Part shown: one piece after another, positions 1-64,000 of the stretch | Layout: each line of letters begins with the position of its first letter | Position numbering within the stretch: position 1 is the stretch's first letter | DNA from: Dokdonia sp. PRO95 | GTDB taxonomy: Bacteria > Bacteroidota > Bacteroidia > Flavobacteriales > Flavobacteriaceae | Assembly: GCF_000355805.1 (NCBI RefSeq) | Contig: NZ_CM001837.1 | Coordinates: 1,313,408-1,377,407, forward strand | Reading direction: 5' to 3' | Length of the DNA: 64,000 nucleotides | Notes under the pieces: generated by a model | Databases searched by the model: none | What the model was told of the DNA's origin: nothing | What the model saw: only the letters and a program-made list of their open reading frames with translations | Program-made: the position numbers and the translations under genes

Positions 1-1
1 A

Positions 2-55
2 ACCAAGGGTCATTATTCCAATGTTGATCTTCTGGGAGTAAAAGCACGAGTATAA
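2..55 (+). CDS. C-terminal end of an unidentified protein (partial)
   Basis: An open frame enters from the left edge and ends at a TAA; it encodes 17 residues ending GVKARV. The rest of the gene lies outside the window. The following gene is on the opposite strand and ends just beyond, which fits a convergent pair. I do not recognise the tail, and an open frame this short could be chance. Confidence 0.35.
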   Translation, partial: TKGHYSNVDLLGVKARV

Positions 56-78
56 TTAATAGCTATGCACAAAGATAA

Positions 79-444
79 CTAGGCTTTGCTTCTATTAAAA
101 GTATCGATTAACTTAAAATTTCTTCTTGTATGCCACACATAACCTAAAGCAAGCGGTGTATAAAAAGCAATAATTAAGGCCATGTAGGTAATATCTGTGA
201 GAAAGTAATAGCTAGAAAAGAGCACAACAACACCTACAATTGCAACCTCTAAAACCGCATGACGAATGCGCTTTGAGAGTTTTGCTTTGAGCTGGTTTAT
301 ACTAAAGGTGGTAGTAACACCACAGCGGTCGCATTTTTTTGAAATGCTTACACCTATTTGTTTTGAGAGTTCCGCACGTGTGCCAGCAAGAACATTTAGG
401 CTCAAGTGGTTATGACAACTTTTACAAACTCCGTATACAATCAT
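79..444 (-). CDS. Small zinc-ribbon-like membrane protein, unknown function
   Basis: This 121-residue protein has two CxxC pairs (C7/C10 and C38/C41) that could form one zinc ribbon, then two hydrophobic segments at about residues 64-82 and 87-104, and a short basic tail. The ATG giving MIVYGV was chosen over an upstream TTG because the TTG extension runs into the terminator hairpin of the neighbouring gene. It probably sits in the inner membrane with the ribbon in the cytoplasm. No family is recognised. The strand and the short gap suggest it is transcribed separately from the DUF3127 gene, because a hairpin separates them. Confidence 0.6.
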   Translation of the reverse strand: MIVYGVCKSCHNHLSLNVLAGTRAELSKQIGVSISKKCDRCGVTTTFSINQLKAKLSKRIRHAVLEVAIVGVVVLFSSYYFLTDITYMALIIAFYTPLALGYVWHTRRNFKLIDTFNRSKA

Positions 445-460
445 AGATTGATAAAGGTGT

Positions 461-500
461 AAAAATAAAGAACCCAAAACAAGTTAATTGTTTTGGGTTC
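461..500 (-). terminator. Intrinsic terminator of the DUF3127 gene
   Basis: A perfect 13-bp stem (470-482 with 488-500) and a 5-nt loop lie just downstream of the DUF3127 stop codon. On the minus strand the hairpin is followed by a T-rich stretch. It separates DUF3127 from the zinc-ribbon gene. Confidence 0.8.
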
Positions 501-528
501 AAATCTCAATTTATTGAGCTTTATCGTC

Positions 529-912
529 TTAAAATGGTAGATCGTCGTGATCGTCGCTATTAAGGTTTGTTGCAGGCTCAAATGAATCTGCTGGAGGCAT
601 AGGAGGTAATGGTTGTCCTCCACCAGCATTTGCTGCTGCAAGATTCTCTATGCGCCATCCTTGTATAGAGTTAAAATACTTAGTTTCACCTTGTGGATTT
701 ACCCACTCGCGACCTCTTAAGTTAATGCTTACTTTTACGTTTTGGCCAACAGCATAGTTGTTCAAAAGATCTGTTTTATCTTGTACAAACTCCACCATAA
801 TGTGCTGTGGGTATTGCTCTTCTGTCGTTACGACAAGTTCTCTTTTTCTAAAGCCGTTACTCCCAAATGTTTGAGTCTCACCTATCATTTTTACTTTACC
901 TTGTACTTCCAT
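529..912 (-). CDS. DUF3127 OB-fold-like protein
   Basis: This 127-residue protein matches the Bacteroidota DUF3127 family, small proteins with an OB-fold-like core (about residues 1-93, MEVQGKVKMIGETQTFGSNG onward). A Gly/Pro-rich linker follows, then an acidic tail ending DDHDDLPF. That tail resembles the SSB C-terminal tip (typically DDDIPF), which recruits DNA repair and replication proteins. The ATG was preferred over a TTG three codons earlier. The fold similarity to SSB is family knowledge; a role in ssDNA metabolism is inference. The gene is followed by its own terminator, so it probably forms a single-gene unit or ends the unit starting at the flavin reductase gene. Confidence 0.85.
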   Translation of the reverse strand: MEVQGKVKMIGETQTFGSNGFRKRELVVTTEEQYPQHIMVEFVQDKTDLLNNYAVGQNVKVSINLRGREWVNPQGETKYFNSIQGWRIENLAAANAGGGQPLPPMPPADSFEPATNLNSDDHDDLPF

Positions 913-948
913 CGCGTTCAATTATTAGGGTGTAAATTTATAAAAATC

Positions 949-1824
949 CTAGCGTTTTGCGAGCAGAACTCTCCACGCATTATCCACATTTTTTTTATCT
1001 AAATATTCCTTTGCTATTTTGTGCAGCGTTTCTTGCGTTGTTGTGGTGAGATTTGTTCTTAAATCCTGATGCTGTGCTATAAAACTAGAAATCTCATCTG
1101 CTGTAGGCAATTGCTCTACATTACCCAGCATACCTAGATCATTACCAGTAAGTATCGTACTATTTCTTATATCTTGAGGAATCATATCTACGCCTATTCC
1201 TGTTCTTAAAACAGGTTTAGGTACTTCAAAAAGTCCGTCTTTTGCACGGCTATACCAGTTTGCGCCCATACGTGATACTTGATCTATCTTGAGAGGATCT
1301 ATTGCGCCATGAGCATCTAGTATCTCCTCATCAATATGCATTTTTAAAATTTCGCAAATCACAAGGTTTCCTGCACCCCCTTGATCACCTAGTGGCTTTA
1401 CCTCAATTACTTTACACTCAAACTGTACTGGCGCTTCTGCAACGCAAGGAGGTTGTACCATCTCAGATGGCTTTTCTGTTAGCCCAGATTTTGTAAACTC
1501 ATTTACTCCTTTTGCATAAGCCGTACTTGCCAGTGACATTTGCTGTACCATTGCATAGTTTACAATGTTTACAGTACATTCAGGTACTTCGAGTACGTTA
1601 TCAAGTGTGTGTTTTGTGGTGTTATCACGACCACTTCTAGAAGGAGAATACACAAGAATAGGAGGATTTGCCCCAAAGACATTAAAAAAGCTAAAAGGAG
1701 CGAGATTTACTTTTCCATCCTTATCTACAGTACTTGCAAATGCAATAGGACGTGGTCCCACGGCGCCTGTAAGGTGGCCAAATAATTGTGGAACAGGTAT
1801 TTCTTTAGGATCTATCGTGAGCAT
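949..1824 (-). CDS. Flavin reductase family protein (FMN-binding split barrel)
   Basis: This 291-residue protein carries an N-terminal split-barrel flavin-binding domain (about residues 8-195). The pattern GPRPIAFASTVDKDG...NLAPFSFFN is typical of the DIM6/NTAB flavoredoxin family, which binds FMN tightly or reduces free flavin with NAD(P)H. A C-terminal helical extension of about 90 residues is common in the Bacteroidota members. Electron donor and partner cannot be told from the sequence. The intergenic region upstream carries a copy of the 14-bp palindrome 57 bp before the start codon. Confidence 0.88.
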   Translation of the reverse strand: MLTIDPKEIPVPQLFGHLTGAVGPRPIAFASTVDKDGKVNLAPFSFFNVFGANPPILVYSPSRSGRDNTTKHTLDNVLEVPECTVNIVNYAMVQQMSLASTAYAKGVNEFTKSGLTEKPSEMVQPPCVAEAPVQFECKVIEVKPLGDQGGAGNLVICEILKMHIDEEILDAHGAIDPLKIDQVSRMGANWYSRAKDGLFEVPKPVLRTGIGVDMIPQDIRNSTILTGNDLGMLGNVEQLPTADEISSFIAQHQDLRTNLTTTTQETLHKIAKEYLDKKNVDNAWRVLLAKR

Positions 1825-1880
1825 ACATATCTTTTTAAAAAGTGTATCAAAAATAGGAATTCTTTAAGGGTATTAATAAC

Positions 1881-1894
1881 GCTTTCGCGAAAGC
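1881..1894. repeat. Palindrome GCTTTCGCGAAAGC, perfect copy 1
   Basis: Exact 14-bp match, intergenic, upstream of the flavin reductase gene. Flanks are AC on the left and TTAA on the right, so the outer arms are only partly palindromic. Confidence 0.95.
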
Positions 1895-2088
1895 TTAACA
1901 ACAACCTCAACATCATTATAAGAAAAGCTGTCTAGCGGCTCTATTAATAAGTCTTTTGTGTAGGAATTTTAAGAATGACTTAGAAATATAGGGGTATAGA
2001 CCCTTACATACTCACGTCATTATATCCCTAATAGATTTAGAAATCTGGATCATATTTGTAATGTATTAATCACTTAAAAAGATATGTC

Positions 2089-2208
2089 ATGAATACAAAT
2101 ACGGAAGAGTGGGGACTTCTAGAAGAAATTTTTCAAGATGAGGAATTTGATGTTTCTTATTTCTCAATTGAATTTTCAGATGGTAGCTCATATGAGTACC
2201 AAGGATAG
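2089..2208 (+). CDS. Putative 39-residue acidic small protein
   Basis: An ATG-initiated frame of 39 codons encodes a strongly acidic peptide (starts MNTNTEEWGLLEEIF, ends SSYEYQG) with many Glu/Asp and aromatic residues. It lies alone between two well-defined genes and is followed 53 bp downstream by a strong intrinsic terminator, which supports a real transcription unit. No homologue is recognised. It could be a small-protein gene or the remnant of an untranslated RNA. Confidence 0.45.
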   Translation: MNTNTEEWGLLEEIFQDEEFDVSYFSIEFSDGSSYEYQG

Positions 2209-2260
2209 ATGATAAGCCACTATACATTGTTTTGAGTTGCCTTTATGTAGGCAATTAAGA

Positions 2261-2296
2261 CCTGCTATTGTTTGAGGGAACAATAGCAGGTTTTTT
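2261..2296 (+). terminator. Intrinsic terminator after the small ORF
   Basis: A perfect 12-bp stem (2261-2272 with 2279-2290), a 6-nt loop and a run of six T. A weaker hairpin (TTGCCT / AGGCAA) sits just upstream at 2237-2254. It ends the transcript of the 39-residue ORF and insulates the SPFH gene. Confidence 0.85.
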
Positions 2297-2344
2297 GTAA
2301 CATTTTGTATCTTCAAGCCACCAATAGTTAAAACAACACAACCT

Positions 2345-3484
2345 ATGGATATTTTTAGCAAGATTAAAGAGAAGCTCAGCAACGAGTTTATAGATATTGT
2401 AGAGTGGCTAGACTACACAGATGACACGATTGCACATCGTTTTGAACGTTATCAAAACGAGATTAAAAACGGTGCAAAGCTCATTGTAAGAGAAGGACAG
2501 ACAGCAGTATTTGTAAACGAGGGCCAACTTGCAGATGTTTTTACACCAGGTACATATGACCTTACTACTCAAAACTTACCAATATTATCTACTATTAAAG
2601 GGTGGAAATATGGCTTCAACTCTCCATTTAAAGCAGAAGTTTATTTTGTAAACACACACTTATTTACAGACGAAAAGTGGGGAACTAAAAACCCTATAAC
2701 ATTAAGCGATGACCGTTTTGGACTAGTTGAGATTCGCGCTTTTGGTACCTACGCCTTTAAAATTGCAGATGCTGGAAAGTTTATTGTAGACATCGTAGGG
2801 ACAGATAACAACTTTACAAATTTTGAAATCAACGAGCATCTCAAAAGCCTTATTGCAACTAGGTTTACAGATACAGTAGGAGAAGCAAATCTGCCTATAG
2901 AGCTCTATGCGGCAAATACTACTGAGCTTTCTGAGACGTGCCAAGAGGTGATGAAGCCAGAGTTTCTGTCTGTGGGTATTTCTCTTGAGAAATTTTACAT
3001 CGAGAATGTATCGATGCCAGAAGATCTCAAGAAAGAAATATTTGAATATAGCCGTATCGATAAGCTTGACCTAGATAAGCTTACTAAGTTCAAAACTGCC
3101 AAAGCTATAGAAGCTGCAGCAGCAAATGAAGGTGGTACAGCAGGTGCAGGAATGGGAATGGGAATGGGCTTTGTACTCGCACAACAAATGGGAGGAATGA
3201 TGTCTCCACAAATGGGAGGACAACAACAAGCAAAACCACAAATGAATCAAGGCGGAATGATGCCGCCACCTATGCCAGCCGCTGTACAATATTTTTATGC
3301 GGTAAAAGGTGCACAACAAGGACCCGTAGGTATCGATCAGCTCAAGGCTTTATTTGCAAACCGTACTATCAATAAAGAGAGCCTTGTGTGGAAGCAAGGT
3401 ATGGCTGGATGGACAGCCTTGCAGGAGGTAGAGGAGCTTAAGTCGTTCTTAGGAGGTAACACACCGCCGCCACTGCCGGTTTAA
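2345..3484 (+). CDS. SPFH domain / GYF_2 domain protein
   Basis: This 379-residue protein has an N-terminal SPFH/virion-core-protein type domain (about residues 30-245). Next comes a low-complexity linker rich in Met, Gly, Gln and Pro (about 255-312), then a GYF_2 domain (DUF4339, about 315-365; YFYAVKGAQQGPVGIDQL and WKQGMAGW), ending in a proline tail (PPPLPV). SPFH proteins form membrane-associated rings or scaffolds; GYF-type domains bind proline-rich peptides, so the PPPLP tail could be an intra- or intermolecular ligand. There is no evident transmembrane segment. The next gene is a zinc-ribbon membrane protein on the same strand, a pairing common in bacteria and probably functional. Confidence 0.85.
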   Translation: MDIFSKIKEKLSNEFIDIVEWLDYTDDTIAHRFERYQNEIKNGAKLIVREGQTAVFVNEGQLADVFTPGTYDLTTQNLPILSTIKGWKYGFNSPFKAEVYFVNTHLFTDEKWGTKNPITLSDDRFGLVEIRAFGTYAFKIADAGKFIVDIVGTDNNFTNFEINEHLKSLIATRFTDTVGEANLPIELYAANTTELSETCQEVMKPEFLSVGISLEKFYIENVSMPEDLKKEIFEYSRIDKLDLDKLTKFKTAKAIEAAAANEGGTAGAGMGMGMGFVLAQQMGGMMSPQMGGQQQAKPQMNQGGMMPPPMPAAVQYFYAVKGAQQGPVGIDQLKALFANRTINKESLVWKQGMAGWTALQEVEELKSFLGGNTPPPLPV

Positions 3485-3512
3485 AAATTTTACAATGTAA
3501 TAGCCTATGTGC

Positions 3513-3526
3513 GCTTTCGCGAAAGC
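3513..3526. repeat. Palindrome GCTTTCGCGAAAGC, perfect copy 2
   Basis: Exact 14-bp match between the SPFH gene and the zinc-ribbon gene, which point the same way. It starts 20 bp before the downstream ATG region and has no T-tract after it, so it is not a terminator. Confidence 0.95.
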
Positions 3527-3545
3527 GTAATTACTCTATGCCTAT

Positions 3546-4646
3546 ATGGAAGAAAACCCCATACATAAAACCGAACTCAAAAAGGCCTGCATAAATTGCG
3601 GCGCAGAGCTCAAGTATAAGCCCGGTACCACAGCCATCACTTGTGAGTATTGCGGTCATAAAGAAGAGATATCACTAGCCACGAGCAAGTTTGAAGAGCT
3701 GGAGCTGTATCCATACCTAGAAAGTATGGGTGATCAAAAAAACAGCGAAGAGATCTCTATGTTGCATTGCAAAAATTGTGGAGCAAACCAGCACGTAGAA
3801 GAAAACTATAAATCCCTACACTGCGTGTATTGCAGTATGCCACTCATACTTGAAGATGCCCGCAAGGAAGACTGGATTTTACCAGGAGCTGTCTTGCCAT
3901 TTCAGATAGATCAGAGTGCCTCTTTTACTATTTTTAAAAAGTGGGTAAACGGTCTCTGGTGGGCGCCTAATAAACTTAAGAAAGCCTCACTAGATCCTCA
4001 GTTTACAAAGGGGCTGTACCTGCCATATTGGACCTTTGATGCACAGCTTGCTGCAAACTATACGGGACAGCGTGGTGAGTATTACTATGAGACGCAAACT
4101 TATCGCGATAGTAAAGGAAAAACGCAATCAAGGCAAGTACGTAAAACGAGATGGTATCCCGCCTCTGGTCACGTGTCTGGATTTGTAGATGACACGCTCA
4201 TAAAAGCATCAAAACAACGCGCTGGTAGAGTTCCTTCTAAAATTGCTAGATGGGATCTCAAAAAATTACAACCATTCAATAGCGGATTCTTATCTGGTTT
4301 TGTGACAGAAAAATATACCATTCCTCTTAAAGACGGTTATGGTAAATCTCGTGATGTAGCAGAGCAAATAGCATCTACTTGGGCAGCTAGAGACATAGGC
4401 GGTGATACACAACGAGTATCATCCATAGACATGAAGCTCGCAGAGGAGACGTTTAAACATATTTTATTGCCAGTATATGTGAGTTCATACCGCTATAACG
4501 GTAAGGAATATAACTTCTTTGTTAATGGAGAAACGGGAGCACTCTCTGGAAAGCGACCGTATTCATTCTGGAAGATTTTCTTTGCGATACTAGCGGGTCT
4601 TATTGTGATAGGAGTTATTGTTCTGCTAGCTAATAATGGCCAGTAG
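3546..4646 (+). CDS. Double zinc-ribbon membrane protein (often misnamed PriA-like)
   Basis: This 366-residue protein has two four-cysteine ribbons (C15/C18/C33/C36 and C75/C78/C93/C96). A conserved soluble region rich in Trp and Tyr follows, with one hydrophobic segment at about residues 342-362 near the C-terminus. Databases often label such proteins as primosomal protein N'-like because of the ribbons, but there is no helicase domain or Walker motif here, so that name is misleading. A C-terminal anchor would leave the ribbons on the cytoplasmic face. It follows the SPFH/GYF gene by about 60 bp and is likely its partner. Function is unknown. Confidence 0.8.
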   Translation: MEENPIHKTELKKACINCGAELKYKPGTTAITCEYCGHKEEISLATSKFEELELYPYLESMGDQKNSEEISMLHCKNCGANQHVEENYKSLHCVYCSMPLILEDARKEDWILPGAVLPFQIDQSASFTIFKKWVNGLWWAPNKLKKASLDPQFTKGLYLPYWTFDAQLAANYTGQRGEYYYETQTYRDSKGKTQSRQVRKTRWYPASGHVSGFVDDTLIKASKQRAGRVPSKIARWDLKKLQPFNSGFLSGFVTEKYTIPLKDGYGKSRDVAEQIASTWAARDIGGDTQRVSSIDMKLAEETFKHILLPVYVSSYRYNGKEYNFFVNGETGALSGKRPYSFWKIFFAILAGLIVIGVIVLLANNGQ

Positions 4647-4691
4647 TAGTGTAGATTATTAACTAATTTGCTACTGATTAAAAAAATAATC

Positions 4692-5042
4692 ATGGAAGAT
4701 AAGGAGCATAAAAATTTGACCTGGAGTGATTTTACTAAGGTAGAAATGCGAGTAGGCACCATTTTATCTGCAGAGGTTTTTGCAGAGGCTAGAAATCCAT
4801 CCTATAAAATGGTTGTGGACTTTGGTGAGTACGGTAAAAGGAAAACATCTGCACAAATCACGCAGTTATATACGACTCAAGAACTAGTAGGAAGGCAAGT
4901 GATTGCAGTTGTTAACTTTCCACCTAAGCAAATTGCAACAATGATGAGTGAGTGTCTTGTTCTGGGTGGTTTAGGCAATGATAAGGATGTTATTTTAATA
5001 GCTCCAGATAGAAAAGTAGCAAATGGCACTCAAATAGGATAG
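4692..5042 (+). CDS. csaA: CsaA-type tRNA-binding protein
   Basis: This 116-residue protein consists of one OB-fold EMAP-II/tRNA-binding domain (FTKVEMRVGTILSAEVFAEA, then VVNFPPKQIATMMSECLVLG), the length and pattern of CsaA. CsaA proteins are dimers that bind tRNA and have been linked to export chaperone activity. The ATG giving MEDKEHK was chosen over an upstream in-frame TTG/ATG-like start because it matches the family length. It lies 45 bp after the zinc-ribbon gene and may be co-transcribed with it. Confidence 0.9.
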   Translation: MEDKEHKNLTWSDFTKVEMRVGTILSAEVFAEARNPSYKMVVDFGEYGKRKTSAQITQLYTTQELVGRQVIAVVNFPPKQIATMMSECLVLGGLGNDKDVILIAPDRKVANGTQIG

Positions 5043-5132
5043 CCACTTTCAACTTCTTCAAAACAAATGAGGAATAATAGTTCAGGTCATTATAAACCTT
5101 TGTTAAACGCATTGTTATAAGGTGTTAATATC

Positions 5133-5146
5133 GCTTTCGCGAAAGC
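5133..5146. repeat. Palindrome GCTTTCGCGAAAGC, perfect copy 3
   Basis: Exact 14-bp match between csaA and the OsmC gene, 31 bp before the OsmC start codon. Flanks are TATC and GGAA. Confidence 0.95.
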
Positions 5147-5177
5147 GGAATACTCATATCTTTAAATAAAAAAAACA

Positions 5178-5594
5178 ATGAAATTTACAAGAAGCGCAAG
5201 CGCACACTGGGAAGGAAGCGGAAAAGAAGGAAAAGGAACAATCTCTACCGAAAGTACCGTGCTAGATAAAGCACAATATGCCTTTGGAACTCGATTTGAA
5301 GACGGAGTGGGTACAAATCCAGAGGAACTTATAGGAGCAGCACATTCTGGATGTTATACAATGCAACTTAGTTTTTTACTCAATGAAGAAGATTACGTAG
5401 CAGATGCTCTAGATACAAGTGCAGACGTAACTTTTGAAGATGGGGAGATTACAAAAATTCACCTCACCACAAAAGGTAAGGTTCCAAATATCTCAACCGA
5501 AGAATTTGAAAAAATAGCAACTAAGGCAAAAGAAGTGTGCCCGCTATCTAAGCTTATGAAAGCAGAAATAACACTAGACGCTACATTATTATAG
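5178..5594 (+). CDS. OsmC-family peroxiredoxin-like protein
   Basis: This 138-residue protein is a full-length OsmC/Ohr-fold protein. The two redox cysteines are visible: C59 in AAHSGCYTM and C121 in KEVCPLSKLM. The family reduces organic and inorganic peroxides with dithiol chemistry in the cytoplasm. The GTNPEELIGAAHSGC pattern places it with OsmC rather than Ohr. The gene ends at a strong bidirectional terminator and is preceded by a palindrome copy that would lie in its 5' leader or promoter. Confidence 0.92.
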   Translation: MKFTRSASAHWEGSGKEGKGTISTESTVLDKAQYAFGTRFEDGVGTNPEELIGAAHSGCYTMQLSFLLNEEDYVADALDTSADVTFEDGEITKIHLTTKGKVPNISTEEFEKIATKAKEVCPLSKLMKAEITLDATLL

Positions 5595-5615
5595 AAGAGA
5601 ACTGTTTATAAAATT

Positions 5616-5652
5616 AAAGTCCGCTATGAAACATATCATAGCGGACTTTTTT
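5616..5652. terminator. Bidirectional intrinsic terminator
   Basis: A 14-bp perfect stem (5616-5629 with 5636-5649) with a 6-nt loop and T-tracts on both strands, between the convergent OsmC and HhH-protein genes. Confidence 0.88.
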
Positions 5653-5673
5653 ATATGGAATATATAGAGCTAT

Positions 5674-6357
5674 TTACGCTTTACCGTAATCGTGCTCGTC
5701 TTGCCATTTTTTAAGCTCTGCCCACTTTCCTAGAGCGGCCATTTCGGCTTGCATAGGCCAAGTGCCTGGACGATGTATCTCAAAGCGTTTACCACCAGAA
5801 TTGAGTACCTCTTGACACTTCTCTACAGAAGTGCTTGCAAGTGCTGCCCACGTTTTGATATCGTGGTTATGGAAGAGCTCAGATATTTTCGGACCTATTC
5901 CTTCTACAATAGTAAGATCGTCTTCTTTTATTCTTTTCTTACCATACACGCCTTTTGCCGCTGCAGCATCAAACGGTACACCTATAATACCTATAGATGG
6001 TGATGGTATACTTGTATTTGTATTTTGAATAACTGTTTCACTAGTAGCCACACCTGCTGCAAATGAACTTGCGATGCTCGCGGTACTAGTTGCTGCTAAG
6101 GGAGCTTTTTTTGCTAGATTAAGTTTAGACTCACTTGAAGCTAAATCTGCTTCTAAGGATGCAGTTTTACGAGTACATGCATCGAGATCTGCTTGCAGAG
6201 ATGCAGTTTTGCGCCTGCAATCTTCAAGATCTGCACTGTAGTCTATTGTTTTATCATTATTACTGCCAAAGAGTCGACCCAATAAATATCCTAAAATACC
6301 GCAGATAACACCCGCGATGAGTGGCCATATCCAGCAAGCTATGTTTGAAAAATCCAT
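5674..6357 (-). CDS. Membrane-anchored coiled-coil protein with helix-hairpin-helix domain
   Basis: This 227-residue protein has an N-terminal hydrophobic segment (about residues 8-28, ending LGYLLGRLFG). A heptad-like region with repeated K-TASL-ADL units (about 38-82), an Ala/Thr/Ser-rich linker, and a C-terminal domain (about 145-215) follow. The C-terminal domain starts DDLTIVEGIGPKISELFHNH, the signature of DUF4332-like HhH domains that usually bind nucleic acid or proteins. It lies 21 bp after the double-OmpA gene on the same strand, so the two are probably co-expressed. Comparable anchor-coil-HhH proteins accompany OmpA genes in Bacteroidota; their task is not known to me. Confidence 0.75.
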   Translation of the reverse strand: MDFSNIACWIWPLIAGVICGILGYLLGRLFGSNNDKTIDYSADLEDCRRKTASLQADLDACTRKTASLEADLASSESKLNLAKKAPLAATSTASIASSFAAGVATSETVIQNTNTSIPSPSIGIIGVPFDAAAAKGVYGKKRIKEDDLTIVEGIGPKISELFHNHDIKTWAALASTSVEKCQEVLNSGGKRFEIHRPGTWPMQAEMAALGKWAELKKWQDEHDYGKA

Positions 6358-6378
6358 AATTATTTTGTTTTTGATCTG

Positions 6379-7329
6379 TTAGTTTAGTGTGATGACTGCG
6401 CGTCTATTTTTATTACGTCCTTCCTCGGTATCATTTGTTTCAATAGGGTTGCGCTCTCCCTTTGTAACAGTTTTGATTTTTGATCCAGAAATACCGTTGT
6501 TTACTAGATACGCCTTTGCAAATTCTGCTCTTTCTAATCCTAGTCTATCGTTAGTAGTGAGGCTACCTTGACTGTCTGTGTGTCCTTCTACAGTAATGGT
6601 TGCACCTTCTTTTTTATCAAGATAGCGGCTTATGTCTCCTATTTGTAAGCGTTGTTTTTCGCTTAGAGTTACAGAGGCTTCTCCATAATCGAAGTACAAG
6701 ACAAGTGGGTCTGCTCTAAGACTCTTTTCTATGTCTAGTAGTGCTGCATTAGTAGCATCAAGATCATCATTTGCTTGATTAAATATTCTGTATTCTATAG
6801 GGCCTTTGTACACGTTGCCATCAGGAACTAATGATGAGCGTAGCTCTCCATATGCATTTATATGACTTGAAGAAATTCCTTGATTAACAAAATAGTTTTT
6901 TACAGAATTTGATCTTGCAAGTCCAAGATTTGCAAATGCTGAGGTGTTCTTTTCTCCACTGTCATAATACCCTACAATGTCTATCATTTTATCTTCGTTA
7001 CCAGTGGTCTCAAGATATGTTTTGAGCTCACCTACACCTTCTGTAACTTTTTCAGAAATAGGAGGTAGGATGGTAAATGATGAATTGTTAAAGTTAAAAT
7101 TGTCATTGCTGTTGAAGGCAAAATTACCGTCAGGTCCTTTTAGATTAAAGGCCATTGAGGTTGCTGCTTCTGGAGCAGCTACTGCTGGAGTATTGTCAAT
7201 AGTGGTCTCTCGTTGATTATTTTGTGAATCACTATTACTAGTAGTGCCACAACAAAAAATCCAGGCGAGAATCATACAAATAACAATCGTAACCAGCATA
7301 CTTAGGAGGTATCCCGTTTTCTTACTCAT
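6379..7329 (-). CDS. Protein with two OmpA-like domains and an N-terminal membrane anchor
   Basis: This 316-residue protein has an uncleaved-looking hydrophobic segment (about residues 7-26), a Ser/Asn/Thr-rich spacer, and two OmpA/MotB-type peptidoglycan-binding modules. The first (about 90-185) has only an imperfect motif. The second (about 208-316) carries the classic pattern TVEGHTDSQGS...NDRLGLERAEFAKAYL...RNKNRRAVI. There is no beta-barrel, so it is an inner-membrane or periplasmic peptidoglycan binder rather than an outer-membrane porin. It is the first gene of a two-gene unit with the HhH protein. Confidence 0.85.
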   Translation of the reverse strand: MSKKTGYLLSMLVTIVICMILAWIFCCGTTSNSDSQNNQRETTIDNTPAVAAPEAATSMAFNLKGPDGNFAFNSNDNFNFNNSSFTILPPISEKVTEGVGELKTYLETTGNEDKMIDIVGYYDSGEKNTSAFANLGLARSNSVKNYFVNQGISSSHINAYGELRSSLVPDGNVYKGPIEYRIFNQANDDLDATNAALLDIEKSLRADPLVLYFDYGEASVTLSEKQRLQIGDISRYLDKKEGATITVEGHTDSQGSLTTNDRLGLERAEFAKAYLVNNGISGSKIKTVTKGERNPIETNDTEEGRNKNRRAVITLN

Positions 7330-7536
7330 TTGGTTGTTTTTTAGGTGATTACTGTTTCTTAAAGTTAGTTAAAATATTAACACTTACAACTTTTTATAGT
7401 TGATATTCAATAGATTATGTATTTGCTCGGTATTTTTATGAGATTAATCGAGTAAAAATGATCAAATTTCAGTGTAAAACGTAGGTTTTATAACGTTTGG
7501 CTTATTGTGAGAAGATTTTTTGTTATGGATTCAATT

Positions 7537-7548
7537 TTTCGCGAAAGC
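7537..7548. repeat. Partial palindrome copy (TTTCGCGAAAGC)
   Basis: A 12-bp match with the left GC replaced by TT; the right arm GCG is kept. It lies in the gap between the OmpA gene start and the aldehyde dehydrogenase terminator, almost midway between perfect copies 3 and 4. Confidence 0.7.
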
Positions 7549-7550
7549 GC

Positions 7551-7585
7551 ATAAAAAAACCGCTTCCTATTAATAGAAGCGGTTT
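7551..7585 (-). terminator. Intrinsic terminator of the aldehyde dehydrogenase gene
   Basis: Stem AAACCGCTTC / GAAGCGGTTT (7557-7566 with 7576-7585); on the minus strand it is followed by a run of T. It lies 35 bp beyond the stop codon. Confidence 0.85.
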
Positions 7586-7619
7586 AAAGTATAAGTGTTT
7601 TTTAAAAAGATAAAGACTC

Positions 7620-9173
7620 TTATAAGTCAAATTTAATTCCTTGAGCAAGTGGCAGCTCTGTCGTATAATTGATAGTGTTAGTCTGCCTTCTCATATATAC
7701 TTTCCAAGCATCAGATCCAGACTCACGGCCTCCACCAGTGTCTTTCTCACCACCAAAGGCTCCACCTATTTCTGCCCCAGATGTACCTATATTTACGTTT
7801 GCAATTCCACAATCTGATCCTGCAGCGCTTAAGAAACGCTCAGCCTCGCGTAGGTTATTAGTCATAATAGCAGACGAAAGTCCTTGTGCCACACCGTTTT
7901 GAAGCTCTAAGGCATCTGTAACGTCACCTTTGTATTTTAATAAATATAATACGGGAGCAAAAGTCTCATGTTGAACAATTTCATAATCATTACTAGCTTC
8001 TGCAATAGCTGGTTTTACGTAGCATCCACTCTCATAACCTTCACCAGACAGTACACCACCTTCTACTAGAATGTTTCCTCCTTCTGCTACTACGCGTTCT
8101 AGAGCTTTGTTATAATTTGCTACGGCATCTTTATCTATAAGTGGTCCTACGTGATTATTTTCATCAAGCGGATTGCCTATGCGTAGTTGCCCGTATGCCT
8201 TTACAATAGCATCCTTTACCGTGTCATACATACTCTCATGTATAATAAGGCGTCTAGTAGATGTACAGCGTTGTCCAGCTGTTCCTACAGCACCAAAAAC
8301 AGCACCTATCACGGTCATTTTAATATCTGCATCAGGAGTTACAATAATAGCATTGTTTCCTCCTAGTTCTAGAAGTGATGTACCTAAACGTTCCCCTACG
8401 GTTGCAGATACTTTTCTACCCATACGAGTAGAGCCTGTAGCAGAGATAAGAGGTAGACGCCTATCTGTAGTCATCATCTCACCTACTTTATAGTCTCCAT
8501 TTATAAGGCAAGAGATACCTTCTGGCATATCGTTAACCTTAAGAACTTCGGCAATAATGTTTTGACAAGCAACACCACAAAGCGGTGTTTTTTCTGATGG
8601 TTTCCAGACACAAACATCGCCACAAACCCAAGCAAGAGCTGTGTTCCACGCCCATACTGCAACTGGGAAGTTAAAGGCAGAGATGATACCTACTACACCT
8701 AGTGGGTGATACTGCTCATACATTCTATGTCCAGGACGCTCCGAGTGCATTGTAAGACCGTGTAACTGGCGAGAAAGACCTACTGCAAAGTCGCAGATAT
8801 CTATCATCTCTTGTACTTCACCTAGTCCTTCTTGATATGATTTACCCATCTCATAAGAAACGAGTTTACCTAATGGCTCTTTTACCTCACGAAGCTTGTT
8901 TCCAAACTGACGTACCATTTCTCCTCTTGCTGGAGCAGGCATTGTTCTAAAGTCTTTAAACGCTGCTGTAGCAGAGGTCATTACTTTCTCGTAATCTTCT
9001 TTTGTGGTAGTTTTTACTTTACCTATTAATTGCCCATCTACTGGAGAGTAAGATTCAATAATGTCTCCACTACCAAAACTTTTTTGACCTGTAGAGGTTC
9101 CTTCATTTATATCAGAAAGGCCAAGTATCTTAAGCGCTTCGTCCATTCCAAAATCTTTTGCTACTGTGCTCAT
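7620..9173 (-). CDS. amaB: ALDH7-type aldehyde dehydrogenase (aminoadipate/piperideine-6-carboxylate dehydrogenase-like)
   Basis: This 517-residue enzyme is a full-length NAD(P)-dependent aldehyde dehydrogenase. Visible catalytic residues are N168 (ISAFNFP), K191 (KPSEKT), E269 (LELGGNNA) and C303 (GQRCTSTRR). The overall pattern is that of the ALDH7/antiquitin subfamily, which oxidises alpha-aminoadipic semialdehyde (in equilibrium with piperideine-6-carboxylate) in lysine breakdown. It is on the same strand downstream of the 3-hydroxyanthranilate dioxygenase gene but separated by a terminator hairpin, so a role in the kynurenine pathway (as 2-aminomuconate semialdehyde dehydrogenase) is possible but not supported by subfamily. 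The gene symbol is a family-level guess. Confidence 0.85.
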   Translation of the reverse strand: MSTVAKDFGMDEALKILGLSDINEGTSTGQKSFGSGDIIESYSPVDGQLIGKVKTTTKEDYEKVMTSATAAFKDFRTMPAPARGEMVRQFGNKLREVKEPLGKLVSYEMGKSYQEGLGEVQEMIDICDFAVGLSRQLHGLTMHSERPGHRMYEQYHPLGVVGIISAFNFPVAVWAWNTALAWVCGDVCVWKPSEKTPLCGVACQNIIAEVLKVNDMPEGISCLINGDYKVGEMMTTDRRLPLISATGSTRMGRKVSATVGERLGTSLLELGGNNAIIVTPDADIKMTVIGAVFGAVGTAGQRCTSTRRLIIHESMYDTVKDAIVKAYGQLRIGNPLDENNHVGPLIDKDAVANYNKALERVVAEGGNILVEGGVLSGEGYESGCYVKPAIAEASNDYEIVQHETFAPVLYLLKYKGDVTDALELQNGVAQGLSSAIMTNNLREAERFLSAAGSDCGIANVNIGTSGAEIGGAFGGEKDTGGGRESGSDAWKVYMRRQTNTINYTTELPLAQGIKFDL

Positions 9174-9307
9174 AGTTTTTTGAATTATTGAGTGAAGAAA
9201 ACATACAAAGCGATCTTACTCAATGGTTAATAATTTCTTTATTACATACCTGCTACGATGGAGGTAATGTTCTGAGTCAAATCTAAGAATAATTCAAAGG
9301 CTTCCAT

Positions 9308-9336
9308 AAAAAAGGGCGTGTTATTAAACACACCCT
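9308..9336 (-). terminator. Intrinsic terminator of the 3-hydroxyanthranilate dioxygenase gene
   Basis: Stem AGGGCGTGT / ACACACCCT with one wobble pair, followed on the minus strand by six T, 23 bp beyond the stop codon. Confidence 0.75.
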
Positions 9337-9358
9337 AAAAATTATTCTGTTTTTTTTA

Positions 9359-9895
9359 CTAATCTGCAGTAAATCGCTCATCTACTTCCATAACGGTTCC
9401 GCAGTTACTACAAGTTCTATGTTCTAAACTCCCATAGAAATCTTTAAAGTGTCCTAAAAAGTCTTTTTCTATATTATGAAGCTTAAAGAAAACTTCATAT
9501 AATTTATGATTACAGTTATCGCAGAACCAGAGTAAACCATCCTTTCCGTCTAGATCTACTCTCTTTCGTTCTATCACTAAACCTATAGAATTTTCATGTC
9601 TTACTGGAGAGTGTGGTACACCAGCGGGATGTAAATACATATCGCCAGGACCTAGTTGCATAGTACGTTTTACTCCCTCATCTTGCACATGTACTTCAAT
9701 AGTACCTTCTATTTGAAAAAATAGTTCTTCGGTCTCATTGTAGTGGTAGTCTTTACGAGCATTTGGGCCACCTACAATCATTACGATATAGTCACCAGCG
9801 TCTTGGTATAAGTTCTTATTACCTACGGGTGGCTTGAGGAGATCTCTGTTTTCTTCAATCCACTTATTTAAATTGAACGGTTGTTGAATTGCCAT
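9359..9895 (-). CDS. nbaC: 3-hydroxyanthranilate 3,4-dioxygenase
   Basis: This 178-residue cupin opens the ring of 3-hydroxyanthranilate in the kynurenine route to quinolinate (NAD synthesis) or in tryptophan degradation. All known ligands are present: iron site H51, E57 and H95, and the rubredoxin-like site C125/C128/C162/C165 of the bacterial enzymes. The ATG giving MAIQQPFN was chosen; an upstream in-frame extension would translate a palindrome copy and intergenic DNA and is rejected. No other kynurenine-pathway gene is in the window, so the rest of the pathway must lie elsewhere. A palindrome copy lies 41 bp upstream of the start. Confidence 0.95.
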   Translation of the reverse strand: MAIQQPFNLNKWIEENRDLLKPPVGNKNLYQDAGDYIVMIVGGPNARKDYHYNETEELFFQIEGTIEVHVQDEGVKRTMQLGPGDMYLHPAGVPHSPVRHENSIGLVIERKRVDLDGKDGLLWFCDNCNHKLYEVFFKLHNIEKDFLGHFKDFYGSLEHRTCSNCGTVMEVDERFTAD

Positions 9896-9935
9896 AATCT
9901 TATTCTTTGTATAAAAATACAATTTATAGAAGTAC

Positions 9936-9949
9936 GCTTTCGCGAAAGC
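9936..9949. repeat. Palindrome GCTTTCGCGAAAGC, perfect copy 4
   Basis: Exact 14-bp match with extended arms TAC / GTA, between the dioxygenase start and the CAP-gene terminator. It sits in the likely promoter or leader of the dioxygenase gene. Confidence 0.95.
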
Positions 9950-9950
9950 G

Positions 9951-9988
9951 TAAAAAAACAACCCCGCCTACTATTGTACACGGGGTTG
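9951..9988 (-). terminator. Intrinsic terminator of the CAP lipoprotein gene
   Basis: Stem AACCCCG / CGGGGTT with a run of T following on the minus strand, directly abutting palindrome copy 4. Confidence 0.75.
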
Positions 9989-10017
9989 AAAATCAAAATT
10001 GATTTGGGGGTATTTTT

Positions 10018-10512
10018 TTATCGAATAAATAATTGTGTATAGTAAGGTATTCCTGTTTCTGTCATGACGATGCCTACACCTGTGTGTGTGTAATCTCCTT
10101 CTATTGCTTGCTTGTGCGCAGGACTGTTAAGCCATCCTTCTAGAACTGACTCTGCATCTCTAAACCCATAAGCTACATTCTCACTCACCATGTCTGCCCC
10201 TTTATCCTGTAGTATAGCAGCACGCTCGTAAAAATTATCATGACTTGCTTCATTTTGAATCACCATGTAGTTAGAATGAGCTACGGCAAGATTTTCTGAA
10301 TCTGTATGCCACTCGAGTGCATTAAGACCTATAGATGCCCTATAGTCATTAAGTACATCAAGTACCTCTTCGGCAAGCTCAATGTTATTTTCTACCTCTA
10401 TAGTAGTTTCTAAATTTGCAAGAGTTTCTATCTCTGAAGACTCTTCGCTGGTGCACGCGCTTAGGAGGCACAACGCAACTAGTGCGTATAAAGTTTGGCT
10501 AATCAATTTCAT
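10018..10512 (-). CDS. CAP (SCP/PR1-like) domain lipoprotein
   Basis: This 164-residue protein has a lipoprotein signal peptide with lipobox LSAC (lipidated C20), an acidic spacer and one CAP domain (about residues 50-164). The domain carries the typical LNDYRASIGLNALEWHTD start and the SHDNF...SENVAYG...GWLNSPAHKQAI...YTHTGVGIV run. Two domain histidines (in SHDNF and YTHTGVG) form the usual cleft. CAP proteins are secreted or surface-bound; most bacterial members (YkwD type) have no proven activity. It is divergent from the isoaspartyl peptidase gene, with a long inverted repeat between them. Confidence 0.88.
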   Translation of the reverse strand: MKLISQTLYALVALCLLSACTSEESSEIETLANLETTIEVENNIELAEEVLDVLNDYRASIGLNALEWHTDSENLAVAHSNYMVIQNEASHDNFYERAAILQDKGADMVSENVAYGFRDAESVLEGWLNSPAHKQAIEGDYTHTGVGIVMTETGIPYYTQLFIR

Positions 10513-10585
10513 AATTTGGGGTTATGAGTTTATTATGACTGCAAGATATAATTATTTTGCACTTAAACGTACATTTTGTGTACTT

Positions 10586-10656
10586 AATCGATGAAATACA
10601 CAAAAAAAGTTGATTTGTAAGAAATTTCAAAGAAATAACTGTGTATTTCATCGATT
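10586..10656. repeat. Long-armed inverted repeat in a divergent promoter region
   Basis: Two perfect 17-bp arms (10586-10602 and 10640-10656; the left begins AATCGATGAAATACACA) face each other across 37 bp. On the plus strand the right arm runs into a T-tract, so an RNA starting left of the repeat would form a terminator-like hairpin ahead of the peptidase gene. A second short inverted repeat (GTACA / TGTAC) is adjacent at 10569-10583. Alternatives are a pair of operator half-sites or a transcript leader. Confidence 0.7.
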
Positions 10657-10728
10657 TTTTTGAAAAAACCAATTCTTTTTAAAGATTCTTTCTCCTTATA
10701 TTTAGACACTTACAAAATCGTAATCTCT

Positions 10729-11799
10729 ATGAAAAAATTAGTTTTTGGCATTATTTCATGTCTTTTAATAATGTCTTGTGACATGCCAGTTAAAGAAAAA
10801 GCTTCTAAGGAAGTTGAAAATACTATTCCCGCAGATCAAAAATTTGGTCTTGTTATACATGGAGGAGCTGGTACTATTCTTAAAAAGAATATGACAGATT
10901 CACTAGAAAAAGCATATCGTCTTAAGCTGGAAGAAGCTACAAAGGCCGGTCATAAAATTCTAGCCGATGGTGGAACTAGTATGGAAGCCGTAACAGCAGC
11001 TATAAATATTATGGAAGACAGTCCTTTATTTAATGCAGGAAAAGGTGCGGTTTTTACACATGATGGTACAAATGAGCTTGACGCAAGTGTAATGGATGGT
11101 AAGACGCTTAATGCTGGAGCCATCTCTGGAGTAACAACAGTAAAAAATCCTATTGATCTTGCAGTAGCGGTTATGGATAAATCTGAGCATGTGATGTTGA
11201 GCGCAAAAGGAGCAGAGCAATTTGCAAAAGAGCAAGGACTAGAAATTGTAGATCCTTCTTATTTCTATACAGAAAGACGCTTCCAGTCATTGCAGAAAAT
11301 TATAGATAAAGAAAAAACACAACTCGACCACGATGGTGATAAGAAGGTTGCATTTATGGATCCTTATATAAAGGACAGTAAATTTGGAACCGTAGGTTGT
11401 GCGGCGTTAGATAAGTATGGCAACCTTGCTGCAGGAACTTCTACAGGAGGAATGACTAATAAACGATATAATCGCATAGGTGATGCTCCTATTATAGGTT
11501 CTGGAACGTATGCAAATAATGCTACGTGTGCGGTAAGTAGTACAGGATGGGGAGAATTTTTTATAAGAGCTCAGGTAGCTCATGATATTTCGGCAATGAT
11601 GGAATATAAAGGAGTAACACTTCAAGAAGCTGCTAGCGAAGTCATTCAAGAAAAAGTTCCAGCTTTAGGTGGCGATGGAGGAATTGTAGCGATAGATAAG
11701 GATGGAAATGTAGCTATGGAATTCAATACTGCTGGAATGTATCGTGCGCATATGAATGCTACTGGGGATCTAGACATCAAAATTTACAAGAATAATTAA
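10729..11799 (+). CDS. Isoaspartyl peptidase / L-asparaginase (Ntn hydrolase), lipoprotein
   Basis: This 356-residue precursor belongs to the plant-type asparaginase/isoaspartyl dipeptidase family. HGGAG lies at residues 44-48; the autocleavage site is G220|T221 in KFGTVGCAALD, and T221 becomes the N-terminal nucleophile of the beta subunit; GTSTGGMTNK follows. The start giving MKKLVFGIISCLL was chosen because it yields a lipoprotein signal (lipobox IMSC, C17); an earlier in-frame ATG would destroy the signal. It therefore acts in the periplasm or on the outer membrane, cleaving beta-aspartyl peptides or asparagine. The leader region contains the long inverted repeat. Confidence 0.92.
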   Translation: MKKLVFGIISCLLIMSCDMPVKEKASKEVENTIPADQKFGLVIHGGAGTILKKNMTDSLEKAYRLKLEEATKAGHKILADGGTSMEAVTAAINIMEDSPLFNAGKGAVFTHDGTNELDASVMDGKTLNAGAISGVTTVKNPIDLAVAVMDKSEHVMLSAKGAEQFAKEQGLEIVDPSYFYTERRFQSLQKIIDKEKTQLDHDGDKKVAFMDPYIKDSKFGTVGCAALDKYGNLAAGTSTGGMTNKRYNRIGDAPIIGSGTYANNATCAVSSTGWGEFFIRAQVAHDISAMMEYKGVTLQEAASEVIQEKVPALGGDGGIVAIDKDGNVAMEFNTAGMYRAHMNATGDLDIKIYKNN

Positions 11800-11858
11800 A
11801 GAGTATTAACCTCATTAAATGGATAACTGAGCTTTGAGCTTAAGTGTTCAGCAATTTT

Positions 11859-12206
11859 ATGGAGAGAGCTTGTCCTGAATGTGGAGATAAAATAATAGGT
11901 CGCGCAGATAAAAAATTCTGTAGTGACTCATGTCGTAATTCTCATAATAACAAACAAAATAAGGACTCAAAGAATATCATGCGCAATACTAATAATGTAT
12001 TGCGCAAGAATTATCGCATCTTAGAGCGTCTCAATCCAGAAGACAAAACGAGAACAACCAAGTCCAAGCTCAACGCAGCTGGATTTAACTTCAATATATT
12101 TACCAGTATTTATACCACAAAGGCTGGGACAGTATATTACTTTGTGTATGATCAAGGCTACTTGCCGCTTGAAGGTGATTTTTATGCGCTTGTGAAGCGT
12201 GCATAA
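11859..12206 (+). CDS. Small zinc-ribbon protein, unknown function
   Basis: This 115-residue protein starts with a compact ribbon (ACPECGDKIIG...KKFCSDSCRNSHNN), the four-cysteine pattern of short DUF2116-like ribbons. A basic central segment and a C-terminal region with aromatic residues (FNIFTSIYTTKAGTVYYFVYDQGYL) follow. An ATG five codons earlier is possible. It has no signal peptide. It lies between the isoaspartyl peptidase and a GNAT acetyltransferase on the same strand, with gaps of 59 and 31 bp, so it may be co-transcribed. I do not recognise a function. Confidence 0.75.
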   Translation: MERACPECGDKIIGRADKKFCSDSCRNSHNNKQNKDSKNIMRNTNNVLRKNYRILERLNPEDKTRTTKSKLNAAGFNFNIFTSIYTTKAGTVYYFVYDQGYLPLEGDFYALVKRA

Positions 12207-12237
12207 ATCTTAGTATTCGCTCATTTTTTTAATATTT

Positions 12238-12765
12238 ATGACCTACCATATAGAAACAGAACACCTAATCTTACGCGAGGTGCGTATAGAAGATACGGGA
12301 AACATGTATCGACTAGATAGCGATGCCTTAGTGCATCAATATCTAGGTAAAAATCCTATTAAATGTATGGGTAAGGCAAGGGCGTATGTAGATTATATAC
12401 GTATGCAATATGAAACTTACGGTATAGGACGCTGGGCAGCGATAGAGAAAAGTAGTGGAGACTGGATAGGGTGGACAGGACTTAAATATAACTTTGAGCA
12501 GGAAATGAATGGCCACACTAATTTTTATGATATTGGCTATCGTTTTATGCCTGAGTATTGGGGTAAAGGTTATGCAACCGAATCTTCAATTGCGGCAAGA
12601 GATTACTTTTTTGAACATTTTCCAAATACAAAACTCTGCGGCATGGCAGAGTTAGGGAATAAAGCATCTTGCAGAGTACTAGAAAAGATAGGCCTCGAGC
12701 GCAAGAATAATTTTATATATGAAGCCCAACAAGTAAAACTCGCCTGGTTTGAAAAAATGCCATAA
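12238..12765 (+). CDS. GNAT acetyltransferase (RimJ/RimL type)
   Basis: This 175-residue protein opens with TEHLILREVRIEDTGNMYRL and shows the GNAT acetyl-CoA segment (DIGYRFMPEYWGKGYATESS) and the final ENKASCRVLEKIGLE-like stretch (GNKASCRVLEKIG). This is typical of acetyltransferases that modify ribosomal-protein N-termini or small molecules. The substrate cannot be deduced. It ends 4 bp before the convergent CBS-protein stop codon, with no terminator between the two genes. Confidence 0.88.
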   Translation: MTYHIETEHLILREVRIEDTGNMYRLDSDALVHQYLGKNPIKCMGKARAYVDYIRMQYETYGIGRWAAIEKSSGDWIGWTGLKYNFEQEMNGHTNFYDIGYRFMPEYWGKGYATESSIAARDYFFEHFPNTKLCGMAELGNKASCRVLEKIGLERKNNFIYEAQQVKLAWFEKMP

Positions 12766-12769
12766 CAGC

Positions 12770-13234
12770 TTATTTCCAAGTCTGACCGTTGAGTGCTAGA
12801 GCAGCTTTAAGAACGTCTTTCTGGCTTATTTGGCCTACAAGCTTGCCGTTTTCTACAATAGGAAAACGCCTGTGTTTTGACTCCAAAAATTTATTTGCTG
12901 CATCAAAAACATTCATATTACCATCTATCGTATCTACATTTGTGACCATGTGATTAGATACCTTCATATTATCCATAGGCATATTGTAATAGCGGCTTTC
13001 AGAGATTTGCTTCATACAATCACCTTCAGAGATAATACCCAGTAGTTCGTTATTTTCATTAACCACGGGACCACCAGAAATCTTATGTTTGATTAAGTTG
13101 TTCATCACTTCAAGCACCGACTGATCAGGAGAAAAAGTAATGAGCTTTCGGCTCATGTAATCACTTACTTTAATGTCTGTAGCGTTGCTTTTAACATCTT
13201 TTGCACGCTTACCCATAAAACTTTTAATTGCCAT
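12770..13234 (-). CDS. Protein with two CBS domains
   Basis: This 154-residue protein is a Bateman module. The first CBS domain covers about residues 24-80 (VSDYMSRKLITFSPDQSVLEVM...ISGGPVVNENNELLGIISEGD) and the second about 90-150 (VDTIDGNMNVFDAANKFLESKHRRFPIVENGKLVGQISQKDV). Such pairs bind adenine nucleotides and sense energy state. There is no attached enzyme domain, so it would act in trans on an unknown partner. Upstream, a palindrome copy lies in the divergent promoter region shared with the M28 peptidase gene. Confidence 0.88.
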   Translation of the reverse strand: MAIKSFMGKRAKDVKSNATDIKVSDYMSRKLITFSPDQSVLEVMNNLIKHKISGGPVVNENNELLGIISEGDCMKQISESRYYNMPMDNMKVSNHMVTNVDTIDGNMNVFDAANKFLESKHRRFPIVENGKLVGQISQKDVLKAALALNGQTWK

Positions 13235-13291
13235 AACTTGCTGATTTTGTTCTCTTAAAGTTAGTGATTTAATTTTAATCTTTGAGGTTAC

Positions 13292-13305
13292 GCTTTCGCG
13301 AAAGC
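13292..13305. repeat. Palindrome GCTTTCGCGAAAGC, perfect copy 5
   Basis: Exact match with extended arms TTAC / GTAC, between the divergent CBS and M28 peptidase genes. Confidence 0.95.
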
Positions 13306-13360
13306 GTACTCAAGCCCATAAATTCGTATTTTACAAGCACCAAACCAAAAGATTACCTTT

Positions 13361-15733
13361 TTGATGAAACGTTTATCTCATATTTTTTCATTTTTCCTAG
13401 TGTTGTTTTTAGTGTATGTGAGCTTTTACTCACTCATGCCCAAGAATATAAGTGGTAAAGAAGCCCCGCTTACAGAATTTTCTACGGCAAGAGCATTATC
13501 ACATTTAAAAGTAATCTCGGCCAAACCTCATTTTGTGGGTACACCAGCACATACAGAAGTGCAGCAATATATAGTACAAGAACTTCGCAAGCTTGGTCTC
13601 GAGCCTCAAGTGCAAGAAGGTTTTGTAAATGAGGAATGGAGTGGGTATAGTAACCTTACAAAGCCTCAAAATATCTTAGCACGTATTAAAGGAAGTGGTA
13701 ATGGTAAAGCGTTATTACTCATGTCACATTATGATAGCGCACCACACAGTGCATCTCATGGCGCAAGTGACGCAGGTTCTGGTGTGGTAACTATATTAGA
13801 AAGTGTGCGTGCTTATATTGCTAGCGGAGTCACCCCAGTAAATGATATAATAATCTGCATCACAGATGCCGAAGAAATAGGATTAGATGGCGCTCAGCTT
13901 TTTGTGGACGAGCATCCATGGGCAAAAGACGTGGGACTTGCCCTCAACTTTGAAGCCCGTGGTAGTGGTGGTCCTTCTAATATGATTGTAGAAACTAATC
14001 ACGGTAATAAAAATCTCATAAAAGGATTTATGGATGCGGGAGTGGAGTATCCCGTAGGAACTTCATTGATGTATAGTATTTACAAAATGTTACCTAATGA
14101 TACAGACTCGACGGTCTTAAGAGAAGATGGTGATATCGATGGGTTTTTCTTTGCATTTATAGATGACCATTTTGATTATCATACAGTAAATGACACTTTT
14201 GAAAACTTGGATCGAAAGACGCTAGAGCACCAAGGAACCTATTTAATGCCTTTACTCAAGCATTTTGCAGCTACAGACCTTACCAATATTAAGTCTGATG
14301 TAGATTATGTGTATTTTGATGCTGCTGTGGCCAACTTTATTGCCTATCCATTTTCTTGGATCTGGCCTATGGTTGCAATTGCAATTGTTCTATTTGTGGT
14401 CTTACTAGTTTATGGATTTAAAAAGGAAAAACTAAGAAGAAAATATGTTTCTAGAGGTTTCAGCGCGTTTTTCCTTACACTAATCTTAGGTGGAGGACTT
14501 TTTTATCTATTATGGGAATTATTAAAGTATGTATATCCTAGCTATGAAGACATGTTGCCTGTTTTTATTTATAATGGTCACTGGTATATTATTGCCTTTG
14601 CCTTATTAGGTTTTAGTCTATGTATGGGTATTTATCATAGGCTCACCGTGGCACAAAACACGGCAAGTAATATGGTAGCTCCACTCATGATGTGGCTCAT
14701 CATTAATATACTTGTTGCCGTTTATTTAAAAGGTGCTGCCTTTTTTATCATACCTGTATTCTTTGGGTTAATAGCTTTTTATATACTAATAGCACAACGT
14801 AAGCCTAGTGTATTGTTGCTTGTTTTATTGTGTGCTCCAGCGATTTTTTTACTGGCTCCACTAGTGCAATTCTTTCCCGTAGGTTTGGGGCCAGATATGC
14901 TCTATGCTAGTGTTATCTTCTTAATACTACTTTTTGGGTTGGTTCTACCAGTATTTGGTTTGTATAGAAACAAGAAGTTTATTGCATATTTGAGTTTACT
15001 AGGAGCGCTTGTTTGTTTTGGAGTTGCACACATGAAATCTGATGCTACGGTAAAACGACAAGCGCCTAACAGTCTTATTTATTATCAAAATAAAGATACA
15101 AATCGAGCCTACTGGGCAACATATAATAAATCACTTGATGACTGGACTAAAGGATACCTAGGCGAAAACCCAGAACAAGCAGCTATGTACATTGGTAATG
15201 CTGCAGGTAGTAAATACAATACACCATACACCTATGCTAAGGAAACAGCGGTAATCGATTTGCCAGAAAGTACTGTGCAGTTAGATAGAGATACAATAGT
15301 AGATGGTTTAACGCACATGACACTTACAGTCAAACCTAATCGCACCGTGCATCAAATGCGTATGTACACAGCTATAGAAACTCCTTTACAGCATATCTCT
15401 TGGAACGGTGTTGCTGTAAAAGCAGATAGTACTGAGACGCTTTATAAAAAACGAGGTAGTAAAGGTATTTTAAGTTATTACAGAGGCGAAAATGACAAAC
15501 TGGAGTTTAAATTTGCCGTTCCAGAAGGTGTAAATCCTAAATTTACGCTCAAGGAGTTCTCGTACGATTTATTAGAAAACCCAAAATTTACAGTTTCGGG
15601 GAGACCTAATACTACGATGCCAAAACCATTTGTACCTAACGATGCTATTATAGTCGAGCGTACTATTGATATTGCTGAGTACGCTTTCGCGAAAGCGAAA
15701 AAAGATACCATCAATGCTGGTGTAGAAGAATAA
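13361..15733 (+). CDS. M28-family membrane metallopeptidase (ER-type/Fxna-like)
   Basis: This 790-residue protein has an N-terminal hydrophobic segment (about residues 8-26), a zinc peptidase domain (about 40-310), and a block of about eight membrane helices (about 325-565), followed by a C-terminal soluble domain. Zinc-site residues are visible: H123 and D125 in SHYDS, D137 in GASDAGSG, E171/E172 in TDAEEIG, and a late His in DDHFDYHTVND. The peptidase faces the periplasm. The layout resembles the M28 multi-pass peptidases common in Bacteroidota. Residues about 775-779 (AFAKA) are encoded by a palindrome copy close to the C-terminus. No terminator follows. Confidence 0.92.
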   Translation: MMKRLSHIFSFFLVLFLVYVSFYSLMPKNISGKEAPLTEFSTARALSHLKVISAKPHFVGTPAHTEVQQYIVQELRKLGLEPQVQEGFVNEEWSGYSNLTKPQNILARIKGSGNGKALLLMSHYDSAPHSASHGASDAGSGVVTILESVRAYIASGVTPVNDIIICITDAEEIGLDGAQLFVDEHPWAKDVGLALNFEARGSGGPSNMIVETNHGNKNLIKGFMDAGVEYPVGTSLMYSIYKMLPNDTDSTVLREDGDIDGFFFAFIDDHFDYHTVNDTFENLDRKTLEHQGTYLMPLLKHFAATDLTNIKSDVDYVYFDAAVANFIAYPFSWIWPMVAIAIVLFVVLLVYGFKKEKLRRKYVSRGFSAFFLTLILGGGLFYLLWELLKYVYPSYEDMLPVFIYNGHWYIIAFALLGFSLCMGIYHRLTVAQNTASNMVAPLMMWLIINILVAVYLKGAAFFIIPVFFGLIAFYILIAQRKPSVLLLVLLCAPAIFLLAPLVQFFPVGLGPDMLYASVIFLILLFGLVLPVFGLYRNKKFIAYLSLLGALVCFGVAHMKSDATVKRQAPNSLIYYQNKDTNRAYWATYNKSLDDWTKGYLGENPEQAAMYIGNAAGSKYNTPYTYAKETAVIDLPESTVQLDRDTIVDGLTHMTLTVKPNRTVHQMRMYTAIETPLQHISWNGVAVKADSTETLYKKRGSKGILSYYRGENDKLEFKFAVPEGVNPKFTLKEFSYDLLENPKFTVSGRPNTTMPKPFVPNDAIIVERTIDIAEYAFAKAKKDTINAGVEE
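15683..15696. repeat. Palindrome GCTTTCGCGAAAGC, perfect copy 6 (inside the M28 peptidase gene)
   Basis: Exact match inside the coding sequence, read as Ala-Phe-Ala-Lys-Ala about 12 residues before the end of the protein. Confidence 0.95.
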
Positions 15734-15824
15734 TGTAATTCTCGGTAAGAGTACAGAAGTAGCTAATTATTATTGCTGCTGCTGAAGATTTAAACAAAAA
15801 AACCTAGTTATTGCTAGAAAATAG

Positions 15825-16628
15825 ATGAATAAAAAAATTACAATTGCAGGTTTAGGGTGGCTTGGTAAAGCACTAGCCACGAGGCTTCAGCTTATGGGGT
15901 ACACGGTAAAAGGAAGTGTAACAGATGCAGAGAAGGCAAAAGATCTTACAAGAAGCAATATCGCTGCATATCCCGTAATAATCTCAGAAAGTGGTGTCTC
16001 AGGTTTAATAGAAACTTTACTAGCAGATACAGACGTCTTACTTATTATGATACCGCCAGGCTTGAGAAAGAATACAGGCGCAAACTATGCTCTGAAAATG
16101 GCACATTTTTTACATGCAATTGAGCGCTCTGAGGTTAAAAAAGTGATTTTAATAAGTAGTACCTCGGTCTATGATGATGATCAAGGTGAAGTGACAGAGA
16201 AAGATGCTCCACAACCCACCACAAACGCTGGGAAGCAATTGTATGATGTAGAGCAGATATTCTTTAATACCACTGCTTTTGAGACAACGATTGTTCGTTT
16301 TGGAGGATTATTTGGTGGTAGTAGAAACCCTGTGAGGTTTCTTGCAGGACGTAAGGGACTCACTAATGGTGATGCTCCGGTTAATATGATACATCGTGAT
16401 GACTGCATCGGTATTTTGATAGCAATTATCAAGCAAGATGCATTTGGTCATGTTATAAATGCCGTGTCTCCTAATCATCCAACAAAAAAGGAATACTATA
16501 CAAAACAGGCTATTGAATTAGGTCTCGAGCCACCAGAATATAGTCAAGAAGAGTCATTGACCTTTAAACAGGTAGATAGCATTACAGTAAACAGTGTTTT
16601 AAATTACGATTTTACGGTACAACTCTAG
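15825..16628 (+). CDS. NAD(P)-binding epimerase-like SDR protein
   Basis: This 267-residue protein has a Rossmann start (ITIAGLGWLGKALATRL) with GxGxxG, then ISSTSVYDD...DAPQPTT and a VRFGGLFGGSRNPVRFLAGR segment. These mark the atypical SDR group (YeeZ/WcaG-like) that often lacks the full YxxxK catalytic pair; here a Tyr in KQLYDVEQ occupies the expected place but the Lys four residues later is absent. The substrate is unknown. It ends at a bidirectional terminator facing the M13 peptidase gene. Confidence 0.82.
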   Translation: MNKKITIAGLGWLGKALATRLQLMGYTVKGSVTDAEKAKDLTRSNIAAYPVIISESGVSGLIETLLADTDVLLIMIPPGLRKNTGANYALKMAHFLHAIERSEVKKVILISSTSVYDDDQGEVTEKDAPQPTTNAGKQLYDVEQIFFNTTAFETTIVRFGGLFGGSRNPVRFLAGRKGLTNGDAPVNMIHRDDCIGILIAIIKQDAFGHVINAVSPNHPTKKEYYTKQAIELGLEPPEYSQEESLTFKQVDSITVNSVLNYDFTVQL

Positions 16629-16647
16629 TGACGTAAATAATTAGTAT

Positions 16648-16677
16648 AAAAAAACCGCCTCAATCGAGGCGGTTTTT
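16648..16677. terminator. Bidirectional intrinsic terminator
   Basis: Stem AAAAACCGCC / GGCGGTTTTT with an 8-nt loop, U-tracts on both strands, between convergent genes. A partial palindrome copy follows immediately. Confidence 0.9.
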
Positions 16678-16679
16678 GT

Positions 16680-16691
16680 TTTCGCGAAAGC
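16680..16691. repeat. Partial palindrome copy (TTTCGCGAAAGC)
   Basis: 12-bp match with the left GC replaced by GT, placed between the terminator and the stop codon of the M13 peptidase gene. Confidence 0.7.
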
Positions 16692-16701
16692 GAGCGTATT
16701 A

Positions 16702-18762
16702 TTACCAGATGCGAACTCTCTTCTCAGGAGCTAGATAATTTGCATCTCCTTCCTTAATATCAAAAGCTTCGTAAAAAGCATCAACATTTAATAAAGGTTG
16801 TACCGCACGTACCATTCCTGGAGAGTGTGGGTCTGTCTTTACTTGTGTTCTTAATGCTTCATCACGGCTCTTAGTTCTCCATACTGTTGCCCAAGACATG
16901 AAGAAACGTTGCTCAGGAGTAAACCCGTCAATGTTTTCTGGACGTCCATTCTCTGCATAGTATTTCTGTAATCCATCATATGCACCAAGTACACCACCTA
17001 AGTCACCTATGTTTTCACCTAACGTGAATTTTCCATTTACGTAAACGCTATCAAGTACCTCTACAGCGCTGTACTGCTCTGCAAGTGCATTACCACGAGT
17101 TGTAAATGCTTCAAGATCTTCGGCAGTCCACCAGTTTTTTAGGTTTCCATCTGCGTCAAAACGTGATCCGCTATCATCAAAAGCGTGAGAGATCTCGTGA
17201 CCAATTACAGCTCCAATTCCTCCATAATTTACAGCCTCATCTGCTGTGTAGTTGTAGAATGGTGGTTGAAGTATTGCTGCTGGAAATACAATCTCATTAT
17301 TAAGTGGATTGAAGTAAGCATTAACAGTCTGAGGAGACATTCCCCACTTAGACTTATCTACAGGCTCACCTATTTCATCAAAGTTTTTAAGTTGACCCCA
17401 TTTACCTACAGCCGTCATATTTTCAAAGTACGTCTTATCTGCCGCTACGTCCATTGTTGAGTAATCTTCCCACTTGTCTGGATATGCGATTTTAACGGTA
17501 AATTTATCAAGCTTTTCGATAGCCTTTTCTTTAGTCTCTTCACCCATCCAATCTAATTTTTGGATACGAGCTTTATAAGCATCAATAACATTTGCAATCA
17601 TTGTTTCTGCTTTTGCCTTTGCTTCTGGTGGAAACTTTGCATCTACATATAATTGTCCGAGCGCTTCCCCTACAGAACCATTTACGGTTGCTAGTGCACG
17701 CTCATCTGCTGGGCGTTGTTTTTTTGCACCGCTTAAGTACTTACTGTAAAACTCCCAATTTGCAGTTTCTATTTCTGTACTTAATCTGCCTGCAGCACTA
17801 TTAAATGTATCCCAACGAACGAGCGTTTTGATATATTCAAGAGGAGTTTTTTTAAGGAATGTATCTAGAGCCTCAGTATATTTTAATTGTGTCACAAGAA
17901 GCGTGTCAAAATCTTTCTTAATACCAAGATCTGCAATCATCTTTTTAAGATCTATAGATGTAAGCATTTCATCGGCTTGTGCCACAGAACGTGGGTTGTT
18001 AAAGTTACGAGCGTCACGGCTCTCTACTTTATCTAATCTTGGAGTAGCTAGTGCAGTTTCCATTGCAAGGATTTTATCGGCAGCTGCAGTCGCATCTGCT
18101 TCAGAATCTCCTAGCATTTGAAGCATGCGTGAGATATGTTTTACATACTCTACACGAATTTCCTTAGACTTACCATCTTCTAATAGGTAATAATCACGAT
18201 CTGGTAAACCAAGACCGTTTGCACCTAAGTACACAGTGTTCATAGAGCTATCATTAAGATCTGCTCCTGCTCCTATGCTCAAAAATGGTGATGATACAGC
18301 AGGGTTAGTAGCTAGTACTGTCTGTAATTCATTTAAGTTAGTTACACCAGCAATTGCATCTAGTGCAGGTTGTAGTGGTGTAAGCCCAGCTTTATTACGT
18401 GCTACGGTATCTAGCTTAGTATTATAAATCGCCAGCGCTTTTGCTTGGTCTGTTCCGGCAGTGTATTTTCCGCTTTTTTCAGCCTCTGCAAGTATTTCCA
18501 AAACATCTGCATCTGTAGCTTTACGCAGTACAGAAAATCCTCCCCAGCTAGTGCGGTCATCCGGAATTTCAGTGTTTTTCATCCAAGATCCATTTACATA
18601 ATTGTAAAAGTCTTGATTAGGAGCAACCGTAGTATCCATATTCTCTAGTACTATACCAGGAATTTTTTCAACTTGAGCTGTCTCTTTAGTTTCTTCTGTC
18701 TTACAGCTTACAAGCGTAAGAGCACAAGTAGCCACAATTGCAGCCGATTTATAGAGTTTCAT
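16702..18762 (-). CDS. pepO: M13-family zinc metallopeptidase (PepO/neprilysin-like), lipoprotein
   Basis: This 686-residue lipoprotein (lipobox LVSC, C20) is full length for the family. The zinc motif HEISH (about residue 522, VIGHEISHAFDDSG) and the third-ligand motif ENIGDLGG (about residue 580) are intact, as is the substrate-binding NAYFNPLNNEIVFPAAIL stretch. The C-terminus has the family's RVRIW ending (usually CRVW; the Cys is replaced). It would cleave short peptides in the periplasm or at the outer membrane. The gene is monocistronic: its own promoter region lies between it and the terminator of the next gene. Confidence 0.93.
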   Translation of the reverse strand: MKLYKSAAIVATCALTLVSCKTEETKETAQVEKIPGIVLENMDTTVAPNQDFYNYVNGSWMKNTEIPDDRTSWGGFSVLRKATDADVLEILAEAEKSGKYTAGTDQAKALAIYNTKLDTVARNKAGLTPLQPALDAIAGVTNLNELQTVLATNPAVSSPFLSIGAGADLNDSSMNTVYLGANGLGLPDRDYYLLEDGKSKEIRVEYVKHISRMLQMLGDSEADATAAADKILAMETALATPRLDKVESRDARNFNNPRSVAQADEMLTSIDLKKMIADLGIKKDFDTLLVTQLKYTEALDTFLKKTPLEYIKTLVRWDTFNSAAGRLSTEIETANWEFYSKYLSGAKKQRPADERALATVNGSVGEALGQLYVDAKFPPEAKAKAETMIANVIDAYKARIQKLDWMGEETKEKAIEKLDKFTVKIAYPDKWEDYSTMDVAADKTYFENMTAVGKWGQLKNFDEIGEPVDKSKWGMSPQTVNAYFNPLNNEIVFPAAILQPPFYNYTADEAVNYGGIGAVIGHEISHAFDDSGSRFDADGNLKNWWTAEDLEAFTTRGNALAEQYSAVEVLDSVYVNGKFTLGENIGDLGGVLGAYDGLQKYYAENGRPENIDGFTPEQRFFMSWATVWRTKSRDEALRTQVKTDPHSPGMVRAVQPLLNVDAFYEAFDIKEGDANYLAPEKRVRIW

Positions 18763-18823
18763 AGAGTAATATTATTAGATTATTTGAATAGGACGAAATT
18801 AAATTTTAAATGTTACATAAGCA

Positions 18824-18857
18824 ATCAAAAAAGCCCTCTGTGAAGAGGGCTTTTTTG
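18824..18857. terminator. Intrinsic terminator of the T9SS cargo gene
   Basis: Stem AAAAAAGCCCTC(T) / GAGGGCTTTTTT with a short loop, U-tracts on both strands; it lies directly after the minus-strand stop codon. Confidence 0.9.
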
Positions 18858-18858
18858 A

Positions 18859-21800
18859 TTATTTCAAAATTAATTTTTGAGTAATTTGTTGTTTGTCAGT
18901 GTTTAGTTTAATGAGATATAAACCTGATGCAAATGTGCTCATGTCAAGTGGGTAGTTACTTGATCCTTGAGGCATATTAAACCTTTTAACAACAGACTTC
19001 CCTAAAATATCAAACACCTCTATAGATAATGATTCTTGTGCAGGCCACTGTATATTAAATATAGAAGTTGATGGATTAGGGTAGATACTTAGTCCTTCTA
19101 GTACGGTATCGTCAACAGAAAGCTGTTCGGCCCCTATCTGTAGATCATCTATTACAACCCCTTCTTCGGTTACCGCTTGATCAGAGTGAAATACAAACCT
19201 AAAAATCATACTAGTTTCTGATGCAAATGCACTAAGATCGTAGCTATAATCATTAAATGATGCGCTAGTTCCTGTCCATTGTGCTCCTGGGCAATTAATA
19301 CAATTGTTTCCTGGGAGAGTATTACTATTGTACCAGTTAGGGTCATTTGCGGTACCTAGAATATTCCAAGTAGATCCGTCATCTAAAGTATATTCTACAT
19401 ACATAATATCCCAATCCAATTCTAATTCGAAAGCCATTTTGAAAGATAATTCTGGTACTGCCAACGATGAAATGTCATAGCATTTAGTAGTAAGATATTC
19501 TTTTACGTTGTTACTGTATTCTCCATTTAGATTGGTAGCGTAGGCACTATCTCCTGATACAACTTGATTTAATAGTGTACCGTTCGGAATTCCTCTCTGC
19601 CATGTTTGTCCGGAAGTATCACAAGACGCATTTGCATTGTCTGTGAGAACAAGTAAATCACTCTCTGACGTTTCAAAATCATTTGTTACATCAATTTCTC
19701 CCGTTTCATTAATCGCTATAGAAGTTCTTTTCTCATTGTTACCATCTACTTGATCACTATCAATACTTATTTGAGCAATAAGTTCATAGGTTCCAACAGG
19801 CAGACCTAATATAGGAAGCTCTAGAGTAACTTCCTCTTGAGAATCTAGATTTCCTGTCCATTGCAGTGTATTTTGAATGCCACCAGCCTCGTAGTTAATA
19901 GTCGCTTCGGTTATAGGAGAAGTACCGTTATTTCTAAATGTAATTTCAGTAGGATTTTCTCCACAAGATATTACCTGATTATTTAGAGGTGCTAGCGATG
20001 TCGCTGCAACGTCCGACGATAGCGGCTGTGTGTCAATATCTGTTTGCCAGATACCACGTCCATAAGTTCCTGCGGTAAGAACCCCGTTAAATTCGTTTAC
20101 ATCTAAGTCACGTACGGCTGTGTTTGGCAGTCCATTATCAAATCTTATCCAATCAGTAGTAGTATCATCATACTTCCAAACGCCAAGCGCAGTTCCTAAA
20201 AACAATGGATTTTCAGAGTGATTACTTTGATGTTTAATAACTAATTTAGGTACTTCTGGTAGAGAACCAGTAATATCATTTACTGTGATTGCATTATCTG
20301 TTATTGTTCCTTCGTATACTTTACCCGCAGTTCCTCCGGTAACAATATAAAGTGTATTGCTATCACCATTTTTTACTTCAAGTGATGAAATATCTCCTTG
20401 AAATGCTCTTAATATGGTAAAATTAATACCACTGTTCGAACTTTTGTATAAAGTCCCATTTACGGCAACATACATAATTGATGCATCATTGGGATCCGTT
20501 TGCAGTAAATCAATTTCTGTATTAAACGTGTTTGAACGTTGAACCCAAGAATTAGAGCAAAAATCAAGCTCATACACACTTTTATAACCAGCATATAAGC
20601 GTTTATCTTTTGCAAAAGCGAGTGGTGTTATCCAGTTACCATCTTCTGGAGATGTAAATGAGCCAGAAAGTGAAGCACCCCCATCATTTGAGAAGAAAGG
20701 TCCTCCCCCAGATTGTATAAATCCATATACTTTAGATGGGTCATTTGGATCATATATGTTTTCCATACCGTCTGCTCCATAATAGTTTTGCCACATACCA
20801 TTTTTACGAGCGTAGCCACCATTATCTTGAAGCCCTCCAGATATAATAGAGGCATCTTCTGGTGCTACATCAATCCTATAAAATTGACCAATAGCCAGAC
20901 CATCTGTATGACTCGTAAAGTTAACTCCTCCATCAGTAGAACTATAGAAACCTCCATCACTTCCACAAAACAAAGTTCCATTAATAAATCTTAAATTATG
21001 AATATCTGCGTGAGTGTAAGACGGTGTGTCAGGAGCATTCCAGTTATTCAATTTTGTGAAGTTAACACCACTATCTGAAGATTTCCATACATTGAGTACT
21101 CCCGTGTAAATTTCATTTTCATCAGTATCTGATACTGCAAAAGCAAAGTCAAACCATGCCTGAGTGCTTTCAAAAATATCCTGTCCTCCTCTAAATGTTT
21201 GTGTAAAAGAATCTCCGCTATCTGATGACTTAAAAATAGTTCCGGCACCAAATGAATTATCTGATCTAAAAACATACAAAACATCCGGATTGGCAGGAGT
21301 TACGTCAATAACTAACCTAGCTGCTCCAATAATACTTCCTGTAGAGATACTTATCCAGTTATCTCCTCCATCAACTGTTCTATAAACTCTTGATGCATCT
21401 GCTGCATAAAGAACGTCAGAACTACCTGGCTTGACTTTTAAATCATCAAACTCACCGTTGAATACATTAGTCCAATTTACACCACCATCTGTAGTTTTGA
21501 AAATACCGATATTTGTAGCAACCCATAGTGTCTTGCTATCTGCCGGATCAAAGTAAATTTCATTCATACTTGTAGGGCTATTGCTTTCATTGAGACCCGT
21601 AGTATTCCATGTTACACCTCCATCTGTAGATTTCATAACACCTATACTTGTTGAGTCACCAGCATCATCATCTCCCGTAGCAATGTAAATGATATTAGTA
21701 TCGGTAGGATCGATAGCAATACCAGATACCCCTATTTGAGGGAGTTGATCTGTAAGTGGAGTCCAAGAATCTCCAGCATCTGTAGATTTCCAAATTCCTC

Positions 21801-22254
21801 CGGCAGGCGTTCCTACGAAGAGTATATTCGGATTTGTAGGATCTACTGCAAATGCATTTACACGACCTTGACCAGCAGACCAAGATCCAGTGTTAGTATG
21901 TGTAAGTGGGCCTATGTTTTTCCAGTCACTATCATCTGCTTGTGTAGATTTTGATTGACTATTTATTTCTTGCCAGACATCCCAAAGTTGCTTTTGTGAC
22001 ATGACAGTGCCATCCTCATTTAAGTAATTTGCATACAGAGATTCCCATCTTTTAAAGGGTTTGTAGCCACTTCCCTTAACTGTTTCATCTTTGCCTTTCC
22101 AATAAGTCTCAAAGGAGTCAACAATTTCTTGAAAAGTAGGTTCTATGCTTCTATTAGAATCATTAAACGGCGCCATCCATGGCGCAGTCGATCCTATTTG
22201 AGCATTGGTCATAAATGTGACCAAACATAATGTAAATAGTAGTAGTTTTTTCAT
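18859..22254 (-). CDS. Large secreted beta-propeller protein with T9SS sorting domain
   Basis: This 1131-residue protein has a signal peptide (MKKLLLFTLCLVTFMTNAQ) and a long array of BNR/sortilin-type propeller repeats (about residues 110-740). Repeated units of the form W-STDGG/-SSDSG..W and PTDTNIIYIATGD are visible. A CARDB/Ig-like region (about 745-850), a jelly-roll-like domain with a MAM-like character (about 860-1045), and a type A T9SS C-terminal sorting domain (about 1055-1131, LSIYPNPSTSIFNI...GKSVVKRF...SGLYLIKL) follow. It is exported through the outer membrane by T9SS and anchored or released. The family is often annotated as glycosyl hydrolase, but no catalytic residues are evident. 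A decayed palindrome copy lies in the middle. Confidence 0.92.
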   Translation of the reverse strand: MKKLLLFTLCLVTFMTNAQIGSTAPWMAPFNDSNRSIEPTFQEIVDSFETYWKGKDETVKGSGYKPFKRWESLYANYLNEDGTVMSQKQLWDVWQEINSQSKSTQADDSDWKNIGPLTHTNTGSWSAGQGRVNAFAVDPTNPNILFVGTPAGGIWKSTDAGDSWTPLTDQLPQIGVSGIAIDPTDTNIIYIATGDDDAGDSTSIGVMKSTDGGVTWNTTGLNESNSPTSMNEIYFDPADSKTLWVATNIGIFKTTDGGVNWTNVFNGEFDDLKVKPGSSDVLYAADASRVYRTVDGGDNWISISTGSIIGAARLVIDVTPANPDVLYVFRSDNSFGAGTIFKSSDSGDSFTQTFRGGQDIFESTQAWFDFAFAVSDTDENEIYTGVLNVWKSSDSGVNFTKLNNWNAPDTPSYTHADIHNLRFINGTLFCGSDGGFYSSTDGGVNFTSHTDGLAIGQFYRIDVAPEDASIISGGLQDNGGYARKNGMWQNYYGADGMENIYDPNDPSKVYGFIQSGGGPFFSNDGGASLSGSFTSPEDGNWITPLAFAKDKRLYAGYKSVYELDFCSNSWVQRSNTFNTEIDLLQTDPNDASIMYVAVNGTLYKSSNSGINFTILRAFQGDISSLEVKNGDSNTLYIVTGGTAGKVYEGTITDNAITVNDITGSLPEVPKLVIKHQSNHSENPLFLGTALGVWKYDDTTTDWIRFDNGLPNTAVRDLDVNEFNGVLTAGTYGRGIWQTDIDTQPLSSDVAATSLAPLNNQVISCGENPTEITFRNNGTSPITEATINYEAGGIQNTLQWTGNLDSQEEVTLELPILGLPVGTYELIAQISIDSDQVDGNNEKRTSIAINETGEIDVTNDFETSESDLLVLTDNANASCDTSGQTWQRGIPNGTLLNQVVSGDSAYATNLNGEYSNNVKEYLTTKCYDISSLAVPELSFKMAFELELDWDIMYVEYTLDDGSTWNILGTANDPNWYNSNTLPGNNCINCPGAQWTGTSASFNDYSYDLSAFASETSMIFRFVFHSDQAVTEEGVVIDDLQIGAEQLSVDDTVLEGLSIYPNPSTSIFNIQWPAQESLSIEVFDILGKSVVKRFNMPQGSSNYPLDMSTFASGLYLIKLNTDKQQITQKLILK
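20606..20619. repeat. Decayed palindrome-like copy inside the T9SS cargo gene
   Basis: TCTTTTGCAAAAGC differs from the 14-mer at three positions; two of them are symmetric C-to-T and G-to-A changes that keep it palindromic. It encodes Ala-Phe-Ala-Lys in the minus-strand gene. It may be a decayed copy or chance. Confidence 0.3.
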
Positions 22255-22273
22255 AGTTTATTTTATTAAATCT

Positions 22274-22281
22274 CAAATATA
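22274..22281 (-). promoter_or_regulatory. Putative Bacteroidota -7 promoter box for the T9SS cargo gene
   Basis: TATATTTG on the minus strand matches TAnnTTTG, 20 bp before the start codon. A TTG-type -33 box is not clear at the expected distance (TGC is there), so support is partial. Confidence 0.4.
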
Positions 22282-22396
22282 ATACGCGTAGTTATTTTTG
22301 CATAATTATATTGATGTAAAATGCTTAAAAAGCTATGAAATACTTAATAAATATATTGTTAGAGTGAGATTTTAACAATAAAGGTCAGCGTAGCGC

Positions 22397-22900
22397 TTAC
22401 ATTTTATTATGTGATTTTGCTATATACTTAGTATCCCAATCTTTTTTAAGATTTGTAAGTGCCGAGACGTTTTCATTAGGAACAGCGATAGAAAGTACAT
22501 AGTGTTGTACTTTCCATTTATCATCTATTTTCTTCATAATTCCAGATCCTCTGCATACACCCATTTGCGTACTAAGGTGTTCATCAAACCAAGCGATGGT
22601 ATCATCACTAGTAGATAAATACACATTACGCTCAATAGCTGTAAAGCTCCATGCTTTACCTTTGTCAAAATAAGGTTTTGAAAAGGATTTAAATTCTTCT
22701 AATTGCCAGTTTTCTGTTGCGTCTGTACCTATGAATACAGCATCACTTGTCATTAGTCCAAAATAGGCTTCAAAATCAGCATCTGCAGCTGCTTTGTGCC
22801 AAGAATTAAGAGAGACTTCTATATCTTTTTTTATAAGAGATGTGTCTTGACTGTATGCGGTACTAATAGTTAGCGCAAAGAATACAAATAAGATTTTCAT
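22397..22900 (-). CDS. Secreted NTF2-like (SnoaL/DUF4440) protein
   Basis: This 167-residue protein has a signal peptide (MKILFVFFALTISTAYSQ) and one NTF2-like cone domain. Its pattern (LNSWHKAAADADFEAYFGLM...DAVFIGTDATENW...GSGIMKKIDDKWKVQHYVLS) is that of the DUF4440/SnoaL-like group. The start was chosen for the signal peptide; an upstream in-frame start would overlap the preceding gene by about 47 bp. It starts 1 bp after the stop codon of the lipoprotein gene, so the two are probably translationally coupled. Ligand or reaction is unknown. Confidence 0.85.
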   Translation of the reverse strand: MKILFVFFALTISTAYSQDTSLIKKDIEVSLNSWHKAAADADFEAYFGLMTSDAVFIGTDATENWQLEEFKSFSKPYFDKGKAWSFTAIERNVYLSTSDDTIAWFDEHLSTQMGVCRGSGIMKKIDDKWKVQHYVLSIAVPNENVSALTNLKKDWDTKYIAKSHNKM

Positions 22901-22901
22901 G

Positions 22902-23504
22902 TTAGTTAGGTGTTTGCTCGTCTGCCTTTTCGCTAGCAGCCTGTTCATTTTCTTGTTTTATCTCCTCTAGCAAGTCTTTAAAGCTAGTATCAAAAAGTTC
23001 GTTAAGCTGTAAATTCAGATCTTGGTAGGCATTATATAGTTCGCCAATTTTTTTAGATATATCCTCTGCTACTGGAGTGTTGAGTTGGGCGCTATTTTGT
23101 AGCACTTTTGCCTTAGTTTCTATAGCAACTAGGCGCGCATTTACGGCTTTAGTTTTTACAGCCTCTGGTGTTACTGGGGCTAGATCTTCCTCCGCTTGTT
23201 CCAGATTTACATATAAGGCATCTATATCTATTAACTTGAGACGTAATTTGCCTAGAGTATTTATTGGTGGTAAACTATCAACAGCGGCAGAGAGATCCTT
23301 ATAAAACGACCAGTTTTTGACTCCTTCTCGTGCTTGAGTGGTAAGGCGTATAGTGGCTTTTAGATTTTTTGGAGAGGGAAGTTGTAAGGTGTCATTACCC
23401 ACCAAGGCTACATTCTCTTTCGGTTTTTGAGAATCTTCTTTTTGGCTGCAAGAAGTGGTGATAATAAATGAAAGAATAATTAAAAAAGGAAGTAACTGTT
23501 TCAT
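22902..23504 (-). CDS. Putative lipoprotein with coiled-coil character
   Basis: This 200-residue protein has a lipobox (TTSC, C19), a charged linker, a helical region rich in Leu/Ala/Lys/Glu (about residues 80-185) and an acidic, low-complexity tail (EEIKQENEQAASEKADEQTPN). No known domain is recognised. It is the first gene of a two-gene unit with the NTF2-like secreted protein, suggesting a shared periplasmic task. A palindrome copy lies in the divergent region upstream. Confidence 0.75.
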   Translation of the reverse strand: MKQLLPFLIILSFIITTSCSQKEDSQKPKENVALVGNDTLQLPSPKNLKATIRLTTQAREGVKNWSFYKDLSAAVDSLPPINTLGKLRLKLIDIDALYVNLEQAEEDLAPVTPEAVKTKAVNARLVAIETKAKVLQNSAQLNTPVAEDISKKIGELYNAYQDLNLQLNELFDTSFKDLLEEIKQENEQAASEKADEQTPN

Positions 23505-23569
23505 AAAATCTTATACTGAGGGCTTAACAAAAGTAGGTTAATTGGGTATATACGCGCAATATTTATGAT

Positions 23570-23578
23570 TAAGTTTGC
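23570..23578 (+). promoter_or_regulatory. Putative -7 promoter box of the threonine dehydrogenase gene
   Basis: TAAGTTTGC fits the Bacteroidota TAnnTTTGC consensus, 40 bp before the ATG. The next palindrome copy begins 5 bp downstream, which would place it across the transcription start. The nearest upstream TTG is 25 bp away, longer than usual. Confidence 0.45.
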
Positions 23579-23582
23579 ATAC

Positions 23583-23596
23583 GCTTTCGCGAAAGC
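23583..23596. repeat. Palindrome GCTTTCGCGAAAGC, perfect copy 7
   Basis: Exact match with extended arms TAC / GTAC between divergent lipoprotein and threonine dehydrogenase genes; it overlaps the predicted start of the dehydrogenase transcript. Confidence 0.95.
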
Positions 23597-23617
23597 GTAC
23601 CACTAAAAACACACAAT

Positions 23618-24568
23618 ATGAAATCTAGAATACTCATCATAGGAGCTTGCGGTCAGATAGGAACGGAGCTAACCATAGCTTTACGTAACAGATTTGGTGC
23701 AGATAAGGTTGTAGCCAGTGACATCCGTGAAGGAAACGAAGAGCTTATGAGTGAGGGGCACTTTGAGCTTCTAGATGCAACAGACTTTGCCGCGGTAGAA
23801 GATGTAATTTTTAGATATAAAATTGATACAGTGTACTTAATGGCGGCTATGCTATCTGCAATTGCAGAGCGTTTTCCTGCCAAAGCTTGGCATCTTAATA
23901 TGACAACATTATTTCATATTTTAAACTTAGCAAAAGACAAAAAGGTTAAAAAGGTATTTTGGCCATCAAGTATTGCTGTTTTTGGAGAAACAACTCCATC
24001 AGAAAATACTCCCCAACTTACGGTTATGGAGCCATCAACCGTATATGGAATATCAAAACAAACTGGGGAGCGCTGGTGTGAGTATTATCACAAGAAATAT
24101 GGTGTGGATGTGAGAAGTATACGCTATCCAGGACTTATAAGTTATACAACAGAACCTGGCGGAGGAACTACAGATTATGCAGTAGATATATATCACAGAG
24201 CACTTAAACATGGTAACTACCGTTGTTTCTTACAGAAGGGAACAGTGTTACCTATGATGTATATGGAGGATGCAATTAGAGCAACTATAAATATTATGGA
24301 TGCTCCTAAAAAGGACGTAAAAATACGCTCTTCATATAACCTGGCAGGAGTAAGCTTTGCGCCAGAAGATGTAGCTCAAAGTATTAAAAATGTACTTCCA
24401 GAGTTTGAGATCGAATATGAACCAGATTTTAGACAAGCCATAGCAGATTCTTGGCCAGGCTCCATAGATGATAGTGAAGCTCGTAAAGACTGGGGATGGG
24501 ATCATAAATTTGATCTAGATGCCATTACTAAGATCATGCTTGATAATCTTAAATCACAATACAGCTAA
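23618..24568 (+). CDS. SDR-type L-threonine 3-dehydrogenase
   Basis: This 316-residue protein is an extended SDR with GACGQIG (residues 9-15), the SSIAVFG segment, and the catalytic Tyr/Lys pair in VYGISKQTGE (about residues 142-148). The pattern ...YPGLISYTTEPGGGTTDYAVDIYHRAL... and ...MYMEDAIRATINIM... is that of the UDP-galactose-epimerase-like threonine dehydrogenases. Those were first characterised in Flavobacterium and Cupriavidus and differ from the zinc MDR enzyme Tdh. It oxidises threonine to 2-amino-3-ketobutyrate with NAD. No 2-amino-3-ketobutyrate CoA ligase is next to it. Confidence 0.9.
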   Translation: MKSRILIIGACGQIGTELTIALRNRFGADKVVASDIREGNEELMSEGHFELLDATDFAAVEDVIFRYKIDTVYLMAAMLSAIAERFPAKAWHLNMTTLFHILNLAKDKKVKKVFWPSSIAVFGETTPSENTPQLTVMEPSTVYGISKQTGERWCEYYHKKYGVDVRSIRYPGLISYTTEPGGGTTDYAVDIYHRALKHGNYRCFLQKGTVLPMMYMEDAIRATINIMDAPKKDVKIRSSYNLAGVSFAPEDVAQSIKNVLPEFEIEYEPDFRQAIADSWPGSIDDSEARKDWGWDHKFDLDAITKIMLDNLKSQYS

Positions 24569-24577
24569 GATCATATT

Positions 24578-24712
24578 TTGAAAAAGCAGCACCTTCCTAC
24601 AAAAGTATGTCCCGTTTGTGAAAGACCCTTTGCATGGCGAAAGAAATGGGAGAAAAACTGGGATGAAGTAATTTATTGCAGTGAGCGATGTAGAAGAAAT
24701 AAAAATCAATGA
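24578..24712 (+). CDS. DUF2256 small zinc-ribbon protein
   Basis: This 44-residue protein reads (M)[19 protein letters not shown] and then [16 protein letters not shown], the full DUF2256 signature with four cysteines for one zinc. It starts at TTG because no ATG or GTG is available; the family start lies right there. Its stop overlaps the arfB start (ATGA), so the two are translationally coupled. DUF2256 has no known function; the coupling suggests a link to ribosome rescue, which is inference. Confidence 0.85.
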
Positions 24713-25110
24713 ATAAGGAGTTACTACTTACCGAACTTACTTTTAAGGCAACGAGAAGTAGTGGGCCAGGAGGACAGCATGCAAATAAAACAAGTTCAAG
24801 AGTAGAGTTGTCTTGGGCTATGTATGAATCTGCTGCAGTAACAGAGGTGGAGCTTGAGTTACTCAAAGAAAAACTTAGTCATAGACTTACAAAAGAGGGA
24901 GTTTTGCTACTCGCTTCTCAAACTTCACGTAGCCAGCATAAAAACAAAGAGTACGTGATAAAACGACTGTTTGCATTACTAGAGGTAGCTGTACAAAGAC
25001 CTAAAATTAGAATTAAGAAACGCCCTTCTAAGATGGCAAAACTTAAACGCCTTAATGCTAAAAAAATACAATCTGAAAAGAAAGCAAACAGACGCAAACC
25101 GTCGTATTAA
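24709..25110 (+). CDS. arfB: Alternative ribosome-rescue factor B (peptidyl-tRNA hydrolase)
   Basis: This 133-residue protein has the GGQ motif at residues 21-23 ([18 protein letters not shown]) and a basic C-terminal tail ([21 protein letters not shown] region) that enters the empty mRNA channel of stalled ribosomes. This is the architecture of ArfB/YaeJ, which hydrolyses peptidyl-tRNA on non-stop ribosomes. Length matches the family. It is coupled to the DUF2256 gene and followed by a bidirectional terminator. Confidence 0.93.
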
Positions 25111-25148
25111 TTGACATTCGGTTTACTGTAGAAGAATATAGAGTAATG

Positions 25149-25190
25149 AAAAAAGCCATCATGAGTTACAACTCGCGATGGCTTTTTTTA
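25149..25190. terminator. Bidirectional intrinsic terminator
   Basis: Stem AAAAAAGCCATC / GATGGCTTTTTT with a second internal stem (GAGTT / AACTC) and U-tracts on both strands, between convergent arfB and azurin genes. Confidence 0.92.
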
Positions 25191-25208
25191 ATATAACTGT
25201 GGTGTGAT

Positions 25209-25715
25209 TTACTCCACAATAAATTTTCCTTTCATTAATCCAGAGTGTCCAGGGAAACTACAGATAAAGTCATAAGTTCCAGCTGCTGGAGCAGTAAATG
25301 TTACAGAGGTAGTCTGGCCGCCACCTATCATTTTTGTGTGTGCTATAATCTGGTCTTCATTTGCAATCCAGTCTTTTGCTTCTCCGGCGGTAGCTGCTGC
25401 TGCCGAAAATTCTGGTATCGACGTACCTTGCTTAAGTAGTACAAAGTTATGTCCCATAACCTTAATCCCTATTTTTCCAGTATGACGGAAGGTAAGAGTT
25501 ACTTCTTGTCCAGCTTTTGCCTTAAGCTCGCTCTTATCATATTTCATTAGGTCATTACCTGCAAGCGCTAGATTTACAGTGTTCTCATCTACTTTTTTAG
25601 CAGCTTTTTTTGATCCTATTTTTACCGTCTCTTTAGTTTCTTTTTTTTCTCCTTCACCACAACTTACCATTATAGTAGCAAGTGCTATCACTGCTAGAAA
25701 TCCTTTAATTCTCAT
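25209..25715 (-). CDS. Azurin-type blue copper lipoprotein
   Basis: This 168-residue protein has a lipobox (MVSC, C19), a Lys/Glu-rich linker (about 20-44) and an azurin cupredoxin domain. The type 1 copper ligands are visible: H89 (VMGHNFVLL), C152, H157 and M161 (FICSFPGHSGLMKG). The N-terminal disulfide of classical azurins is absent. It would carry electrons in the periplasm, anchored to the membrane. No obvious redox partner gene is adjacent. Confidence 0.94.
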   Translation of the reverse strand: MRIKGFLAVIALATIMVSCGEGEKKETKETVKIGSKKAAKKVDENTVNLALAGNDLMKYDKSELKAKAGQEVTLTFRHTGKIGIKVMGHNFVLLKQGTSIPEFSAAAATAGEAKDWIANEDQIIAHTKMIGGGQTTSVTFTAPAAGTYDFICSFPGHSGLMKGKFIVE

Positions 25716-25762
25716 ATTTTATAGTTTTGTTTATTAATATAAAGATAACTAACGCTTACTTT

Positions 25763-26737
25763 TTACTCCATATTTTTTTGAAAAAACTCTAGAGTACGCA
25801 GTTCATTATAGTAAAATTCTCCTTTCATATAGAATCCTACATGACCTCCATGGTCTGGCATTTCTAAGTGTATAATATTAGAGTTTTTTGCCTGTGCAAT
25901 AGGATAGCAATCACCATGAAGAAAGCTATCATTCTTTGCATTGAGAATAAGGGTAGGTACAGTAATCTTATCAAGATAGTCAAAGCTACTTGCTCTAGCA
26001 TAATAATCAAGAGCATCTTTAAAGCCATGTGCGGGTGCGGTATACAGATCGTCAAAACGTTTTAGGCTATTTATTTTTCTGTATTCTTCCTTATTCATTT
26101 TGTCTGGAAATAGTTGCATTTTTTTGCGATACTTAGCTCTTAGGTGTACTAAAAATGAGGTTCGGTATATGATGTTTTCTTTTTTAGAAAGTTGCTCAAG
26201 GGAAGCCTTAAGATCTGCAGGAACTCCTATACAAGCTGCACACTTAACTTGTGAGGGTATCTCATCTTGTTCCCCTAGATATTTAAGAGCTGCATTACCG
26301 CCTAGACTTACTCCATATAGATTAATATGATTATAAGCTCTAGTAACAAGTGTGTTGATTACAAATCTAATGTCGCCAGTATCACCACTGTGATATGATC
26401 TATACAGTCTATTCTGGCTGCCGCTGCAACCTCTAAAGTTAATAGCAGCTACGTCATAACCATGATTGCTCAACAATTTTGCAGTACCTAGTATATAAGG
26501 TCGCTGTGCATCTCCCTCAAGTCCATGAAGTAAAACGGCAACCTTTTTAATATTGCCTTCTTGTGGCGTCGCGGCTAGTGTCCAGTCTACATCTACATAA
26601 TCTCCATCTGGGAGTTCCATACGCTCACGAGTTTGTTTGATTCCCTTGACGCGTCTAATTTTAGCAGAATAAATGGTCGAAAAATGTGGATCTTTAAAAA
26701 GGCCGCTTGCGCGAAAACGAGAGGGTACAATGGGCAT
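25763..26737 (-). CDS. YheT-family alpha/beta hydrolase
   Basis: This 324-residue protein has the family start (PSRFRASGLFKDPHFSTIYSA), the oxyanion region LLHGLEGDAQRPY, the nucleophile elbow GVSLGGN (Ser about residue 142), the acid in NAKNDSFL and the His in PDHGGHVGF. This matches the YheT/ABHD1-3 esterase family. It is cytosolic or membrane-peripheral. The true substrate is unknown. It is divergent from the TetR regulator, with a palindrome copy in between. Confidence 0.9.
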   Translation of the reverse strand: MPIVPSRFRASGLFKDPHFSTIYSAKIRRVKGIKQTRERMELPDGDYVDVDWTLAATPQEGNIKKVAVLLHGLEGDAQRPYILGTAKLLSNHGYDVAAINFRGCSGSQNRLYRSYHSGDTGDIRFVINTLVTRAYNHINLYGVSLGGNAALKYLGEQDEIPSQVKCAACIGVPADLKASLEQLSKKENIIYRTSFLVHLRAKYRKKMQLFPDKMNKEEYRKINSLKRFDDLYTAPAHGFKDALDYYARASSFDYLDKITVPTLILNAKNDSFLHGDCYPIAQAKNSNIIHLEMPDHGGHVGFYMKGEFYYNELRTLEFFQKNME

Positions 26738-26801
26738 TATGTAAGGTGGTGTACTATTAGTAAAAAAACTATTAAGAGATTATAAAAATAGGTAGAATTA
26801 A

Positions 26802-26815
26802 GCTTTCGCGAAAGC
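26802..26815. repeat. Palindrome GCTTTCGCGAAAGC, perfect copy 8
   Basis: Exact match between divergent YheT-like hydrolase and TetR regulator genes; right arm GTAA, left arm TTAA. Confidence 0.95.
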
Positions 26816-26910
26816 GTAATAATCAAACCTGTAAAAAGTAGTTTTATGAAGTACTTTCTTTTTTGAAACATTCATTCCACTTATATTTATGCATATTCTA
26901 ATCATTAAAA

Positions 26911-27501
26911 ATGCCTAGATCCGAAGATTTTGATAGAGAGCTTGTACTTGCCATAGCAAGAGATTTGTTTTGGCAAAAGGGATATCATGGTACTTCCATG
27001 AGCGATCTTGTTGACGCAACAAGCCTTAACAGATCTAGTATTTATAATTCTTTTGGCAATAAAAAGGCCATTTATAAAACCTTGTTGATACAGTATCAAG
27101 AAGAAAATGAAAAGATATATACAAACGCTTTAATACGAGCTTCTAATCCGCTAGAGGGAATTCGTTTTATATTTGAAAATTTTATAGAGGAGATTGTAAA
27201 AGATACCCAAGGAAGAGGTTGCTTTAGTATCAACTGTAAAGTGGAGCTTAGTAGGGAGGACGAGTCAATAAGAGATTACCTTGAGAAAATGCAAGAGCAC
27301 AGAATAGAGTTTTTTAAAGGCTTAGTGCAAGAAGGGCAAGATGCACATCTTATAAATACAAAGCAGTCTGCGTCTCAATATGCTTATTTTCTATTCTGCA
27401 CTTTTCAAGGACTGCGCACTACGGGAATGTTTTTAAGAAATCGCGATATTTTACAGCAAATAGTAAGTAATGCACTTAGTGTATTGCGCAGGGATTCTTA
27501 A
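26911..27501 (+). CDS. TetR/AcrR-family transcriptional regulator
   Basis: This 196-residue protein has an N-terminal TetR helix-turn-helix (about residues 8-55: ARDLFWQKGYHGTSMSDLVDATSLNRSSIYNSFGNKKAIY) and a helical ligand-binding domain with the GCFSINCKVELS stretch of the TetR_C_16/YxaF-like group. The ligand is unknown. The thioesterase gene follows 93 bp downstream on the same strand, and the hydrolase gene diverges upstream; both are candidate targets. Confidence 0.92.
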   Translation: MPRSEDFDRELVLAIARDLFWQKGYHGTSMSDLVDATSLNRSSIYNSFGNKKAIYKTLLIQYQEENEKIYTNALIRASNPLEGIRFIFENFIEEIVKDTQGRGCFSINCKVELSREDESIRDYLEKMQEHRIEFFKGLVQEGQDAHLINTKQSASQYAYFLFCTFQGLRTTGMFLRNRDILQQIVSNALSVLRRDS

Positions 27502-27594
27502 CCTATTCTTAAGTTGATATAAGGTTTTGAAATTGTAATTTTACAAATGAAACATCACTAACTATAGCGCACAAGCGCACTAAATACTTATAAT

Positions 27595-28071
27595 ATGTAC
27601 ACAAAAGAATTTGATATACGATGGAGTGATATAGATGCAAATCGTCATCTAGCAAACTCTGCTTATGTGAATTTTATGTCTCATACTCGTATGGGCTTTA
27701 TGATTGAGAACGGGTTAAGCCAGAAAGAAATGGTTGCTTATAACATAGGTCCAGTAATTTTTCACGAGCAATTGTTTTTCTTTAAAGAAGCTTTTCAAGG
27801 TAAACCTATTACTGTAACCTTTGAATTGGGAGGAGCGAGTGAAGATGGTATGTTCTTTAAGTTTGTACATAATTTTTACGATTATAAAGGAAGAAATCTA
27901 GCTCGCGGAAGCATGATGGGAGCGTGGATTGATCTTACTACGCGTAAAACTATAGGCCTACCAGAAGCCTTGACACCTATGCTTGAAAAGGCACCAAAAA
28001 CACCAGACTTTAAAGTCCTTACTAAAGAAGACATGCGCTCACATGGGCAAGTGCCTATGGATAAGGAATAA
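27595..28071 (+). CDS. Hotdog-fold acyl-CoA thioesterase (4HBT type)
   Basis: This 158-residue protein begins with the YbgC/4HBT signature FDIRWSDIDANRHLANSAYVNFMSH, where the Asp of WSDIDANRH is the usual catalytic residue. The rest of the domain (LGGASEDGMFFKFVHNFYDYKGRNLARG) fits a single hotdog. Such enzymes hydrolyse acyl-CoA or acyl-ACP thioesters. It follows the TetR gene and may be regulated with it. Confidence 0.88.
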   Translation: MYTKEFDIRWSDIDANRHLANSAYVNFMSHTRMGFMIENGLSQKEMVAYNIGPVIFHEQLFFFKEAFQGKPITVTFELGGASEDGMFFKFVHNFYDYKGRNLARGSMMGAWIDLTTRKTIGLPEALTPMLEKAPKTPDFKVLTKEDMRSHGQVPMDKE

Positions 28072-28085
28072 AAAAACTAGAAATT

Positions 28086-28131
28086 AAATCCCAAGTTTAT
28101 GGTGTAGGGTTACATTATGAACTTGGGATTT
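28086..28131. terminator. Weak hairpin between convergent genes
   Basis: Perfect 12-bp arms AAATCCCAAGTT / AACTTGGGATTT with a 22-nt loop, between the thioesterase and NTF2-like genes. The T-tracts are poor, so terminator function is uncertain. Confidence 0.5.
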
Positions 28132-28136
28132 GTGAT

Positions 28137-28505
28137 TTATTGTCCAGGCATGTCATAGAAAAACTGCTCTTGTACAATTTTTCCATCCTTTACTTGATAA
28201 ACGGCAAGCTCAGATGTTTGTGAACGTTGCTGGCTAGCTTTATGTGTAGTGTCCATATCAAAACGCACAGAAAACCAATTATCTGCTACCGTAGGTTCGC
28301 TGGCTTTACTGCTGTGTACTTCAAAAGTATTTTCCCACCATTCTCCTTTCTTTGCAACTTCTTGCATTCCTTCTGCACGTGCATTTTCTGCCCAAGATGG
28401 TTCTAAGCTTACAATATTAGGACTATATAGTTCTTTATAGCAACGCTCATAATTACCCTCATTACACCAATTCACTAAATTATTTGCAATTTCATTAGTT
28501 TTCAT
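28137..28505 (-). CDS. SnoaL-like (NTF2-fold) protein
   Basis: This 122-residue cytosolic protein has one NTF2-like cone fold: VNWCNEGNYERCYKELYSPNIVSLEP at the start and ELAVYQVKDGKIVQEQFFYDMP at the end, the SnoaL-like polyketide-cyclase superfamily pattern. No catalytic assignment is possible. It is unrelated in sequence details to the secreted NTF2-like protein elsewhere in the window. Confidence 0.85.
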   Translation of the reverse strand: MKTNEIANNLVNWCNEGNYERCYKELYSPNIVSLEPSWAENARAEGMQEVAKKGEWWENTFEVHSSKASEPTVADNWFSVRFDMDTTHKASQQRSQTSELAVYQVKDGKIVQEQFFYDMPGQ

Positions 28506-28584
28506 AAGTATTTGATTTTAAGTTCTTAGCAATAAATGTAGTAAAGTTATTTTATAAATATGATAGCAAATTATATAAATGTTA

Positions 28585-28615
28585 AAAAAAGTGTTAAAAA
28601 TTTTAACACTTTTTT
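28585..28615. repeat. A/T-framed perfect inverted repeat around GTGTTAAAA
   Basis: Arms of 15 bp (28585-28599 and 28601-28615; GTGTTAAAA facing TTTTAACAC with flanking A6 and T6) around a single central A. It is downstream of the GNAT gene and upstream of the SnoaL-like gene, both on the minus strand. It could be a weak bidirectional terminator or an operator for a dimeric regulator. The rest of this 284-bp gap is AT-rich with nothing recognisable. Confidence 0.6.
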
Positions 28616-28789
28616 ACTATATTTAGCAATATCTGATTTGCAAAATGATGAATGTGAAAGGGATTGCTGAGGTTAGAACATAAGTATTACCAATAGCAGC
28701 TTACTTTAATTTTTCAATATTAGTGTAGATTGATAACCATAATTTAATGAAGATTTAATCGTATCTACTCTAAGTACATGCTTTCGAAT

Positions 28790-29920
28790 TTAAATTTTAA
28801 ATGGATTATGCTGTTTATATTCTGTCATTTTAATCTGGCGTATAAACGGTTTAAAAAACAAATTTGCTACAGTACGCTGGTGTTTTATATAACATCTTAA
28901 GTGCTCTGGCATTGCTCCTAGAGTACTTTTGATTTCAGATGCAGTTCTGCCTAAGTTAATGTCTTTCACCCCTAGTAAAAGACCTAATCGAATATAATCG
29001 TTTAACATTCTTGGGTAGATGGCATCTGTTTTATTTACAGTATAATCAAGCCCAACATAATGAGCACTGAGCTGGCCGTCATGTAAAAAAGCGGTTGAGA
29101 ATCCTACTATTTCCCCTTTCTTACTGTAGGTGTTCATGATTACATTTTCGGGAAATCGCTCTTTGAGTAATGCGTAGGTTTCAATGTCAATAAAAGCGGT
29201 GTTAAACAAGGCTTTCTCTGCAACACCTAGATATAAGGATTTAAGTTTTTCTTTATGAGTTCTTATTTCGTTCGCTGTAAGTGAATTTTGTATAAGAGCA
29301 CTACTGGACGAGTCTGCCTTATTAACTTTTATACGGTATTTTGATTTTAAAGAGCTTTTGTAATCCTCAAAATCTTTCCAAGCAACATTTACGTGCATAT
29401 TAGGTTCGACGGCAAATGATTGAAAGTGCTGTTTTTCTACTACACTTGCAGCGGTGTCTTGTGTGGCATTAAAGTCTTTCAAAAAGCAAACACTTGATTT
29501 AGTGGTTTTTTGTAGTGTTTTAAGCTTTCGCGAAAGCATATCATAAATACGTCTTCTATCTATTCCTTGTTTAACCCATATCCCATACTCACCGCTTAAA
29601 AATACATTCCCGCAAACTAGAATATGCGTTTTTTTATTGCTTAGGTAGCATTGTAGTGTTTTGGCTAGCTTTTGATAGTAGGGAAGGTTACTTGGTGCTC
29701 TTTCAAGGGAAACACGTACACGTTGAAGAATAGCCATAGCAACAGGCTGCTCTCTCCTCATGAAAATTAAATACCGATATTCAATCGTGCTATTTGCCTC
29801 TTCAAATGAAGCCAAAAATAGTTTTGAAAAATAAAAGGTATGATCACAACCTAATTCTCTGAAGGTGGTTTCAGGGATGTCGTTTATGGTAAAAAACTCT
29901 TGAGTGGTGATTTTAGGCAA
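28790..29920 (-). CDS. GNAT-like (BioF2/FemAB-like) acyltransferase
   Basis: This 376-residue protein lacks a full textbook motif set. Its C-terminal half (NVIMNTYSKKGEIVGFSTAFLHDGQLSAHYVGLDYTVN...INLGRTASEIKSTLGAMPEHLRCYI) resembles the GNAT_like/BioF2 group of Fem-type transferases. It starts at TTG inside the stop region of the DMT transporter gene (8-bp overlap), so the two are coupled. A palindrome copy lies inside, read in a different frame than elsewhere (Leu-Ser-Arg-Lys-Leu, about residues 129-133). No terminator follows closely. Substrate unknown. Confidence 0.72.
   Translation of the reverse strand: MPKITTQEFFTINDIPETTFRELGCDHTFYFSKLFLASFEEANSTIEYRYLIFMRREQPVAMAILQRVRVSLERAPSNLPYYQKLAKTLQCYLSNKKTHILVCGNVFLSGEYGIWVKQGIDRRRIYDMLSRKLKTLQKTTKSSVCFLKDFNATQDTAASVVEKQHFQSFAVEPNMHVNVAWKDFEDYKSSLKSKYRIKVNKADSSSSALIQNSLTANEIRTHKEKLKSLYLGVAEKALFNTAFIDIETYALLKERFPENVIMNTYSKKGEIVGFSTAFLHDGQLSAHYVGLDYTVNKTDAIYPRMLNDYIRLGLLLGVKDINLGRTASEIKSTLGAMPEHLRCYIKHQRTVANLFFKPFIRQIKMTEYKQHNPFKI
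29524..29537. repeat. Palindrome GCTTTCGCGAAAGC, perfect copy 9 (inside the GNAT-like gene)
   Basis: Exact match inside the coding sequence, the only one read in the frame Leu-Ser-Arg-Lys-Leu rather than Ala-Phe-Ala-Lys-Ala. Confidence 0.95.
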
Positions 29921-30806
29921 TTGCTTTTTTTCGTTTAGTACTTAAATATACACCTAAGAAAATAAGTGCAGCAGCAATAATTCTAATAGTAGTAAGCGTA
30001 TCTGCACCTAAGATAATCGCTACAATGGTTGCGATAAGAGGTTGCAGGTATATAAATGCGCCTATAGTTGATGGTTTAAGCTGCTTTAAAGCAAATACAT
30101 TAAAAAGATATGTAAGATAGGTCGTACCTACTACTACAAAAGCCATGACTCCTATGACATTAGGAGGTAATGTACTCCAGGATACCTCAAGAAATTGAGG
30201 AAGCCCGATAGGTGCGTTTGTAAATACCGCAATAAGGAAAAACCATTTCATTAAGGTAATTGACGAGTACTTTGCAGTGAGTGGTTTTACAAGAATTAAA
30301 TAGACAGAGTATGCGGTAGCATTAATCATAAATAACATGTTACCTAATGGAATATTAGGGGCGTTATCTTGTGTTTGTGCCCCAAACAGGATTAAAACAA
30401 GTGCGCCCACTAGACCTATAGCAATACCAGAACCTTTGAGCCAAGTGATCTTTTCCTTTAAAAATATAGCAGAAAGCACAAGCAATATAACGGGAGATAA
30501 AGTAATCACCACACTACTATTTATGGGTGTAGATAATTCCAAACCTTTAAAGAACATGAGCATGTTTATGGTCATCCCAAATAGCGCGCAAAAAATCATA
30601 CGCCACCAGTCTTTACGTTCTATTTTTTCTGAAGGAAAAAACAAACTTGTAATCCAAAATAGAACTGCTGCTCCCAAAACCCTGAGCATAATAAATCCAT
30701 ATGCCTCGATGTAGGTAGGCATTAAATCCTTTGCTAGCGTATGATTAATACCGTAAATAAAACTAGCGCCAAAGGCTGCAAGAAAGGCGAGGTGACGCTT
30801 GCTCAT
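29913..30806 (-). CDS. EamA/DMT-family transporter
   Basis: This 297-residue protein has ten predicted transmembrane helices in two EamA repeats (first about residues 5-135, second about 150-290), ending in a positively charged tail (STKRKKAIA). EamA proteins export or import small metabolites; the cargo is unknown. It starts 6 bp after the ArsC-like gene's stop codon and overlaps the GNAT-like gene by 8 bp, making a three-gene operon. Confidence 0.92.
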   Translation of the reverse strand: MSKRHLAFLAAFGASFIYGINHTLAKDLMPTYIEAYGFIMLRVLGAAVLFWITSLFFPSEKIERKDWWRMIFCALFGMTINMLMFFKGLELSTPINSSVVITLSPVILLVLSAIFLKEKITWLKGSGIAIGLVGALVLILFGAQTQDNAPNIPLGNMLFMINATAYSVYLILVKPLTAKYSSITLMKWFFLIAVFTNAPIGLPQFLEVSWSTLPPNVIGVMAFVVVGTTYLTYLFNVFALKQLKPSTIGAFIYLQPLIATIVAIILGADTLTTIRIIAAALIFLGVYLSTKRKKAIA

Positions 30807-30812
30807 AGATTT

Positions 30813-31166
30813 TTATTTTGCAAATGCTTCAACGGCAGCAGCCACTACTTTTTTACTATTGCCCACAAAGATTTTATCTTCTACAATCATTACAGGTCGC
30901 TTTAAAAAAGTATAGTGCTCTAGAATAAGATTTTTGTAGTCATCTTCAGATAGTGTCTGTTCATTAAGACCGCGTTTGCGATATAATTGCGCGCGCTTGC
31001 TGAAGAGAGCTTCATAAGACCCTTCCATTTCTTTCATCTCTTCTACTTGAGATAACGTTATAGGATCAGATTTAATGTCTTGCATAATGACATCATCATT
31101 TGGGTTAATTTCAGAGATGATGCGCTGGCAAGTATTACAGGTAGAGAGGTGGTAGATTTTTTTCAA
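30813..31166 (-). CDS. ArsC/Spx-family thioredoxin-fold protein
   Basis: This 117-residue protein has the CxxC pair C10/C13 (LSTCNTCQRI) and the family's RPVMIVEDKIFVGN stretch. In the ArsC/YffB/Spx family the first Cys is the reactive one in arsenate reductases; the second resembles the Spx CxxC switch. It begins at TTG. No arsenic gene is near, so a general redox role is as likely as arsenate reduction. First gene of the operon with the DMT transporter and GNAT-like protein. Confidence 0.85.
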   Translation of the reverse strand: MKKIYHLSTCNTCQRIISEINPNDDVIMQDIKSDPITLSQVEEMKEMEGSYEALFSKRAQLYRKRGLNEQTLSEDDYKNLILEHYTFLKRPVMIVEDKIFVGNSKKVVAAAVEAFAK

Positions 31167-31250
31167 AATAAAGTGGTGTATTTCAATTACAGTATAAAAA
31201 TACCGCCTATCTCTACCAAAATGAATTATTTTTAGGGAAAATTAAACCCA

Positions 31251-31715
31251 ATGGAATACACCTTTGATATTTGCCTAAAAAACCGTCATCTTCTAGAACG
31301 TTTTATTAAGAGTCATACTCTTGAAGAACTTAATAAAATACCTGATGGCTTTAATAATAATATTATCTGGAATATAGGTCATAGCATCGCAACACAACAA
31401 CTTCTTACCTACGGACTTTCTGGTCTCACACCACCAGTATCTATGGAGTTTATTAATAACTACAAGAAAGGTACAAAGCCAGAAAGAGATGTTACTCAAG
31501 AGGAGCTTAGCCTTATGCATGAGATGCTCTTTGACACGCTCAAAACACTTCAAAAGGATTATGAAGCAGGTATATTTAAGGATTATAAAGAATACACGCT
31601 CTCTACCACGGGAGGAACATTGTCAAAAGTAGAGCATGGACTTGATTTTAATAACTTTCATGAAGGATTACACCTAGGCTGTATTATCCAACTGTCAAAA
31701 CTCGTTAAAGGTTAA
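31251..31715 (+). CDS. DinB-family protein
   Basis: This 154-residue protein is a four-helix DinB_2 domain. It has the conserved NIIWNIGHSIATQQLLTYGLSGL segment with the first metal His, and the second pair in the C-terminal FNNFHEGLHLG (HExxH-like). DinB proteins bind a divalent metal; some are thiol-dependent transferases. Its 3' end overlaps the convergent DUF3298 lipoprotein gene by 11 bp. Confidence 0.9.
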   Translation: MEYTFDICLKNRHLLERFIKSHTLEELNKIPDGFNNNIIWNIGHSIATQQLLTYGLSGLTPPVSMEFINNYKKGTKPERDVTQEELSLMHEMLFDTLKTLQKDYEAGIFKDYKEYTLSTTGGTLSKVEHGLDFNNFHEGLHLGCIIQLSKLVKG

Positions 31716-32427
31716 GGTAATCTTGAGAAAGCTCCCATGGGATTGTTATTTGTTTATCCTCCATATTAAATGAGGACACACCCATATCATTATAAATAAG
31801 AACAATACCTTCTTCGGTAAATCCTACTTCTTTTAGGTAGCTATCGGGAAGATTTGATGGAGTAAGGTCAAATGTTTCTTGCGGATATTCTTTTTCAAAT
31901 TGCGCTTTCGCGAAAGCGTAAAAATCATCATCCAGCAACTCGTCATCACTATATTCCTTACCAGTTTGTGGATTGATATTGAGATACATTTCGTTGTCAA
32001 AACCACTCGCACCACCCATGAATTGATATGAATAGAATACTACAGATAGTAAGTTGTTAGAACCAAATGATATGGCAGATTCTATAGTTATTTCATGAGC
32101 GTCTGAAAGTTCTGTTGTTTCCGGATATGAGATTTGTGAGTTGTTAATATAGAGTTCAATGGCGTCATTAATTGAGCTAGGTAAACTTTCTGTCTCGTTA
32201 TAAAGTGTATTTATAGTAGAAGTTTGAACCCAGTTATTAACAGTGATAGCAGCTTCTTCAGGTGTTTCCATATGCAGAACAGATAACATAATCTCCGGAC
32301 AGGGCTGGCTATTACAAATAGTAAAATCTTTTGTAGAATAACTATCTGTACTAGATGTATAGGTGATCGTCTTTTCGCAGCTTATAAAAAGAATAATTAC
32401 AAGTATGGAAGGAAGCAGTTTTTTCAT
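31705..32427 (-). CDS. DUF3298 lipoprotein (RsiV-like)
   Basis: This 240-residue lipoprotein (lipobox FISC, C17) has a DUF4163-like N-terminal part and a C-terminal DUF3298 domain (FMGGASGFDNEMYLNINPQTGKEYSDDELL, then EEGIVLIYNDMGVSSFNMEDKQITIPW). This is the extracytoplasmic fold seen in RsiV. The ATG was chosen for the signal peptide. Residues about 171-175 are AFAKA, encoded by a palindrome copy inside DUF3298. The stop codon region overlaps the end of the DinB gene on the opposite strand. Confidence 0.85.
   Translation of the reverse strand: MKKLLPSILVIILFISCEKTITYTSSTDSYSTKDFTICNSQPCPEIMLSVLHMETPEEAAITVNNWVQTSTINTLYNETESLPSSINDAIELYINNSQISYPETTELSDAHEITIESAISFGSNNLLSVVFYSYQFMGGASGFDNEMYLNINPQTGKEYSDDELLDDDFYAFAKAQFEKEYPQETFDLTPSNLPDSYLKEVGFTEEGIVLIYNDMGVSSFNMEDKQITIPWELSQDYLNL
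31904..31917. repeat. Palindrome GCTTTCGCGAAAGC, perfect copy 10 (inside the DUF3298 gene)
   Basis: Exact match inside the coding sequence, read as Ala-Phe-Ala-Lys-Ala in the minus-strand protein. Confidence 0.95.
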
Positions 32428-32582
32428 AAGATAAAGGTAGTTGATATGCTCCCAAAATAAAAGCAACATATACTAGGAGACCACTCCTTCTTATAATCAT
32501 GATTGCTTGTGATCAGTTATTGTATTTTTATATTTCTTAGCAGGTAAGGAGAGAGAGCTTTTTTACTTAAAAAAACACTACA

Positions 32583-33725
32583 ATGAAATTTAATACTAAG
32601 ACAATACATGGTAAACAGCATCCAGATAAGGCTTATGGATCTGTGATGCCTCCCATATACCAAACTTCTACTTATGCACAATCTACGCCTGGCGGTCATA
32701 AGGGATATGAGTATAGTCGCTCTGCAAACCCTACGCGTCATGCACTTGAGCAGTCGCTTGCGAGTATAGAAAATGGAGACTACGGAATCGCTTTTGCATC
32801 TGGACTTGCTGCAATAGATGCAATTATGAAGCTACTCAAGCCGGGTGATGAGGTTGTCTCAACGAGTGACCTTTATGGAGGTACGTATCGGCTTTTTACG
32901 AAGATATTTGAAGGTTTTGGCATAAAGTTCCACTTTGTTGGAATGCAAGATGTAAAGAATATAGAGACATATATAAATGAAAAAACAAAGCTCATTTGGG
33001 TAGAAACGCCTACAAACCCGATGATGAGTATTATTGATATTGAGGCAGTGTCAATAATTTCAAAAAAGCATAACGTTCTGTTTGCGGTTGATAATACTTT
33101 TGCAACCCCTTATTTGCAATTACCACTAGACTTAGGTGCCGATATTGTGATGCATAGTGCTACAAAGTATTTAGGAGGTCATAGTGATCTGGTGATGGGT
33201 GCTCTTATTGTAAAAGATAAGGAGCTAGCAGATAGATTATATTTTATACAAAATGCAAGCGGAGCGATAAGTGGACCTCAAGATAGCTTCTTAGCATTGC
33301 GTGGTATAAAAACATTGCATGTGCGTATGCAACGACACTGCGAGAATGGAAAGGCTGTTGCTCACTATCTTAAGTCTCATCCTATGGTTGATAAGGTATA
33401 CTGGCCTGGGTTTGAAGATCATCCTAATCATCATATTGCCAAAAGACAGATGAAGGATTACGGAGCTATGATTTCATTTACTACTAAGCAAGATTCTCTT
33501 GCTGGTGCTGTAAACTTTGTAGAAAAACTACAAATTTTCACCCTCGCCGAAAGCCTAGGAGGTGTCGAGTCGCTTGCAGGTCATCCAGCATCAATGACTC
33601 ATGGCTCTATCCCTAAAGAAGAACGAGAAAAACTCGGAATCAAAGATTCCTTAGTGAGGTTAAGCGTAGGTATTGAAGATGAAGAAGATCTCATAGCAGA
33701 TCTTAAACAGGCACTAGAAAACTAA
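32583..33725 (+). CDS. metB: Cystathionine gamma-synthase-type PLP enzyme
   Basis: This 380-residue protein is a complete Cys/Met-metabolism PLP enzyme. K195 binds PLP (HSATKYLGGHSD), D170 holds the pyridine nitrogen (AVDNTFATP) and the N-terminal YSRSANPTR segment binds phosphate across the dimer. It belongs to the cystathionine gamma-synthase / gamma-lyase group; the two cannot be separated by eye, and metB is the conventional call in this phylum. No riboswitch is evident in the short leader. A perfect terminator follows. Confidence 0.9.
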   Translation: MKFNTKTIHGKQHPDKAYGSVMPPIYQTSTYAQSTPGGHKGYEYSRSANPTRHALEQSLASIENGDYGIAFASGLAAIDAIMKLLKPGDEVVSTSDLYGGTYRLFTKIFEGFGIKFHFVGMQDVKNIETYINEKTKLIWVETPTNPMMSIIDIEAVSIISKKHNVLFAVDNTFATPYLQLPLDLGADIVMHSATKYLGGHSDLVMGALIVKDKELADRLYFIQNASGAISGPQDSFLALRGIKTLHVRMQRHCENGKAVAHYLKSHPMVDKVYWPGFEDHPNHHIAKRQMKDYGAMISFTTKQDSLAGAVNFVEKLQIFTLAESLGGVESLAGHPASMTHGSIPKEEREKLGIKDSLVRLSVGIEDEEDLIADLKQALEN

Positions 33726-33734
33726 GCTTGTAAA

Positions 33735-33775
33735 ACAGAAAAGCGACTTTGATAGTATCAAAGTCGCTTTTCTGT
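33735..33775. terminator. Bidirectional intrinsic terminator
   Basis: A 20-bp perfect stem (33735-33754 with 33756-33775) around one central base. The inner part is GAAAAGCGACTTTGATA and its complement. It separates convergent metB and the THC0290_0291 gene. Confidence 0.85.
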
Positions 33776-33792
33776 TTATTCTTTATAATAGA

Positions 33793-34635
33793 TTAATCCA
33801 GATAATAGATATATCCTACATTAATCCAGAAAATCCAGTCATTTACTTTATTGTCAGGTCTTGGGTCAGGGTTAAGCCCATCTACCCAGTTAGAAAAGTA
33901 GTAGTGCCATCTCAAATCTAAATTAAGATCACTTAGTACGCTTAGCTTATATCGTGTTCCTATACTTCCAGCGATTGCCCAAGTTGTTCCAGGTCGTGTG
34001 TCAACTCCAGTACCAAACTCGCCATCACCTACATTAAAGCCTTCGATTATAGCTGGTCCCGTGTCAAAAGGATCCTGAGTGTAAGGGTTGAGTACTTGTC
34101 CAAAAATATTTCCATCAGGTCTCAAATCAGTCGTAGCACTAGGATTATAAGAAACAAAGTGAGCACCAAGACTCACATATGGAGCAAATTTAAAAGCTCC
34201 TGCTGCAAAGTCTCTTATGCTAAGTGGGTAATATTCTAGATGAGAGCCTATTTCTAAAACACTAGCTTTTCCTTTGTGATTACGTAGTCTTAAACCACCA
34301 AAATCGTTGTCATCTGTTTCTGGACCAAAGTTGTCGAGATTCGTAAAATGATAATCAATTTCATTACGAACTTTAAAGTGATCATTAAAATAGGTGTATC
34401 GAGAGTAACAGTTACAATCTGCTTGATATGAGAAGTTGAGGTAGTGAACGATACCTACTCCAAATCCTGTGTTTCCTATGTTTGTTTCTTGATTTCCACG
34501 CTCACCATAGTCAGCTTGAAATGCAACTGGTCCCGCAATAACTCCAAGTTCATGCGAAAATCCAAATTGAGCATTTAAGCTCTGATGCGCCATCATAAAA
34601 GATAGCAATGCCAATAGTAGGTGCTTGGCTTTCAT
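33793..34635 (-). CDS. THC0290_0291-family outer-membrane-like protein
   Basis: This 280-residue protein has a signal peptide (about residues 1-22, ending NAQ). A body of alternating aromatic strands follows, ending in an aromatic residue pattern (NVGYIYYLD), as in small outer-membrane barrels. It matches the THC0290_0291 family of Bacteroidota, which is often found next to glutamate dehydrogenase, as here (divergent from gdhA). Function is unknown. Its promoter lies in the shared 211-bp divergent region. Confidence 0.8.
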   Translation of the reverse strand: MKAKHLLLALLSFMMAHQSLNAQFGFSHELGVIAGPVAFQADYGERGNQETNIGNTGFGVGIVHYLNFSYQADCNCYSRYTYFNDHFKVRNEIDYHFTNLDNFGPETDDNDFGGLRLRNHKGKASVLEIGSHLEYYPLSIRDFAAGAFKFAPYVSLGAHFVSYNPSATTDLRPDGNIFGQVLNPYTQDPFDTGPAIIEGFNVGDGEFGTGVDTRPGTTWAIAGSIGTRYKLSVLSDLNLDLRWHYYFSNWVDGLNPDPRPDNKVNDWIFWINVGYIYYLD

Positions 34636-34787
34636 AAGTTAGGTTGTTTGAGTGTGACAAATATATACAATAATGTCAAACACCGAAATTTCTAAGAATA
34701 TTCTACATTTTCTGTAAGTTTAATCTTACAAACTAATTTATCCATTGTGATATTCTAAAAAAAATGCACATAAAATCAAGGATACCG

Positions 34788-34795
34788 TATATTTG
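34788..34795 (+). promoter_or_regulatory. Putative -7 promoter box of gdhA
   Basis: TATATTTG fits TAnnTTTG, 51 bp before the gdhA start. The -33 element is not clear, so this is tentative. Confidence 0.4.
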
Positions 34796-34837
34796 TACTC
34801 AGTAAAAATTGATTTGTAAAATACATTCTCACAATAG

Positions 34838-36190
<1,353 letters not shown>

Positions 36191-36212
36191 TTACTGTTTC
36201 ATATAATTTTTT

Positions 36213-36240
36213 AAAAGGGTAGCTTAGGCTGCCCTTTTTT
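36213..36240 (+). terminator. Intrinsic terminator of gdhA
   Basis: Stem AAAAGGGTAGC / GCTGCCCTTTT (one wobble pair) with a T run, 22 bp after the stop codon. Confidence 0.88.
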
Positions 36241-36245
36241 GTTAC

Positions 36246-36259
36246 GCTTTCGCGAAAGC
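36246..36259. repeat. Palindrome GCTTTCGCGAAAGC, perfect copy 11
   Basis: Exact match with arms TTAC / GTAC, 5 bp after the gdhA terminator and before the porZ promoter. Confidence 0.95.
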
Positions 36260-36301
36260 GTACTTCTACATGATGTCGTACTAGCATATGTGAGTGCCTC
36301 A

Positions 36302-36333
36302 TTTCGATTCATAGTACAATAATTGTACATTTG
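36302..36333 (+). promoter_or_regulatory. Putative porZ promoter with overlapping operator-like palindrome
   Basis: A -7 box TACATTTG (36326-36333) lies 19 bp after a TTTCG (36302-36306), which fits the Bacteroidota promoter layout. A perfect palindrome GTACAATAATTGTAC (36314-36328) sits between them and overlaps the -7 box, as an operator would. Confidence 0.5.
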
Positions 36334-36363
36334 ATCGTTTTAAATAAATAAGATTTTCTTGCT

Positions 36364-38643
36364 GTGAACATACGTTTTCTTCTTATTGTATTCTTGGTTT
36401 CATCTATTGCGGTGGCACAAGATTTTTCTGAAGATTGGACAGCTCATTTTTCTTATAATCAAACCGTTGGTATCACCTCTGGCAATGATAAGGTGTACGT
36501 AGCATCTGAGAATGCGGTTTTTATCTATAATACACTAGACGGCACTACCACAAACAGGACTACAGTAAATGGTCTTTCTGGTAATTTAATCTCTTCTATA
36601 TATTATAGTGAGAGTTTTGACACGCTCTTCGTGGGTTATGAAAATGGAGTGATAGATGTTATTGTAGGTAATAATTCTGATGTACTTACGGTTGTAGATA
36701 TTTTTAATAAACCAGCCATTCCGCCAGATCGCAAGCGTATCAACCACTTTGAAGAATATAATGGGTTTGTTTTTATAGCTACAGGCTTTGGTGTGTCACT
36801 TTATGATGTAGGTAGGCTTGAGTTTGATGACTCGTATTTTATAGGCAATAATGGAGGGCTTTTAGATATAGGTAGTACTGCTGTTCAAGAACCATATATT
36901 TATGCCGCAACCCTAGATGGTGGATTACGTAGGGCACTCGTTGCAAACGAGAATCTTATAGACTTTAATAACTGGGAGACAACTCGAAATGGCGCTTTTG
37001 AGAAGGTTATAGAATTTGACAATAACCTTTACTTACAAGAGGATAATGGTCTTCTAATCTCATCTAACGGGTTAGATTTTTCTGTTTTTCAAAACTTTCC
37101 CACTTCCATTATAGATGTCCGATCTAGCGCTGAGAATATTATAGTCACACTAAACGCTAGTGTGTTTTTGTATGATGTAACTGGCACCCTAGTTCAAAAT
37201 TATGGGGCTATAGCAGATTTCAATCCTAAATATGCCACTGCACTTGTAGAAGATAGTGCTGTGTATATAGGTACTCTAGGGTCTGGTGTGGCTCTCTTTG
37301 ATATCGCAACTCCGGGAGACATAACTCGTTTATTACCTAATGGACCGTTAGAAAATGCACATTTTGACGTAGCGGCAAGTACAGGTTCTGTGTGGTCTGT
37401 TTTTGGTGATTATACTGTTTCATACAATCCATTCCCACTTAAAAGGCAGGGGATAAGTCGTTATAGTGAGGCAGAGGGATGGAGTTCTATTCCGCAGGAA
37501 GATTTCTTTGGGGCGAGCAACTTTGTGCACATTGCCATTAATGATCAAGATCCATCACGATTATATGCTAGCTCTTTTAATGGAGGACTTGTGGAAATCA
37601 TAGATGAAACTCCAAGTATTCTCTATGATGAAAATAATAGTTCGCTTTTACCGGTGGCTACCACGACAAATGATGTAAGAGTGAACGGAGGAGCATTTGA
37701 TAATGATGGTAATTTCTGGGTGACTAACGCGCGTTCTGTACTAGGTTTACAACGAGTTTCTCCTAGCGGACAGTTTACTCCATTTAATACAGAAGAGATT
37801 CTTGCTGGTGAAGATGCAAACTTGGATGCTGTTGCTATTACCCCAGATGGTAAAATTTTTGTAGGAACAGATAGAAGAGGTGTTATTGGTTTTAATCCAA
37901 GTACAAATACATTTGCTCGTCTAGCAGGCGAAGATGGTGCTGGAAACTTACCTATAGATGATATACGATCACTAGCGGTAGATAGAAACGGAGCGCTGTG
38001 GATAGGCACAAGATTAGGTTTGCGAGTGCTATTTGCTCCTTCACAACTCTTTGAAGATCCTCAGTTAAGCGCAAATGCTATTATAATATTACAAGATGGT
38101 ATTGCTCAAGAATTACTTAATGATCAGGTGGTAACAGATATTATTGTAGATGGCGCAAATAATAAGTGGCTTGCTACTGCAGATTCAGGAGTGTTTTATG
38201 TGAGTCCGAATGGTCAAGAAACGATTTTTCATTTTACTACAGATAATTCGCCGCTTCCTTCAAATACGGTGCAATCTGTAGCAATTGATCCAGAAACTGG
38301 TAGTGTGTACTTTGGTACGATAAGAGGAATGGTAGCTTTTGATGGCTCCTCTACTGCACCAGCCGAAGATCTTGAAGAAGTGCTCGTGTACCCAAACCCG
38401 GTAAGGCCTGGGTTTAACGGTAATGTGCGTATAGAAGGGCTTACTGCAAATACTAATGTGAAGATTACAGATCTAGTGGGCAATCTTGTCTATGAAGAAA
38501 ATACCACGGGGGGAAGCATTGAGTGGGATACAACCGCTTTTGGGCGACATAAAGTAGCATCCGGAGTATATCTCATTATTATTACGGGACCACCAGAAGA
38601 GCTGCAAGAAACTACCATTAAGAAAGTCATGATCATTAGATAA
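36364..38643 (+). CDS. porZ: PorZ-like T9SS component (two-component-type beta-propellers plus CTD)
   Basis: This 759-residue protein has a signal peptide (NIRFLLIVFLVSSIAVAQ). Two regulator-type beta-propellers follow (about residues 25-340 and 345-650; units such as IGTRLGLRVLF and FDNDGNFWVTNARSVLG), and then a T9SS C-terminal domain (about 670-759; VLVYPNPVRPGFNGNVRIEGL...SGVYLIIITG). This architecture and the position immediately before recO fit PorZ, the cell-surface T9SS protein that delivers anionic lipopolysaccharide for attachment of cargo. It starts at GTG; the next in-frame start would remove the signal peptide. Its stop codon overlaps the recO start by one base. Confidence 0.85.
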   Translation: MNIRFLLIVFLVSSIAVAQDFSEDWTAHFSYNQTVGITSGNDKVYVASENAVFIYNTLDGTTTNRTTVNGLSGNLISSIYYSESFDTLFVGYENGVIDVIVGNNSDVLTVVDIFNKPAIPPDRKRINHFEEYNGFVFIATGFGVSLYDVGRLEFDDSYFIGNNGGLLDIGSTAVQEPYIYAATLDGGLRRALVANENLIDFNNWETTRNGAFEKVIEFDNNLYLQEDNGLLISSNGLDFSVFQNFPTSIIDVRSSAENIIVTLNASVFLYDVTGTLVQNYGAIADFNPKYATALVEDSAVYIGTLGSGVALFDIATPGDITRLLPNGPLENAHFDVAASTGSVWSVFGDYTVSYNPFPLKRQGISRYSEAEGWSSIPQEDFFGASNFVHIAINDQDPSRLYASSFNGGLVEIIDETPSILYDENNSSLLPVATTTNDVRVNGGAFDNDGNFWVTNARSVLGLQRVSPSGQFTPFNTEEILAGEDANLDAVAITPDGKIFVGTDRRGVIGFNPSTNTFARLAGEDGAGNLPIDDIRSLAVDRNGALWIGTRLGLRVLFAPSQLFEDPQLSANAIIILQDGIAQELLNDQVVTDIIVDGANNKWLATADSGVFYVSPNGQETIFHFTTDNSPLPSNTVQSVAIDPETGSVYFGTIRGMVAFDGSSTAPAEDLEEVLVYPNPVRPGFNGNVRIEGLTANTNVKITDLVGNLVYEENTTGGSIEWDTTAFGRHKVASGVYLIIITGPPEELQETTIKKVMIIR

Positions 38644-39362
38644 TGCTAGTAAAAACAGAAGCCATTGTATTTTCTGCTCTTAAATATGGAGAGGCAGATC
38701 TCATTGTAAAAGCATTTACACAAAGTAGCGGACTCAAATCTTATCTCATTAGAGGAGTTTTAAAATCAAAGAAAGGTAAGCTTCGAGTTGCCATGTTTCA
38801 GCCGCTCACACATTTAGAGATTGAAGCAAATCATAAGGATAAAGGCACGCTGGAAAGTATACGCGAGGCAAAAGTGGTCACGCATTACACAAGCTTGCAT
38901 ACGGAAGTGGCAAAAAGTGCCATTGTTTTTTTTATTGCAGATGTACTTAGATCTTCTGTGCAAGAGGAAGAAGAAAACGTTCCTCTCTTTGATTTTATAG
39001 TGAACGCTAGCTTATGGCTAGATTTAAATAATACGATTGCAAATTTTCATTTACTATTTCTTTTGAAGCTAAGTGGCTACTTAGGTTTTTATCCAGATGA
39101 CTCAGAGGTTCAGCATGAGTACTTTAACTTGATAGATGGAATGTTTGAAAATGCTGAGACAAGTATTTACTGTCGTTCTGGGCAGGATATTGAGTTGTTA
39201 AAGTTATTCTTGGGCACAAATTTTGATGCATTAGTTTCTATCAAACTAAACCAAAAACAGCGCACCTCTTTTCTCAACATGCTATTACAGTATTATGAGT
39301 TACATTTACACGGTTTTAAAAAACCTAGATCACTAGCGGTGCTCAATTCAATTTTCAGCTAA
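38643..39362 (+). CDS. recO: DNA repair protein RecO
   Basis: This 239-residue protein has the N-terminal OB fold (KTEAIVFSALKYGEADLIVKAFTQSSGLKSYLIRGVLKSKKGKLRVAMFQPLTHLEIE) and the helical C-terminal domain of RecO. RecO loads RecA on SSB-coated gaps and anneals strands. The Cys-rich zinc site of some RecO proteins is absent, as is usual in this phylum. It overlaps porZ by one base and is followed directly by a TonB receptor gene, so the three form one transcription unit. Confidence 0.93.
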   Translation: MLVKTEAIVFSALKYGEADLIVKAFTQSSGLKSYLIRGVLKSKKGKLRVAMFQPLTHLEIEANHKDKGTLESIREAKVVTHYTSLHTEVAKSAIVFFIADVLRSSVQEEEENVPLFDFIVNASLWLDLNNTIANFHLLFLLKLSGYLGFYPDDSEVQHEYFNLIDGMFENAETSIYCRSGQDIELLKLFLGTNFDALVSIKLNQKQRTSFLNMLLQYYELHLHGFKKPRSLAVLNSIFS

Positions 39363-41774
39363 ATGCGCATACTTTTTACCCTACTCTTATTAGTAGCTGT
39401 CTCTGTACAAGCCCAAAAAATCACGGTGCTTGATGTAGACACGCGCGAACCTATAATAGGAGTTGCTATTTTTAATAAAGATAAAAGTAAAAGTGCCCTC
39501 ACAGATTTTGATGGGAGAGCAGATGTGACCGCTTTCGCGAAAGCGGAAATCCTTTATTTTCAAGAAGTCGCACATAAAGATGCGCAATACAGCAAAGCTC
39601 AGATCATAGCCCTTTCTAATAGAATCTTCTTGAAGCAGAAGGATAATCAGCTTACGGAAATTGTGCTCTCTGCAAGCAAATTTGCACAAAGCCGAAAGAA
39701 CGTTCCACAAAAAATAGTAGGAATCTCTTCTGAAGATATACAGCGCGCAAACCCACAAACTGCAGCAGATTTACTACAGGCAAGTGGCTCTGTGTTTGTT
39801 CAAAAAAGTCAGCAAGGTGGAGGTAGTCCTTTGATAAGAGGATTCTCTACAAATAGGTTACTCATCACGTTAGATGGCGTTCGTTTTAATACCGCAATCT
39901 TTAGAGGTGGAAACGTACAGAATGTAATCTCAATAGATCCATTTACTATAGATCGCACAGAGGTGCTACTAGGTCCAGGATCCGTAATTTACGGTAGTGA
40001 TGCCGTGGGAGGAGTAATGAATTTTTATACAAAGCAACCTAAGCTTTCATTTACAGAAAATCACTTAGTTACTGGTACTGCTGTCGCACGTGTAAACACT
40101 GCAAATAATGAGAGGACAGGGCATTTTGATATCAATATAGGGAAGCGCAACTGGTCTTTTCTTACTAGTGCAAGCTACTCAGATTATGATGACCAGCGTC
40201 AAGGGAAGCATGGCCCAGATGATTATTTACGTACTGATTTTGTAAAAATTATAGACGGCGTTGATACCGCCGTGGTTAATGATGATCCTTTAATACAAGA
40301 AGGCTCAGCTTTTAACTCATTAAACTTGATGCAAAAAGTGCGTTTTAGGCCTAACGATACTTGGGATTTTAACCTAGGTCTTATTTATGCCACTACATCA
40401 GATTACGATCGTTATGATAGATTAACGAGAAAAAGAGATGGAGAGTTTAGAGCTGCAGAGTGGTTTTATGGTCCGCAACAATGGTTTATGACTAATCTGC
40501 AGATTGATAAAGAGGGTTATGGGAGTTTTTATAATCGTGCAAGAGCAACCATAACGTACCAAAACTCTAAGGAAAGTAGAAACGATCGGGATTTTGGCGG
40601 AACAGATTTTTTTGAAACAGATGAGAATGTAGATGCTTTTTCTGTAGGCTTAGATTTTACAAAAAACCTGAAGTCAAAGCGCAATAAAGTCTTTTATGGA
40701 CTAGAGTATGTATATAATAAAGTAGGATCTAATGGTCAAGTAACAGATATCACTACGGGAACTATAAGCAATCAGGCTTCTCGTTATCCAGACGGATCTA
40801 CATGGCAGTCTCTTGCTGCTTACGGTACTATACAATTAGAACTTACAGAGAAGACACGCCTGCAATCTGGATTGCGTTATAACCACATATTTCTTGCAGC
40901 AGACTTTTCTGATAATAATGAGTTTTTTGCACTGCCTTTTGACAAAGCAGATTTAAGTACTGGAAATCTTACAGGAAGCATAGGTGTCACTCATGAAATA
41001 TCTAAAACAGTAAGCCTCAAAGCAAACCTCGGAACAGCGTTTAGAGCACCTAACATTGATGATGTAGGTAAAATATTTGATAGCGAGCCAGGATCTGTAG
41101 TTGTGCCTAATCCTAATCTTAAATCTGAGTATGCATACAATGGCGAACTAGGATTTAATTTCAATTTTTCTAACGCACTAAGGCTGGATGTAAACGGTTA
41201 TTACACATTGCTAGAGAATGCATTAGTACGTCGTGATTTTGATCTTGATGGCGTGACAGAGATAGCATATCAAGGTGAATTAAGCAATGTACAAGCGATA
41301 CAGAATGCCTCAAAAGCTGAGGTTTATGGTATAGAAATAGGTGCAGATGCAAAGCTCTCTAAAACCTTAAAGCTTACAGGGCAGTTTAATTATACGAGTG
41401 GTGTAGAACAAGACGAAGATGGTAGTTACATACCTTTTAGGCACGTGGCACCGCTTTTTGGTAATAACCATTTAATATGGACTAGTAATAAATGGACGCT
41501 AGATGCTTCGGTGGCTTATAGTGGCTCTTTTGATTTTGATGAGCTCGCTCCTAGTCAGCAAAGTAACTCACACCTTTATGCACTAGACGGAGATGGTAAT
41601 CCTTACTCGCCTAGCTGGTATGAACTTAGTTTAGGGAGCCGTTATGTGCTTTCAGATAGTTGGTCTTTTACAGCAAATCTTGATAATATTACAGACCAGC
41701 GATACCGTACATATTCATCCGGAATAGCTGCTGCGGGAAGAAATCTAATACTGGCGGCGACTTATAATTTTTAA
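39363..41774 (+). CDS. TonB-dependent receptor (haem/haemoglobin-receptor-like)
   Basis: This 803-residue outer-membrane receptor has a signal peptide (ending VQAQK), a carboxypeptidase-D-like domain (about 20-100), a plug (about 115-240; LIRGFSTNRLLITLDGVRFN, PGSVIYGSDAVGGVMNFYT) and a 22-stranded barrel ending LAATYNF. The plug fits the TonB-haemoglobin receptor group, but cargo is not proven; no haem ligands can be assigned. The AFAKA at residues 57-61 is encoded by a palindrome copy inside the carboxypeptidase-D-like domain. The gene begins where recO ends. Confidence 0.9.
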   Translation: MRILFTLLLLVAVSVQAQKITVLDVDTREPIIGVAIFNKDKSKSALTDFDGRADVTAFAKAEILYFQEVAHKDAQYSKAQIIALSNRIFLKQKDNQLTEIVLSASKFAQSRKNVPQKIVGISSEDIQRANPQTAADLLQASGSVFVQKSQQGGGSPLIRGFSTNRLLITLDGVRFNTAIFRGGNVQNVISIDPFTIDRTEVLLGPGSVIYGSDAVGGVMNFYTKQPKLSFTENHLVTGTAVARVNTANNERTGHFDINIGKRNWSFLTSASYSDYDDQRQGKHGPDDYLRTDFVKIIDGVDTAVVNDDPLIQEGSAFNSLNLMQKVRFRPNDTWDFNLGLIYATTSDYDRYDRLTRKRDGEFRAAEWFYGPQQWFMTNLQIDKEGYGSFYNRARATITYQNSKESRNDRDFGGTDFFETDENVDAFSVGLDFTKNLKSKRNKVFYGLEYVYNKVGSNGQVTDITTGTISNQASRYPDGSTWQSLAAYGTIQLELTEKTRLQSGLRYNHIFLAADFSDNNEFFALPFDKADLSTGNLTGSIGVTHEISKTVSLKANLGTAFRAPNIDDVGKIFDSEPGSVVVPNPNLKSEYAYNGELGFNFNFSNALRLDVNGYYTLLENALVRRDFDLDGVTEIAYQGELSNVQAIQNASKAEVYGIEIGADAKLSKTLKLTGQFNYTSGVEQDEDGSYIPFRHVAPLFGNNHLIWTSNKWTLDASVAYSGSFDFDELAPSQQSNSHLYALDGDGNPYSPSWYELSLGSRYVLSDSWSFTANLDNITDQRYRTYSSGIAAAGRNLILAATYNF
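39531..39544. repeat. Palindrome GCTTTCGCGAAAGC, perfect copy 12 (inside the TonB receptor gene)
   Basis: Exact match inside the coding sequence, read as Ala-Phe-Ala-Lys-Ala at residues 57-61. Confidence 0.95.
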
Positions 41775-41780
41775 TGTTAC

Positions 41781-41794
41781 GCTTTCGCGAAAGC
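41781..41794. repeat. Palindrome GCTTTCGCGAAAGC, perfect copy 13
   Basis: Exact match with arms TTAC / GTAA in the 36-bp gap between convergent TonB receptor and rsmI genes. A-tracts follow on the plus strand, so it is not a usual intrinsic terminator, although none other is present. Confidence 0.95.
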
Positions 41795-41810
41795 GTAAAA
41801 AACCATTTAA

Positions 41811-42485
41811 CTACTTGCTTTTACCACCTACTATGATGACAATCTCACCCTTAGGAGGTTTGTTTGTGTAATGGGCAAGTACTTCTGTAGCAGTCCCGCG
41901 CACGGTTTCCTCATGTAATTTTGTAATCTCTCGAGAGACAGAAACCGGGCGATCCTCTCCAAAATATTCTATAAAATGGCCTAAGGTCTTTACTAGCTTG
42001 TGAGGAGACTCATAAATAATCATCGTGCGTGTCTCTTCTTGAAGAGCTAGAAAGCGAGTTTGGCGCCCTTTCTTTACAGGAAGAAAACCTTCAAAAACAA
42101 ACTTATCATTAGGGAAGCCGCTATTTACAAGTGCAGGTACAAATGCTGTTGCACCTGGTAAACAGTCTACCTCTATACCTGCCTCTACACAAGCTCTAGT
42201 AAGTAAAAAACCAGGGTCAGAAATGGCAGGTGTACCTGCGTCACTTATACAAGCTATGGTCTCACCGGCTGCAATGCGTTGTACGATAGCATCTACAGTT
42301 TTATGCTCATTGTGCATATGGTGACTCATCATCTGCGTGCCTATTTCGTAATACTTAAGTAGTTTGCCGCTGGTGCGTGTATCTTCTGCAAGAATAAGAT
42401 CTGCTTCCTTAAGTATGCGAATAGCACGGAAGGTCATATCTTCAAGATTACCAATAGGCGTAGGAACTAAGTAGAGTTTTGACAT
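41811..42485 (-). CDS. rsmI: 16S rRNA (cytidine-1402-2'-O)-methyltransferase
   Basis: This 224-residue protein has the RsmI start MSKLYLVPTPIGNLEDMTFRAIRILKEADLILAEDTRTS, the SAM-binding loop (CISDAGTPAISDPGF), and GATAFVPALVNSGF. RsmI methylates C1402 in the ribosomal P site. It is somewhat short (many are about 280 residues), because the C-terminal extra domain is missing, which is common in Bacteroidota. No partner gene is coupled to it. Confidence 0.95.
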   Translation of the reverse strand: MSKLYLVPTPIGNLEDMTFRAIRILKEADLILAEDTRTSGKLLKYYEIGTQMMSHHMHNEHKTVDAIVQRIAAGETIACISDAGTPAISDPGFLLTRACVEAGIEVDCLPGATAFVPALVNSGFPNDKFVFEGFLPVKKGRQTRFLALQEETRTMIIYESPHKLVKTLGHFIEYFGEDRPVSVSREITKLHEETVRGTATEVLAHYTNKPPKGEIVIIVGGKSK

Positions 42486-42526
42486 GCCGCAAAGTTAGTG
42501 ATTAATGATAGTTTGTAGTTGTAAAA

Positions 42527-42889
42527 CTAGCGATACATAGGTCTCACTTCTTTCCCAAAAAAGTAAGAAGCAAGAAGTAATACTAATGCAACGAGCGTCA
42601 AAGTAATATCATGATCTGCCTTGTAGTGGGCGGCAGCTGCGAGAACTACGTCAAAAAATATTCCAGCATAAGCCCACTCCGTAAGCCAGGGTATACCTCG
42701 CCACAATAACATGAGGATTGCACATATTTTCAATACCGCTAGCGGTATTACAACGTACGTAGGATAATTAAGAGCCTTAAAAAAACCTTCAACCATCTCT
42801 GTATTTCTAAAATACATTTGAGCAGAGTAGAGCATGATAGCACAAATGCCTATTGTGGTGATCCAATAAATAATACGTTGTACTTTCAT
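42527..42889 (-). CDS. DoxX-family membrane protein
   Basis: This 120-residue protein has four hydrophobic segments (about residues 5-23, 42-62, 68-88, 93-112) and the DoxX-like pattern. Several DoxX proteins take part in quinone-linked redox or envelope stress; no specific role is evident here. Its start overlaps the end of the preceding gene (ATGA), so they are coupled. Confidence 0.85.
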   Translation of the reverse strand: MKVQRIIYWITTIGICAIMLYSAQMYFRNTEMVEGFFKALNYPTYVVIPLAVLKICAILMLLWRGIPWLTEWAYAGIFFDVVLAAAAHYKADHDITLTLVALVLLLASYFFGKEVRPMYR

Positions 42890-43242
42890 GGTAAGCTAGT
42901 TTTGATTTTAGAATTAAACTCTTTGAGTTTTGTTTTAAGAACTTTGCCTTCGTCGTAACTAATCCTAAAAGCTTTTAATGAATGTGTGAAAACTTCATTA
43001 TTGGTAGTAATTAATAGTTGTTCTTTTAATCCGTTATAGCTTACAGCGTCAATTTTCTGAAATTTTTTATGCAGTACCATCCTGTTTTCAATAATAAACA
43101 TAAGATCAGTCTCGGAAAGAGTGATTTTATCAACCTTGGCTTTTTTGAATGTCAACAATAGTGATAAAAAAATATTATTATTTATAATGGCACTCTCTAA
43201 GAACGTGGATGCAGATTTCTTCTTTAAAATAGTTGTTTGCAA
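42886..43242 (-). CDS. Conserved small protein of unknown function
   Basis: This 118-residue protein starts at TTG (MQTTILKKKSASTFLESAII) and contains alternating charged and hydrophobic stretches, suggestive of a PH-like or beta-rich fold in the second half (IDAVSYNGLKEQLLITTNNEVFTHSLKAFRISYDEG). No motif is recognised. It is coupled to the DoxX gene by a 4-bp overlap and follows the 282-residue gene by 19 bp, forming a three-gene unit of unknown function. Confidence 0.6.
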   Translation of the reverse strand: MQTTILKKKSASTFLESAIINNNIFLSLLLTFKKAKVDKITLSETDLMFIIENRMVLHKKFQKIDAVSYNGLKEQLLITTNNEVFTHSLKAFRISYDEGKVLKTKLKEFNSKIKTSLP

Positions 43243-43261
43243 AAGTCAATAGGGCATTTAT

Positions 43262-44110
43262 CTACGAATACCGTCCTTCCACAATTTCAAGAAAGCGAGT
43301 TTCTTGTGCTTCTTTACCTTCCCAGTTATTATAATCAGGTTTTACCATCTGAGATATAAAAGTGTTAGCTTCTGCTGCAGAGCCAAAAGTTTCTAGTTGG
43401 CTTAAAACTCTATTATAGTCTGAGGTGCTTCCAGCGAATAGATGTTTTATGAAGGAGAGCTTGTCGTTAAGTCCAATTTTTAAACCGGTTTTTAAACGGT
43501 CATTAAGATTCTTAGGCTTATCATTTACACTTTCTTTGTTAGAAGTTTCCTTAGGTTCAAAAATGGGCATTTGGCCATATTCATTCCCAATTTCAAAACT
43601 ATCGGCCTTTCCTACTGCTGGTTGAGGTGGTATGATTGCGTCTATTACCTTATCAATATCTGCAGCTTCAGGAGTCATTTCTGGCCACATATCTTTTATT
43701 TTTTCAATTACAGGCTCATGTACAGGCTCATCATTATCATTGTATTGAGTGCCATCTGGTCTGTGATGATCGTCTGTTCCTTTTGCTTCGGCATATCTAG
43801 CTTGGTTATCTGCTAGTATCTCGGCAGGCGTTCTTGTAGGTGATGGAGTCGTCGTGGTTTGAGTTTCTAGATTAGTTAGTGACGCTTCGCTTGCTGGCGC
43901 AAGTTCCTCATTTACCATTACTTCCTCTAGTTCTCTTAGTCCCAAGGTAGGTTTTCCTGCATTTTCAAGTTGTTCTGCATAAGCTAGAACAGTGAGCTTT
44001 TCGTGCAGTTTTCTAGTTGTATCTGCCAGTTGTTTATAATCTGCATTGTCGCGTAGTTGTAGAATTTTATGAGCTATGCTTACGAGTTCTGCCTTGATAG
44101 TTTTCTTCAT
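43262..44110 (-). CDS. Bacteroidota-specific protein of unknown function
   Basis: This 282-residue protein has a helical N-terminal region (about 1-65), a long disordered, Thr/Pro/Asp-rich middle (about 80-190), and a conserved C-terminal domain (about 205-282; KNLNDRLKTGLKIGLNDKLSFIKHLF...YNRVLSQLETF). That C-terminal segment recurs in uncharacterised proteins of this phylum. There is no signal peptide or membrane helix. It leads an operon with the next two genes and diverges from tdk. Confidence 0.7.
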   Translation of the reverse strand: MKKTIKAELVSIAHKILQLRDNADYKQLADTTRKLHEKLTVLAYAEQLENAGKPTLGLRELEEVMVNEELAPASEASLTNLETQTTTTPSPTRTPAEILADNQARYAEAKGTDDHHRPDGTQYNDNDEPVHEPVIEKIKDMWPEMTPEAADIDKVIDAIIPPQPAVGKADSFEIGNEYGQMPIFEPKETSNKESVNDKPKNLNDRLKTGLKIGLNDKLSFIKHLFAGSTSDYNRVLSQLETFGSAAEANTFISQMVKPDYNNWEGKEAQETRFLEIVEGRYS

Positions 44111-44223
44111 AACTTTGAGATATGTGGAGCGGTTTCAACGTAATTTTGATACATTTACCTCTGCCTTAATCATTGGGATTAATAAAACGGAATTATTACC
44201 GTTTTGGTCTAGAAAAGTACAAA

Positions 44224-44883
44224 ATGTTTCTCGAAAATACAGTAAATCATAAAGAGCAATTTGGCTGGATTGAAGTCATTTGCGGATCTATGTTCTCTGG
44301 TAAAACAGAAGAACTCATCCGTAGGCTCAAACGCGCACAGTTTGCAAAACAAAAAGTTGAAATCTTTAAACCTGCGGTAGACACCCGTTATGATGAGGAA
44401 ATGGTGGTCTCTCACGACTCAAATGAGATACGCTCTACTCCAGTTCCAGCGGCTGCAAACATCCCTATGCTTGCAGATAATTGCGACGTTGTAGGTATAG
44501 ACGAAGCACAGTTTTTTGACGATGAGATCGTAAAGGTTTGTAATGATCTTGCAAACCGCGGTATACGAGTAATCGTAGCTGGACTTGATATGGATTTTAA
44601 AGGAAACCCCTTTGGGCCTATGCCTAACCTTATGGCAACAGCAGAGTATGTGACTAAGGTACACGCAGTATGTACTCGCACAGGTAACCTAGCTCAATAT
44701 AGCTATAGAAAAGCACAGAGTGAAGATATCGTTATGCTAGGAGAGACCGAGGAGTATGAGCCCTTATCACGTGCAGCATATTATAAAGCTATGCTGAGAG
44801 ATAGATTACGTAAAATGGATGTTCAAACTCCTGAGGAAATCACAATAAATAACTCGAGGCAAACCCCTCAAGACCCTAACTAA
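44224..44883 (+). CDS. tdk: Thymidine kinase (type II)
   Basis: This 219-residue enzyme has the P-loop GSMFSGKT (about residue 20), the catalytic Glu in [10 protein letters not shown] and the lasso region [21 protein letters not shown]. The zinc-binding cysteines of classical type II kinases are mostly missing here: only one Cys remains and the C-terminal pair is replaced ([11 protein letters not shown]). This seems usual in the phylum rather than a defect. It phosphorylates thymidine for salvage. The start giving [14 protein letters not shown] was chosen. The stop overlaps the alr start by one base. Confidence 0.95.
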
Positions 44884-45980
44884 TGGCAATTACACGCTTA
44901 GAAATAGATCTAGCTGCTTTACGCCATAACTATTCTTATTTAAGGAAAAAGGTAGCACCTTCTGTTAAAGTGATGGCAGTAGTAAAAGCCTTTGGGTACG
45001 GGAGTGATGCAGGAGCTGTGGCTCAAGAATTAGAAATTCAAGGAGTAAATTATTTTGCTGTAGCATATGTGTCAGAAGGTGTTGCACTTAGAGATGCTGG
45101 TATAACAACACCTATACTAGTATTACACCCGCAACCAGATAATTTTGAAACGTTGCTAGAGCGCTGTTTGGAGCCTAATATTTATAGCAGGAGAATGCTG
45201 GAAATGTTTTCCGCTTTCGCGAAAGCAAAAAAGCAAACAGCATATCCCATTCATCTTAAGTTTAATACAGGACTTAATAGACTAGGTTTTTTAAATACAG
45301 ATGCGCCATGGATTCTTGACCGCTTAAGCGAAAATATGAGCCTAAAAGTAGCATCGCTCTTCTCACATCTAGTAGCAAGCGAAGATCCCACCGAAGAAGA
45401 ATTTACCTTAAATCAAATCCTTCAATTTACAAACATCTCAAAAGAACTCTTGCAAGGGCTAGATTATGTGCCATTTATGCATATGACTAACACTTCTGGG
45501 GTTATTAATTATCACAGAGCTCATTTTGATTGTGTACGTATAGGTATAGGTTTATACGGATACGGTAATAATAAAGAGGAGACAGAAAATTTAAAGCCTG
45601 TAGCTAGATTAAAATCTGTAATTTCACAGATACATCATATTAAAGCTGGGCAAAGTGTAGGATATAATCGTGCTTATAAAGCTACCGAAAATATAATTAC
45701 CGCTACATTACCTATAGGTCATGCAGATGGAATCTCTCGTTCCCTAGGGAAAGGTGTTGGTTATGTTATGATTGCTGGGCAAAAGGCTTCTATTATTGGT
45801 AATGTTTGTATGGATATGATTATGGTTGATATCACAAGCATAGCCTGCCATGAAGGCGATGAGGTAGAGATTTTTGGAGAAGTTACAAGTGCCGAAACAC
45901 TAGCCAGCGAGATGCAGTCTATTTCATACGAACTTTTAACGGCCATCGGTCAACGGGTAAAACGTGTCATTCTTCGATAA
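44883..45980 (+). CDS. alr: Alanine racemase
   Basis: This 365-residue PLP enzyme has the PLP lysine K35 in MAVVKAFGYGSDA, the barrel and a C-terminal beta domain with the catalytic Tyr (about residue 260) in SVGYNRAYKATE. It makes D-alanine for peptidoglycan in the cytoplasm. AFAKA at about residues 111-115 (FSAFAKAKKQT) is encoded by a palindrome copy, in a surface helix between barrel elements. It is translationally coupled to tdk. Confidence 0.95.
   Translation: MAITRLEIDLAALRHNYSYLRKKVAPSVKVMAVVKAFGYGSDAGAVAQELEIQGVNYFAVAYVSEGVALRDAGITTPILVLHPQPDNFETLLERCLEPNIYSRRMLEMFSAFAKAKKQTAYPIHLKFNTGLNRLGFLNTDAPWILDRLSENMSLKVASLFSHLVASEDPTEEEFTLNQILQFTNISKELLQGLDYVPFMHMTNTSGVINYHRAHFDCVRIGIGLYGYGNNKEETENLKPVARLKSVISQIHHIKAGQSVGYNRAYKATENIITATLPIGHADGISRSLGKGVGYVMIAGQKASIIGNVCMDMIMVDITSIACHEGDEVEIFGEVTSAETLASEMQSISYELLTAIGQRVKRVILR
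45213..45226. repeat. Palindrome GCTTTCGCGAAAGC, perfect copy 14 (inside alr)
   Basis: Exact match inside the coding sequence, read as Ala-Phe-Ala-Lys-Ala. Confidence 0.95.
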
Positions 45981-46063
45981 AGTGTGTTTCTTAAATATTT
46001 GTTAAGCAATTTGAGAAAAATAGTTACCTTCGATTCATATTAACTTAAAAAACAGACTTGACA

Positions 46064-46468
46064 ATGTTAAAAGAATTTAAAGATTTCATCATGACGGGTA
46101 ACGTCATTGACCTAGCAATAGCAGTAATACTAGCTGGAGCAATTGGACTTGTAGTAAAAGGATTTGTAGGAGACATCATGATGCCTATAGTAGGACACTT
46201 TGCAGGAGGTGTAGATTTTGCAGATTTAAAAGTAGTTCTTGACGAAGCAGTAATGGTAGACGGTGCTGTAGCAACTCCAGAAAATGCAATTATGTATGGA
46301 AACTGGATTAATGCAATCATTAACTTAATCATCGTTGGTTTTGTACTTTTCATGATTGTAAAAGCTTACAACAAAACTAAGAAGCCAGTTGTAGAAGAAG
46401 TAGCAGCAGATCCAGGACCATCTGAGATTGATTTATTAAAAGAGATCAGAGATTCTCTTAAGAAGTAA
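46064..46468 (+). CDS. mscL: Large-conductance mechanosensitive channel
   Basis: This 134-residue protein has the MscL first helix (FIMTGNVIDLAIAVILAGAIGLVVKGFVGDIMMPIVG), a periplasmic loop enriched in acidic residues (about 50-80), the second helix (INAIINLIIVGFVLFMIVKAYN) and a cytoplasmic end (EIDLLKEIRDSLKK). It releases solutes under hypo-osmotic shock. The ATG giving MLKEFKDF was chosen over a TTG two codons earlier. A strong terminator follows. Confidence 0.95.
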   Translation: MLKEFKDFIMTGNVIDLAIAVILAGAIGLVVKGFVGDIMMPIVGHFAGGVDFADLKVVLDEAVMVDGAVATPENAIMYGNWINAIINLIIVGFVLFMIVKAYNKTKKPVVEEVAADPGPSEIDLLKEIRDSLKK

Positions 46469-46506
46469 TTACTCGTAGCAACCGCTACACTATTATATTC
46501 TAACTT

Positions 46507-46541
46507 AAACCACCTTGTTTATCTAACAAGGTGGTTTTTTT
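46507..46541 (+). terminator. Intrinsic terminator of mscL
   Basis: 13-bp stem AAACCACCTTGTT / AACAAGGTGGTTT (46507-46519 with 46525-46537), a 5-nt loop and a T run. Confidence 0.92.
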
Positions 46542-46648
46542 ATGCAATTAAAACAAAGTTTGATGTATTGTTATATATCTAACTAACTTTTAAGATTTCA
46601 ACGGCTTATAAATCGTTAATGCGTGCTAACTTTGACGTTCTATAAAGT

Positions 46649-46660
46649 TTTCGCGAAAGC
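46649..46660. repeat. Partial palindrome copy (TTTCGCGAAAGC)
   Basis: 12-bp match, the left GC replaced by GT, between the mscL terminator and asd, in the asd promoter or leader. Confidence 0.7.
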
Positions 46661-46698
46661 GAAGCTCATTTTTAAAACAACCTCTTTAAAACGATACT

Positions 46699-47688
46699 AT
46701 GAAAGTAGCGGTAGTAGGAGCCACCGGGATGGTAGGCCAAGTGATGTTAAAAGTTCTTGCAGAACGTGATTTCCCAATTACAGAGTTAATACCTGTAGCC
46801 TCAGAGCGCTCTGTAGGTAAAAAGGTTACTTATAAAGACAAGGAGTACACGATTCACTCTATGGAAGATGCCATTGCAGCAAAGCCGCAAATAGCAATCT
46901 TCTCTGCTGGAGGAAACACCTCAAAGGAGTTTGCACCTAAGTTTGCAGAGGTAGGTACAACAGTAATAGATAACAGCTCTGCCTGGAGAATGGACCCTAC
47001 AAAGAAGCTTGTAGTGCCAGAAATAAACGCTACCTCACTAACTAAGGAAGATAAAATTATTGCAAACCCTAATTGCTCTACCATACAGATGGTGCTAGCA
47101 ATGTCTCCTTTACATAGAGAGTACGGTATAAAGAGATTAGTCATATCTACTTATCAATCTATAACTGGTACGGGAGTAAAAGCAGTAGAGCAACTAGAAA
47201 ATGAATATGCGGGTGAAAAAGGTGAGATGGCATACCCATACCCTATACACCGCAACGCCATACCAGCGTGTGATGTTTTTGAAGAAAATGGATACACAAA
47301 GGAAGAACTTAAACTAGTAAACGAAACTCAAAAAATACTAGATGATCGCTCTATAGCTGTTACAGCTACTGCAGTACGTATTCCAGTAGTAGGAGGGCAT
47401 AGTGAATCTGTAAATGTAGAGCTGCGTGCGCCTTTTGAAGAGAAGGACATTCGTAAGGTTCTTAATGAAACTTCTGGAGTAACTGTACAAGACAACCCAG
47501 ATACAAATACGTACCCTATGCCTATTTATGCAGAGGGTAAAAATGATGTTTTTGTAGGTCGTATACGTCGTGATTACTCACAAGAGAATACGGTTAATAT
47601 GTGGATTGTGTCTGATAACCTTCGTAAGGGAGCAGCAACAAATGCAGTGCAAATAGGTGAGTACCTAGTAGCAAACGGATTAGTGTAA
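46699..47688 (+). CDS. asd: Aspartate-semialdehyde dehydrogenase
   Basis: This 329-residue enzyme has the NADP loop GATGMVG (residues 8-14), the catalytic Cys C126 in NPNCSTIQ and the active-site His H234 in VGGHSESV. It reduces aspartyl phosphate to aspartate semialdehyde for lysine, threonine, methionine and diaminopimelate synthesis. Length and motifs are normal. It is monocistronic between two terminators. Confidence 0.96.
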   Translation: MKVAVVGATGMVGQVMLKVLAERDFPITELIPVASERSVGKKVTYKDKEYTIHSMEDAIAAKPQIAIFSAGGNTSKEFAPKFAEVGTTVIDNSSAWRMDPTKKLVVPEINATSLTKEDKIIANPNCSTIQMVLAMSPLHREYGIKRLVISTYQSITGTGVKAVEQLENEYAGEKGEMAYPYPIHRNAIPACDVFEENGYTKEELKLVNETQKILDDRSIAVTATAVRIPVVGGHSESVNVELRAPFEEKDIRKVLNETSGVTVQDNPDTNTYPMPIYAEGKNDVFVGRIRRDYSQENTVNMWIVSDNLRKGAATNAVQIGEYLVANGLV

Positions 47689-47715
47689 ATCCAGCTTTAA
47701 CATATCTTAGTGTAT

Positions 47716-47745
47716 AAAAAGTCCCTCATCGCGAGGGACTTTTTA
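47716..47745 (+). terminator. Intrinsic terminator of asd
   Basis: 12-bp stem AAAAAGTCCCTC / GAGGGACTTTTT (47716-47727 with 47733-47744), 5-nt loop. It lies 25 bp before the next gene. Confidence 0.9.
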
Positions 47746-47769
47746 TATTTGTGATAAATACCTCAAGCA

Positions 47770-48402
47770 TTGAAAAAAATAGACATCACCACCTGGAAAC
47801 GTAAGAAGCATTTTGAGTTTTTCTCACAATTTGAAGAGCCTTACTTTGGGATCACCTGGCAAGTAGATATGACACTTGCAAAGCAGCGAGCAAAAGAGCA
47901 GGGTATCTCACTTTTTGTGTACTACCTGCATAAATCTCTTGAGGCGGCTATGGCTATAGAAAACTTTAGATACCGCATTAGGCCTAATGGAGAGGTGGTG
48001 TTGCTAGATACTATAAGCGCTAGCGCTACGCTTATGAGAGACAATGAGACGTTTGGATTTAGTTACATTCCTTACGATGCAGATATGACGGTTTTTACAA
48101 AATCTGTAGAGCGTGAGGTGGAGCGTGTAAAGGAATCAGATGAGCTTTTTCCGCCTATTAATACAGATGATGTGATGCATTGCTCTGCCATACCCTGGAT
48201 GGATTTTACAGCAATCACACATTCAAGACTCTTTAAAGCAAAAGACAGTGTTCCAAAAATTTCTTACGGCCAGATTACTCAAAAAGAGCCAGGAGTTTAC
48301 ACAATGCCTGTTGCCTTATATGTACACCACGGTCTTATAGATGGTTTGCATCTCTCTAGGTATAAGATCAAATTTCAAGAGCTGCTAGACGGTAAAGAGT
48401 AG
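47770..48402 (+). CDS. Chloramphenicol-acetyltransferase-fold protein
   Basis: This 210-residue protein has the CAT fold with the catalytic motif HHGLIDG (about residues 187-193) and the N-terminal WKRKKHFEFFSQF signature. In CAT the first His of the HHxxxDG motif activates the acceptor hydroxyl. It begins at TTG. Housekeeping-like chromosomal members are common in Bacteroidota, so resistance cannot be inferred from fold alone. No transfer signs are visible around it. Confidence 0.85.
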   Translation: MKKIDITTWKRKKHFEFFSQFEEPYFGITWQVDMTLAKQRAKEQGISLFVYYLHKSLEAAMAIENFRYRIRPNGEVVLLDTISASATLMRDNETFGFSYIPYDADMTVFTKSVEREVERVKESDELFPPINTDDVMHCSAIPWMDFTAITHSRLFKAKDSVPKISYGQITQKEPGVYTMPVALYVHHGLIDGLHLSRYKIKFQELLDGKE

Positions 48403-48461
48403 GTCTTGTAATTAAGTGCTGCTCACTTCGTCTAAGGTTAGGAACAATAAAACCAACCATA

Positions 48462-48836
48462 ATGAAATTAGCACACACAATTATAAGAATAGGCCTAGGA
48501 CTTATGTTATTTGTCTTTGGTCTGAACAAATTTTTCTGGTTTATGCCAGATTTTGAATTTGGTGATAACATAGGCGCAGCAAATCTTTTTCAGGCATTTA
48601 CAGATAGTGGTTATATGTGGCCACTTGTGGGAGGGCTTGAAGCGATTATTGGAGTATTATTTATTACTAAAAAAGCATTTCCTGCGGCATTACTAGCACT
48701 TATACCTATTTCGGTAAATATTGTGCTCTTTCACGCAGTGCTTGATCCGCCTAATATTGCGCCAGCTTTACTAGTTGCTATCCTCAATGGTTACTTCATT
48801 TATCGCAACTGGTCTTATTACAAAGATTTAGTGTAG
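48462..48836 (+). CDS. DoxX-like integral membrane protein
   Basis: This 124-residue protein has four predicted transmembrane segments (about residues 5-23, 50-67, 71-91, 96-114) with the DoxX-like IRIGLGLMLFVFGLNKFFWF start. It is unrelated in sequence to the other DoxX protein near rsmI. Function not known. A terminator follows. Confidence 0.85.
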   Translation: MKLAHTIIRIGLGLMLFVFGLNKFFWFMPDFEFGDNIGAANLFQAFTDSGYMWPLVGGLEAIIGVLFITKKAFPAALLALIPISVNIVLFHAVLDPPNIAPALLVAILNGYFIYRNWSYYKDLV

Positions 48837-48861
48837 GTAGTGCGCACCATAACATATTTAT

Positions 48862-48887
48862 ACCCACTTATTTAAGTGGGTTTTTTT
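48862..48887 (+). terminator. Intrinsic terminator of the DoxX-like gene
   Basis: 8-bp stem ACCCACTT / AAGTGGGT with a T run; a palindrome copy follows after 2 bp. Confidence 0.85.
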
Positions 48888-48889
48888 AT

Positions 48890-48903
48890 GCTTTCGCGAA
48901 AGC
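48890..48903. repeat. Palindrome GCTTTCGCGAAAGC, perfect copy 15
   Basis: Exact match after a terminator and before the prolyl oligopeptidase gene; right arm GTAA, left arm is disturbed (TTAT). Confidence 0.95.
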
Positions 48904-48947
48904 GTAATAACTCGTATCTTGAATCTCCATTCAAACACCCACACGTT

Positions 48948-51116
48948 ATGAAAAAACTAGTTCTATTTGCACTGGCTACAACCGCAATAATAAGCTGTAA
49001 TCAAGACGCCGAAAAACAATCAACATCGATGGCTGTAACTTATACTGAAACAAAAAAAGTAGATACGGTAGACACCTATTTTGGCACAGAAGTGCAAGAT
49101 CCTTATCGCTGGCTAGAAGACGATCGCAGTGAGGAAACAATGGACTGGGTAAAGCGTGAAAATAACACTACGCAAGACTACCTCAAGAATATTCCTTTTA
49201 GAGCAGAGCTTAAAGATAGACTCGCTACTTTATGGAACTATGAGAAAGTAGGTTCACCTTTTAAAGAAGGTTATTATACATACTTCTATAAAAACGACGG
49301 ACTCCAAAATCAATATGTAATTTATCGCTACAAAACAGGTGAAGATCCTAGTACAGCTACGGTATTTCTAGATCCAAACACCTTTGCCGAAGATGGTACT
49401 ATTTCCTTAGGAGGAGCAAGCTTCTCTGAGGATGGATCTATTCTTGCTTATGCCATTTCTGAGGGAGGAAGTGACTGGCGCAAGATTCTGGTAATGGATA
49501 CAGAGAAAAAAGAAATTGTAGAAGATACCCTAGTAGATGTAAAATTCTCAGGAATGTCTTGGTATAAAAATGAAGGTTTTTATTACTCTAGTTATGATAA
49601 GCCTAAGGGCAGCGAACTATCGGCAAAGACAGATCAGCATAAATTATACTATCATAAATTAGGTACAGCACAGTCTACAGATAAGCTCATTTTTGGCGGC
49701 ACAGCTGCAGAGAAGCATAGATATGTAGGTGGTAGTGTTACAAAAGATAACCGCTATCTGCTTGTGAGCGCTCGTAGCTCTACCTCTGGAGGAAAGTTAT
49801 TTATGAAAGACCTTACTAAGCCAGGTAGTGACTTTCTAACCATACTTGGTCACGAAGATTCTGATAGCTACGTGATGGAAAACGTAGGGAGCAAGCTTTT
49901 TATAGCAACTAATCTTGATGCGCCTAATATGCGTGTTGTAACGGTAGATGCATCTAACCCTACACCAGAAAACTGGGTAGATTTTATACCAGAAACAGAA
50001 AATGTATTAAGCCCAAGTACTGGCGGAGGATCATTTTTTGCACGTTATATGGTAGATGCAGTTTCAAAGGTAAAACAGTATGACTACAGCGGTAAGTTAG
50101 TGCGCGATGTAGAATTACCAGGAGTAGGAAGCGTAGGAGGTTTTGGCGCAGAAAAAGATGAAAAAGAACTGTACTATAGTTTTTCAAATTATAAAACGCC
50201 AGGGAGTATTTATAAATATGACATCGCATCTGGTACCTCAGAATTATTTATCAAGCCAGATATAGATTTTGACCCAGAAGCTTACGAGAGCAAGCAGGTG
50301 TTTTATAACTCAAAAGACGGTACGAAAGTACCTATGATTATCACATATAAAAAGGGAACTGAGCTCAATGGTAAGAACCCTACTATTTTATATGCTTATG
50401 GAGGTTTTAATGTAAGTCTTACACCTAGCTTTAGCATTGCAAATGCTGTGTGGATGGAGCAAGGTGGAGTGTATGCAGTGCCTAACCTAAGAGGTGGTGG
50501 TGAATATGGTAAAAAATGGCACGATGCAGGAACTAAGATGCAAAAGCAAAATGTCTTTGATGATTTTATTGCAGCCGCAGAGTATCTTATTGATAACAAA
50601 TACACCTCAAAAAAGTACTTAGCAATACGCGGTGGTTCTAACGGAGGTTTACTTGTAGGAGCAACAATGACACAACGTCCGGATCTTATGCAAGTAGCAT
50701 TACCAGCAGTAGGCGTAATGGATATGTTACGTTACCACACCTTTACAGCAGGTGCAGGATGGGCATATGATTATGGTACAGCAGAGGATAGTAAAGAAAT
50801 GTTTGAATACCTTAAAGGGTATTCTCCAGTACATAATGTAAAAGCGGGAACGTCATACCCAGCAACAATGGTTACTACGGGAGATCACGATGATCGTGTA
50901 GTACCTGCTCACTCATTTAAGTTTGCTGCAGAGCTTCAAGAAAAGCAAGCAGGAGATGCCCCAGTACTTATACGTATTGAGACAGACGCTGGTCACGGTG
51001 CTGGTACGCCAGTAGCAAAAACTATTGAGCAATATGCAGATATCTTTGGGTTCACATTATATAATATGGGCTACGAGGTACTACCAGAAAAGGTAGGCAA
51101 CGTGATGAAAAAGTAA
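48948..51116 (+). CDS. S9A prolyl oligopeptidase, lipoprotein
   Basis: This 722-residue enzyme has a lipoprotein signal ([18 protein letters not shown]17), the seven-bladed propeller (about 80-430) and the catalytic domain with Ser about 563 (RGGSNGGLL), Asp in the [10 protein letters not shown] region and His in DAGHGAG. It cleaves short proline-containing peptides in the periplasm. The start was chosen because it gives the signal peptide; an earlier in-frame ATG would translate a palindrome copy and is rejected. The next gene, gpsA, is 27 bp away. Confidence 0.94.
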
Positions 51117-51143
51117 CTAGCATAATTAAGACATAAAATACAG

Positions 51144-52145
51144 ATGATGAGTAAACCCACATTTGGAGTTATAGGAGGAGGAAGCTGGGCAACCGCTATT
51201 GTAAAAATGCTATGTGAAAACCTAGAGACTGTAGGTTGGTATATGCGCAGTAACTATGCACTTGAGCACATCAAACGCGAAGAGCATAACCCAAGTTACC
51301 TAAGCTCTGTAGAGTTTAAGCCAGAACAACTTAAGTTAAGTAATGATATAAACGAGATTGTTGCTTATGCAGATGTAGTCATCTTTGCAGTGCCATCTGC
51401 TTTTATAGGCGGTGAGCTAGCAAAGCTCACGGCTTCTTTAGAAAATAAACTCATTATTTCTGCTATAAAAGGCATAATGCCAGAGAGTGGTAAGCTGGTG
51501 GGTGATCACTTTCACAATGTATATAACATACCTTTTGAAAATATAGGCGTTATTGCTGGCCCTTGTCACGCAGAGGAGGTAGCACTTGAGCGTCTGTCAT
51601 ATCTTACAATAGCTTGCGCAGATAAAGAAAATGCAAAGCTGGTGGCAAAAAACCTATCTAGTGATTATATAAAATGTACCACTAGTGATGACATTATCGG
51701 AATTGAGTATGCTGCTACGCTCAAAAATATTTATGCCATCGCGGCTGGTATTGCACACGGTTTAGGCTACGGAGATAACTTTCAAGCGTTGTTAATGAGT
51801 AATGCTATACGTGAGATTAAACGTTATGTAAAACGTGCTCATAAGATGAAGCGTGACATTAATGGCTCTGCTTATTTAGGAGATTTATTGGTGACGGGAT
51901 ATTCTGTCTTTAGCCGTAACAGAATGTTCGGTAATATGATAGGGAAGGGCTACACGGTAAAAAGCGCACAGATGGAAATGTCTATGATTGCCGAAGGCTA
52001 TTATGCAGCAAAAAGTGCTTTAGAACTTAATGAGTCTCGTGAAAAACAAGCCAAAATCCCAATTATTGAAGCCGTGCATTGTATTCTCTATAAAGGAAAA
52101 GATCCTAAGAAGGTATTTAAAAAGCTTACAGAGAAGCTTAATTAA
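51144..52145 (+). CDS. gpsA: Glycerol-3-phosphate dehydrogenase [NAD(P)+]
   Basis: This 333-residue enzyme has the NAD loop GVIGGGSWATAIV at the start, GPCHAEEVALE (substrate), and the catalytic Lys region ATLKNIYAIAAGIAHGLGYGDNF. It makes sn-glycerol 3-phosphate for phospholipids. Either of two adjacent ATGs may start it. The gene is closely spaced after the oligopeptidase gene but their functions do not obviously connect. Confidence 0.95.
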   Translation: MMSKPTFGVIGGGSWATAIVKMLCENLETVGWYMRSNYALEHIKREEHNPSYLSSVEFKPEQLKLSNDINEIVAYADVVIFAVPSAFIGGELAKLTASLENKLIISAIKGIMPESGKLVGDHFHNVYNIPFENIGVIAGPCHAEEVALERLSYLTIACADKENAKLVAKNLSSDYIKCTTSDDIIGIEYAATLKNIYAIAAGIAHGLGYGDNFQALLMSNAIREIKRYVKRAHKMKRDINGSAYLGDLLVTGYSVFSRNRMFGNMIGKGYTVKSAQMEMSMIAEGYYAAKSALELNESREKQAKIPIIEAVHCILYKGKDPKKVFKKLTEKLN

Positions 52146-52158
52146 GTTGTAGTGTTGC

Positions 52159-52172
52159 GCTTTCGCGAAAGC
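52159..52172. repeat. Palindrome GCTTTCGCGAAAGC, perfect copy 16
   Basis: Exact match in the 35-bp gap between convergent gpsA and a hypothetical gene, where no other terminator is seen. Confidence 0.95.
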
Positions 52173-52180
52173 GTAATAAG

Positions 52181-52576
52181 TTACACTGCTAGTACACCAT
52201 CTTTATCCATTACAGGAAGCGCTACGGCGCTTTCTGCTTTTATGGTATGTGCAGGAAACTCAAAACGCTTCTCATACATCTTGTTATCTAGAAAATATGT
52301 AACCGAGTAGAAGTTATCAAGCTTAAAGATATCTTCTTGCATAAACTCAATCTTTGCAAACCCCTTTGCTGGTAGCACTTTTATGGTGTGACGCGTGTGC
52401 GTGGTCATTTGCTTATCATTATAGCCTTGTACGGTAAGAAGTACCATCTCGAGTGGAGCTAGGCCATCGTTTATGATATATGCATTCCAGTCTAGTGTTT
52501 TAAACTCCTCGTGCATTTCTTGCACAGCAGCGATATAAACGTCCTTTACTTCTGGTATGATAATGTCTTTGCGCAT
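52181..52576 (-). CDS. Conserved protein of unknown function next to pheS
   Basis: This 131-residue protein has no signal peptide; its body looks beta-rich (GLAPLEMVLLTVQGYNDKQMTTHTRHTIKVLPAKGFAKIEFMQEDIF). I do not recognise a domain. It lies downstream of pheS on the same strand with an 86-bp gap; in this phylum homologues are found beside pheS and are sometimes wrongly named after it. Function cannot be stated. Confidence 0.7.
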   Translation of the reverse strand: MRKDIIIPEVKDVYIAAVQEMHEEFKTLDWNAYIINDGLAPLEMVLLTVQGYNDKQMTTHTRHTIKVLPAKGFAKIEFMQEDIFKLDNFYSVTYFLDNKMYEKRFEFPAHTIKAESAVALPVMDKDGVLAV

Positions 52577-52630
52577 AGCTCTAATCTGGTCAAGCGCAGT
52601 AAAGACCTATTTAATAAAGAAATGATGTTT

Positions 52631-52650
52631 CCCACGACTGCGCTCGAGGG
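52631..52650. repeat. REP-like short inverted repeat
   Basis: CCCaCGActgcgcTCGaGGG is a near-perfect inverted repeat with one mismatched pair. The GACTGCGCTCGAG core resembles short GC-rich intergenic repeats seen in flavobacteria. Only one copy is present here, between pheS and the hypothetical gene. Confidence 0.4.
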
Positions 52651-52662
52651 GATAGTATGACT

Positions 52663-53679
52663 TTAAAAAGCAGATTTAAACTGCTCTAAGAAACGAGCAT
52701 CGTTCTCACTAAGCATTCTAATGTCTGAGATCTGGTGTAGTAATAGAGCAATACGATCTATACCCATACCAAACGCAAAGCCACTGTACTCTTTTGAGTC
52801 AATACCACAGTTTTCAAGTACATTAGGATCTACCATACCACAGCCCATAATCTCAAGCCATCCGGTTCCTTTTGTCATTTTGTAATCTGTCTCTGTCTCA
52901 AGACCCCAGTATACGTCTACCTCTGCACTAGGCTCTGTAAATGGGAAGTATGATGGACGTAAACGTATTTTACTTTTTCCAAACATCTCTGTAGTGAAGT
53001 ACTGCAGTGTTTGTTTAAGATCTGCAAATGATACGTCTTTATCAATGTATAGTCCTTCTACTTGGTGAAAGAAACAGTGTGAACGACCACTTATAGCCTC
53101 GTTACGGTATACACGACCTGGAGAGATCGTACGTATAGGTGGTTTGTTATTTTCCATATATCTCACTTGTACAGATGAGGTATGCGTGCGTAATAATACG
53201 TCTGGATCTGTTTGAATAAAGAAGGTATCCTGCATATCACGTGCTGGGTGATATTCAGGAAGGTTTAAGGCAGTAAAGTTATGCCAGTCATCTTCTATTT
53301 CTGGACCTTCTGAAACGTTGAATCCTATGCGAGAAAAAATATCAATAATTTGATTTTTTACAATAGAGATAGGATGGCGTGCTCCTATTTCAATAGGTTC
53401 ACCTGGACGTGATAAATCTCCGGTAGCCGTTTCTTCTTCGGCGCCTTCTAGCTTTTCTTTAAGCTCGTTTACTTTTTCAAGAGCACTCGCTTTAAGGGTG
53501 TTAATTACCTGTCCATACTCGCGCTTCATCTCATTAGGCACATTGCGAAAATCTGCCATAAAATCATTAACGAGCCCTTTCTTTCCAGAATACTTAATTC
53601 TGAACGCCTCTACCTCTTCTAAAGTTTGGGCATTAAAGGCCTTTACTTTTTCAATGTGTTCTTTGATTTTATCTAACAT
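52663..53679 (-). CDS. pheS: Phenylalanyl-tRNA synthetase alpha subunit
   Basis: This 338-residue protein has the N-terminal coiled coil (about 1-90), class II motif 2 (GRVYRNEAISGRSHCFFHQVEGL) and motif 3 (FAFGMGIDRIALL). It pairs with PheT, which is not in this window, as is common in Bacteroidota where the two genes are split. The gene is preceded by a gap before the 120-residue hypothetical gene. Confidence 0.96.
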   Translation of the reverse strand: MLDKIKEHIEKVKAFNAQTLEEVEAFRIKYSGKKGLVNDFMADFRNVPNEMKREYGQVINTLKASALEKVNELKEKLEGAEEETATGDLSRPGEPIEIGARHPISIVKNQIIDIFSRIGFNVSEGPEIEDDWHNFTALNLPEYHPARDMQDTFFIQTDPDVLLRTHTSSVQVRYMENNKPPIRTISPGRVYRNEAISGRSHCFFHQVEGLYIDKDVSFADLKQTLQYFTTEMFGKSKIRLRPSYFPFTEPSAEVDVYWGLETETDYKMTKGTGWLEIMGCGMVDPNVLENCGIDSKEYSGFAFGMGIDRIALLLHQISDIRMLSENDARFLEQFKSAF

Positions 53680-53799
53680 AACGGATGATTTTACCCTCTA
53701 AAAGGAAAGCGCAAATTTAAGAATAAAATTGGGGTGTAGCCTTAAAAAGAACGTGCGAAAATAAACACCCACAAAATCTAAGTTTGCTACTAGTAAGAT

Positions 53800-54162
53800 T
53801 TAAGAAATAAGTCCTTTTTCTAAAAAGTACTGCACGATGGCATCCTTCATAAGTATTTGTTGCTCACCGGCTTTAAGTGGTGGTAAGGCTTCTAGTACTT
53901 TGTAATGTGGCCATCCATCTGGATCATCATAATCGTACTGGTAGTACCCAAAAGGTTCTAGTAAACGGCATATGGCTATATGCATCAAGTTCATCTTTTC
54001 ATCCTTCTTAAAGGTTTTATCTAGTTGCCCTAGCTCTTGTATACCTATGAGGTATATAATGCTGTCTAGATCCATCGCTCCCGTATCTCCCTCTGCAAAG
54101 CGGTCGGCTAGTTTTTGTACTACCGCTTCATATCTCTCTTTAAGTTGCTCGTCTCTTGCCAT
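53800..54162 (-). CDS. Conserved protein of unknown function
   Basis: This 120-residue acidic protein has no signal peptide or membrane segment. Conserved-looking segments are MDLDSIIYLIGIQELGQL and LLEPFGYYQYDYDDPDGWPHYKVLEALPPL, typical of a Bacteroidota-restricted family I recognise only as hypothetical. It lies upstream of pheS on the same strand with a 120-bp gap and is divergent from cvpA. Confidence 0.75.
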   Translation of the reverse strand: MARDEQLKERYEAVVQKLADRFAEGDTGAMDLDSIIYLIGIQELGQLDKTFKKDEKMNLMHIAICRLLEPFGYYQYDYDDPDGWPHYKVLEALPPLKAGEQQILMKDAIVQYFLEKGLIS

Positions 54163-54341
54163 AAATGTGCATCATCGGGAGTTTGGTCCCGCAGTTGTGA
54201 TCCTATTTTATTAAGAAAATATAGATGGGTCTTACAAGTTAAGACATCCATCAAGTGTAAGATAACAAAGATACAATGCGTAGGTGAGCTACTTGCACAA
54301 TATCAAAATTCATTAATCTGTAAAAAACTTATCTTAGCCAT

Positions 54342-54899
54342 ATGAACACAATAGACATCGTTTTTGGGATCATTTTGATTCTAGGTTTAGTACAAGGGAT
54401 ACGTAAAGGCTTTTTTGTAGAACTTGCCTCACTGGTAGGTCTTATTGCAGGTATTTATGGAGCCATACATTTCTCATATTATGTGGCAGACTGGCTTGTT
54501 GAGAAAACGGCGTGGGGAGAGCAAATTATAAAGCTTACCTCATTTGCAATAACATTTGTAATTATTGTTTTGGTTGTTTCGCTCGCAGGAAAACTGCTTA
54601 CTAAAGTTGCAAATTTTGCAATGCTAGGTATTGTAAATAAGCTACTAGGCGCTGCATTTGCGGTTATAAAATTTGCCTTTTTACTAAGTGTGGTTCTTAT
54701 GTTTATAGATGCAGCAGACCGCCAGATAAGTCTCATAGGTGATGATAATAAAGAAGAGTCTATTTTATATCCTATCGTACAGCCACTTGCTCCTGCATTA
54801 CTTCCGGCAATTATAAAAACTGCCAAAGACGAGGATATCTATAACCCAGATAAAGAAAAAGAGCCGACTGAAACAGACGACTCTTCTAGTATTAAGTAA
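54342..54899 (+). CDS. cvpA: CvpA-family membrane protein
   Basis: This 185-residue protein has four hydrophobic segments (about residues 5-23, 27-48, 64-84, 102-122) and the CvpA start (IDIVFGIILILGLVQGIRKGFFVELASLVGLIAGIYGA). The C-terminal tail is charged and cytoplasmic. CvpA proteins affect envelope homeostasis and were first linked to colicin V production. It is preceded by an imperfect hairpin in the upstream gap. Confidence 0.9.
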   Translation: MNTIDIVFGIILILGLVQGIRKGFFVELASLVGLIAGIYGAIHFSYYVADWLVEKTAWGEQIIKLTSFAITFVIIVLVVSLAGKLLTKVANFAMLGIVNKLLGAAFAVIKFAFLLSVVLMFIDAADRQISLIGDDNKEESILYPIVQPLAPALLPAIIKTAKDEDIYNPDKEKEPTETDDSSSIK

Positions 54900-54912
54900 T
54901 GTTGATAGTTAC

Positions 54913-54926
54913 GCTTTCGCGAAAGC
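54913..54926. repeat. Palindrome GCTTTCGCGAAAGC, perfect copy 17
   Basis: Exact match with arms TTAC / GTAA in the 51-bp gap between convergent cvpA and SulP genes. Confidence 0.95.
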
Positions 54927-54950
54927 GTAATTACACCCTATATCATCTAT

Positions 54951-56828
54951 TTAATATCTGTCTTTTACCTGCGTGTTAAGAGAATTGATGCACTCTTCAA
55001 AGGTGTCATAAACCTCTGTTTCTGGTATTAACTCAGGGATGATTTTAATACGTTCTAGCATATACTTAGGCTGTTTTCTAAGGCCTACAATATGCACATT
55101 AATTCCGCCTTGGTTAAGTTGGAGAATCGTGTCTTCTATCGCATATACACCAGACTGATCTACATAAGGTACACGCCCCATACGCAAGATAACATCTGAT
55201 GCCGTCGCTGGAATTTGCTTAGTAAGTGCCGAAAATTCACTCGTATACCCAAAGAATAACGGCCCACGAAGGTGCTTTATAAATACCTCCTCCTTGAGAT
55301 GGTCTGGAAAAATAAGTTCGTCACTCCATAATACTTTATTCTTTTCGGCGGCGCGTAGGTCAAAAACTTTAGACTGTCTAGCGGTGAAGTCCCCCATCTT
55401 TTTCATAAACATAAGACACGATAACACAAGACCAATTCCTACTGCAGCCACTAGGTCCCACACTACAGATAGCACAAGCACCACAAGCATTATAATTACC
55501 TCAGAACTTAGTTTAATAGGTCCCATCTTTAAATCCTTAGGAAGGTTAGGGATGGCTTTAAGACCTTTGTAATCCATCACTCCTATACCTACGGTAATAA
55601 GTATACCTGCAAGTACTGCTGCCGGTATTTGTGAAGCGATAGGACCTAGGGCTAGGAGTATAAAAAGGAGTAATACACCAGCAATCATTCCTGATAACTT
55701 GGTTTTACCACCAGAGTTAATATTTACTACCGTTCTTATGGTTGCACCTGCTCCAGGAATCCCGCCAAAGAAAGAAGCGATGGTGTTTCCTATACCTTGG
55801 CCTATAAGTTCTTTGTTAGGCTTATGTCTAGTCTTCGTCATATTATCTGCTACAACAGAGGTAAGCAGCGAATCTATTGCTCCAAGAAACGAAAGCGACA
55901 GTGCCGTGAGTATATATGGTGATATGATGCTAAACTTAAAATCTGTTATGATAGAAAGCTTAGGTACCGGAAATCCACTTGGGATTTCTTGAATTGCTCG
56001 GTATTCAAAAGGTGCAACATATGCTACTCCAGATACTACGAGCAGAGCGACAAGCGTACTAGGTACAACGGTTGTTATGCGTTTAAAGCCATAAATAATA
56101 AAAATCGTGGCAAGCGCAAGGGCAAGCTCTATCCAGTTTATGTTTTGCAAGGCGCGTCCCATCACTTTAAAAGTACCTACTACCCCAGAAGAAGATGCTT
56201 TTGCAAGAGTTACGGCCTCCTTGTAAATGTCGGTATCGTCTGTAAGTTTTGCTCTGCGTATGGTTTCTTCAAAGTTTTCTAAAACCAGAAGACCTTCACC
56301 TGCTTCGTCTTGTAAAATCTTATCGAGCACAATTTCTTGCGCCTGTGGTTTAAAACTATCTACATAACTTTCATCTTGATTAGGATAATACCCCACAGCT
56401 GGTAAAAGTTGCGTGATAAGAATCATCACACCTATAGCGGTCATAAATCCAGATACAACGGGGTAGGGGATGTATTTTATGTATTTACCTATGCCCATTA
56501 CTCCCAGTACAATCTGGAAGAGACCTGCAAGTAAAAATACGGTAAGTATGGCTGGTAATGCCTTATCTACATCGCCATCAAAAGTTGCAATAATACCTGC
56601 GATAACTACCATACTCACTGCGGTCATAGGGGCAGTAGGTCCCGAGATTTGAGTAGGAGTTCCTCCAAAAAGTGCAGCAAAAAATGCTATAAAAATAGCA
56701 CCATATAATCCGGCACTTGGCCCAAGTCCAGAAGACACACCAAAGGCGAGTGCTAGTGGTAGAGCTACAATACCTGCTGTAATTCCTCCAAAGGCATCGC
56801 CTTTAAGGTGTTTAAAGAAGTTTTTCAT
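54951..56828 (-). CDS. SulP-family anion transporter with STAS domain (first of two)
   Basis: This 625-residue protein has a SulP transport core of about 14 membrane segments (GGITAGIVALPLALAFGVSSGLGPSAGLYGA at the start) and a C-terminal STAS domain (about residues 520-620; GRVPYVDQSGVYAIEDTI). SulP carriers move sulfate, bicarbonate or other anions, often with sodium. The adjacent beta-carbonic anhydrase gene and a second SulP gene favour bicarbonate. A hairpin terminator separates it from the anhydrase gene. Confidence 0.92.
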   Translation of the reverse strand: MKNFFKHLKGDAFGGITAGIVALPLALAFGVSSGLGPSAGLYGAIFIAFFAALFGGTPTQISGPTAPMTAVSMVVIAGIIATFDGDVDKALPAILTVFLLAGLFQIVLGVMGIGKYIKYIPYPVVSGFMTAIGVMILITQLLPAVGYYPNQDESYVDSFKPQAQEIVLDKILQDEAGEGLLVLENFEETIRRAKLTDDTDIYKEAVTLAKASSSGVVGTFKVMGRALQNINWIELALALATIFIIYGFKRITTVVPSTLVALLVVSGVAYVAPFEYRAIQEIPSGFPVPKLSIITDFKFSIISPYILTALSLSFLGAIDSLLTSVVADNMTKTRHKPNKELIGQGIGNTIASFFGGIPGAGATIRTVVNINSGGKTKLSGMIAGVLLLFILLALGPIASQIPAAVLAGILITVGIGVMDYKGLKAIPNLPKDLKMGPIKLSSEVIIMLVVLVLSVVWDLVAAVGIGLVLSCLMFMKKMGDFTARQSKVFDLRAAEKNKVLWSDELIFPDHLKEEVFIKHLRGPLFFGYTSEFSALTKQIPATASDVILRMGRVPYVDQSGVYAIEDTILQLNQGGINVHIVGLRKQPKYMLERIKIIPELIPETEVYDTFEECINSLNTQVKDRY

Positions 56829-56869
56829 AATGGTTAGGTTGGTGTCAAAATAGAAAGTTAATTCTTTGC

Positions 56870-56905
56870 ATAAAAATAGGGTGGCTTCTTAACGGAACCA
56901 CCCTA
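56870..56905 (-). terminator. Intrinsic terminator after the carbonic anhydrase gene
   Basis: 8-bp stem TAGGGTGG / CCACCCTA (56877-56884 with 56898-56905) followed on the minus strand by a T-rich stretch; it lies between the anhydrase stop codon and the SulP start. Confidence 0.75.
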
Positions 56906-56953
56906 CTAATTTAACATTTTAGTTTGTATGAAGCGTATACTGTTATGAGTTAC

Positions 56954-56967
56954 GCTTTCGCGAAAGC
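56954..56967. repeat. Palindrome GCTTTCGCGAAAGC, perfect copy 18
   Basis: Exact match 7 bp beyond the carbonic anhydrase stop codon, between codirectional genes. Confidence 0.95.
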
Positions 56968-56974
56968 GGTTTTA

Positions 56975-57601
56975 CTACATAAATGTAACTCTACCGTCAG
57001 TTATATCATACATAGCGCCTACAATCTTGATTTCGCCATCTTTTTCCATCTCATTTAAAACAACACTTCTAGATCGGATGTTATCAATAGCAATTTTTAC
57101 ATTTTCACGAGAAACTGTGTCTACAAAGTCTAAGTTTGCAGAGGTTCTCATACTTTCCTCTTTAGGTTCTTTTACAGCTGCTACGGCAGGCTCAATTTTA
57201 TTAATAAGAGCCGTAAGGTTTCCTAATCTTACGTGGTCACAAGCACCTTTTACAGCACCACAACTTGTGTGTCCTAAAACGACGAGAAGTTTTGTGCCTG
57301 CTACTTTACAAGCAAACTCCATACTCCCTAGTATATCTTCGTTTATAAAATTTCCTGCAATTCGAATACTAAAGATATCTCCTAGACCTTGATCAAAAAC
57401 TAACTCTGCAGATACTCTAGAATCTATACAACTTAAGATAGTTGCAAACGGATACTGTCCGTCAGAAGTGTCATTTACTTGCTCTAGTAAATTACGATTT
57501 GCTTTTAAATTTTTTAAAAAACGTTCATTTCCTTCTTGTAAAAATTCTAATGCGGTATCAGGCGTCATTTTTGCCTGTGTGATTTTTGTGTGTGCTTTCA
57601 T
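56975..57601 (-). CDS. Beta-class carbonic anhydrase
   Basis: This 208-residue enzyme has the zinc ligands C58, H111 and C114 and the D60/R62 pair (SCIDSRVSAELVFDQ...GHTSCGAVKGA), all canonical for beta-CAs. It has no signal peptide and works in the cytoplasm, converting CO2 and bicarbonate. It lies 3 bp downstream of a SulP transporter gene, so the two are certainly co-transcribed. A role in bicarbonate supply for anaplerosis is inference. Confidence 0.95.
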   Translation of the reverse strand: MKAHTKITQAKMTPDTALEFLQEGNERFLKNLKANRNLLEQVNDTSDGQYPFATILSCIDSRVSAELVFDQGLGDIFSIRIAGNFINEDILGSMEFACKVAGTKLLVVLGHTSCGAVKGACDHVRLGNLTALINKIEPAVAAVKEPKEESMRTSANLDFVDTVSRENVKIAIDNIRSRSVVLNEMEKDGEIKIVGAMYDITDGRVTFM

Positions 57602-57604
57602 AAT

Positions 57605-59194
57605 TTATGCTGTTTTAGGTCTTAGTTTAAAGAATTCAATATAACTAGGTGGGTTCTCTACAATACCACGTTCTGAGATAAGCTTGATATTGATGTTTCG
57701 GCTCTTTGCTTTAAGAGCAAAATCTTCTAGTATCTCTATAATATCGTTATCTAAGAATCTCGTTTTACGTACATCTAGTTCAAGGTAAGAGTTTTCTGGA
57801 AGGTTGTCAAGTTCCTTTAAGATAGCTCCTTTGTTAAAGAAAGTAACCTCCTCGGCAAGGGTCATTTTCATTTTTTGAGAACCGTTACTTATATCTTCTT
57901 TGTTTAAGAAGTGCGAGTTCTTGTAACTCTTGTAAAGTACCACTACGATACCTACGGCAAGACCAAGTCCTATACCCCATAAAAGATCGATAAATACTAT
58001 ACCTACTATAGTAACTATAAACGGTACGAACTGCATCCAGCCTGCTTTCCACATTGCTTTAAAAGTAGCTGGTTTTGCAAGTTTATAACCAACGATAAAT
58101 AATATTGCTGCAAGAACAGATTTTGGTATTAAATTTAGCAATGTTGGAATGGCAATGACAGATCCTAATAAAAGAAAACCGTGTATAATAGCTGCCATCT
58201 TTGTCTTACCACCAGACTGTATGTTTGCTGAGCTACGAACAATTACTTGTGTTATAGGAAGTCCACCAATAAGCCCCGAAATTACGTTACCAGTTCCTTG
58301 GGCTAGTAATTCTCTGTTTGTTGGTGTTACTCTTTTTTCTGGATCTAGTTTGTCTGTTGCTTCTACACAAAGTAGTGTCTCAAGACTGGCGACTAGTGCT
58401 ATAGTAAATGCAGTCACCCATATGGCTGGATTTGTTATTGCTGAGAAATTAGGAGTGCTAAATTGACCAATAAAGCTGTCAAACCCGTCAGGTACAGGCA
58501 CCGCTACAAGGTGGTCATTTGTTATAAACAGGGAGGAATCTTTTGTTAACGTGTAGAACAAAATACCTATAACTACTGCTACTAAAGGTCCTTGGACAAG
58601 CTCAAAAATCTTAGCTTTTTTTGATAGAACAGAACTCCATAAAATAAGAATTGCCATTGAAATCAAAGCTATTACTGTAGCTCCAGTACTAAAACTTCCA
58701 CTTAAAATTGCATTTAATGCATTTAAGATTTCTGTAAACGTATTTTCTCCATCTATTTGTAAAAAAGCAAAGTCCCCTTCTGGATCTTTGTCAATACCAA
58801 AGAAATAAGGAATTTGTTTTAAAATAATAATGATACCTATACCCGTAAGCATTCCTTTTATAACTGAAGATGGGAAATAGTACCCAATAATTCCTGCCTT
58901 AAGCAATCCAAAGGCTATTTGTATGATTCCTCCTAGAACAACTGCAACTAGAAAGCTTTCATATCCTAATGTTTCTATAGCTACAAGAACAATAGCAGCG
59001 AGTCCTGCTGCAGGACCACTTACACCTATTTGAGAGCCACTCAAGGCTCCTACTACAATACCTCCTATAATACCGGCTATAAGACCTGTAAATGGAGGAG
59101 CGCCACTGGCAAGTGCAATACCAAGACATAATGGTAAAGCAACAAAAAATACAACGACACTAGCGGGTAAGTCGTTTTTTAAATATTTGAACAT
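57605..59194 (-). CDS. SulP-family anion transporter with STAS domain (second of two)
   Basis: This 529-residue protein has the SulP core (MFKYLKNDLPASVVVFFVAL at the start, GVSGPAAGLAAIVLVAIETLGYESFLVAVVLGG) and a short STAS-like end (about 430-525; YLELDVRKTRFLDNDIIEILEDF). The ATG was chosen over an upstream GTG. It is the first gene of the operon with the carbonic anhydrase. SulP-anhydrase pairs are known from marine bacteria and BicA-type bicarbonate uptake; substrate here is not proven. Confidence 0.93.
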   Translation of the reverse strand: MFKYLKNDLPASVVVFFVALPLCLGIALASGAPPFTGLIAGIIGGIVVGALSGSQIGVSGPAAGLAAIVLVAIETLGYESFLVAVVLGGIIQIAFGLLKAGIIGYYFPSSVIKGMLTGIGIIIILKQIPYFFGIDKDPEGDFAFLQIDGENTFTEILNALNAILSGSFSTGATVIALISMAILILWSSVLSKKAKIFELVQGPLVAVVIGILFYTLTKDSSLFITNDHLVAVPVPDGFDSFIGQFSTPNFSAITNPAIWVTAFTIALVASLETLLCVEATDKLDPEKRVTPTNRELLAQGTGNVISGLIGGLPITQVIVRSSANIQSGGKTKMAAIIHGFLLLGSVIAIPTLLNLIPKSVLAAILFIVGYKLAKPATFKAMWKAGWMQFVPFIVTIVGIVFIDLLWGIGLGLAVGIVVVLYKSYKNSHFLNKEDISNGSQKMKMTLAEEVTFFNKGAILKELDNLPENSYLELDVRKTRFLDNDIIEILEDFALKAKSRNINIKLISERGIVENPPSYIEFFKLRPKTA

Positions 59195-59317
59195 AATTAA
59201 TAATTTGAACACTTCTATTAAGGTAGAGGTGCAGTTTTAAAATAAAAATTTGGGTTTGCTTACGCGAAAATGAAACGTAAGATTACGCCTCTACAAGTAC
59301 CTGATAAAGAGCCAGGA

Positions 59318-59617
59318 TTAAAGTAAACTATAGTCCGGCGGTGGAATATTAATATCTTGGGTATGATCATAAGTGCTCATGAAGTAGGAATAGCTACACA
59401 GATCTGCAGTTTCATCTACTTCAATCGAGTATAAAACAAGGTCGCTTAAGAATTTTTCATACTCTTCAAGCTCTTTCTTGGTCTCGTTTTTCTCTTCTTC
59501 AATGTCTTGTACGACTTCAATATCTGCTTCATTATCAAGTAGCGCAAGAAATGCTGGTCCCAAAATTGAGAAGGACAGCGTGAGCGCTAGTGAATATAGA
59601 GTAAAAGCCTTAAGCAT
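59318..59617 (-). CDS. Small envelope-type protein of unknown function
   Basis: This 99-residue protein has an N-terminal hydrophobic segment or signal (about residues 5-27), a strongly charged coiled-coil-like stretch (EEEKNETKKELEEYEKFLSD), and a polar tail ending IPPPDYSLL. It is alone between the SulP and Bat genes on the same strand. No family is recognised. The upstream 238-bp gap (59618-59855) holds nothing I can assign. Confidence 0.6.
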   Translation of the reverse strand: MLKAFTLYSLALTLSFSILGPAFLALLDNEADIEVVQDIEEEKNETKKELEEYEKFLSDLVLYSIEVDETADLCSYSYFMSTYDHTQDINIPPPDYSLL

Positions 59618-59855
59618 TGTTTAATTTAATTAATGATAAAGATAAATAAATTTAATACCTCTTAAAAGATAGATATAGTTTTTATAAATCACATGCGTGT
59701 TTCTATGGAAAATTCTGATAAACGAATTTTTACTTTAGATAAGTAACGATAAAAGGCAGCTATTATATCTCTAGGTAAAATTTACTATGCATGGTTCATG
59801 CAACCTATCTCTGCTGAGAAGGGTTTTGCAAATAGATGTAGAAGTGGGTGTTGTT

Positions 59856-60620
59856 TTACAATTCCCTAATATCTGTAGTGGGAATCCAACCAGTTCTTCC
59901 GTCTGCGAGAAGTATTTTTTTCCAATTGTCTACAGTTTCAAGTACCATTATTTTAGTGCCTTCATGCAATAAAAATGCTTCTTGACTTGATAATGTAGGC
60001 TCTCCCTTCACTTGGGATTCTTTGGCAAAAACAATGGCTGGGTTATCCTTGGATATTTTCGCGAAAGCGGAATAAGCAAACAGCAAAGAACATATAGCAA
60101 GCACGAGACTAACTAATGATGACACAAATAAGGCACGTTTATTAGTAGAACTAGCGGTAAAGTAGTACCCTAAAAATAGCAGTGTGCACAACGCAGCAAA
60201 TATTACCGTTGCATACGCCCACCCGTCTGTTGTGAGTAGTGTAAGGACGCTGTTGTACCAGGTTTTAAAGGTGTTTTCTGGTAGCGGGGTGATAGCGTCT
60301 ATGGTCATCTTCTCTGCAAAAGATGCGTTATTTTTTATCTCTTGATCTGCAGGAGCTAGTTGCTTTGCTTTCTCATAATAATAGATGCTTGGAGCAACAT
60401 TGTTGAGTTTAAAATGTGCGTTTGCTAGATTATAATAAATAGCAGCGCTTTCTTGATTTGCGTCTAGTACCTTTCCGTAAGTATCTATCGCTTCTTGAAA
60501 CTGCCCATTTGCATAATGACTATTGCCTTGCTCAAAAAGTTGTTCTGGTGTTTGTGCAGTGGTAAAAATGGCCGTTAGCATAAAAACGGTCACTACGAGA
60601 TAATTATTTAAGTTTCTCAT
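59856..60620 (-). CDS. batE: BatE-like TPR and SH3-like protein
   Basis: This 254-residue protein has a signal-like N-terminus, TPR units (about 25-105; FEQGNSHYANGQFQEAIDTYGKVL, AIYYNLANAHFKLNNVAPSIYYYEKAKQL), two membrane helices (about 136-155 and 163-185) and a C-terminal SH3b-like region (GTKIMVLETVDNWKKILLADGRTGWIPTTDIREL). This is the BatE layout of the Bacteroidota Bat (aerotolerance) locus. A partial palindrome copy encodes SAFAKI just after the second helix. It is the last gene of the bat operon, 1 bp after batD. Confidence 0.88.
   Translation of the reverse strand: MRNLNNYLVVTVFMLTAIFTTAQTPEQLFEQGNSHYANGQFQEAIDTYGKVLDANQESAAIYYNLANAHFKLNNVAPSIYYYEKAKQLAPADQEIKNNASFAEKMTIDAITPLPENTFKTWYNSVLTLLTTDGWAYATVIFAALCTLLFLGYYFTASSTNKRALFVSSLVSLVLAICSLLFAYSAFAKISKDNPAIVFAKESQVKGEPTLSSQEAFLLHEGTKIMVLETVDNWKKILLADGRTGWIPTTDIREL
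60057..60068. repeat. Partial palindrome copy (TTTCGCGAAAGC) inside batE
   Basis: 12-bp match in the coding sequence, read as Ser-Ala-Phe-Ala-Lys-Ile; it lies nearly midway between perfect copies 18 and 19. Confidence 0.7.
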
Positions 60621-60621
60621 G

Positions 60622-62385
60622 TTACAGTTGTTTATCTAAAGTGCTTATTACTCGTACAGCTTTATCATAATCTTGCTGCATGGCTACATCACCAGTAGGA
60701 GTGTATCTTGCAAACTCACAGCTTTCTAATAAGCTTATGAACTCTATAGTAGTAGCTTTTTCTACATTTCTCTCCTCTAGGAGTCTTGTGATGCGGTCTT
60801 TAGACATCTCACTAGTAGTAATGTTTAGCTTTGCTTTGAGATAGTTATGCAGTGCTCTTTCCATTGCGATATAAAACTCTTTCTGGTTGCCTAGATTTTT
60901 CTTTGCTGTACTTAAAAATTTGCGAGCTAGCTTGTCTGCTTTTCTAATTCTATTTCCTGTGACATCACTGGCATAAGCATCTCGCTTTTTACGAACAATC
61001 ATCGCAAGCGGAATCAAAAGAAAAGGAACAATCACTAAGGTCCAGAACGTATTACTTTTAAAAAACTGTTCCTTTAAGACAGGAGTTAAGTTGGCTTTTG
61101 TCTTAATATATTGAAACTGATTTTGAGCAGCAACTGCTTCTTCACCACTTGGAGTACTGCTATCTGTGGCTGCCGAATTTTCTAAAGGTCCTTTATTTAC
61201 ATTAACAACAATATCATCAGATGTGAGACGCTCGTATGTTTTAGTCTTAGGGTTAAAATAAGAAAAAGAGAGTGGTGGTATTGGATAGGTACCCTTAAAT
61301 TGAGGAACTACCGTGTACGTATTTTTTTTCATACCACTCATCCCTGCCAGATTAGTGCGTATTCGGTCGCCATTTTCTGGTTCGTATACTTCTAGGGAGC
61401 TTGGTAATTTAGGTTCTGGTAGCTCAAAAAGTTTTAAGTTTCCTTTTCCTTTTACTTCAACACTCATCTGTAATGCTTCGCCAGCATCAAGTGAGTCTTT
61501 ATCTGTAGTAACGGCAAATTCAAATTCTCCTACGGCTCCACCAAAATACTCGGGTTTCCCCGCTTCTGGCAGTGGTTTTACATTTACAGTTCTCTTTGCA
61601 GCACTTACTGTAATATTTGCACTTTTACTGAGTGGCCTTCCAAAAATGTCTCTACGACTTGTAGGAACGCTCACAGCCACGCTGAGGCTAAGGGGTTCTA
61701 TCTCTAGCTTACCAGTTTTTTGAGGATAAAGTACGGTGCGTCTTAAGATGACATATCTATAAGGCTTGCCTTGATAGGTGCCATCGTATATTTTAAACTG
61801 TTTCTCATCTGCACTTTGATTCCAGAAATCGGCAAATTTTGGTGATTCAATTTCGCGCCAATTGTTTACAGATGTAGTTTCAGAGACATACAGTTTGTAT
61901 ACTACCGTAAAGGCTTCATTTAGGTAAGGACTTGTTTTTGAAACTTCGGCTACGAGGTGTACATTTTCTTTGGCTAGATAGGTCGGGTCATTTGGGTCTT
62001 TAGGTATTTCTACAGCAGCAGTGACTACTACAGGTACTGCAGGTGACTTATACACCTGGCCATCTACAGTTATTTCTGCTTGGCCTATTTCTAAATTCCC
62101 CTTTCGTGTAGGGGTTAAGAAATAAGAAAATGTTTTTGAAAAACTACCTTTCCCATTAATCCACTGTCTGCTTGTAGTTTGACTAGGACCACCCACTACT
62201 GTAAAGCCGTCAAAATCTGGTGACTTAAAGTTGTCGCCATCTTGATTCATGGTAAAATCTACACGTAAACGTTCATTTACGCCTAGTCTGTTTTTACTCA
62301 GTTTTGCGTTAAACTGTACATCTTGTGCAACGGTTGTTATTGTTGCGAGTAAGAATAGAATTAGTATGTTTAATTTCATCTTCAT
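60622..62385 (-). CDS. batD: BatD
   Basis: This 587-residue protein has a signal peptide, several Ig-like/BatD N-terminal domains (about 25-400) and one membrane helix (about 448-466), with a cytosolic C-terminal domain (about 480-587). The pattern VQFNAKLSKNRLGVNERLRVDFTM...DFDGFTVVGGPSQTTSRQWINGKG is that of BatD. It is part of the bat operon: its start overlaps the end of batC by one base and batE follows after 1 bp. Function is not well defined; Bat proteins have been linked to oxygen and oxidative stress in Bacteroides and to virulence in Leptospira. Confidence 0.92.
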   Translation of the reverse strand: MKMKLNILILFLLATITTVAQDVQFNAKLSKNRLGVNERLRVDFTMNQDGDNFKSPDFDGFTVVGGPSQTTSRQWINGKGSFSKTFSYFLTPTRKGNLEIGQAEITVDGQVYKSPAVPVVVTAAVEIPKDPNDPTYLAKENVHLVAEVSKTSPYLNEAFTVVYKLYVSETTSVNNWREIESPKFADFWNQSADEKQFKIYDGTYQGKPYRYVILRRTVLYPQKTGKLEIEPLSLSVAVSVPTSRRDIFGRPLSKSANITVSAAKRTVNVKPLPEAGKPEYFGGAVGEFEFAVTTDKDSLDAGEALQMSVEVKGKGNLKLFELPEPKLPSSLEVYEPENGDRIRTNLAGMSGMKKNTYTVVPQFKGTYPIPPLSFSYFNPKTKTYERLTSDDIVVNVNKGPLENSAATDSSTPSGEEAVAAQNQFQYIKTKANLTPVLKEQFFKSNTFWTLVIVPFLLIPLAMIVRKKRDAYASDVTGNRIRKADKLARKFLSTAKKNLGNQKEFYIAMERALHNYLKAKLNITTSEMSKDRITRLLEERNVEKATTIEFISLLESCEFARYTPTGDVAMQQDYDKAVRVISTLDKQL

Positions 62386-63323
62386 TACCAGTCTTTCTCT
62401 GTTTTGACTTTAGCACCTTTTACTTTCTGTGCATTCATCTTTTCTTGCGTTTTCTTCTCTTGATCCTGCATAGCTTTTAGTAAGCTTTGCACTTGTTGAG
62501 GAGATAACTGTCCCTGTTTAGGCTGTGGTGGAGGTTGTTTTTTATCTTCTTCACCGTCGCCACCATCTTGTTTTTTATCCTTGTCTTCAGGCTTTCCATT
62601 ATCATCTTCCTTCTTTTCGCCATCATCTTCTTTTTCCTCGCCTTTATCATCGGTTTCATCTTTGTCACCGTCTTCTCCTTCTTTCTTATCTCCATCACCT
62701 TCTTCGTTTTCCTTCTTCTCGTCTTCTTTTTTGTCCTCGTCTTGATCTTCTTTGTCATCGTTATCACTACCGCCGCCACCATCATTTTCTTTCTCTTTCT
62801 TGGCTAGTTGTAAATTATAACGAGTTTCTTCATCTGTAGGATCTGCACGCAACGCATTTTTATAAGCCTCTACTGCGCCATCCCATTGCTTTTGTTGGAA
62901 TAAAGCATTCCCAAGATTGTGAAACGCTTTATGTTTCTCTTTCTTAGTTTGAGCAACTGCAGTGGCTTTAACCAGCGCATCTGTGCTTTCTTCCCATCTT
63001 TTGTTCTTGTAGTAATTGTTACCCGCATTATACTTTGCAGGAACACTCTCTGGTGTCAATGAAATTGCTGCTCTTAAATTTGATTCCGCTTTCGCGAAAG
63101 CGTTAAAATCAACCACTCCACCTTCTTGATTACCCATAGCTTCTGTTCCTTCTACAATGAGCTCTCGAGCTTGATCTGCATAAGGATTTTCTGGAGGTGC
63201 TGCTTTTTTATCTTGGGCTGTTGTGGTAAACGAAAGGAGCAAGGCAACTATAAAAAGTATGTCCTTAGCACCTTGTAAAGGAGCCATCGTTATGTGTGAT
63301 ATGTTAGTTATAAACTGTTTCAT
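62385..63323 (-). CDS. batC: BatC-like TPR protein with an acidic low-complexity segment
   Basis: This 312-residue protein has a signal peptide-like N-terminus (a second ATG twelve codons later gives a cleaner signal, MAPLQGAKDILFIVALLL). TPR units (about 60-175; AKYNAGNNYYKNKRWEESTDALVKA, FHNLGNALFQQKQWDGAVEAYKNAL), a long Asp/Glu/Lys/Gly-rich segment (about 185-272) and a Gln/Pro/Lys tail follow. AFAKA at about residues 75-79 is encoded by a palindrome copy. Mostly a protein-protein adapter; the acidic tract may bind cations or keep the protein extended. Confidence 0.88.
   Translation of the reverse strand: MKQFITNISHITMAPLQGAKDILFIVALLLSFTTTAQDKKAAPPENPYADQARELIVEGTEAMGNQEGGVVDFNAFAKAESNLRAAISLTPESVPAKYNAGNNYYKNKRWEESTDALVKATAVAQTKKEKHKAFHNLGNALFQQKQWDGAVEAYKNALRADPTDEETRYNLQLAKKEKENDGGGGSDNDDKEDQDEDKKEDEKKENEEGDGDKKEGEDGDKDETDDKGEEKEDDGEKKEDDNGKPEDKDKKQDGGDGEEDKKQPPPQPKQGQLSPQQVQSLLKAMQDQEKKTQEKMNAQKVKGAKVKTEKDW
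63088..63101. repeat. Palindrome GCTTTCGCGAAAGC, perfect copy 19 (inside batC)
   Basis: Exact match inside the coding sequence, read as Ala-Phe-Ala-Lys-Ala between signal peptide and first TPR. Confidence 0.95.
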
Positions 63324-63376
63324 TGTACATTTCACTATTACTTCACTCTTGTTATGGAGTGGATTGGTGAGGATGT

Positions 63377-64000
63377 TTAATTATCGTTGAATAGGTTTAG
63401 TTTTTTAAGCCAGCTAGTCTTACGGTCTAGTAAAAAGATGTCTAAAAACAATAGTAATAATCCAGCTCCTAAAAACCATTGAAACTGATCTTCAAAGTCT
63501 GCAAATTGCTTTGCCTCAAACTCTTTCTTATCCATTCCGTTGAGCAAATTCTGTACCGTTTCTACTACCGTGGCAGTATTGCTCCCATCAATATATTCCC
63601 CATTTGCTCCCGAGGCAATCTCTTTTAATGTGGTGTCATCTAGACGAGTAATTACAGTCTCGCCATTTTGATCTTTTTTATAAGACTGTACGATACCATT
63701 TCGTTTTAATGGAATAGGGCCACCTTCTTGTTTACCCACACCTATTGTAAATATGCGTATACCTTCATCGTTTGCTTGCTCTGCTATATTAGAAGATTCA
63801 CCTACGTGATCTTCACCGTCAGAAATGATAAATAATACTCTATTGGTTTGTTCTTCGTCGTTATAGTAGGTTTTGGCAAGTTCTATGGCTTCACCTATAG
63901 CTGTTCCTTGACTAGATAGCATATCTGTGTTCATCTGGCTTAAGAAGAGCTTTGCACTACTATAATCTGTAGTAATAGGAAGCTGCGGGTAAGCACTACC
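63377..64000 (-). CDS. batB: BatB, VWA-domain protein (partial, start outside window)
   Basis: The frame is open to the right edge (GSAYPQLPITTDYSSAKLFLSQMNTDM...), so the gene continues beyond it; an ATG at 63934 is not the start. The visible part is the second half of a VWA domain (LFIISDGEDHVG, FTIGVGKQEG) and a C-terminal membrane helix (FLGAGLLLLFLDIFLLDRK). This fits BatB (BatA has the same domain but lies further upstream as a rule). Substrate-binding MIDAS residues lie outside the window. It heads the visible bat genes; batC follows after 53 bp. Confidence 0.88.
   Translation of the reverse strand, partial: GSAYPQLPITTDYSSAKLFLSQMNTDMLSSQGTAIGEAIELAKTYYNDEEQTNRVLFIISDGEDHVGESSNIAEQANDEGIRIFTIGVGKQEGGPIPLKRNGIVQSYKKDQNGETVITRLDDTTLKEIASGANGEYIDGSNTATVVETVQNLLNGMDKKEFEAKQFADFEDQFQWFLGAGLLLLFLDIFLLDRKTSWLKKLNLFNDN

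Follow-up and report, generated by a model that had tools for sequence, protein, structure and literature searches.

The window analyzed here is the whole 64,000-nucleotide stretch of Dokdonia sp. PRO95, whose genome is a single contig of 3.31 Mb. A perfect 14-bp palindrome, GCTTTCGCGAAAGC, is iterated along it, both between genes and within them. A first-pass annotation had counted 19 copies without mismatch, and our recount also gives 19. The four 12-bp copies that it listed are present as one-armed sites, in which the core has a GC arm on one side only (cores at 7537, 16680, 46649 and 60057). The decayed copy proposed at 20606 does not hold up: the sequence there is atcttttgcaaaagcg, outside the matches with two or fewer mismatches. 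The window scan located a two-mismatch word at 26705. The sites are as follows, with a strand given for the one-armed sites and with the corresponding places in relatives, chiefly genomes G003 and G016.

1881..1894, perfect GCTTTCGCGAAAGC; intergenic; same place in G003 and G016
3513..3526, perfect palindrome; intergenic; same place in G003 and G016
5133..5146, perfect palindrome; intergenic; same place in G003 and G016
7537..7548, + strand, one-armed TTTCGCGAAAGC, left arm not GC; intergenic; place not alignable in relatives
9936..9949, perfect, full 20-mer; intergenic; same place in G003 and G016
13292..13305, perfect, full 20-mer; intergenic; same place in G003 and G016
15683..15696, perfect palindrome; close to the 3' end of a predicted gene; not alignable
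16680..16691, + strand, one-armed site; intergenic; absent from G003 and G016
23583..23596, perfect, full 20-mer; intergenic; same place in G003 and G016
26802..26815, perfect palindrome; intergenic; not alignable
29524..29537, perfect palindrome; within a FemAB-like gene
31904..31917, perfect palindrome; within a predicted gene without Pfam match
36246..36259, perfect, full 20-mer; flanked by a glutamate-dehydrogenase-family gene and a PorZ-like gene; retained in G003 and G016; two Nonlabens genomes have a site no more than 5 bp away from this place; no site there in D. pacifica, D. sinensis or G230
39531..39544, perfect palindrome; within a TonB-dependent receptor gene; kept in 4/4 Dokdonia relatives compared
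41781..41794, perfect, full 20-mer; convergent gap; G003 has a single mismatch in the core
45213..45226, perfect palindrome; within an alanine racemase gene; kept in 4/4 Dokdonia relatives compared
46649..46660, + strand, one-armed site; intergenic; remains one-armed in G003 and G016, has both arms in D. sinensis, is missing from D. pacifica
48890..48903, perfect palindrome; upstream of a prolyl-oligopeptidase-family gene; same-place site in G230, ~20 bp off in D. sinensis, none in D. pacifica
52159..52172, perfect palindrome; intergenic; same place in G003 and G016
54913..54926, perfect, full 20-mer; convergent gap; same place in G003 and G016
56954..56967, perfect palindrome; intergenic; same place in G003 and G016
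60057..60068, + strand, one-armed site; within a predicted gene; one-armed in G003; G016 not alignable
63088..63101, perfect palindrome; within a TPR-protein gene; same place in G003; G016 not alignable

The whole genome contains 794 perfect copies of GCTTTCGCGAAAGC, and the reversed word, used as a control, gave 0. When a site is taken as the core TTTCGCGAAA with at least one GC arm, the total is 1,016, of which 222 have one GC arm only. Matches with two or fewer mismatches number 24 in the window, versus 0.05 expected from dinucleotide shuffles. The shuffles, together with the genome count against the reversed control, rule out chance or base composition as the source of the copies, and the genome-wide count rules out a family confined to the window. 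The earlier suggestion of a genome-wide iterated signal is therefore upheld, both by the 794 perfect copies and by the clade-restricted abundance described below; counts in the full genome and in relatives reveal an excess that is neither compositional nor local. The interval given earlier as about 3 kb has a genome-wide mean of 3.25 kb, and the spacing is regular. The statement that most copies extend to a 20-mer does not hold, because the full 20-mer is found at only 6 of the 19 perfect copies in the window and at 25 of 150 in a larger genome sample. Loci L009-L119 were picked by means of the 20-mer, so arm frequencies derived from them are biased.

The site is longer than first noted, with a near-invariant core, graded arms and a G-poor flank that reaches to about +26 on each side. 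The arms outside TTTCGCGAAA read GCGTA or GCGGA. Every core in the PRO95 sample (151) and in Nonlabens G281 (97) has at least one GC arm, but 2 of 83 in G230 have none. Where an arm of the 151 PRO95 cores is not GC, it is AT or AA in 28 of 38 cases. Given this restricted choice, and given the 222 one-armed sites in the genome, the 12-bp copies look like a discrete class rather than products of random decay. One-mismatch cores with intact arms are few: 3 beside 113 perfect 14-mers in PRO95, 5 beside 94 in Nonlabens G281 and 11 beside 60 in G230. There is also a dialect: Dokdonia mostly has T at position +9, and G predominates there (0.63) in intergenic halves of the one G281 contig from which all Nonlabens figures on flanks, spacing and density by context are taken. 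The outward flanks are A-rich on average and T-poor near the site, in agreement with the earlier observation that no T run follows the copies; P values for flank bases assume that bases are independent. The flanks also show a triplet-periodic A pattern that matches no DNA-binding mode we can name.

Copies occur in all gene contexts, as had been noted. By our own gene calls, made with a simple caller, 13 of the 19 perfect copies in the window are again intergenic, and 59 of 151 sampled sites are coding, with all three frames represented. Of 48 coding 14-mers, 30 are in the frame reading AFAKA. Density is 1.5-2.9 per kb in gaps versus 0.15 in coding sequence; the densest class in PRO95 is convergent gaps (2.9 per kb), and Nonlabens G281 has only 0.36 per kb in such gaps and no preference for them.

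Spacing is far more even than gene context predicts. The variance-to-mean ratio of counts per 10 kb is 0.284 in PRO95, against 1.445 under a gene-aware null whose class-wise rates were drawn from the same data (0 of 2000 simulations as low). The corresponding values are 0.204 in Nonlabens G281 (null 1.080; 0 of 500) and 0.584 in G230 (null 0.994; P 0.014). A null with 500-bp exclusion disallows close pairs, of which five exist. The interval depends on the species: 14-mers in D. pacifica are 5.9 kb apart (CV 0.57, 32 spacings), and across 13 genomes larger size goes with lower density (rho -0.71), copy number barely changing. Mapping relative to oriC and ter, which the first-pass annotation had proposed, gave a density without trend (Spearman -0.05 over 20 stretches). 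The orientation of one-armed sites has no clear bias either by strand genome-wide (107 : 115) or, among 38 sampled sites, relative to the direction of replication (22 : 16). With neither an ori-ter trend nor a clear strand bias, a replication-polar or regional signal of the matS, KOPS or Chi type is disfavored. Accordingly, the likeness to iterated signals that had been proposed survives for genome-wide iteration and clade restriction, and not for the comparison with KOPS and matS.

Presence of the motif is nearly all-or-none by clade. All 17 other genomes of the genus that were searched hold 369-905 copies, all three Nonlabens genomes hold 578-664, and one genome of a third genus holds 408. 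No other genome of the family that was searched exceeds 19 copies (G116, G326 and G091 have 16-19), the motif is found in 0 of 23 genomes from other families of the order, and among 296 genomes of the phylum no further one has more than 16 copies of the 12-mer, counted on one strand. In a tree of ParB with 18 rows, the trait changes three times; the three genera may share a single origin of the trait or have separate ones. As judged by titles and listings, no paper in the open-licence literature searched describes the element.

Individual copies are mostly fixed at orthologous places while their surroundings diverge. Alignable 14-mers are exact in 16 of 17 cases in G003 and 16 of 16 in G016, compared with 27% for random neighboring 14-mers, and two places are common to PRO95 and another genus. 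This comparison shows that sites are kept letter by letter in place, through selection or biased replacement. One G003 site has no counterpart in the window, in a gap-filled alignment where insertion and substitution are indistinguishable. A trait that is present in every searched genome of two genera, absent from most neighbors, repeated some 1,000 times on each chromosome and nearly letter-perfect must serve a strong common function.

Fourteen virus records, selected for holding sites and some of them near-identical, have 2-8 sites each (54 in 339 kb, ~1 per 6 kb), and in some of them the numbers resemble those of the host; one is Mu-like, and three have head or packaging genes. No site is present in either of the cultured Nonlabens phages P12024S and P12024L (35.7 kb each), which are treated as lytic because they have no annotated integrase and whose host may or may not carry the motif. 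Among candidate readers, a ParB with altered specificity is rejected, since 11 of 12 motif-plus genomes have a single ParB-family match (two in the twelfth) and 10 of 10 tested keep 2-3 parS-like sites with at most one mismatch. Motif-minus genomes have one ParB match in 14 of 18 cases and two in the other 4. Gene content beside parB showed nothing specific that points to a binder. All 22 genomes examined for ComEC, motif-plus and motif-minus alike, have it, so that it is uninformative about the clade.

Several known systems share features with these sites. Noc/NBS, SlmA and MatP/matS are palindromes read by dimeric chromosome organizers, with tens of sites and an ori or ter bias. The present sites are likewise palindromic, but they number ~1,000, have no ori-ter trend and differ in sequence and half-site spacing. 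REP/BIME elements, which are associated with RAYT transposases, are short, numerous and mainly intergenic palindromes, as are the Dokdonia sites. A mobile repeat of this kind is nevertheless extremely improbable, because Y1 transposases (PF01797) are missing from 8 of 12 carriers, PRO95 included, many copies are coding, positions are mostly orthologous and spacing is even. HIP1 (GCGATCGC) is a genome-wide iterated palindrome in part of the cyanobacteria, with unsettled function according to the portion of PMC4390886 drawn on here. The Dokdonia core is unrelated to it, the site is longer, and there is a one-armed class. A methylation- or repair-driven origin, as proposed for HIP1, would suit a palindrome with a CGCG core that is abundant clade-wide; we regard it as improbable, because the 5-methylcytosine methylase family PF00145 is missing from 6 of 12 motif-plus genomes, core, arms and flanks together exceed the usual methylase site, and the sites are evenly spaced and conserved one by one.

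Close parallels are DUS in Neisseriaceae and USS in Pasteurellaceae, which also have hundreds to thousands of copies, clade-specific dialects, an even distribution, permissive locations of which a minority are in genes, and a conserved core with longer degenerate flanks. Both are non-palindromic, unlike the perfect Dokdonia palindrome with symmetric flanks of ~26 bp per side; the latter also occurs once per 3-6 kb versus about once per kb for USS, is found in some virus records and belongs to a different phylum. According to the parts of PMC2397512 used here, 34-42% of DUS lie in genes, DUS are highly conserved at permissive places of the core genome, their spacing matches conversion fragments, and recent insertions in Neisseria lack DUS. 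For USS, a relatively even distribution is expected from drive (PMC7811141, in part). Riemerella, a member of the same broad group that the two papers cited next place in Flavobacteriaceae, provides a further comparison. In the sections of PMC7965970 considered, R. columbina prefers its own DNA, no uptake sequence is established, and the top 10-mers displayed are A/T-rich. Transformation of R. anatipestifer requires ComEC, DprA, ComF and RecA, and also proteins of unknown function predicted to be at the surface, in the outer membrane or in the periplasm (PMC8459023, in part).

Our preferred reading, held tentatively and somewhat short of even confidence, is that the site works like DUS and USS of Neisseria and Haemophilus, as a mark by which self DNA is recognized. 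Each copy would be a symmetric ~50-bp site for a probably dimeric DNA-binding protein, and the mark would let the cell pick out DNA of its own kind and import it in natural transformation. Biased uptake and recombination might then spread the mark until nearly every recombining fragment has one, such that spacing would mirror the species-dependent length of recombined fragments. Dokdonia and Nonlabens are presumed transformable by machinery resembling the one in Riemerella, where no pilus has been named, and a two-fold symmetric surface receptor may read the palindrome. Clade-wide abundance, dialect, permissive placement, conservation and even, species-specific spacing count for an uptake mark, as do the two cultured Nonlabens phages without sites. 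Against it count the perfect dyad, which points to a dimer whereas DUS and USS are non-palindromic, and the virus records with 2-8 sites, which differ from the DUS-free recent insertions of Neisseria. The rare one-mismatch cores of PRO95 look stricter than expected of drive, although the larger numbers in Nonlabens G281 and G230 mean that this strictness is not general. A cytoplasmic organizer also predicts nearly the same pattern.

Such an organizer is a close rival, possible though doubtful in our estimation: a dimeric nucleoid protein bound every few kilobases would bridge, anchor or divide the chromosome, and long-resident DNA, prophages included, would be selected to carry sites. The dyad with its nearly unfailing GC arm, the long symmetric flank bias, regular spacing without ori-ter trend, and the contrast between site-bearing virus records, some with head or packaging genes, and the two site-free phages all fit this proposal. 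However, density is not constant and drops as genomes grow, ParB is not the reader, and we know of no organizer system with ~1,000 strict sites that lack regional bias. A mark that stops a DNA-end processing nuclease, sparing the cell's own DNA and starting recombination, is unlikely. The 3.25-kb spacing is of the order of that of E. coli Chi, a palindrome could act from either side, and the two phages lack it, but Chi sites are short and polar, the one-armed sites are not clearly oriented, and the long symmetric flank fits double-stranded recognition. Very unlikely, too, is an operator, terminator or processing hairpin. The 24-nt consensus forms a hairpin of -8.7 kcal/mol when folded as DNA, and density in PRO95 peaks in convergent gaps; against this stand the coding sites in all frames, the missing convergent preference in Nonlabens G281, the lack of excess compensatory change between arms, and the one-armed copies, which form only a 3-bp stem yet are conserved. 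An intrinsic terminator in particular is disfavored by the outward flanks, A-rich on average, and by the occurrence in all contexts. The mini-hairpin GCGAAAGC was rejected as the functional form: this 8-mer has no stable fold in the energy model, and it leaves the invariance of the far TTT unexplained.

More broadly, the chances seem evenly balanced that a further uptake-signal lineage, or an equivalent self-DNA code, arose in Bacteroidota: a ~50-bp palindromic site with triplet-periodic A flanks, of which ~1,000 copies stand at regular intervals that differ between species, and whose reader is either a two-fold symmetric receptor in transformation machinery lacking a named pilus or a new genome-scaffolding protein. 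We know of no sequence-level self-recognition signal in Bacteroidota; an uptake code would be the first known to us, and the choice of DNA by these bacteria would be testable with one pair of fragments. A scaffold site would instead show, with unusual clarity, where proteins sit at regular distances along a bacterial chromosome. Under either reading, the motif is a marker to trace DNA that left these genera.

No comparable iterated palindrome was seen in 10 motif-minus genomes, for each of which 40 kb was scanned. Among motif-minus genomes, the repeated words of G118 and G024 lie almost entirely in coding sequence, and G141 has a repeated word that is non-palindromic.

A direct count bears out the first-pass annotation: the window holds 19 mismatch-free copies of the palindrome GCTTTCGCGAAAGC, and five more matches carry one or two mismatches, against a shuffle expectation of 0.05. 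The whole-genome count proposed by that annotation gives 794 perfect 14-mers in Dokdonia sp. PRO95 (3,305,093 bp, one contig) versus 0 for a reversed control. Because the 12-mer TTTCGCGAAAGC is found 901 times on one strand and 909 times on the other, these perfect copies belong to a set of 1,016 sites that have the core and at least one GC arm, or one site per 3.25 kb. One-armed sites account for 222 of the 1,016 (107 in one orientation and 115 in the other). The perfect copy at 26802 has a neighbor ~90 bp away, the word GCTTGCGCGAAAAC at 26705-26718, which has two mismatches and is either a decayed copy or a chance word.

Within 464 kb of the PRO95 genome, the 10-bp core TTTCGCGAAA is present 151 times, and the 14-letter word is perfect in 113 cases and has one mismatch in 11, three of them in the core. 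Nearly every TTCGCGAA belongs to a core (both strands together give 306 counts, versus 302 for the 10-mer), and WWTTTCGCGAAAWW occurs once across 16 carrier genomes, versus 46 for its reversed control, which differs in dinucleotides. Arm frequencies are graded: outward from the palindrome center, they are 0.88 for G at +6, 0.89 for C at +7 and 0.79 for G at +8, with T, A and A next. The 38 non-GC arms include 20 AT and 8 AA. None of the 151 cores lacks both GC arms, where ~2.4 would be expected under independent arm variation, and one-armed sites form a class with its own consensus, about TCACATTTTCGCGAAAGCGTA. This class is rare in Nonlabens xylanidelens (G281; 3 of 97). The core is less strict in that genome (five one-mismatch cores with intact arms beside 94 perfect) and in G230, a carrier from a third genus (11 beside 60), whose arms are also more mixed (2 of 83 cores without a GC arm).

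Outside the arms, G is depleted to 4-12% at +11 to +25 (intergenic DNA has 16%), and A and C are enriched. Both flanks show this, whatever the gene context, coding sequence included. This bias is mostly lost by ~+27 to +30, with a slower fade toward gene starts. In intergenic halves, A peaks at every third base (+11, +14, +17, +20). The pattern is clearest in G281 (79 halves; 0.552 versus 0.321 and 0.378 over +12 to +28, P ~1e-11); PRO95 shows it more weakly (151 halves, P 0.006) and G230 marginally (26 halves, P 0.06), and the trend recurs in coding halves. The triplet periodicity with G depletion, over +11 to +26 on each side, matches no DNA-binding mode that we can name. Covariation between the two arms was not found, and pairing beyond the arms does not consistently exceed expectation. 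The flank symmetry and the lack of arm covariation fit a dimer that recognizes double-stranded DNA better than they fit a hairpin, and a dimeric protein would presumably read the palindrome. ParB, Y1 transposases and 5-methylcytosine methylases are poor candidates for palindrome-linked proteins.

The 151 cores reside in coding sequence (59) and in tandem (49), divergent (23) and convergent (19) gaps, with one at an edge. Coding copies in the window sit within ordinary genes, such as those for alanine racemase and a TonB-dependent receptor. The AFAKA reading frame accounts for 30 of 48 coding 14-mers and the other two frames for 11 and 7, the outcome to be expected if a DNA-level demand were simply tolerated by the proteins.

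The window aligns at 81% identity with two same-genus relatives, G003 (an uncultured Dokdonia) and G016. Alignable 14-mers are exact in 16 of 17 cases in G003 and 16 of 16 in G016; for random 14-mers no more than 300 bp away, the figure is 27%. Of 23 cores, 20 are alignable in G003 (18 exact) and 18 in G016 (17 exact); the exceptions are one base changed in G003 (position 41783) and the one-armed site at 16680, which is missing from both. Conversely, the window lacks a counterpart for one of the 20 G003 cores that align, and gaps in the alignment obscure how this difference arose. An inverted repeat of another kind, AGAAAAGCGACTTTGATAGTATCAAAGTCGCTTTTCT, which looks like a terminator, occupies that place (~33748) in the window. 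Dokdonia pacifica and D. sinensis (~67-75% identity) both retain sites 39538 and 45220 and both lack 36253; D. pacifica also lacks 46654 and 48897, and D. sinensis has both, at the place or within ~20 bp of it. Across genera, a site lies at most 5 bp from 36253 in two Nonlabens genomes and not in G230, another lies at most 1 bp from 48897 in G230 and not in the two Nonlabens genomes, and the remaining places compared differ.

Spacing in PRO95 has a coefficient of variation (CV) of 0.561, versus 1.085 under a null with class-specific rates, and the variance/mean per 10 kb is 0.284 versus 1.445, a value reached in none of 2000 simulations. The ratio is also higher (0.832; 0 of 2000 as low) under a null that imposes a 500-bp exclusion zone, for which pairs closer than 1 kb are not unusual (12 versus 17, P 0.13). 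G281 is more regular (CV 0.427, variance/mean 0.204) and G230 less so (0.585 and 0.584); the 14-mer spacing in D. pacifica is 5.9 kb, with a CV of 0.57 (32 spacings, two contigs). Across 13 genomes, density declines as genomes get larger (rho -0.71, P 0.007), and copy number shows little relation to size (r 0.34, P 0.26). Mapping of copies relative to oriC/ter, also proposed earlier, revealed no density trend over 20 stretches of the PRO95 genome, with ori set near 1.23 Mb from parS-like sites and a GC skew sign change nearby. Three parS-like sites lie at G000:C1:1228752-1231778 of this genome, ~80 kb before the window start.

Seventeen other same-genus genomes, several of them incomplete, have 369-905 copies each, three Nonlabens genomes have 578, 664 and 609, and G230, one genome of a third genus, has 408. 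A family-wide search found at least one match in 80 of 397 genomes and none in 317; the maximum outside carrier genera is 19 copies (G326), followed by 17 (G091) and 16 (G116). These intermediate counts, between background and carriers (G326 belongs to genus g96), may reflect remnants, early stages or transferred islands. The 14-mer is absent from 23 of 23 genomes of other families in the order. Phylum-wide, the 12-mer is present at least once in 121 of 296 genomes and PRO95 alone stands out, the next counts on one strand being 16 (G657) and 14 (G356). Among the matches listed, the 20-mer form occurs in Dokdonia, Nonlabens, Flavobacteria bacterium BBFL7, one Muricauda and one Flavobacteriaceae MAG.

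Two to eight sites are present in each of 14 virus records, which were selected because they hold sites. One 37-kb record, G448, carries portal, terminase, protease and capsid genes. Its Mu-like terminase is 54.5% identical to that of Winogradskyella phage Peternella, a phage that lacks palindrome sites and has a DDE transposase and Mu-like proteins in its record. G448 (L239) has eight sites and G444 (L221) three, with a G+C content of 47-48% in the pieces analyzed; their host is perhaps a carrier other than Dokdonia. Locus L205 has portal and capsid matches, L171 has a head-protease match, and the single L154 protein tried had none. Two cultured Nonlabens phages have no sites, and plasmid and phage-database searches with short queries produced no convincing match.

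The palindrome is maintained at individual places, symmetric, restricted to a clade and regularly spaced. Published accounts describe a closely parallel pattern for DUS and USS (PMC2397512, PMC7811141). Riemerella, placed in this group by the papers on it, can be transformed (PMC7965970, PMC8459023), with self-DNA preference in one species and no established uptake sequence (PMC7965970). Because of this parallel, and of transformability and self-preference in Riemerella, we tentatively favor the possibility that the palindrome is a self-DNA uptake mark over its being a chromosome-organizing site. The palindromic form and the site-bearing virus records speak for an organizing site, which is a close rival; density falls in larger genomes and spacing is species-specific, both of which speak for an uptake mark. 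ComEC does not discriminate, since 22 of 22 genomes have it, motif carriers and non-carriers alike. Open-licence literature, judged by titles, yielded no description of the element.

Copies in six of the low-count genomes examined and in one Muricauda contig fall within homologous stretches (67-99% identity) that carry copper/heavy-metal efflux genes, with the palindrome often inside coding sequence. Such stretches (L280, L281, L282, L283, L284, L285, L288 and L036) span different Flavobacteriaceae genera, and a pair of palindromes 933 bp apart is a frequent arrangement. Gene names, taken from the L280 copy, include an RND pump, membrane-fusion and outer-membrane efflux proteins, P-type ATPases and a multicopper oxidase. 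Two further loci examined, L289 and L038, do not belong to this set. The stretch is probably an island that once passed through a Dokdonia- or Nonlabens-like host. Its homologous palindrome places are partly decayed, including three one-mismatch cores, which suggests that upkeep may depend on the host. A non-palindromic word, GGCGTCGCTGCC, was counted 13 times in 40 kb of genome G141 (L327-L328).
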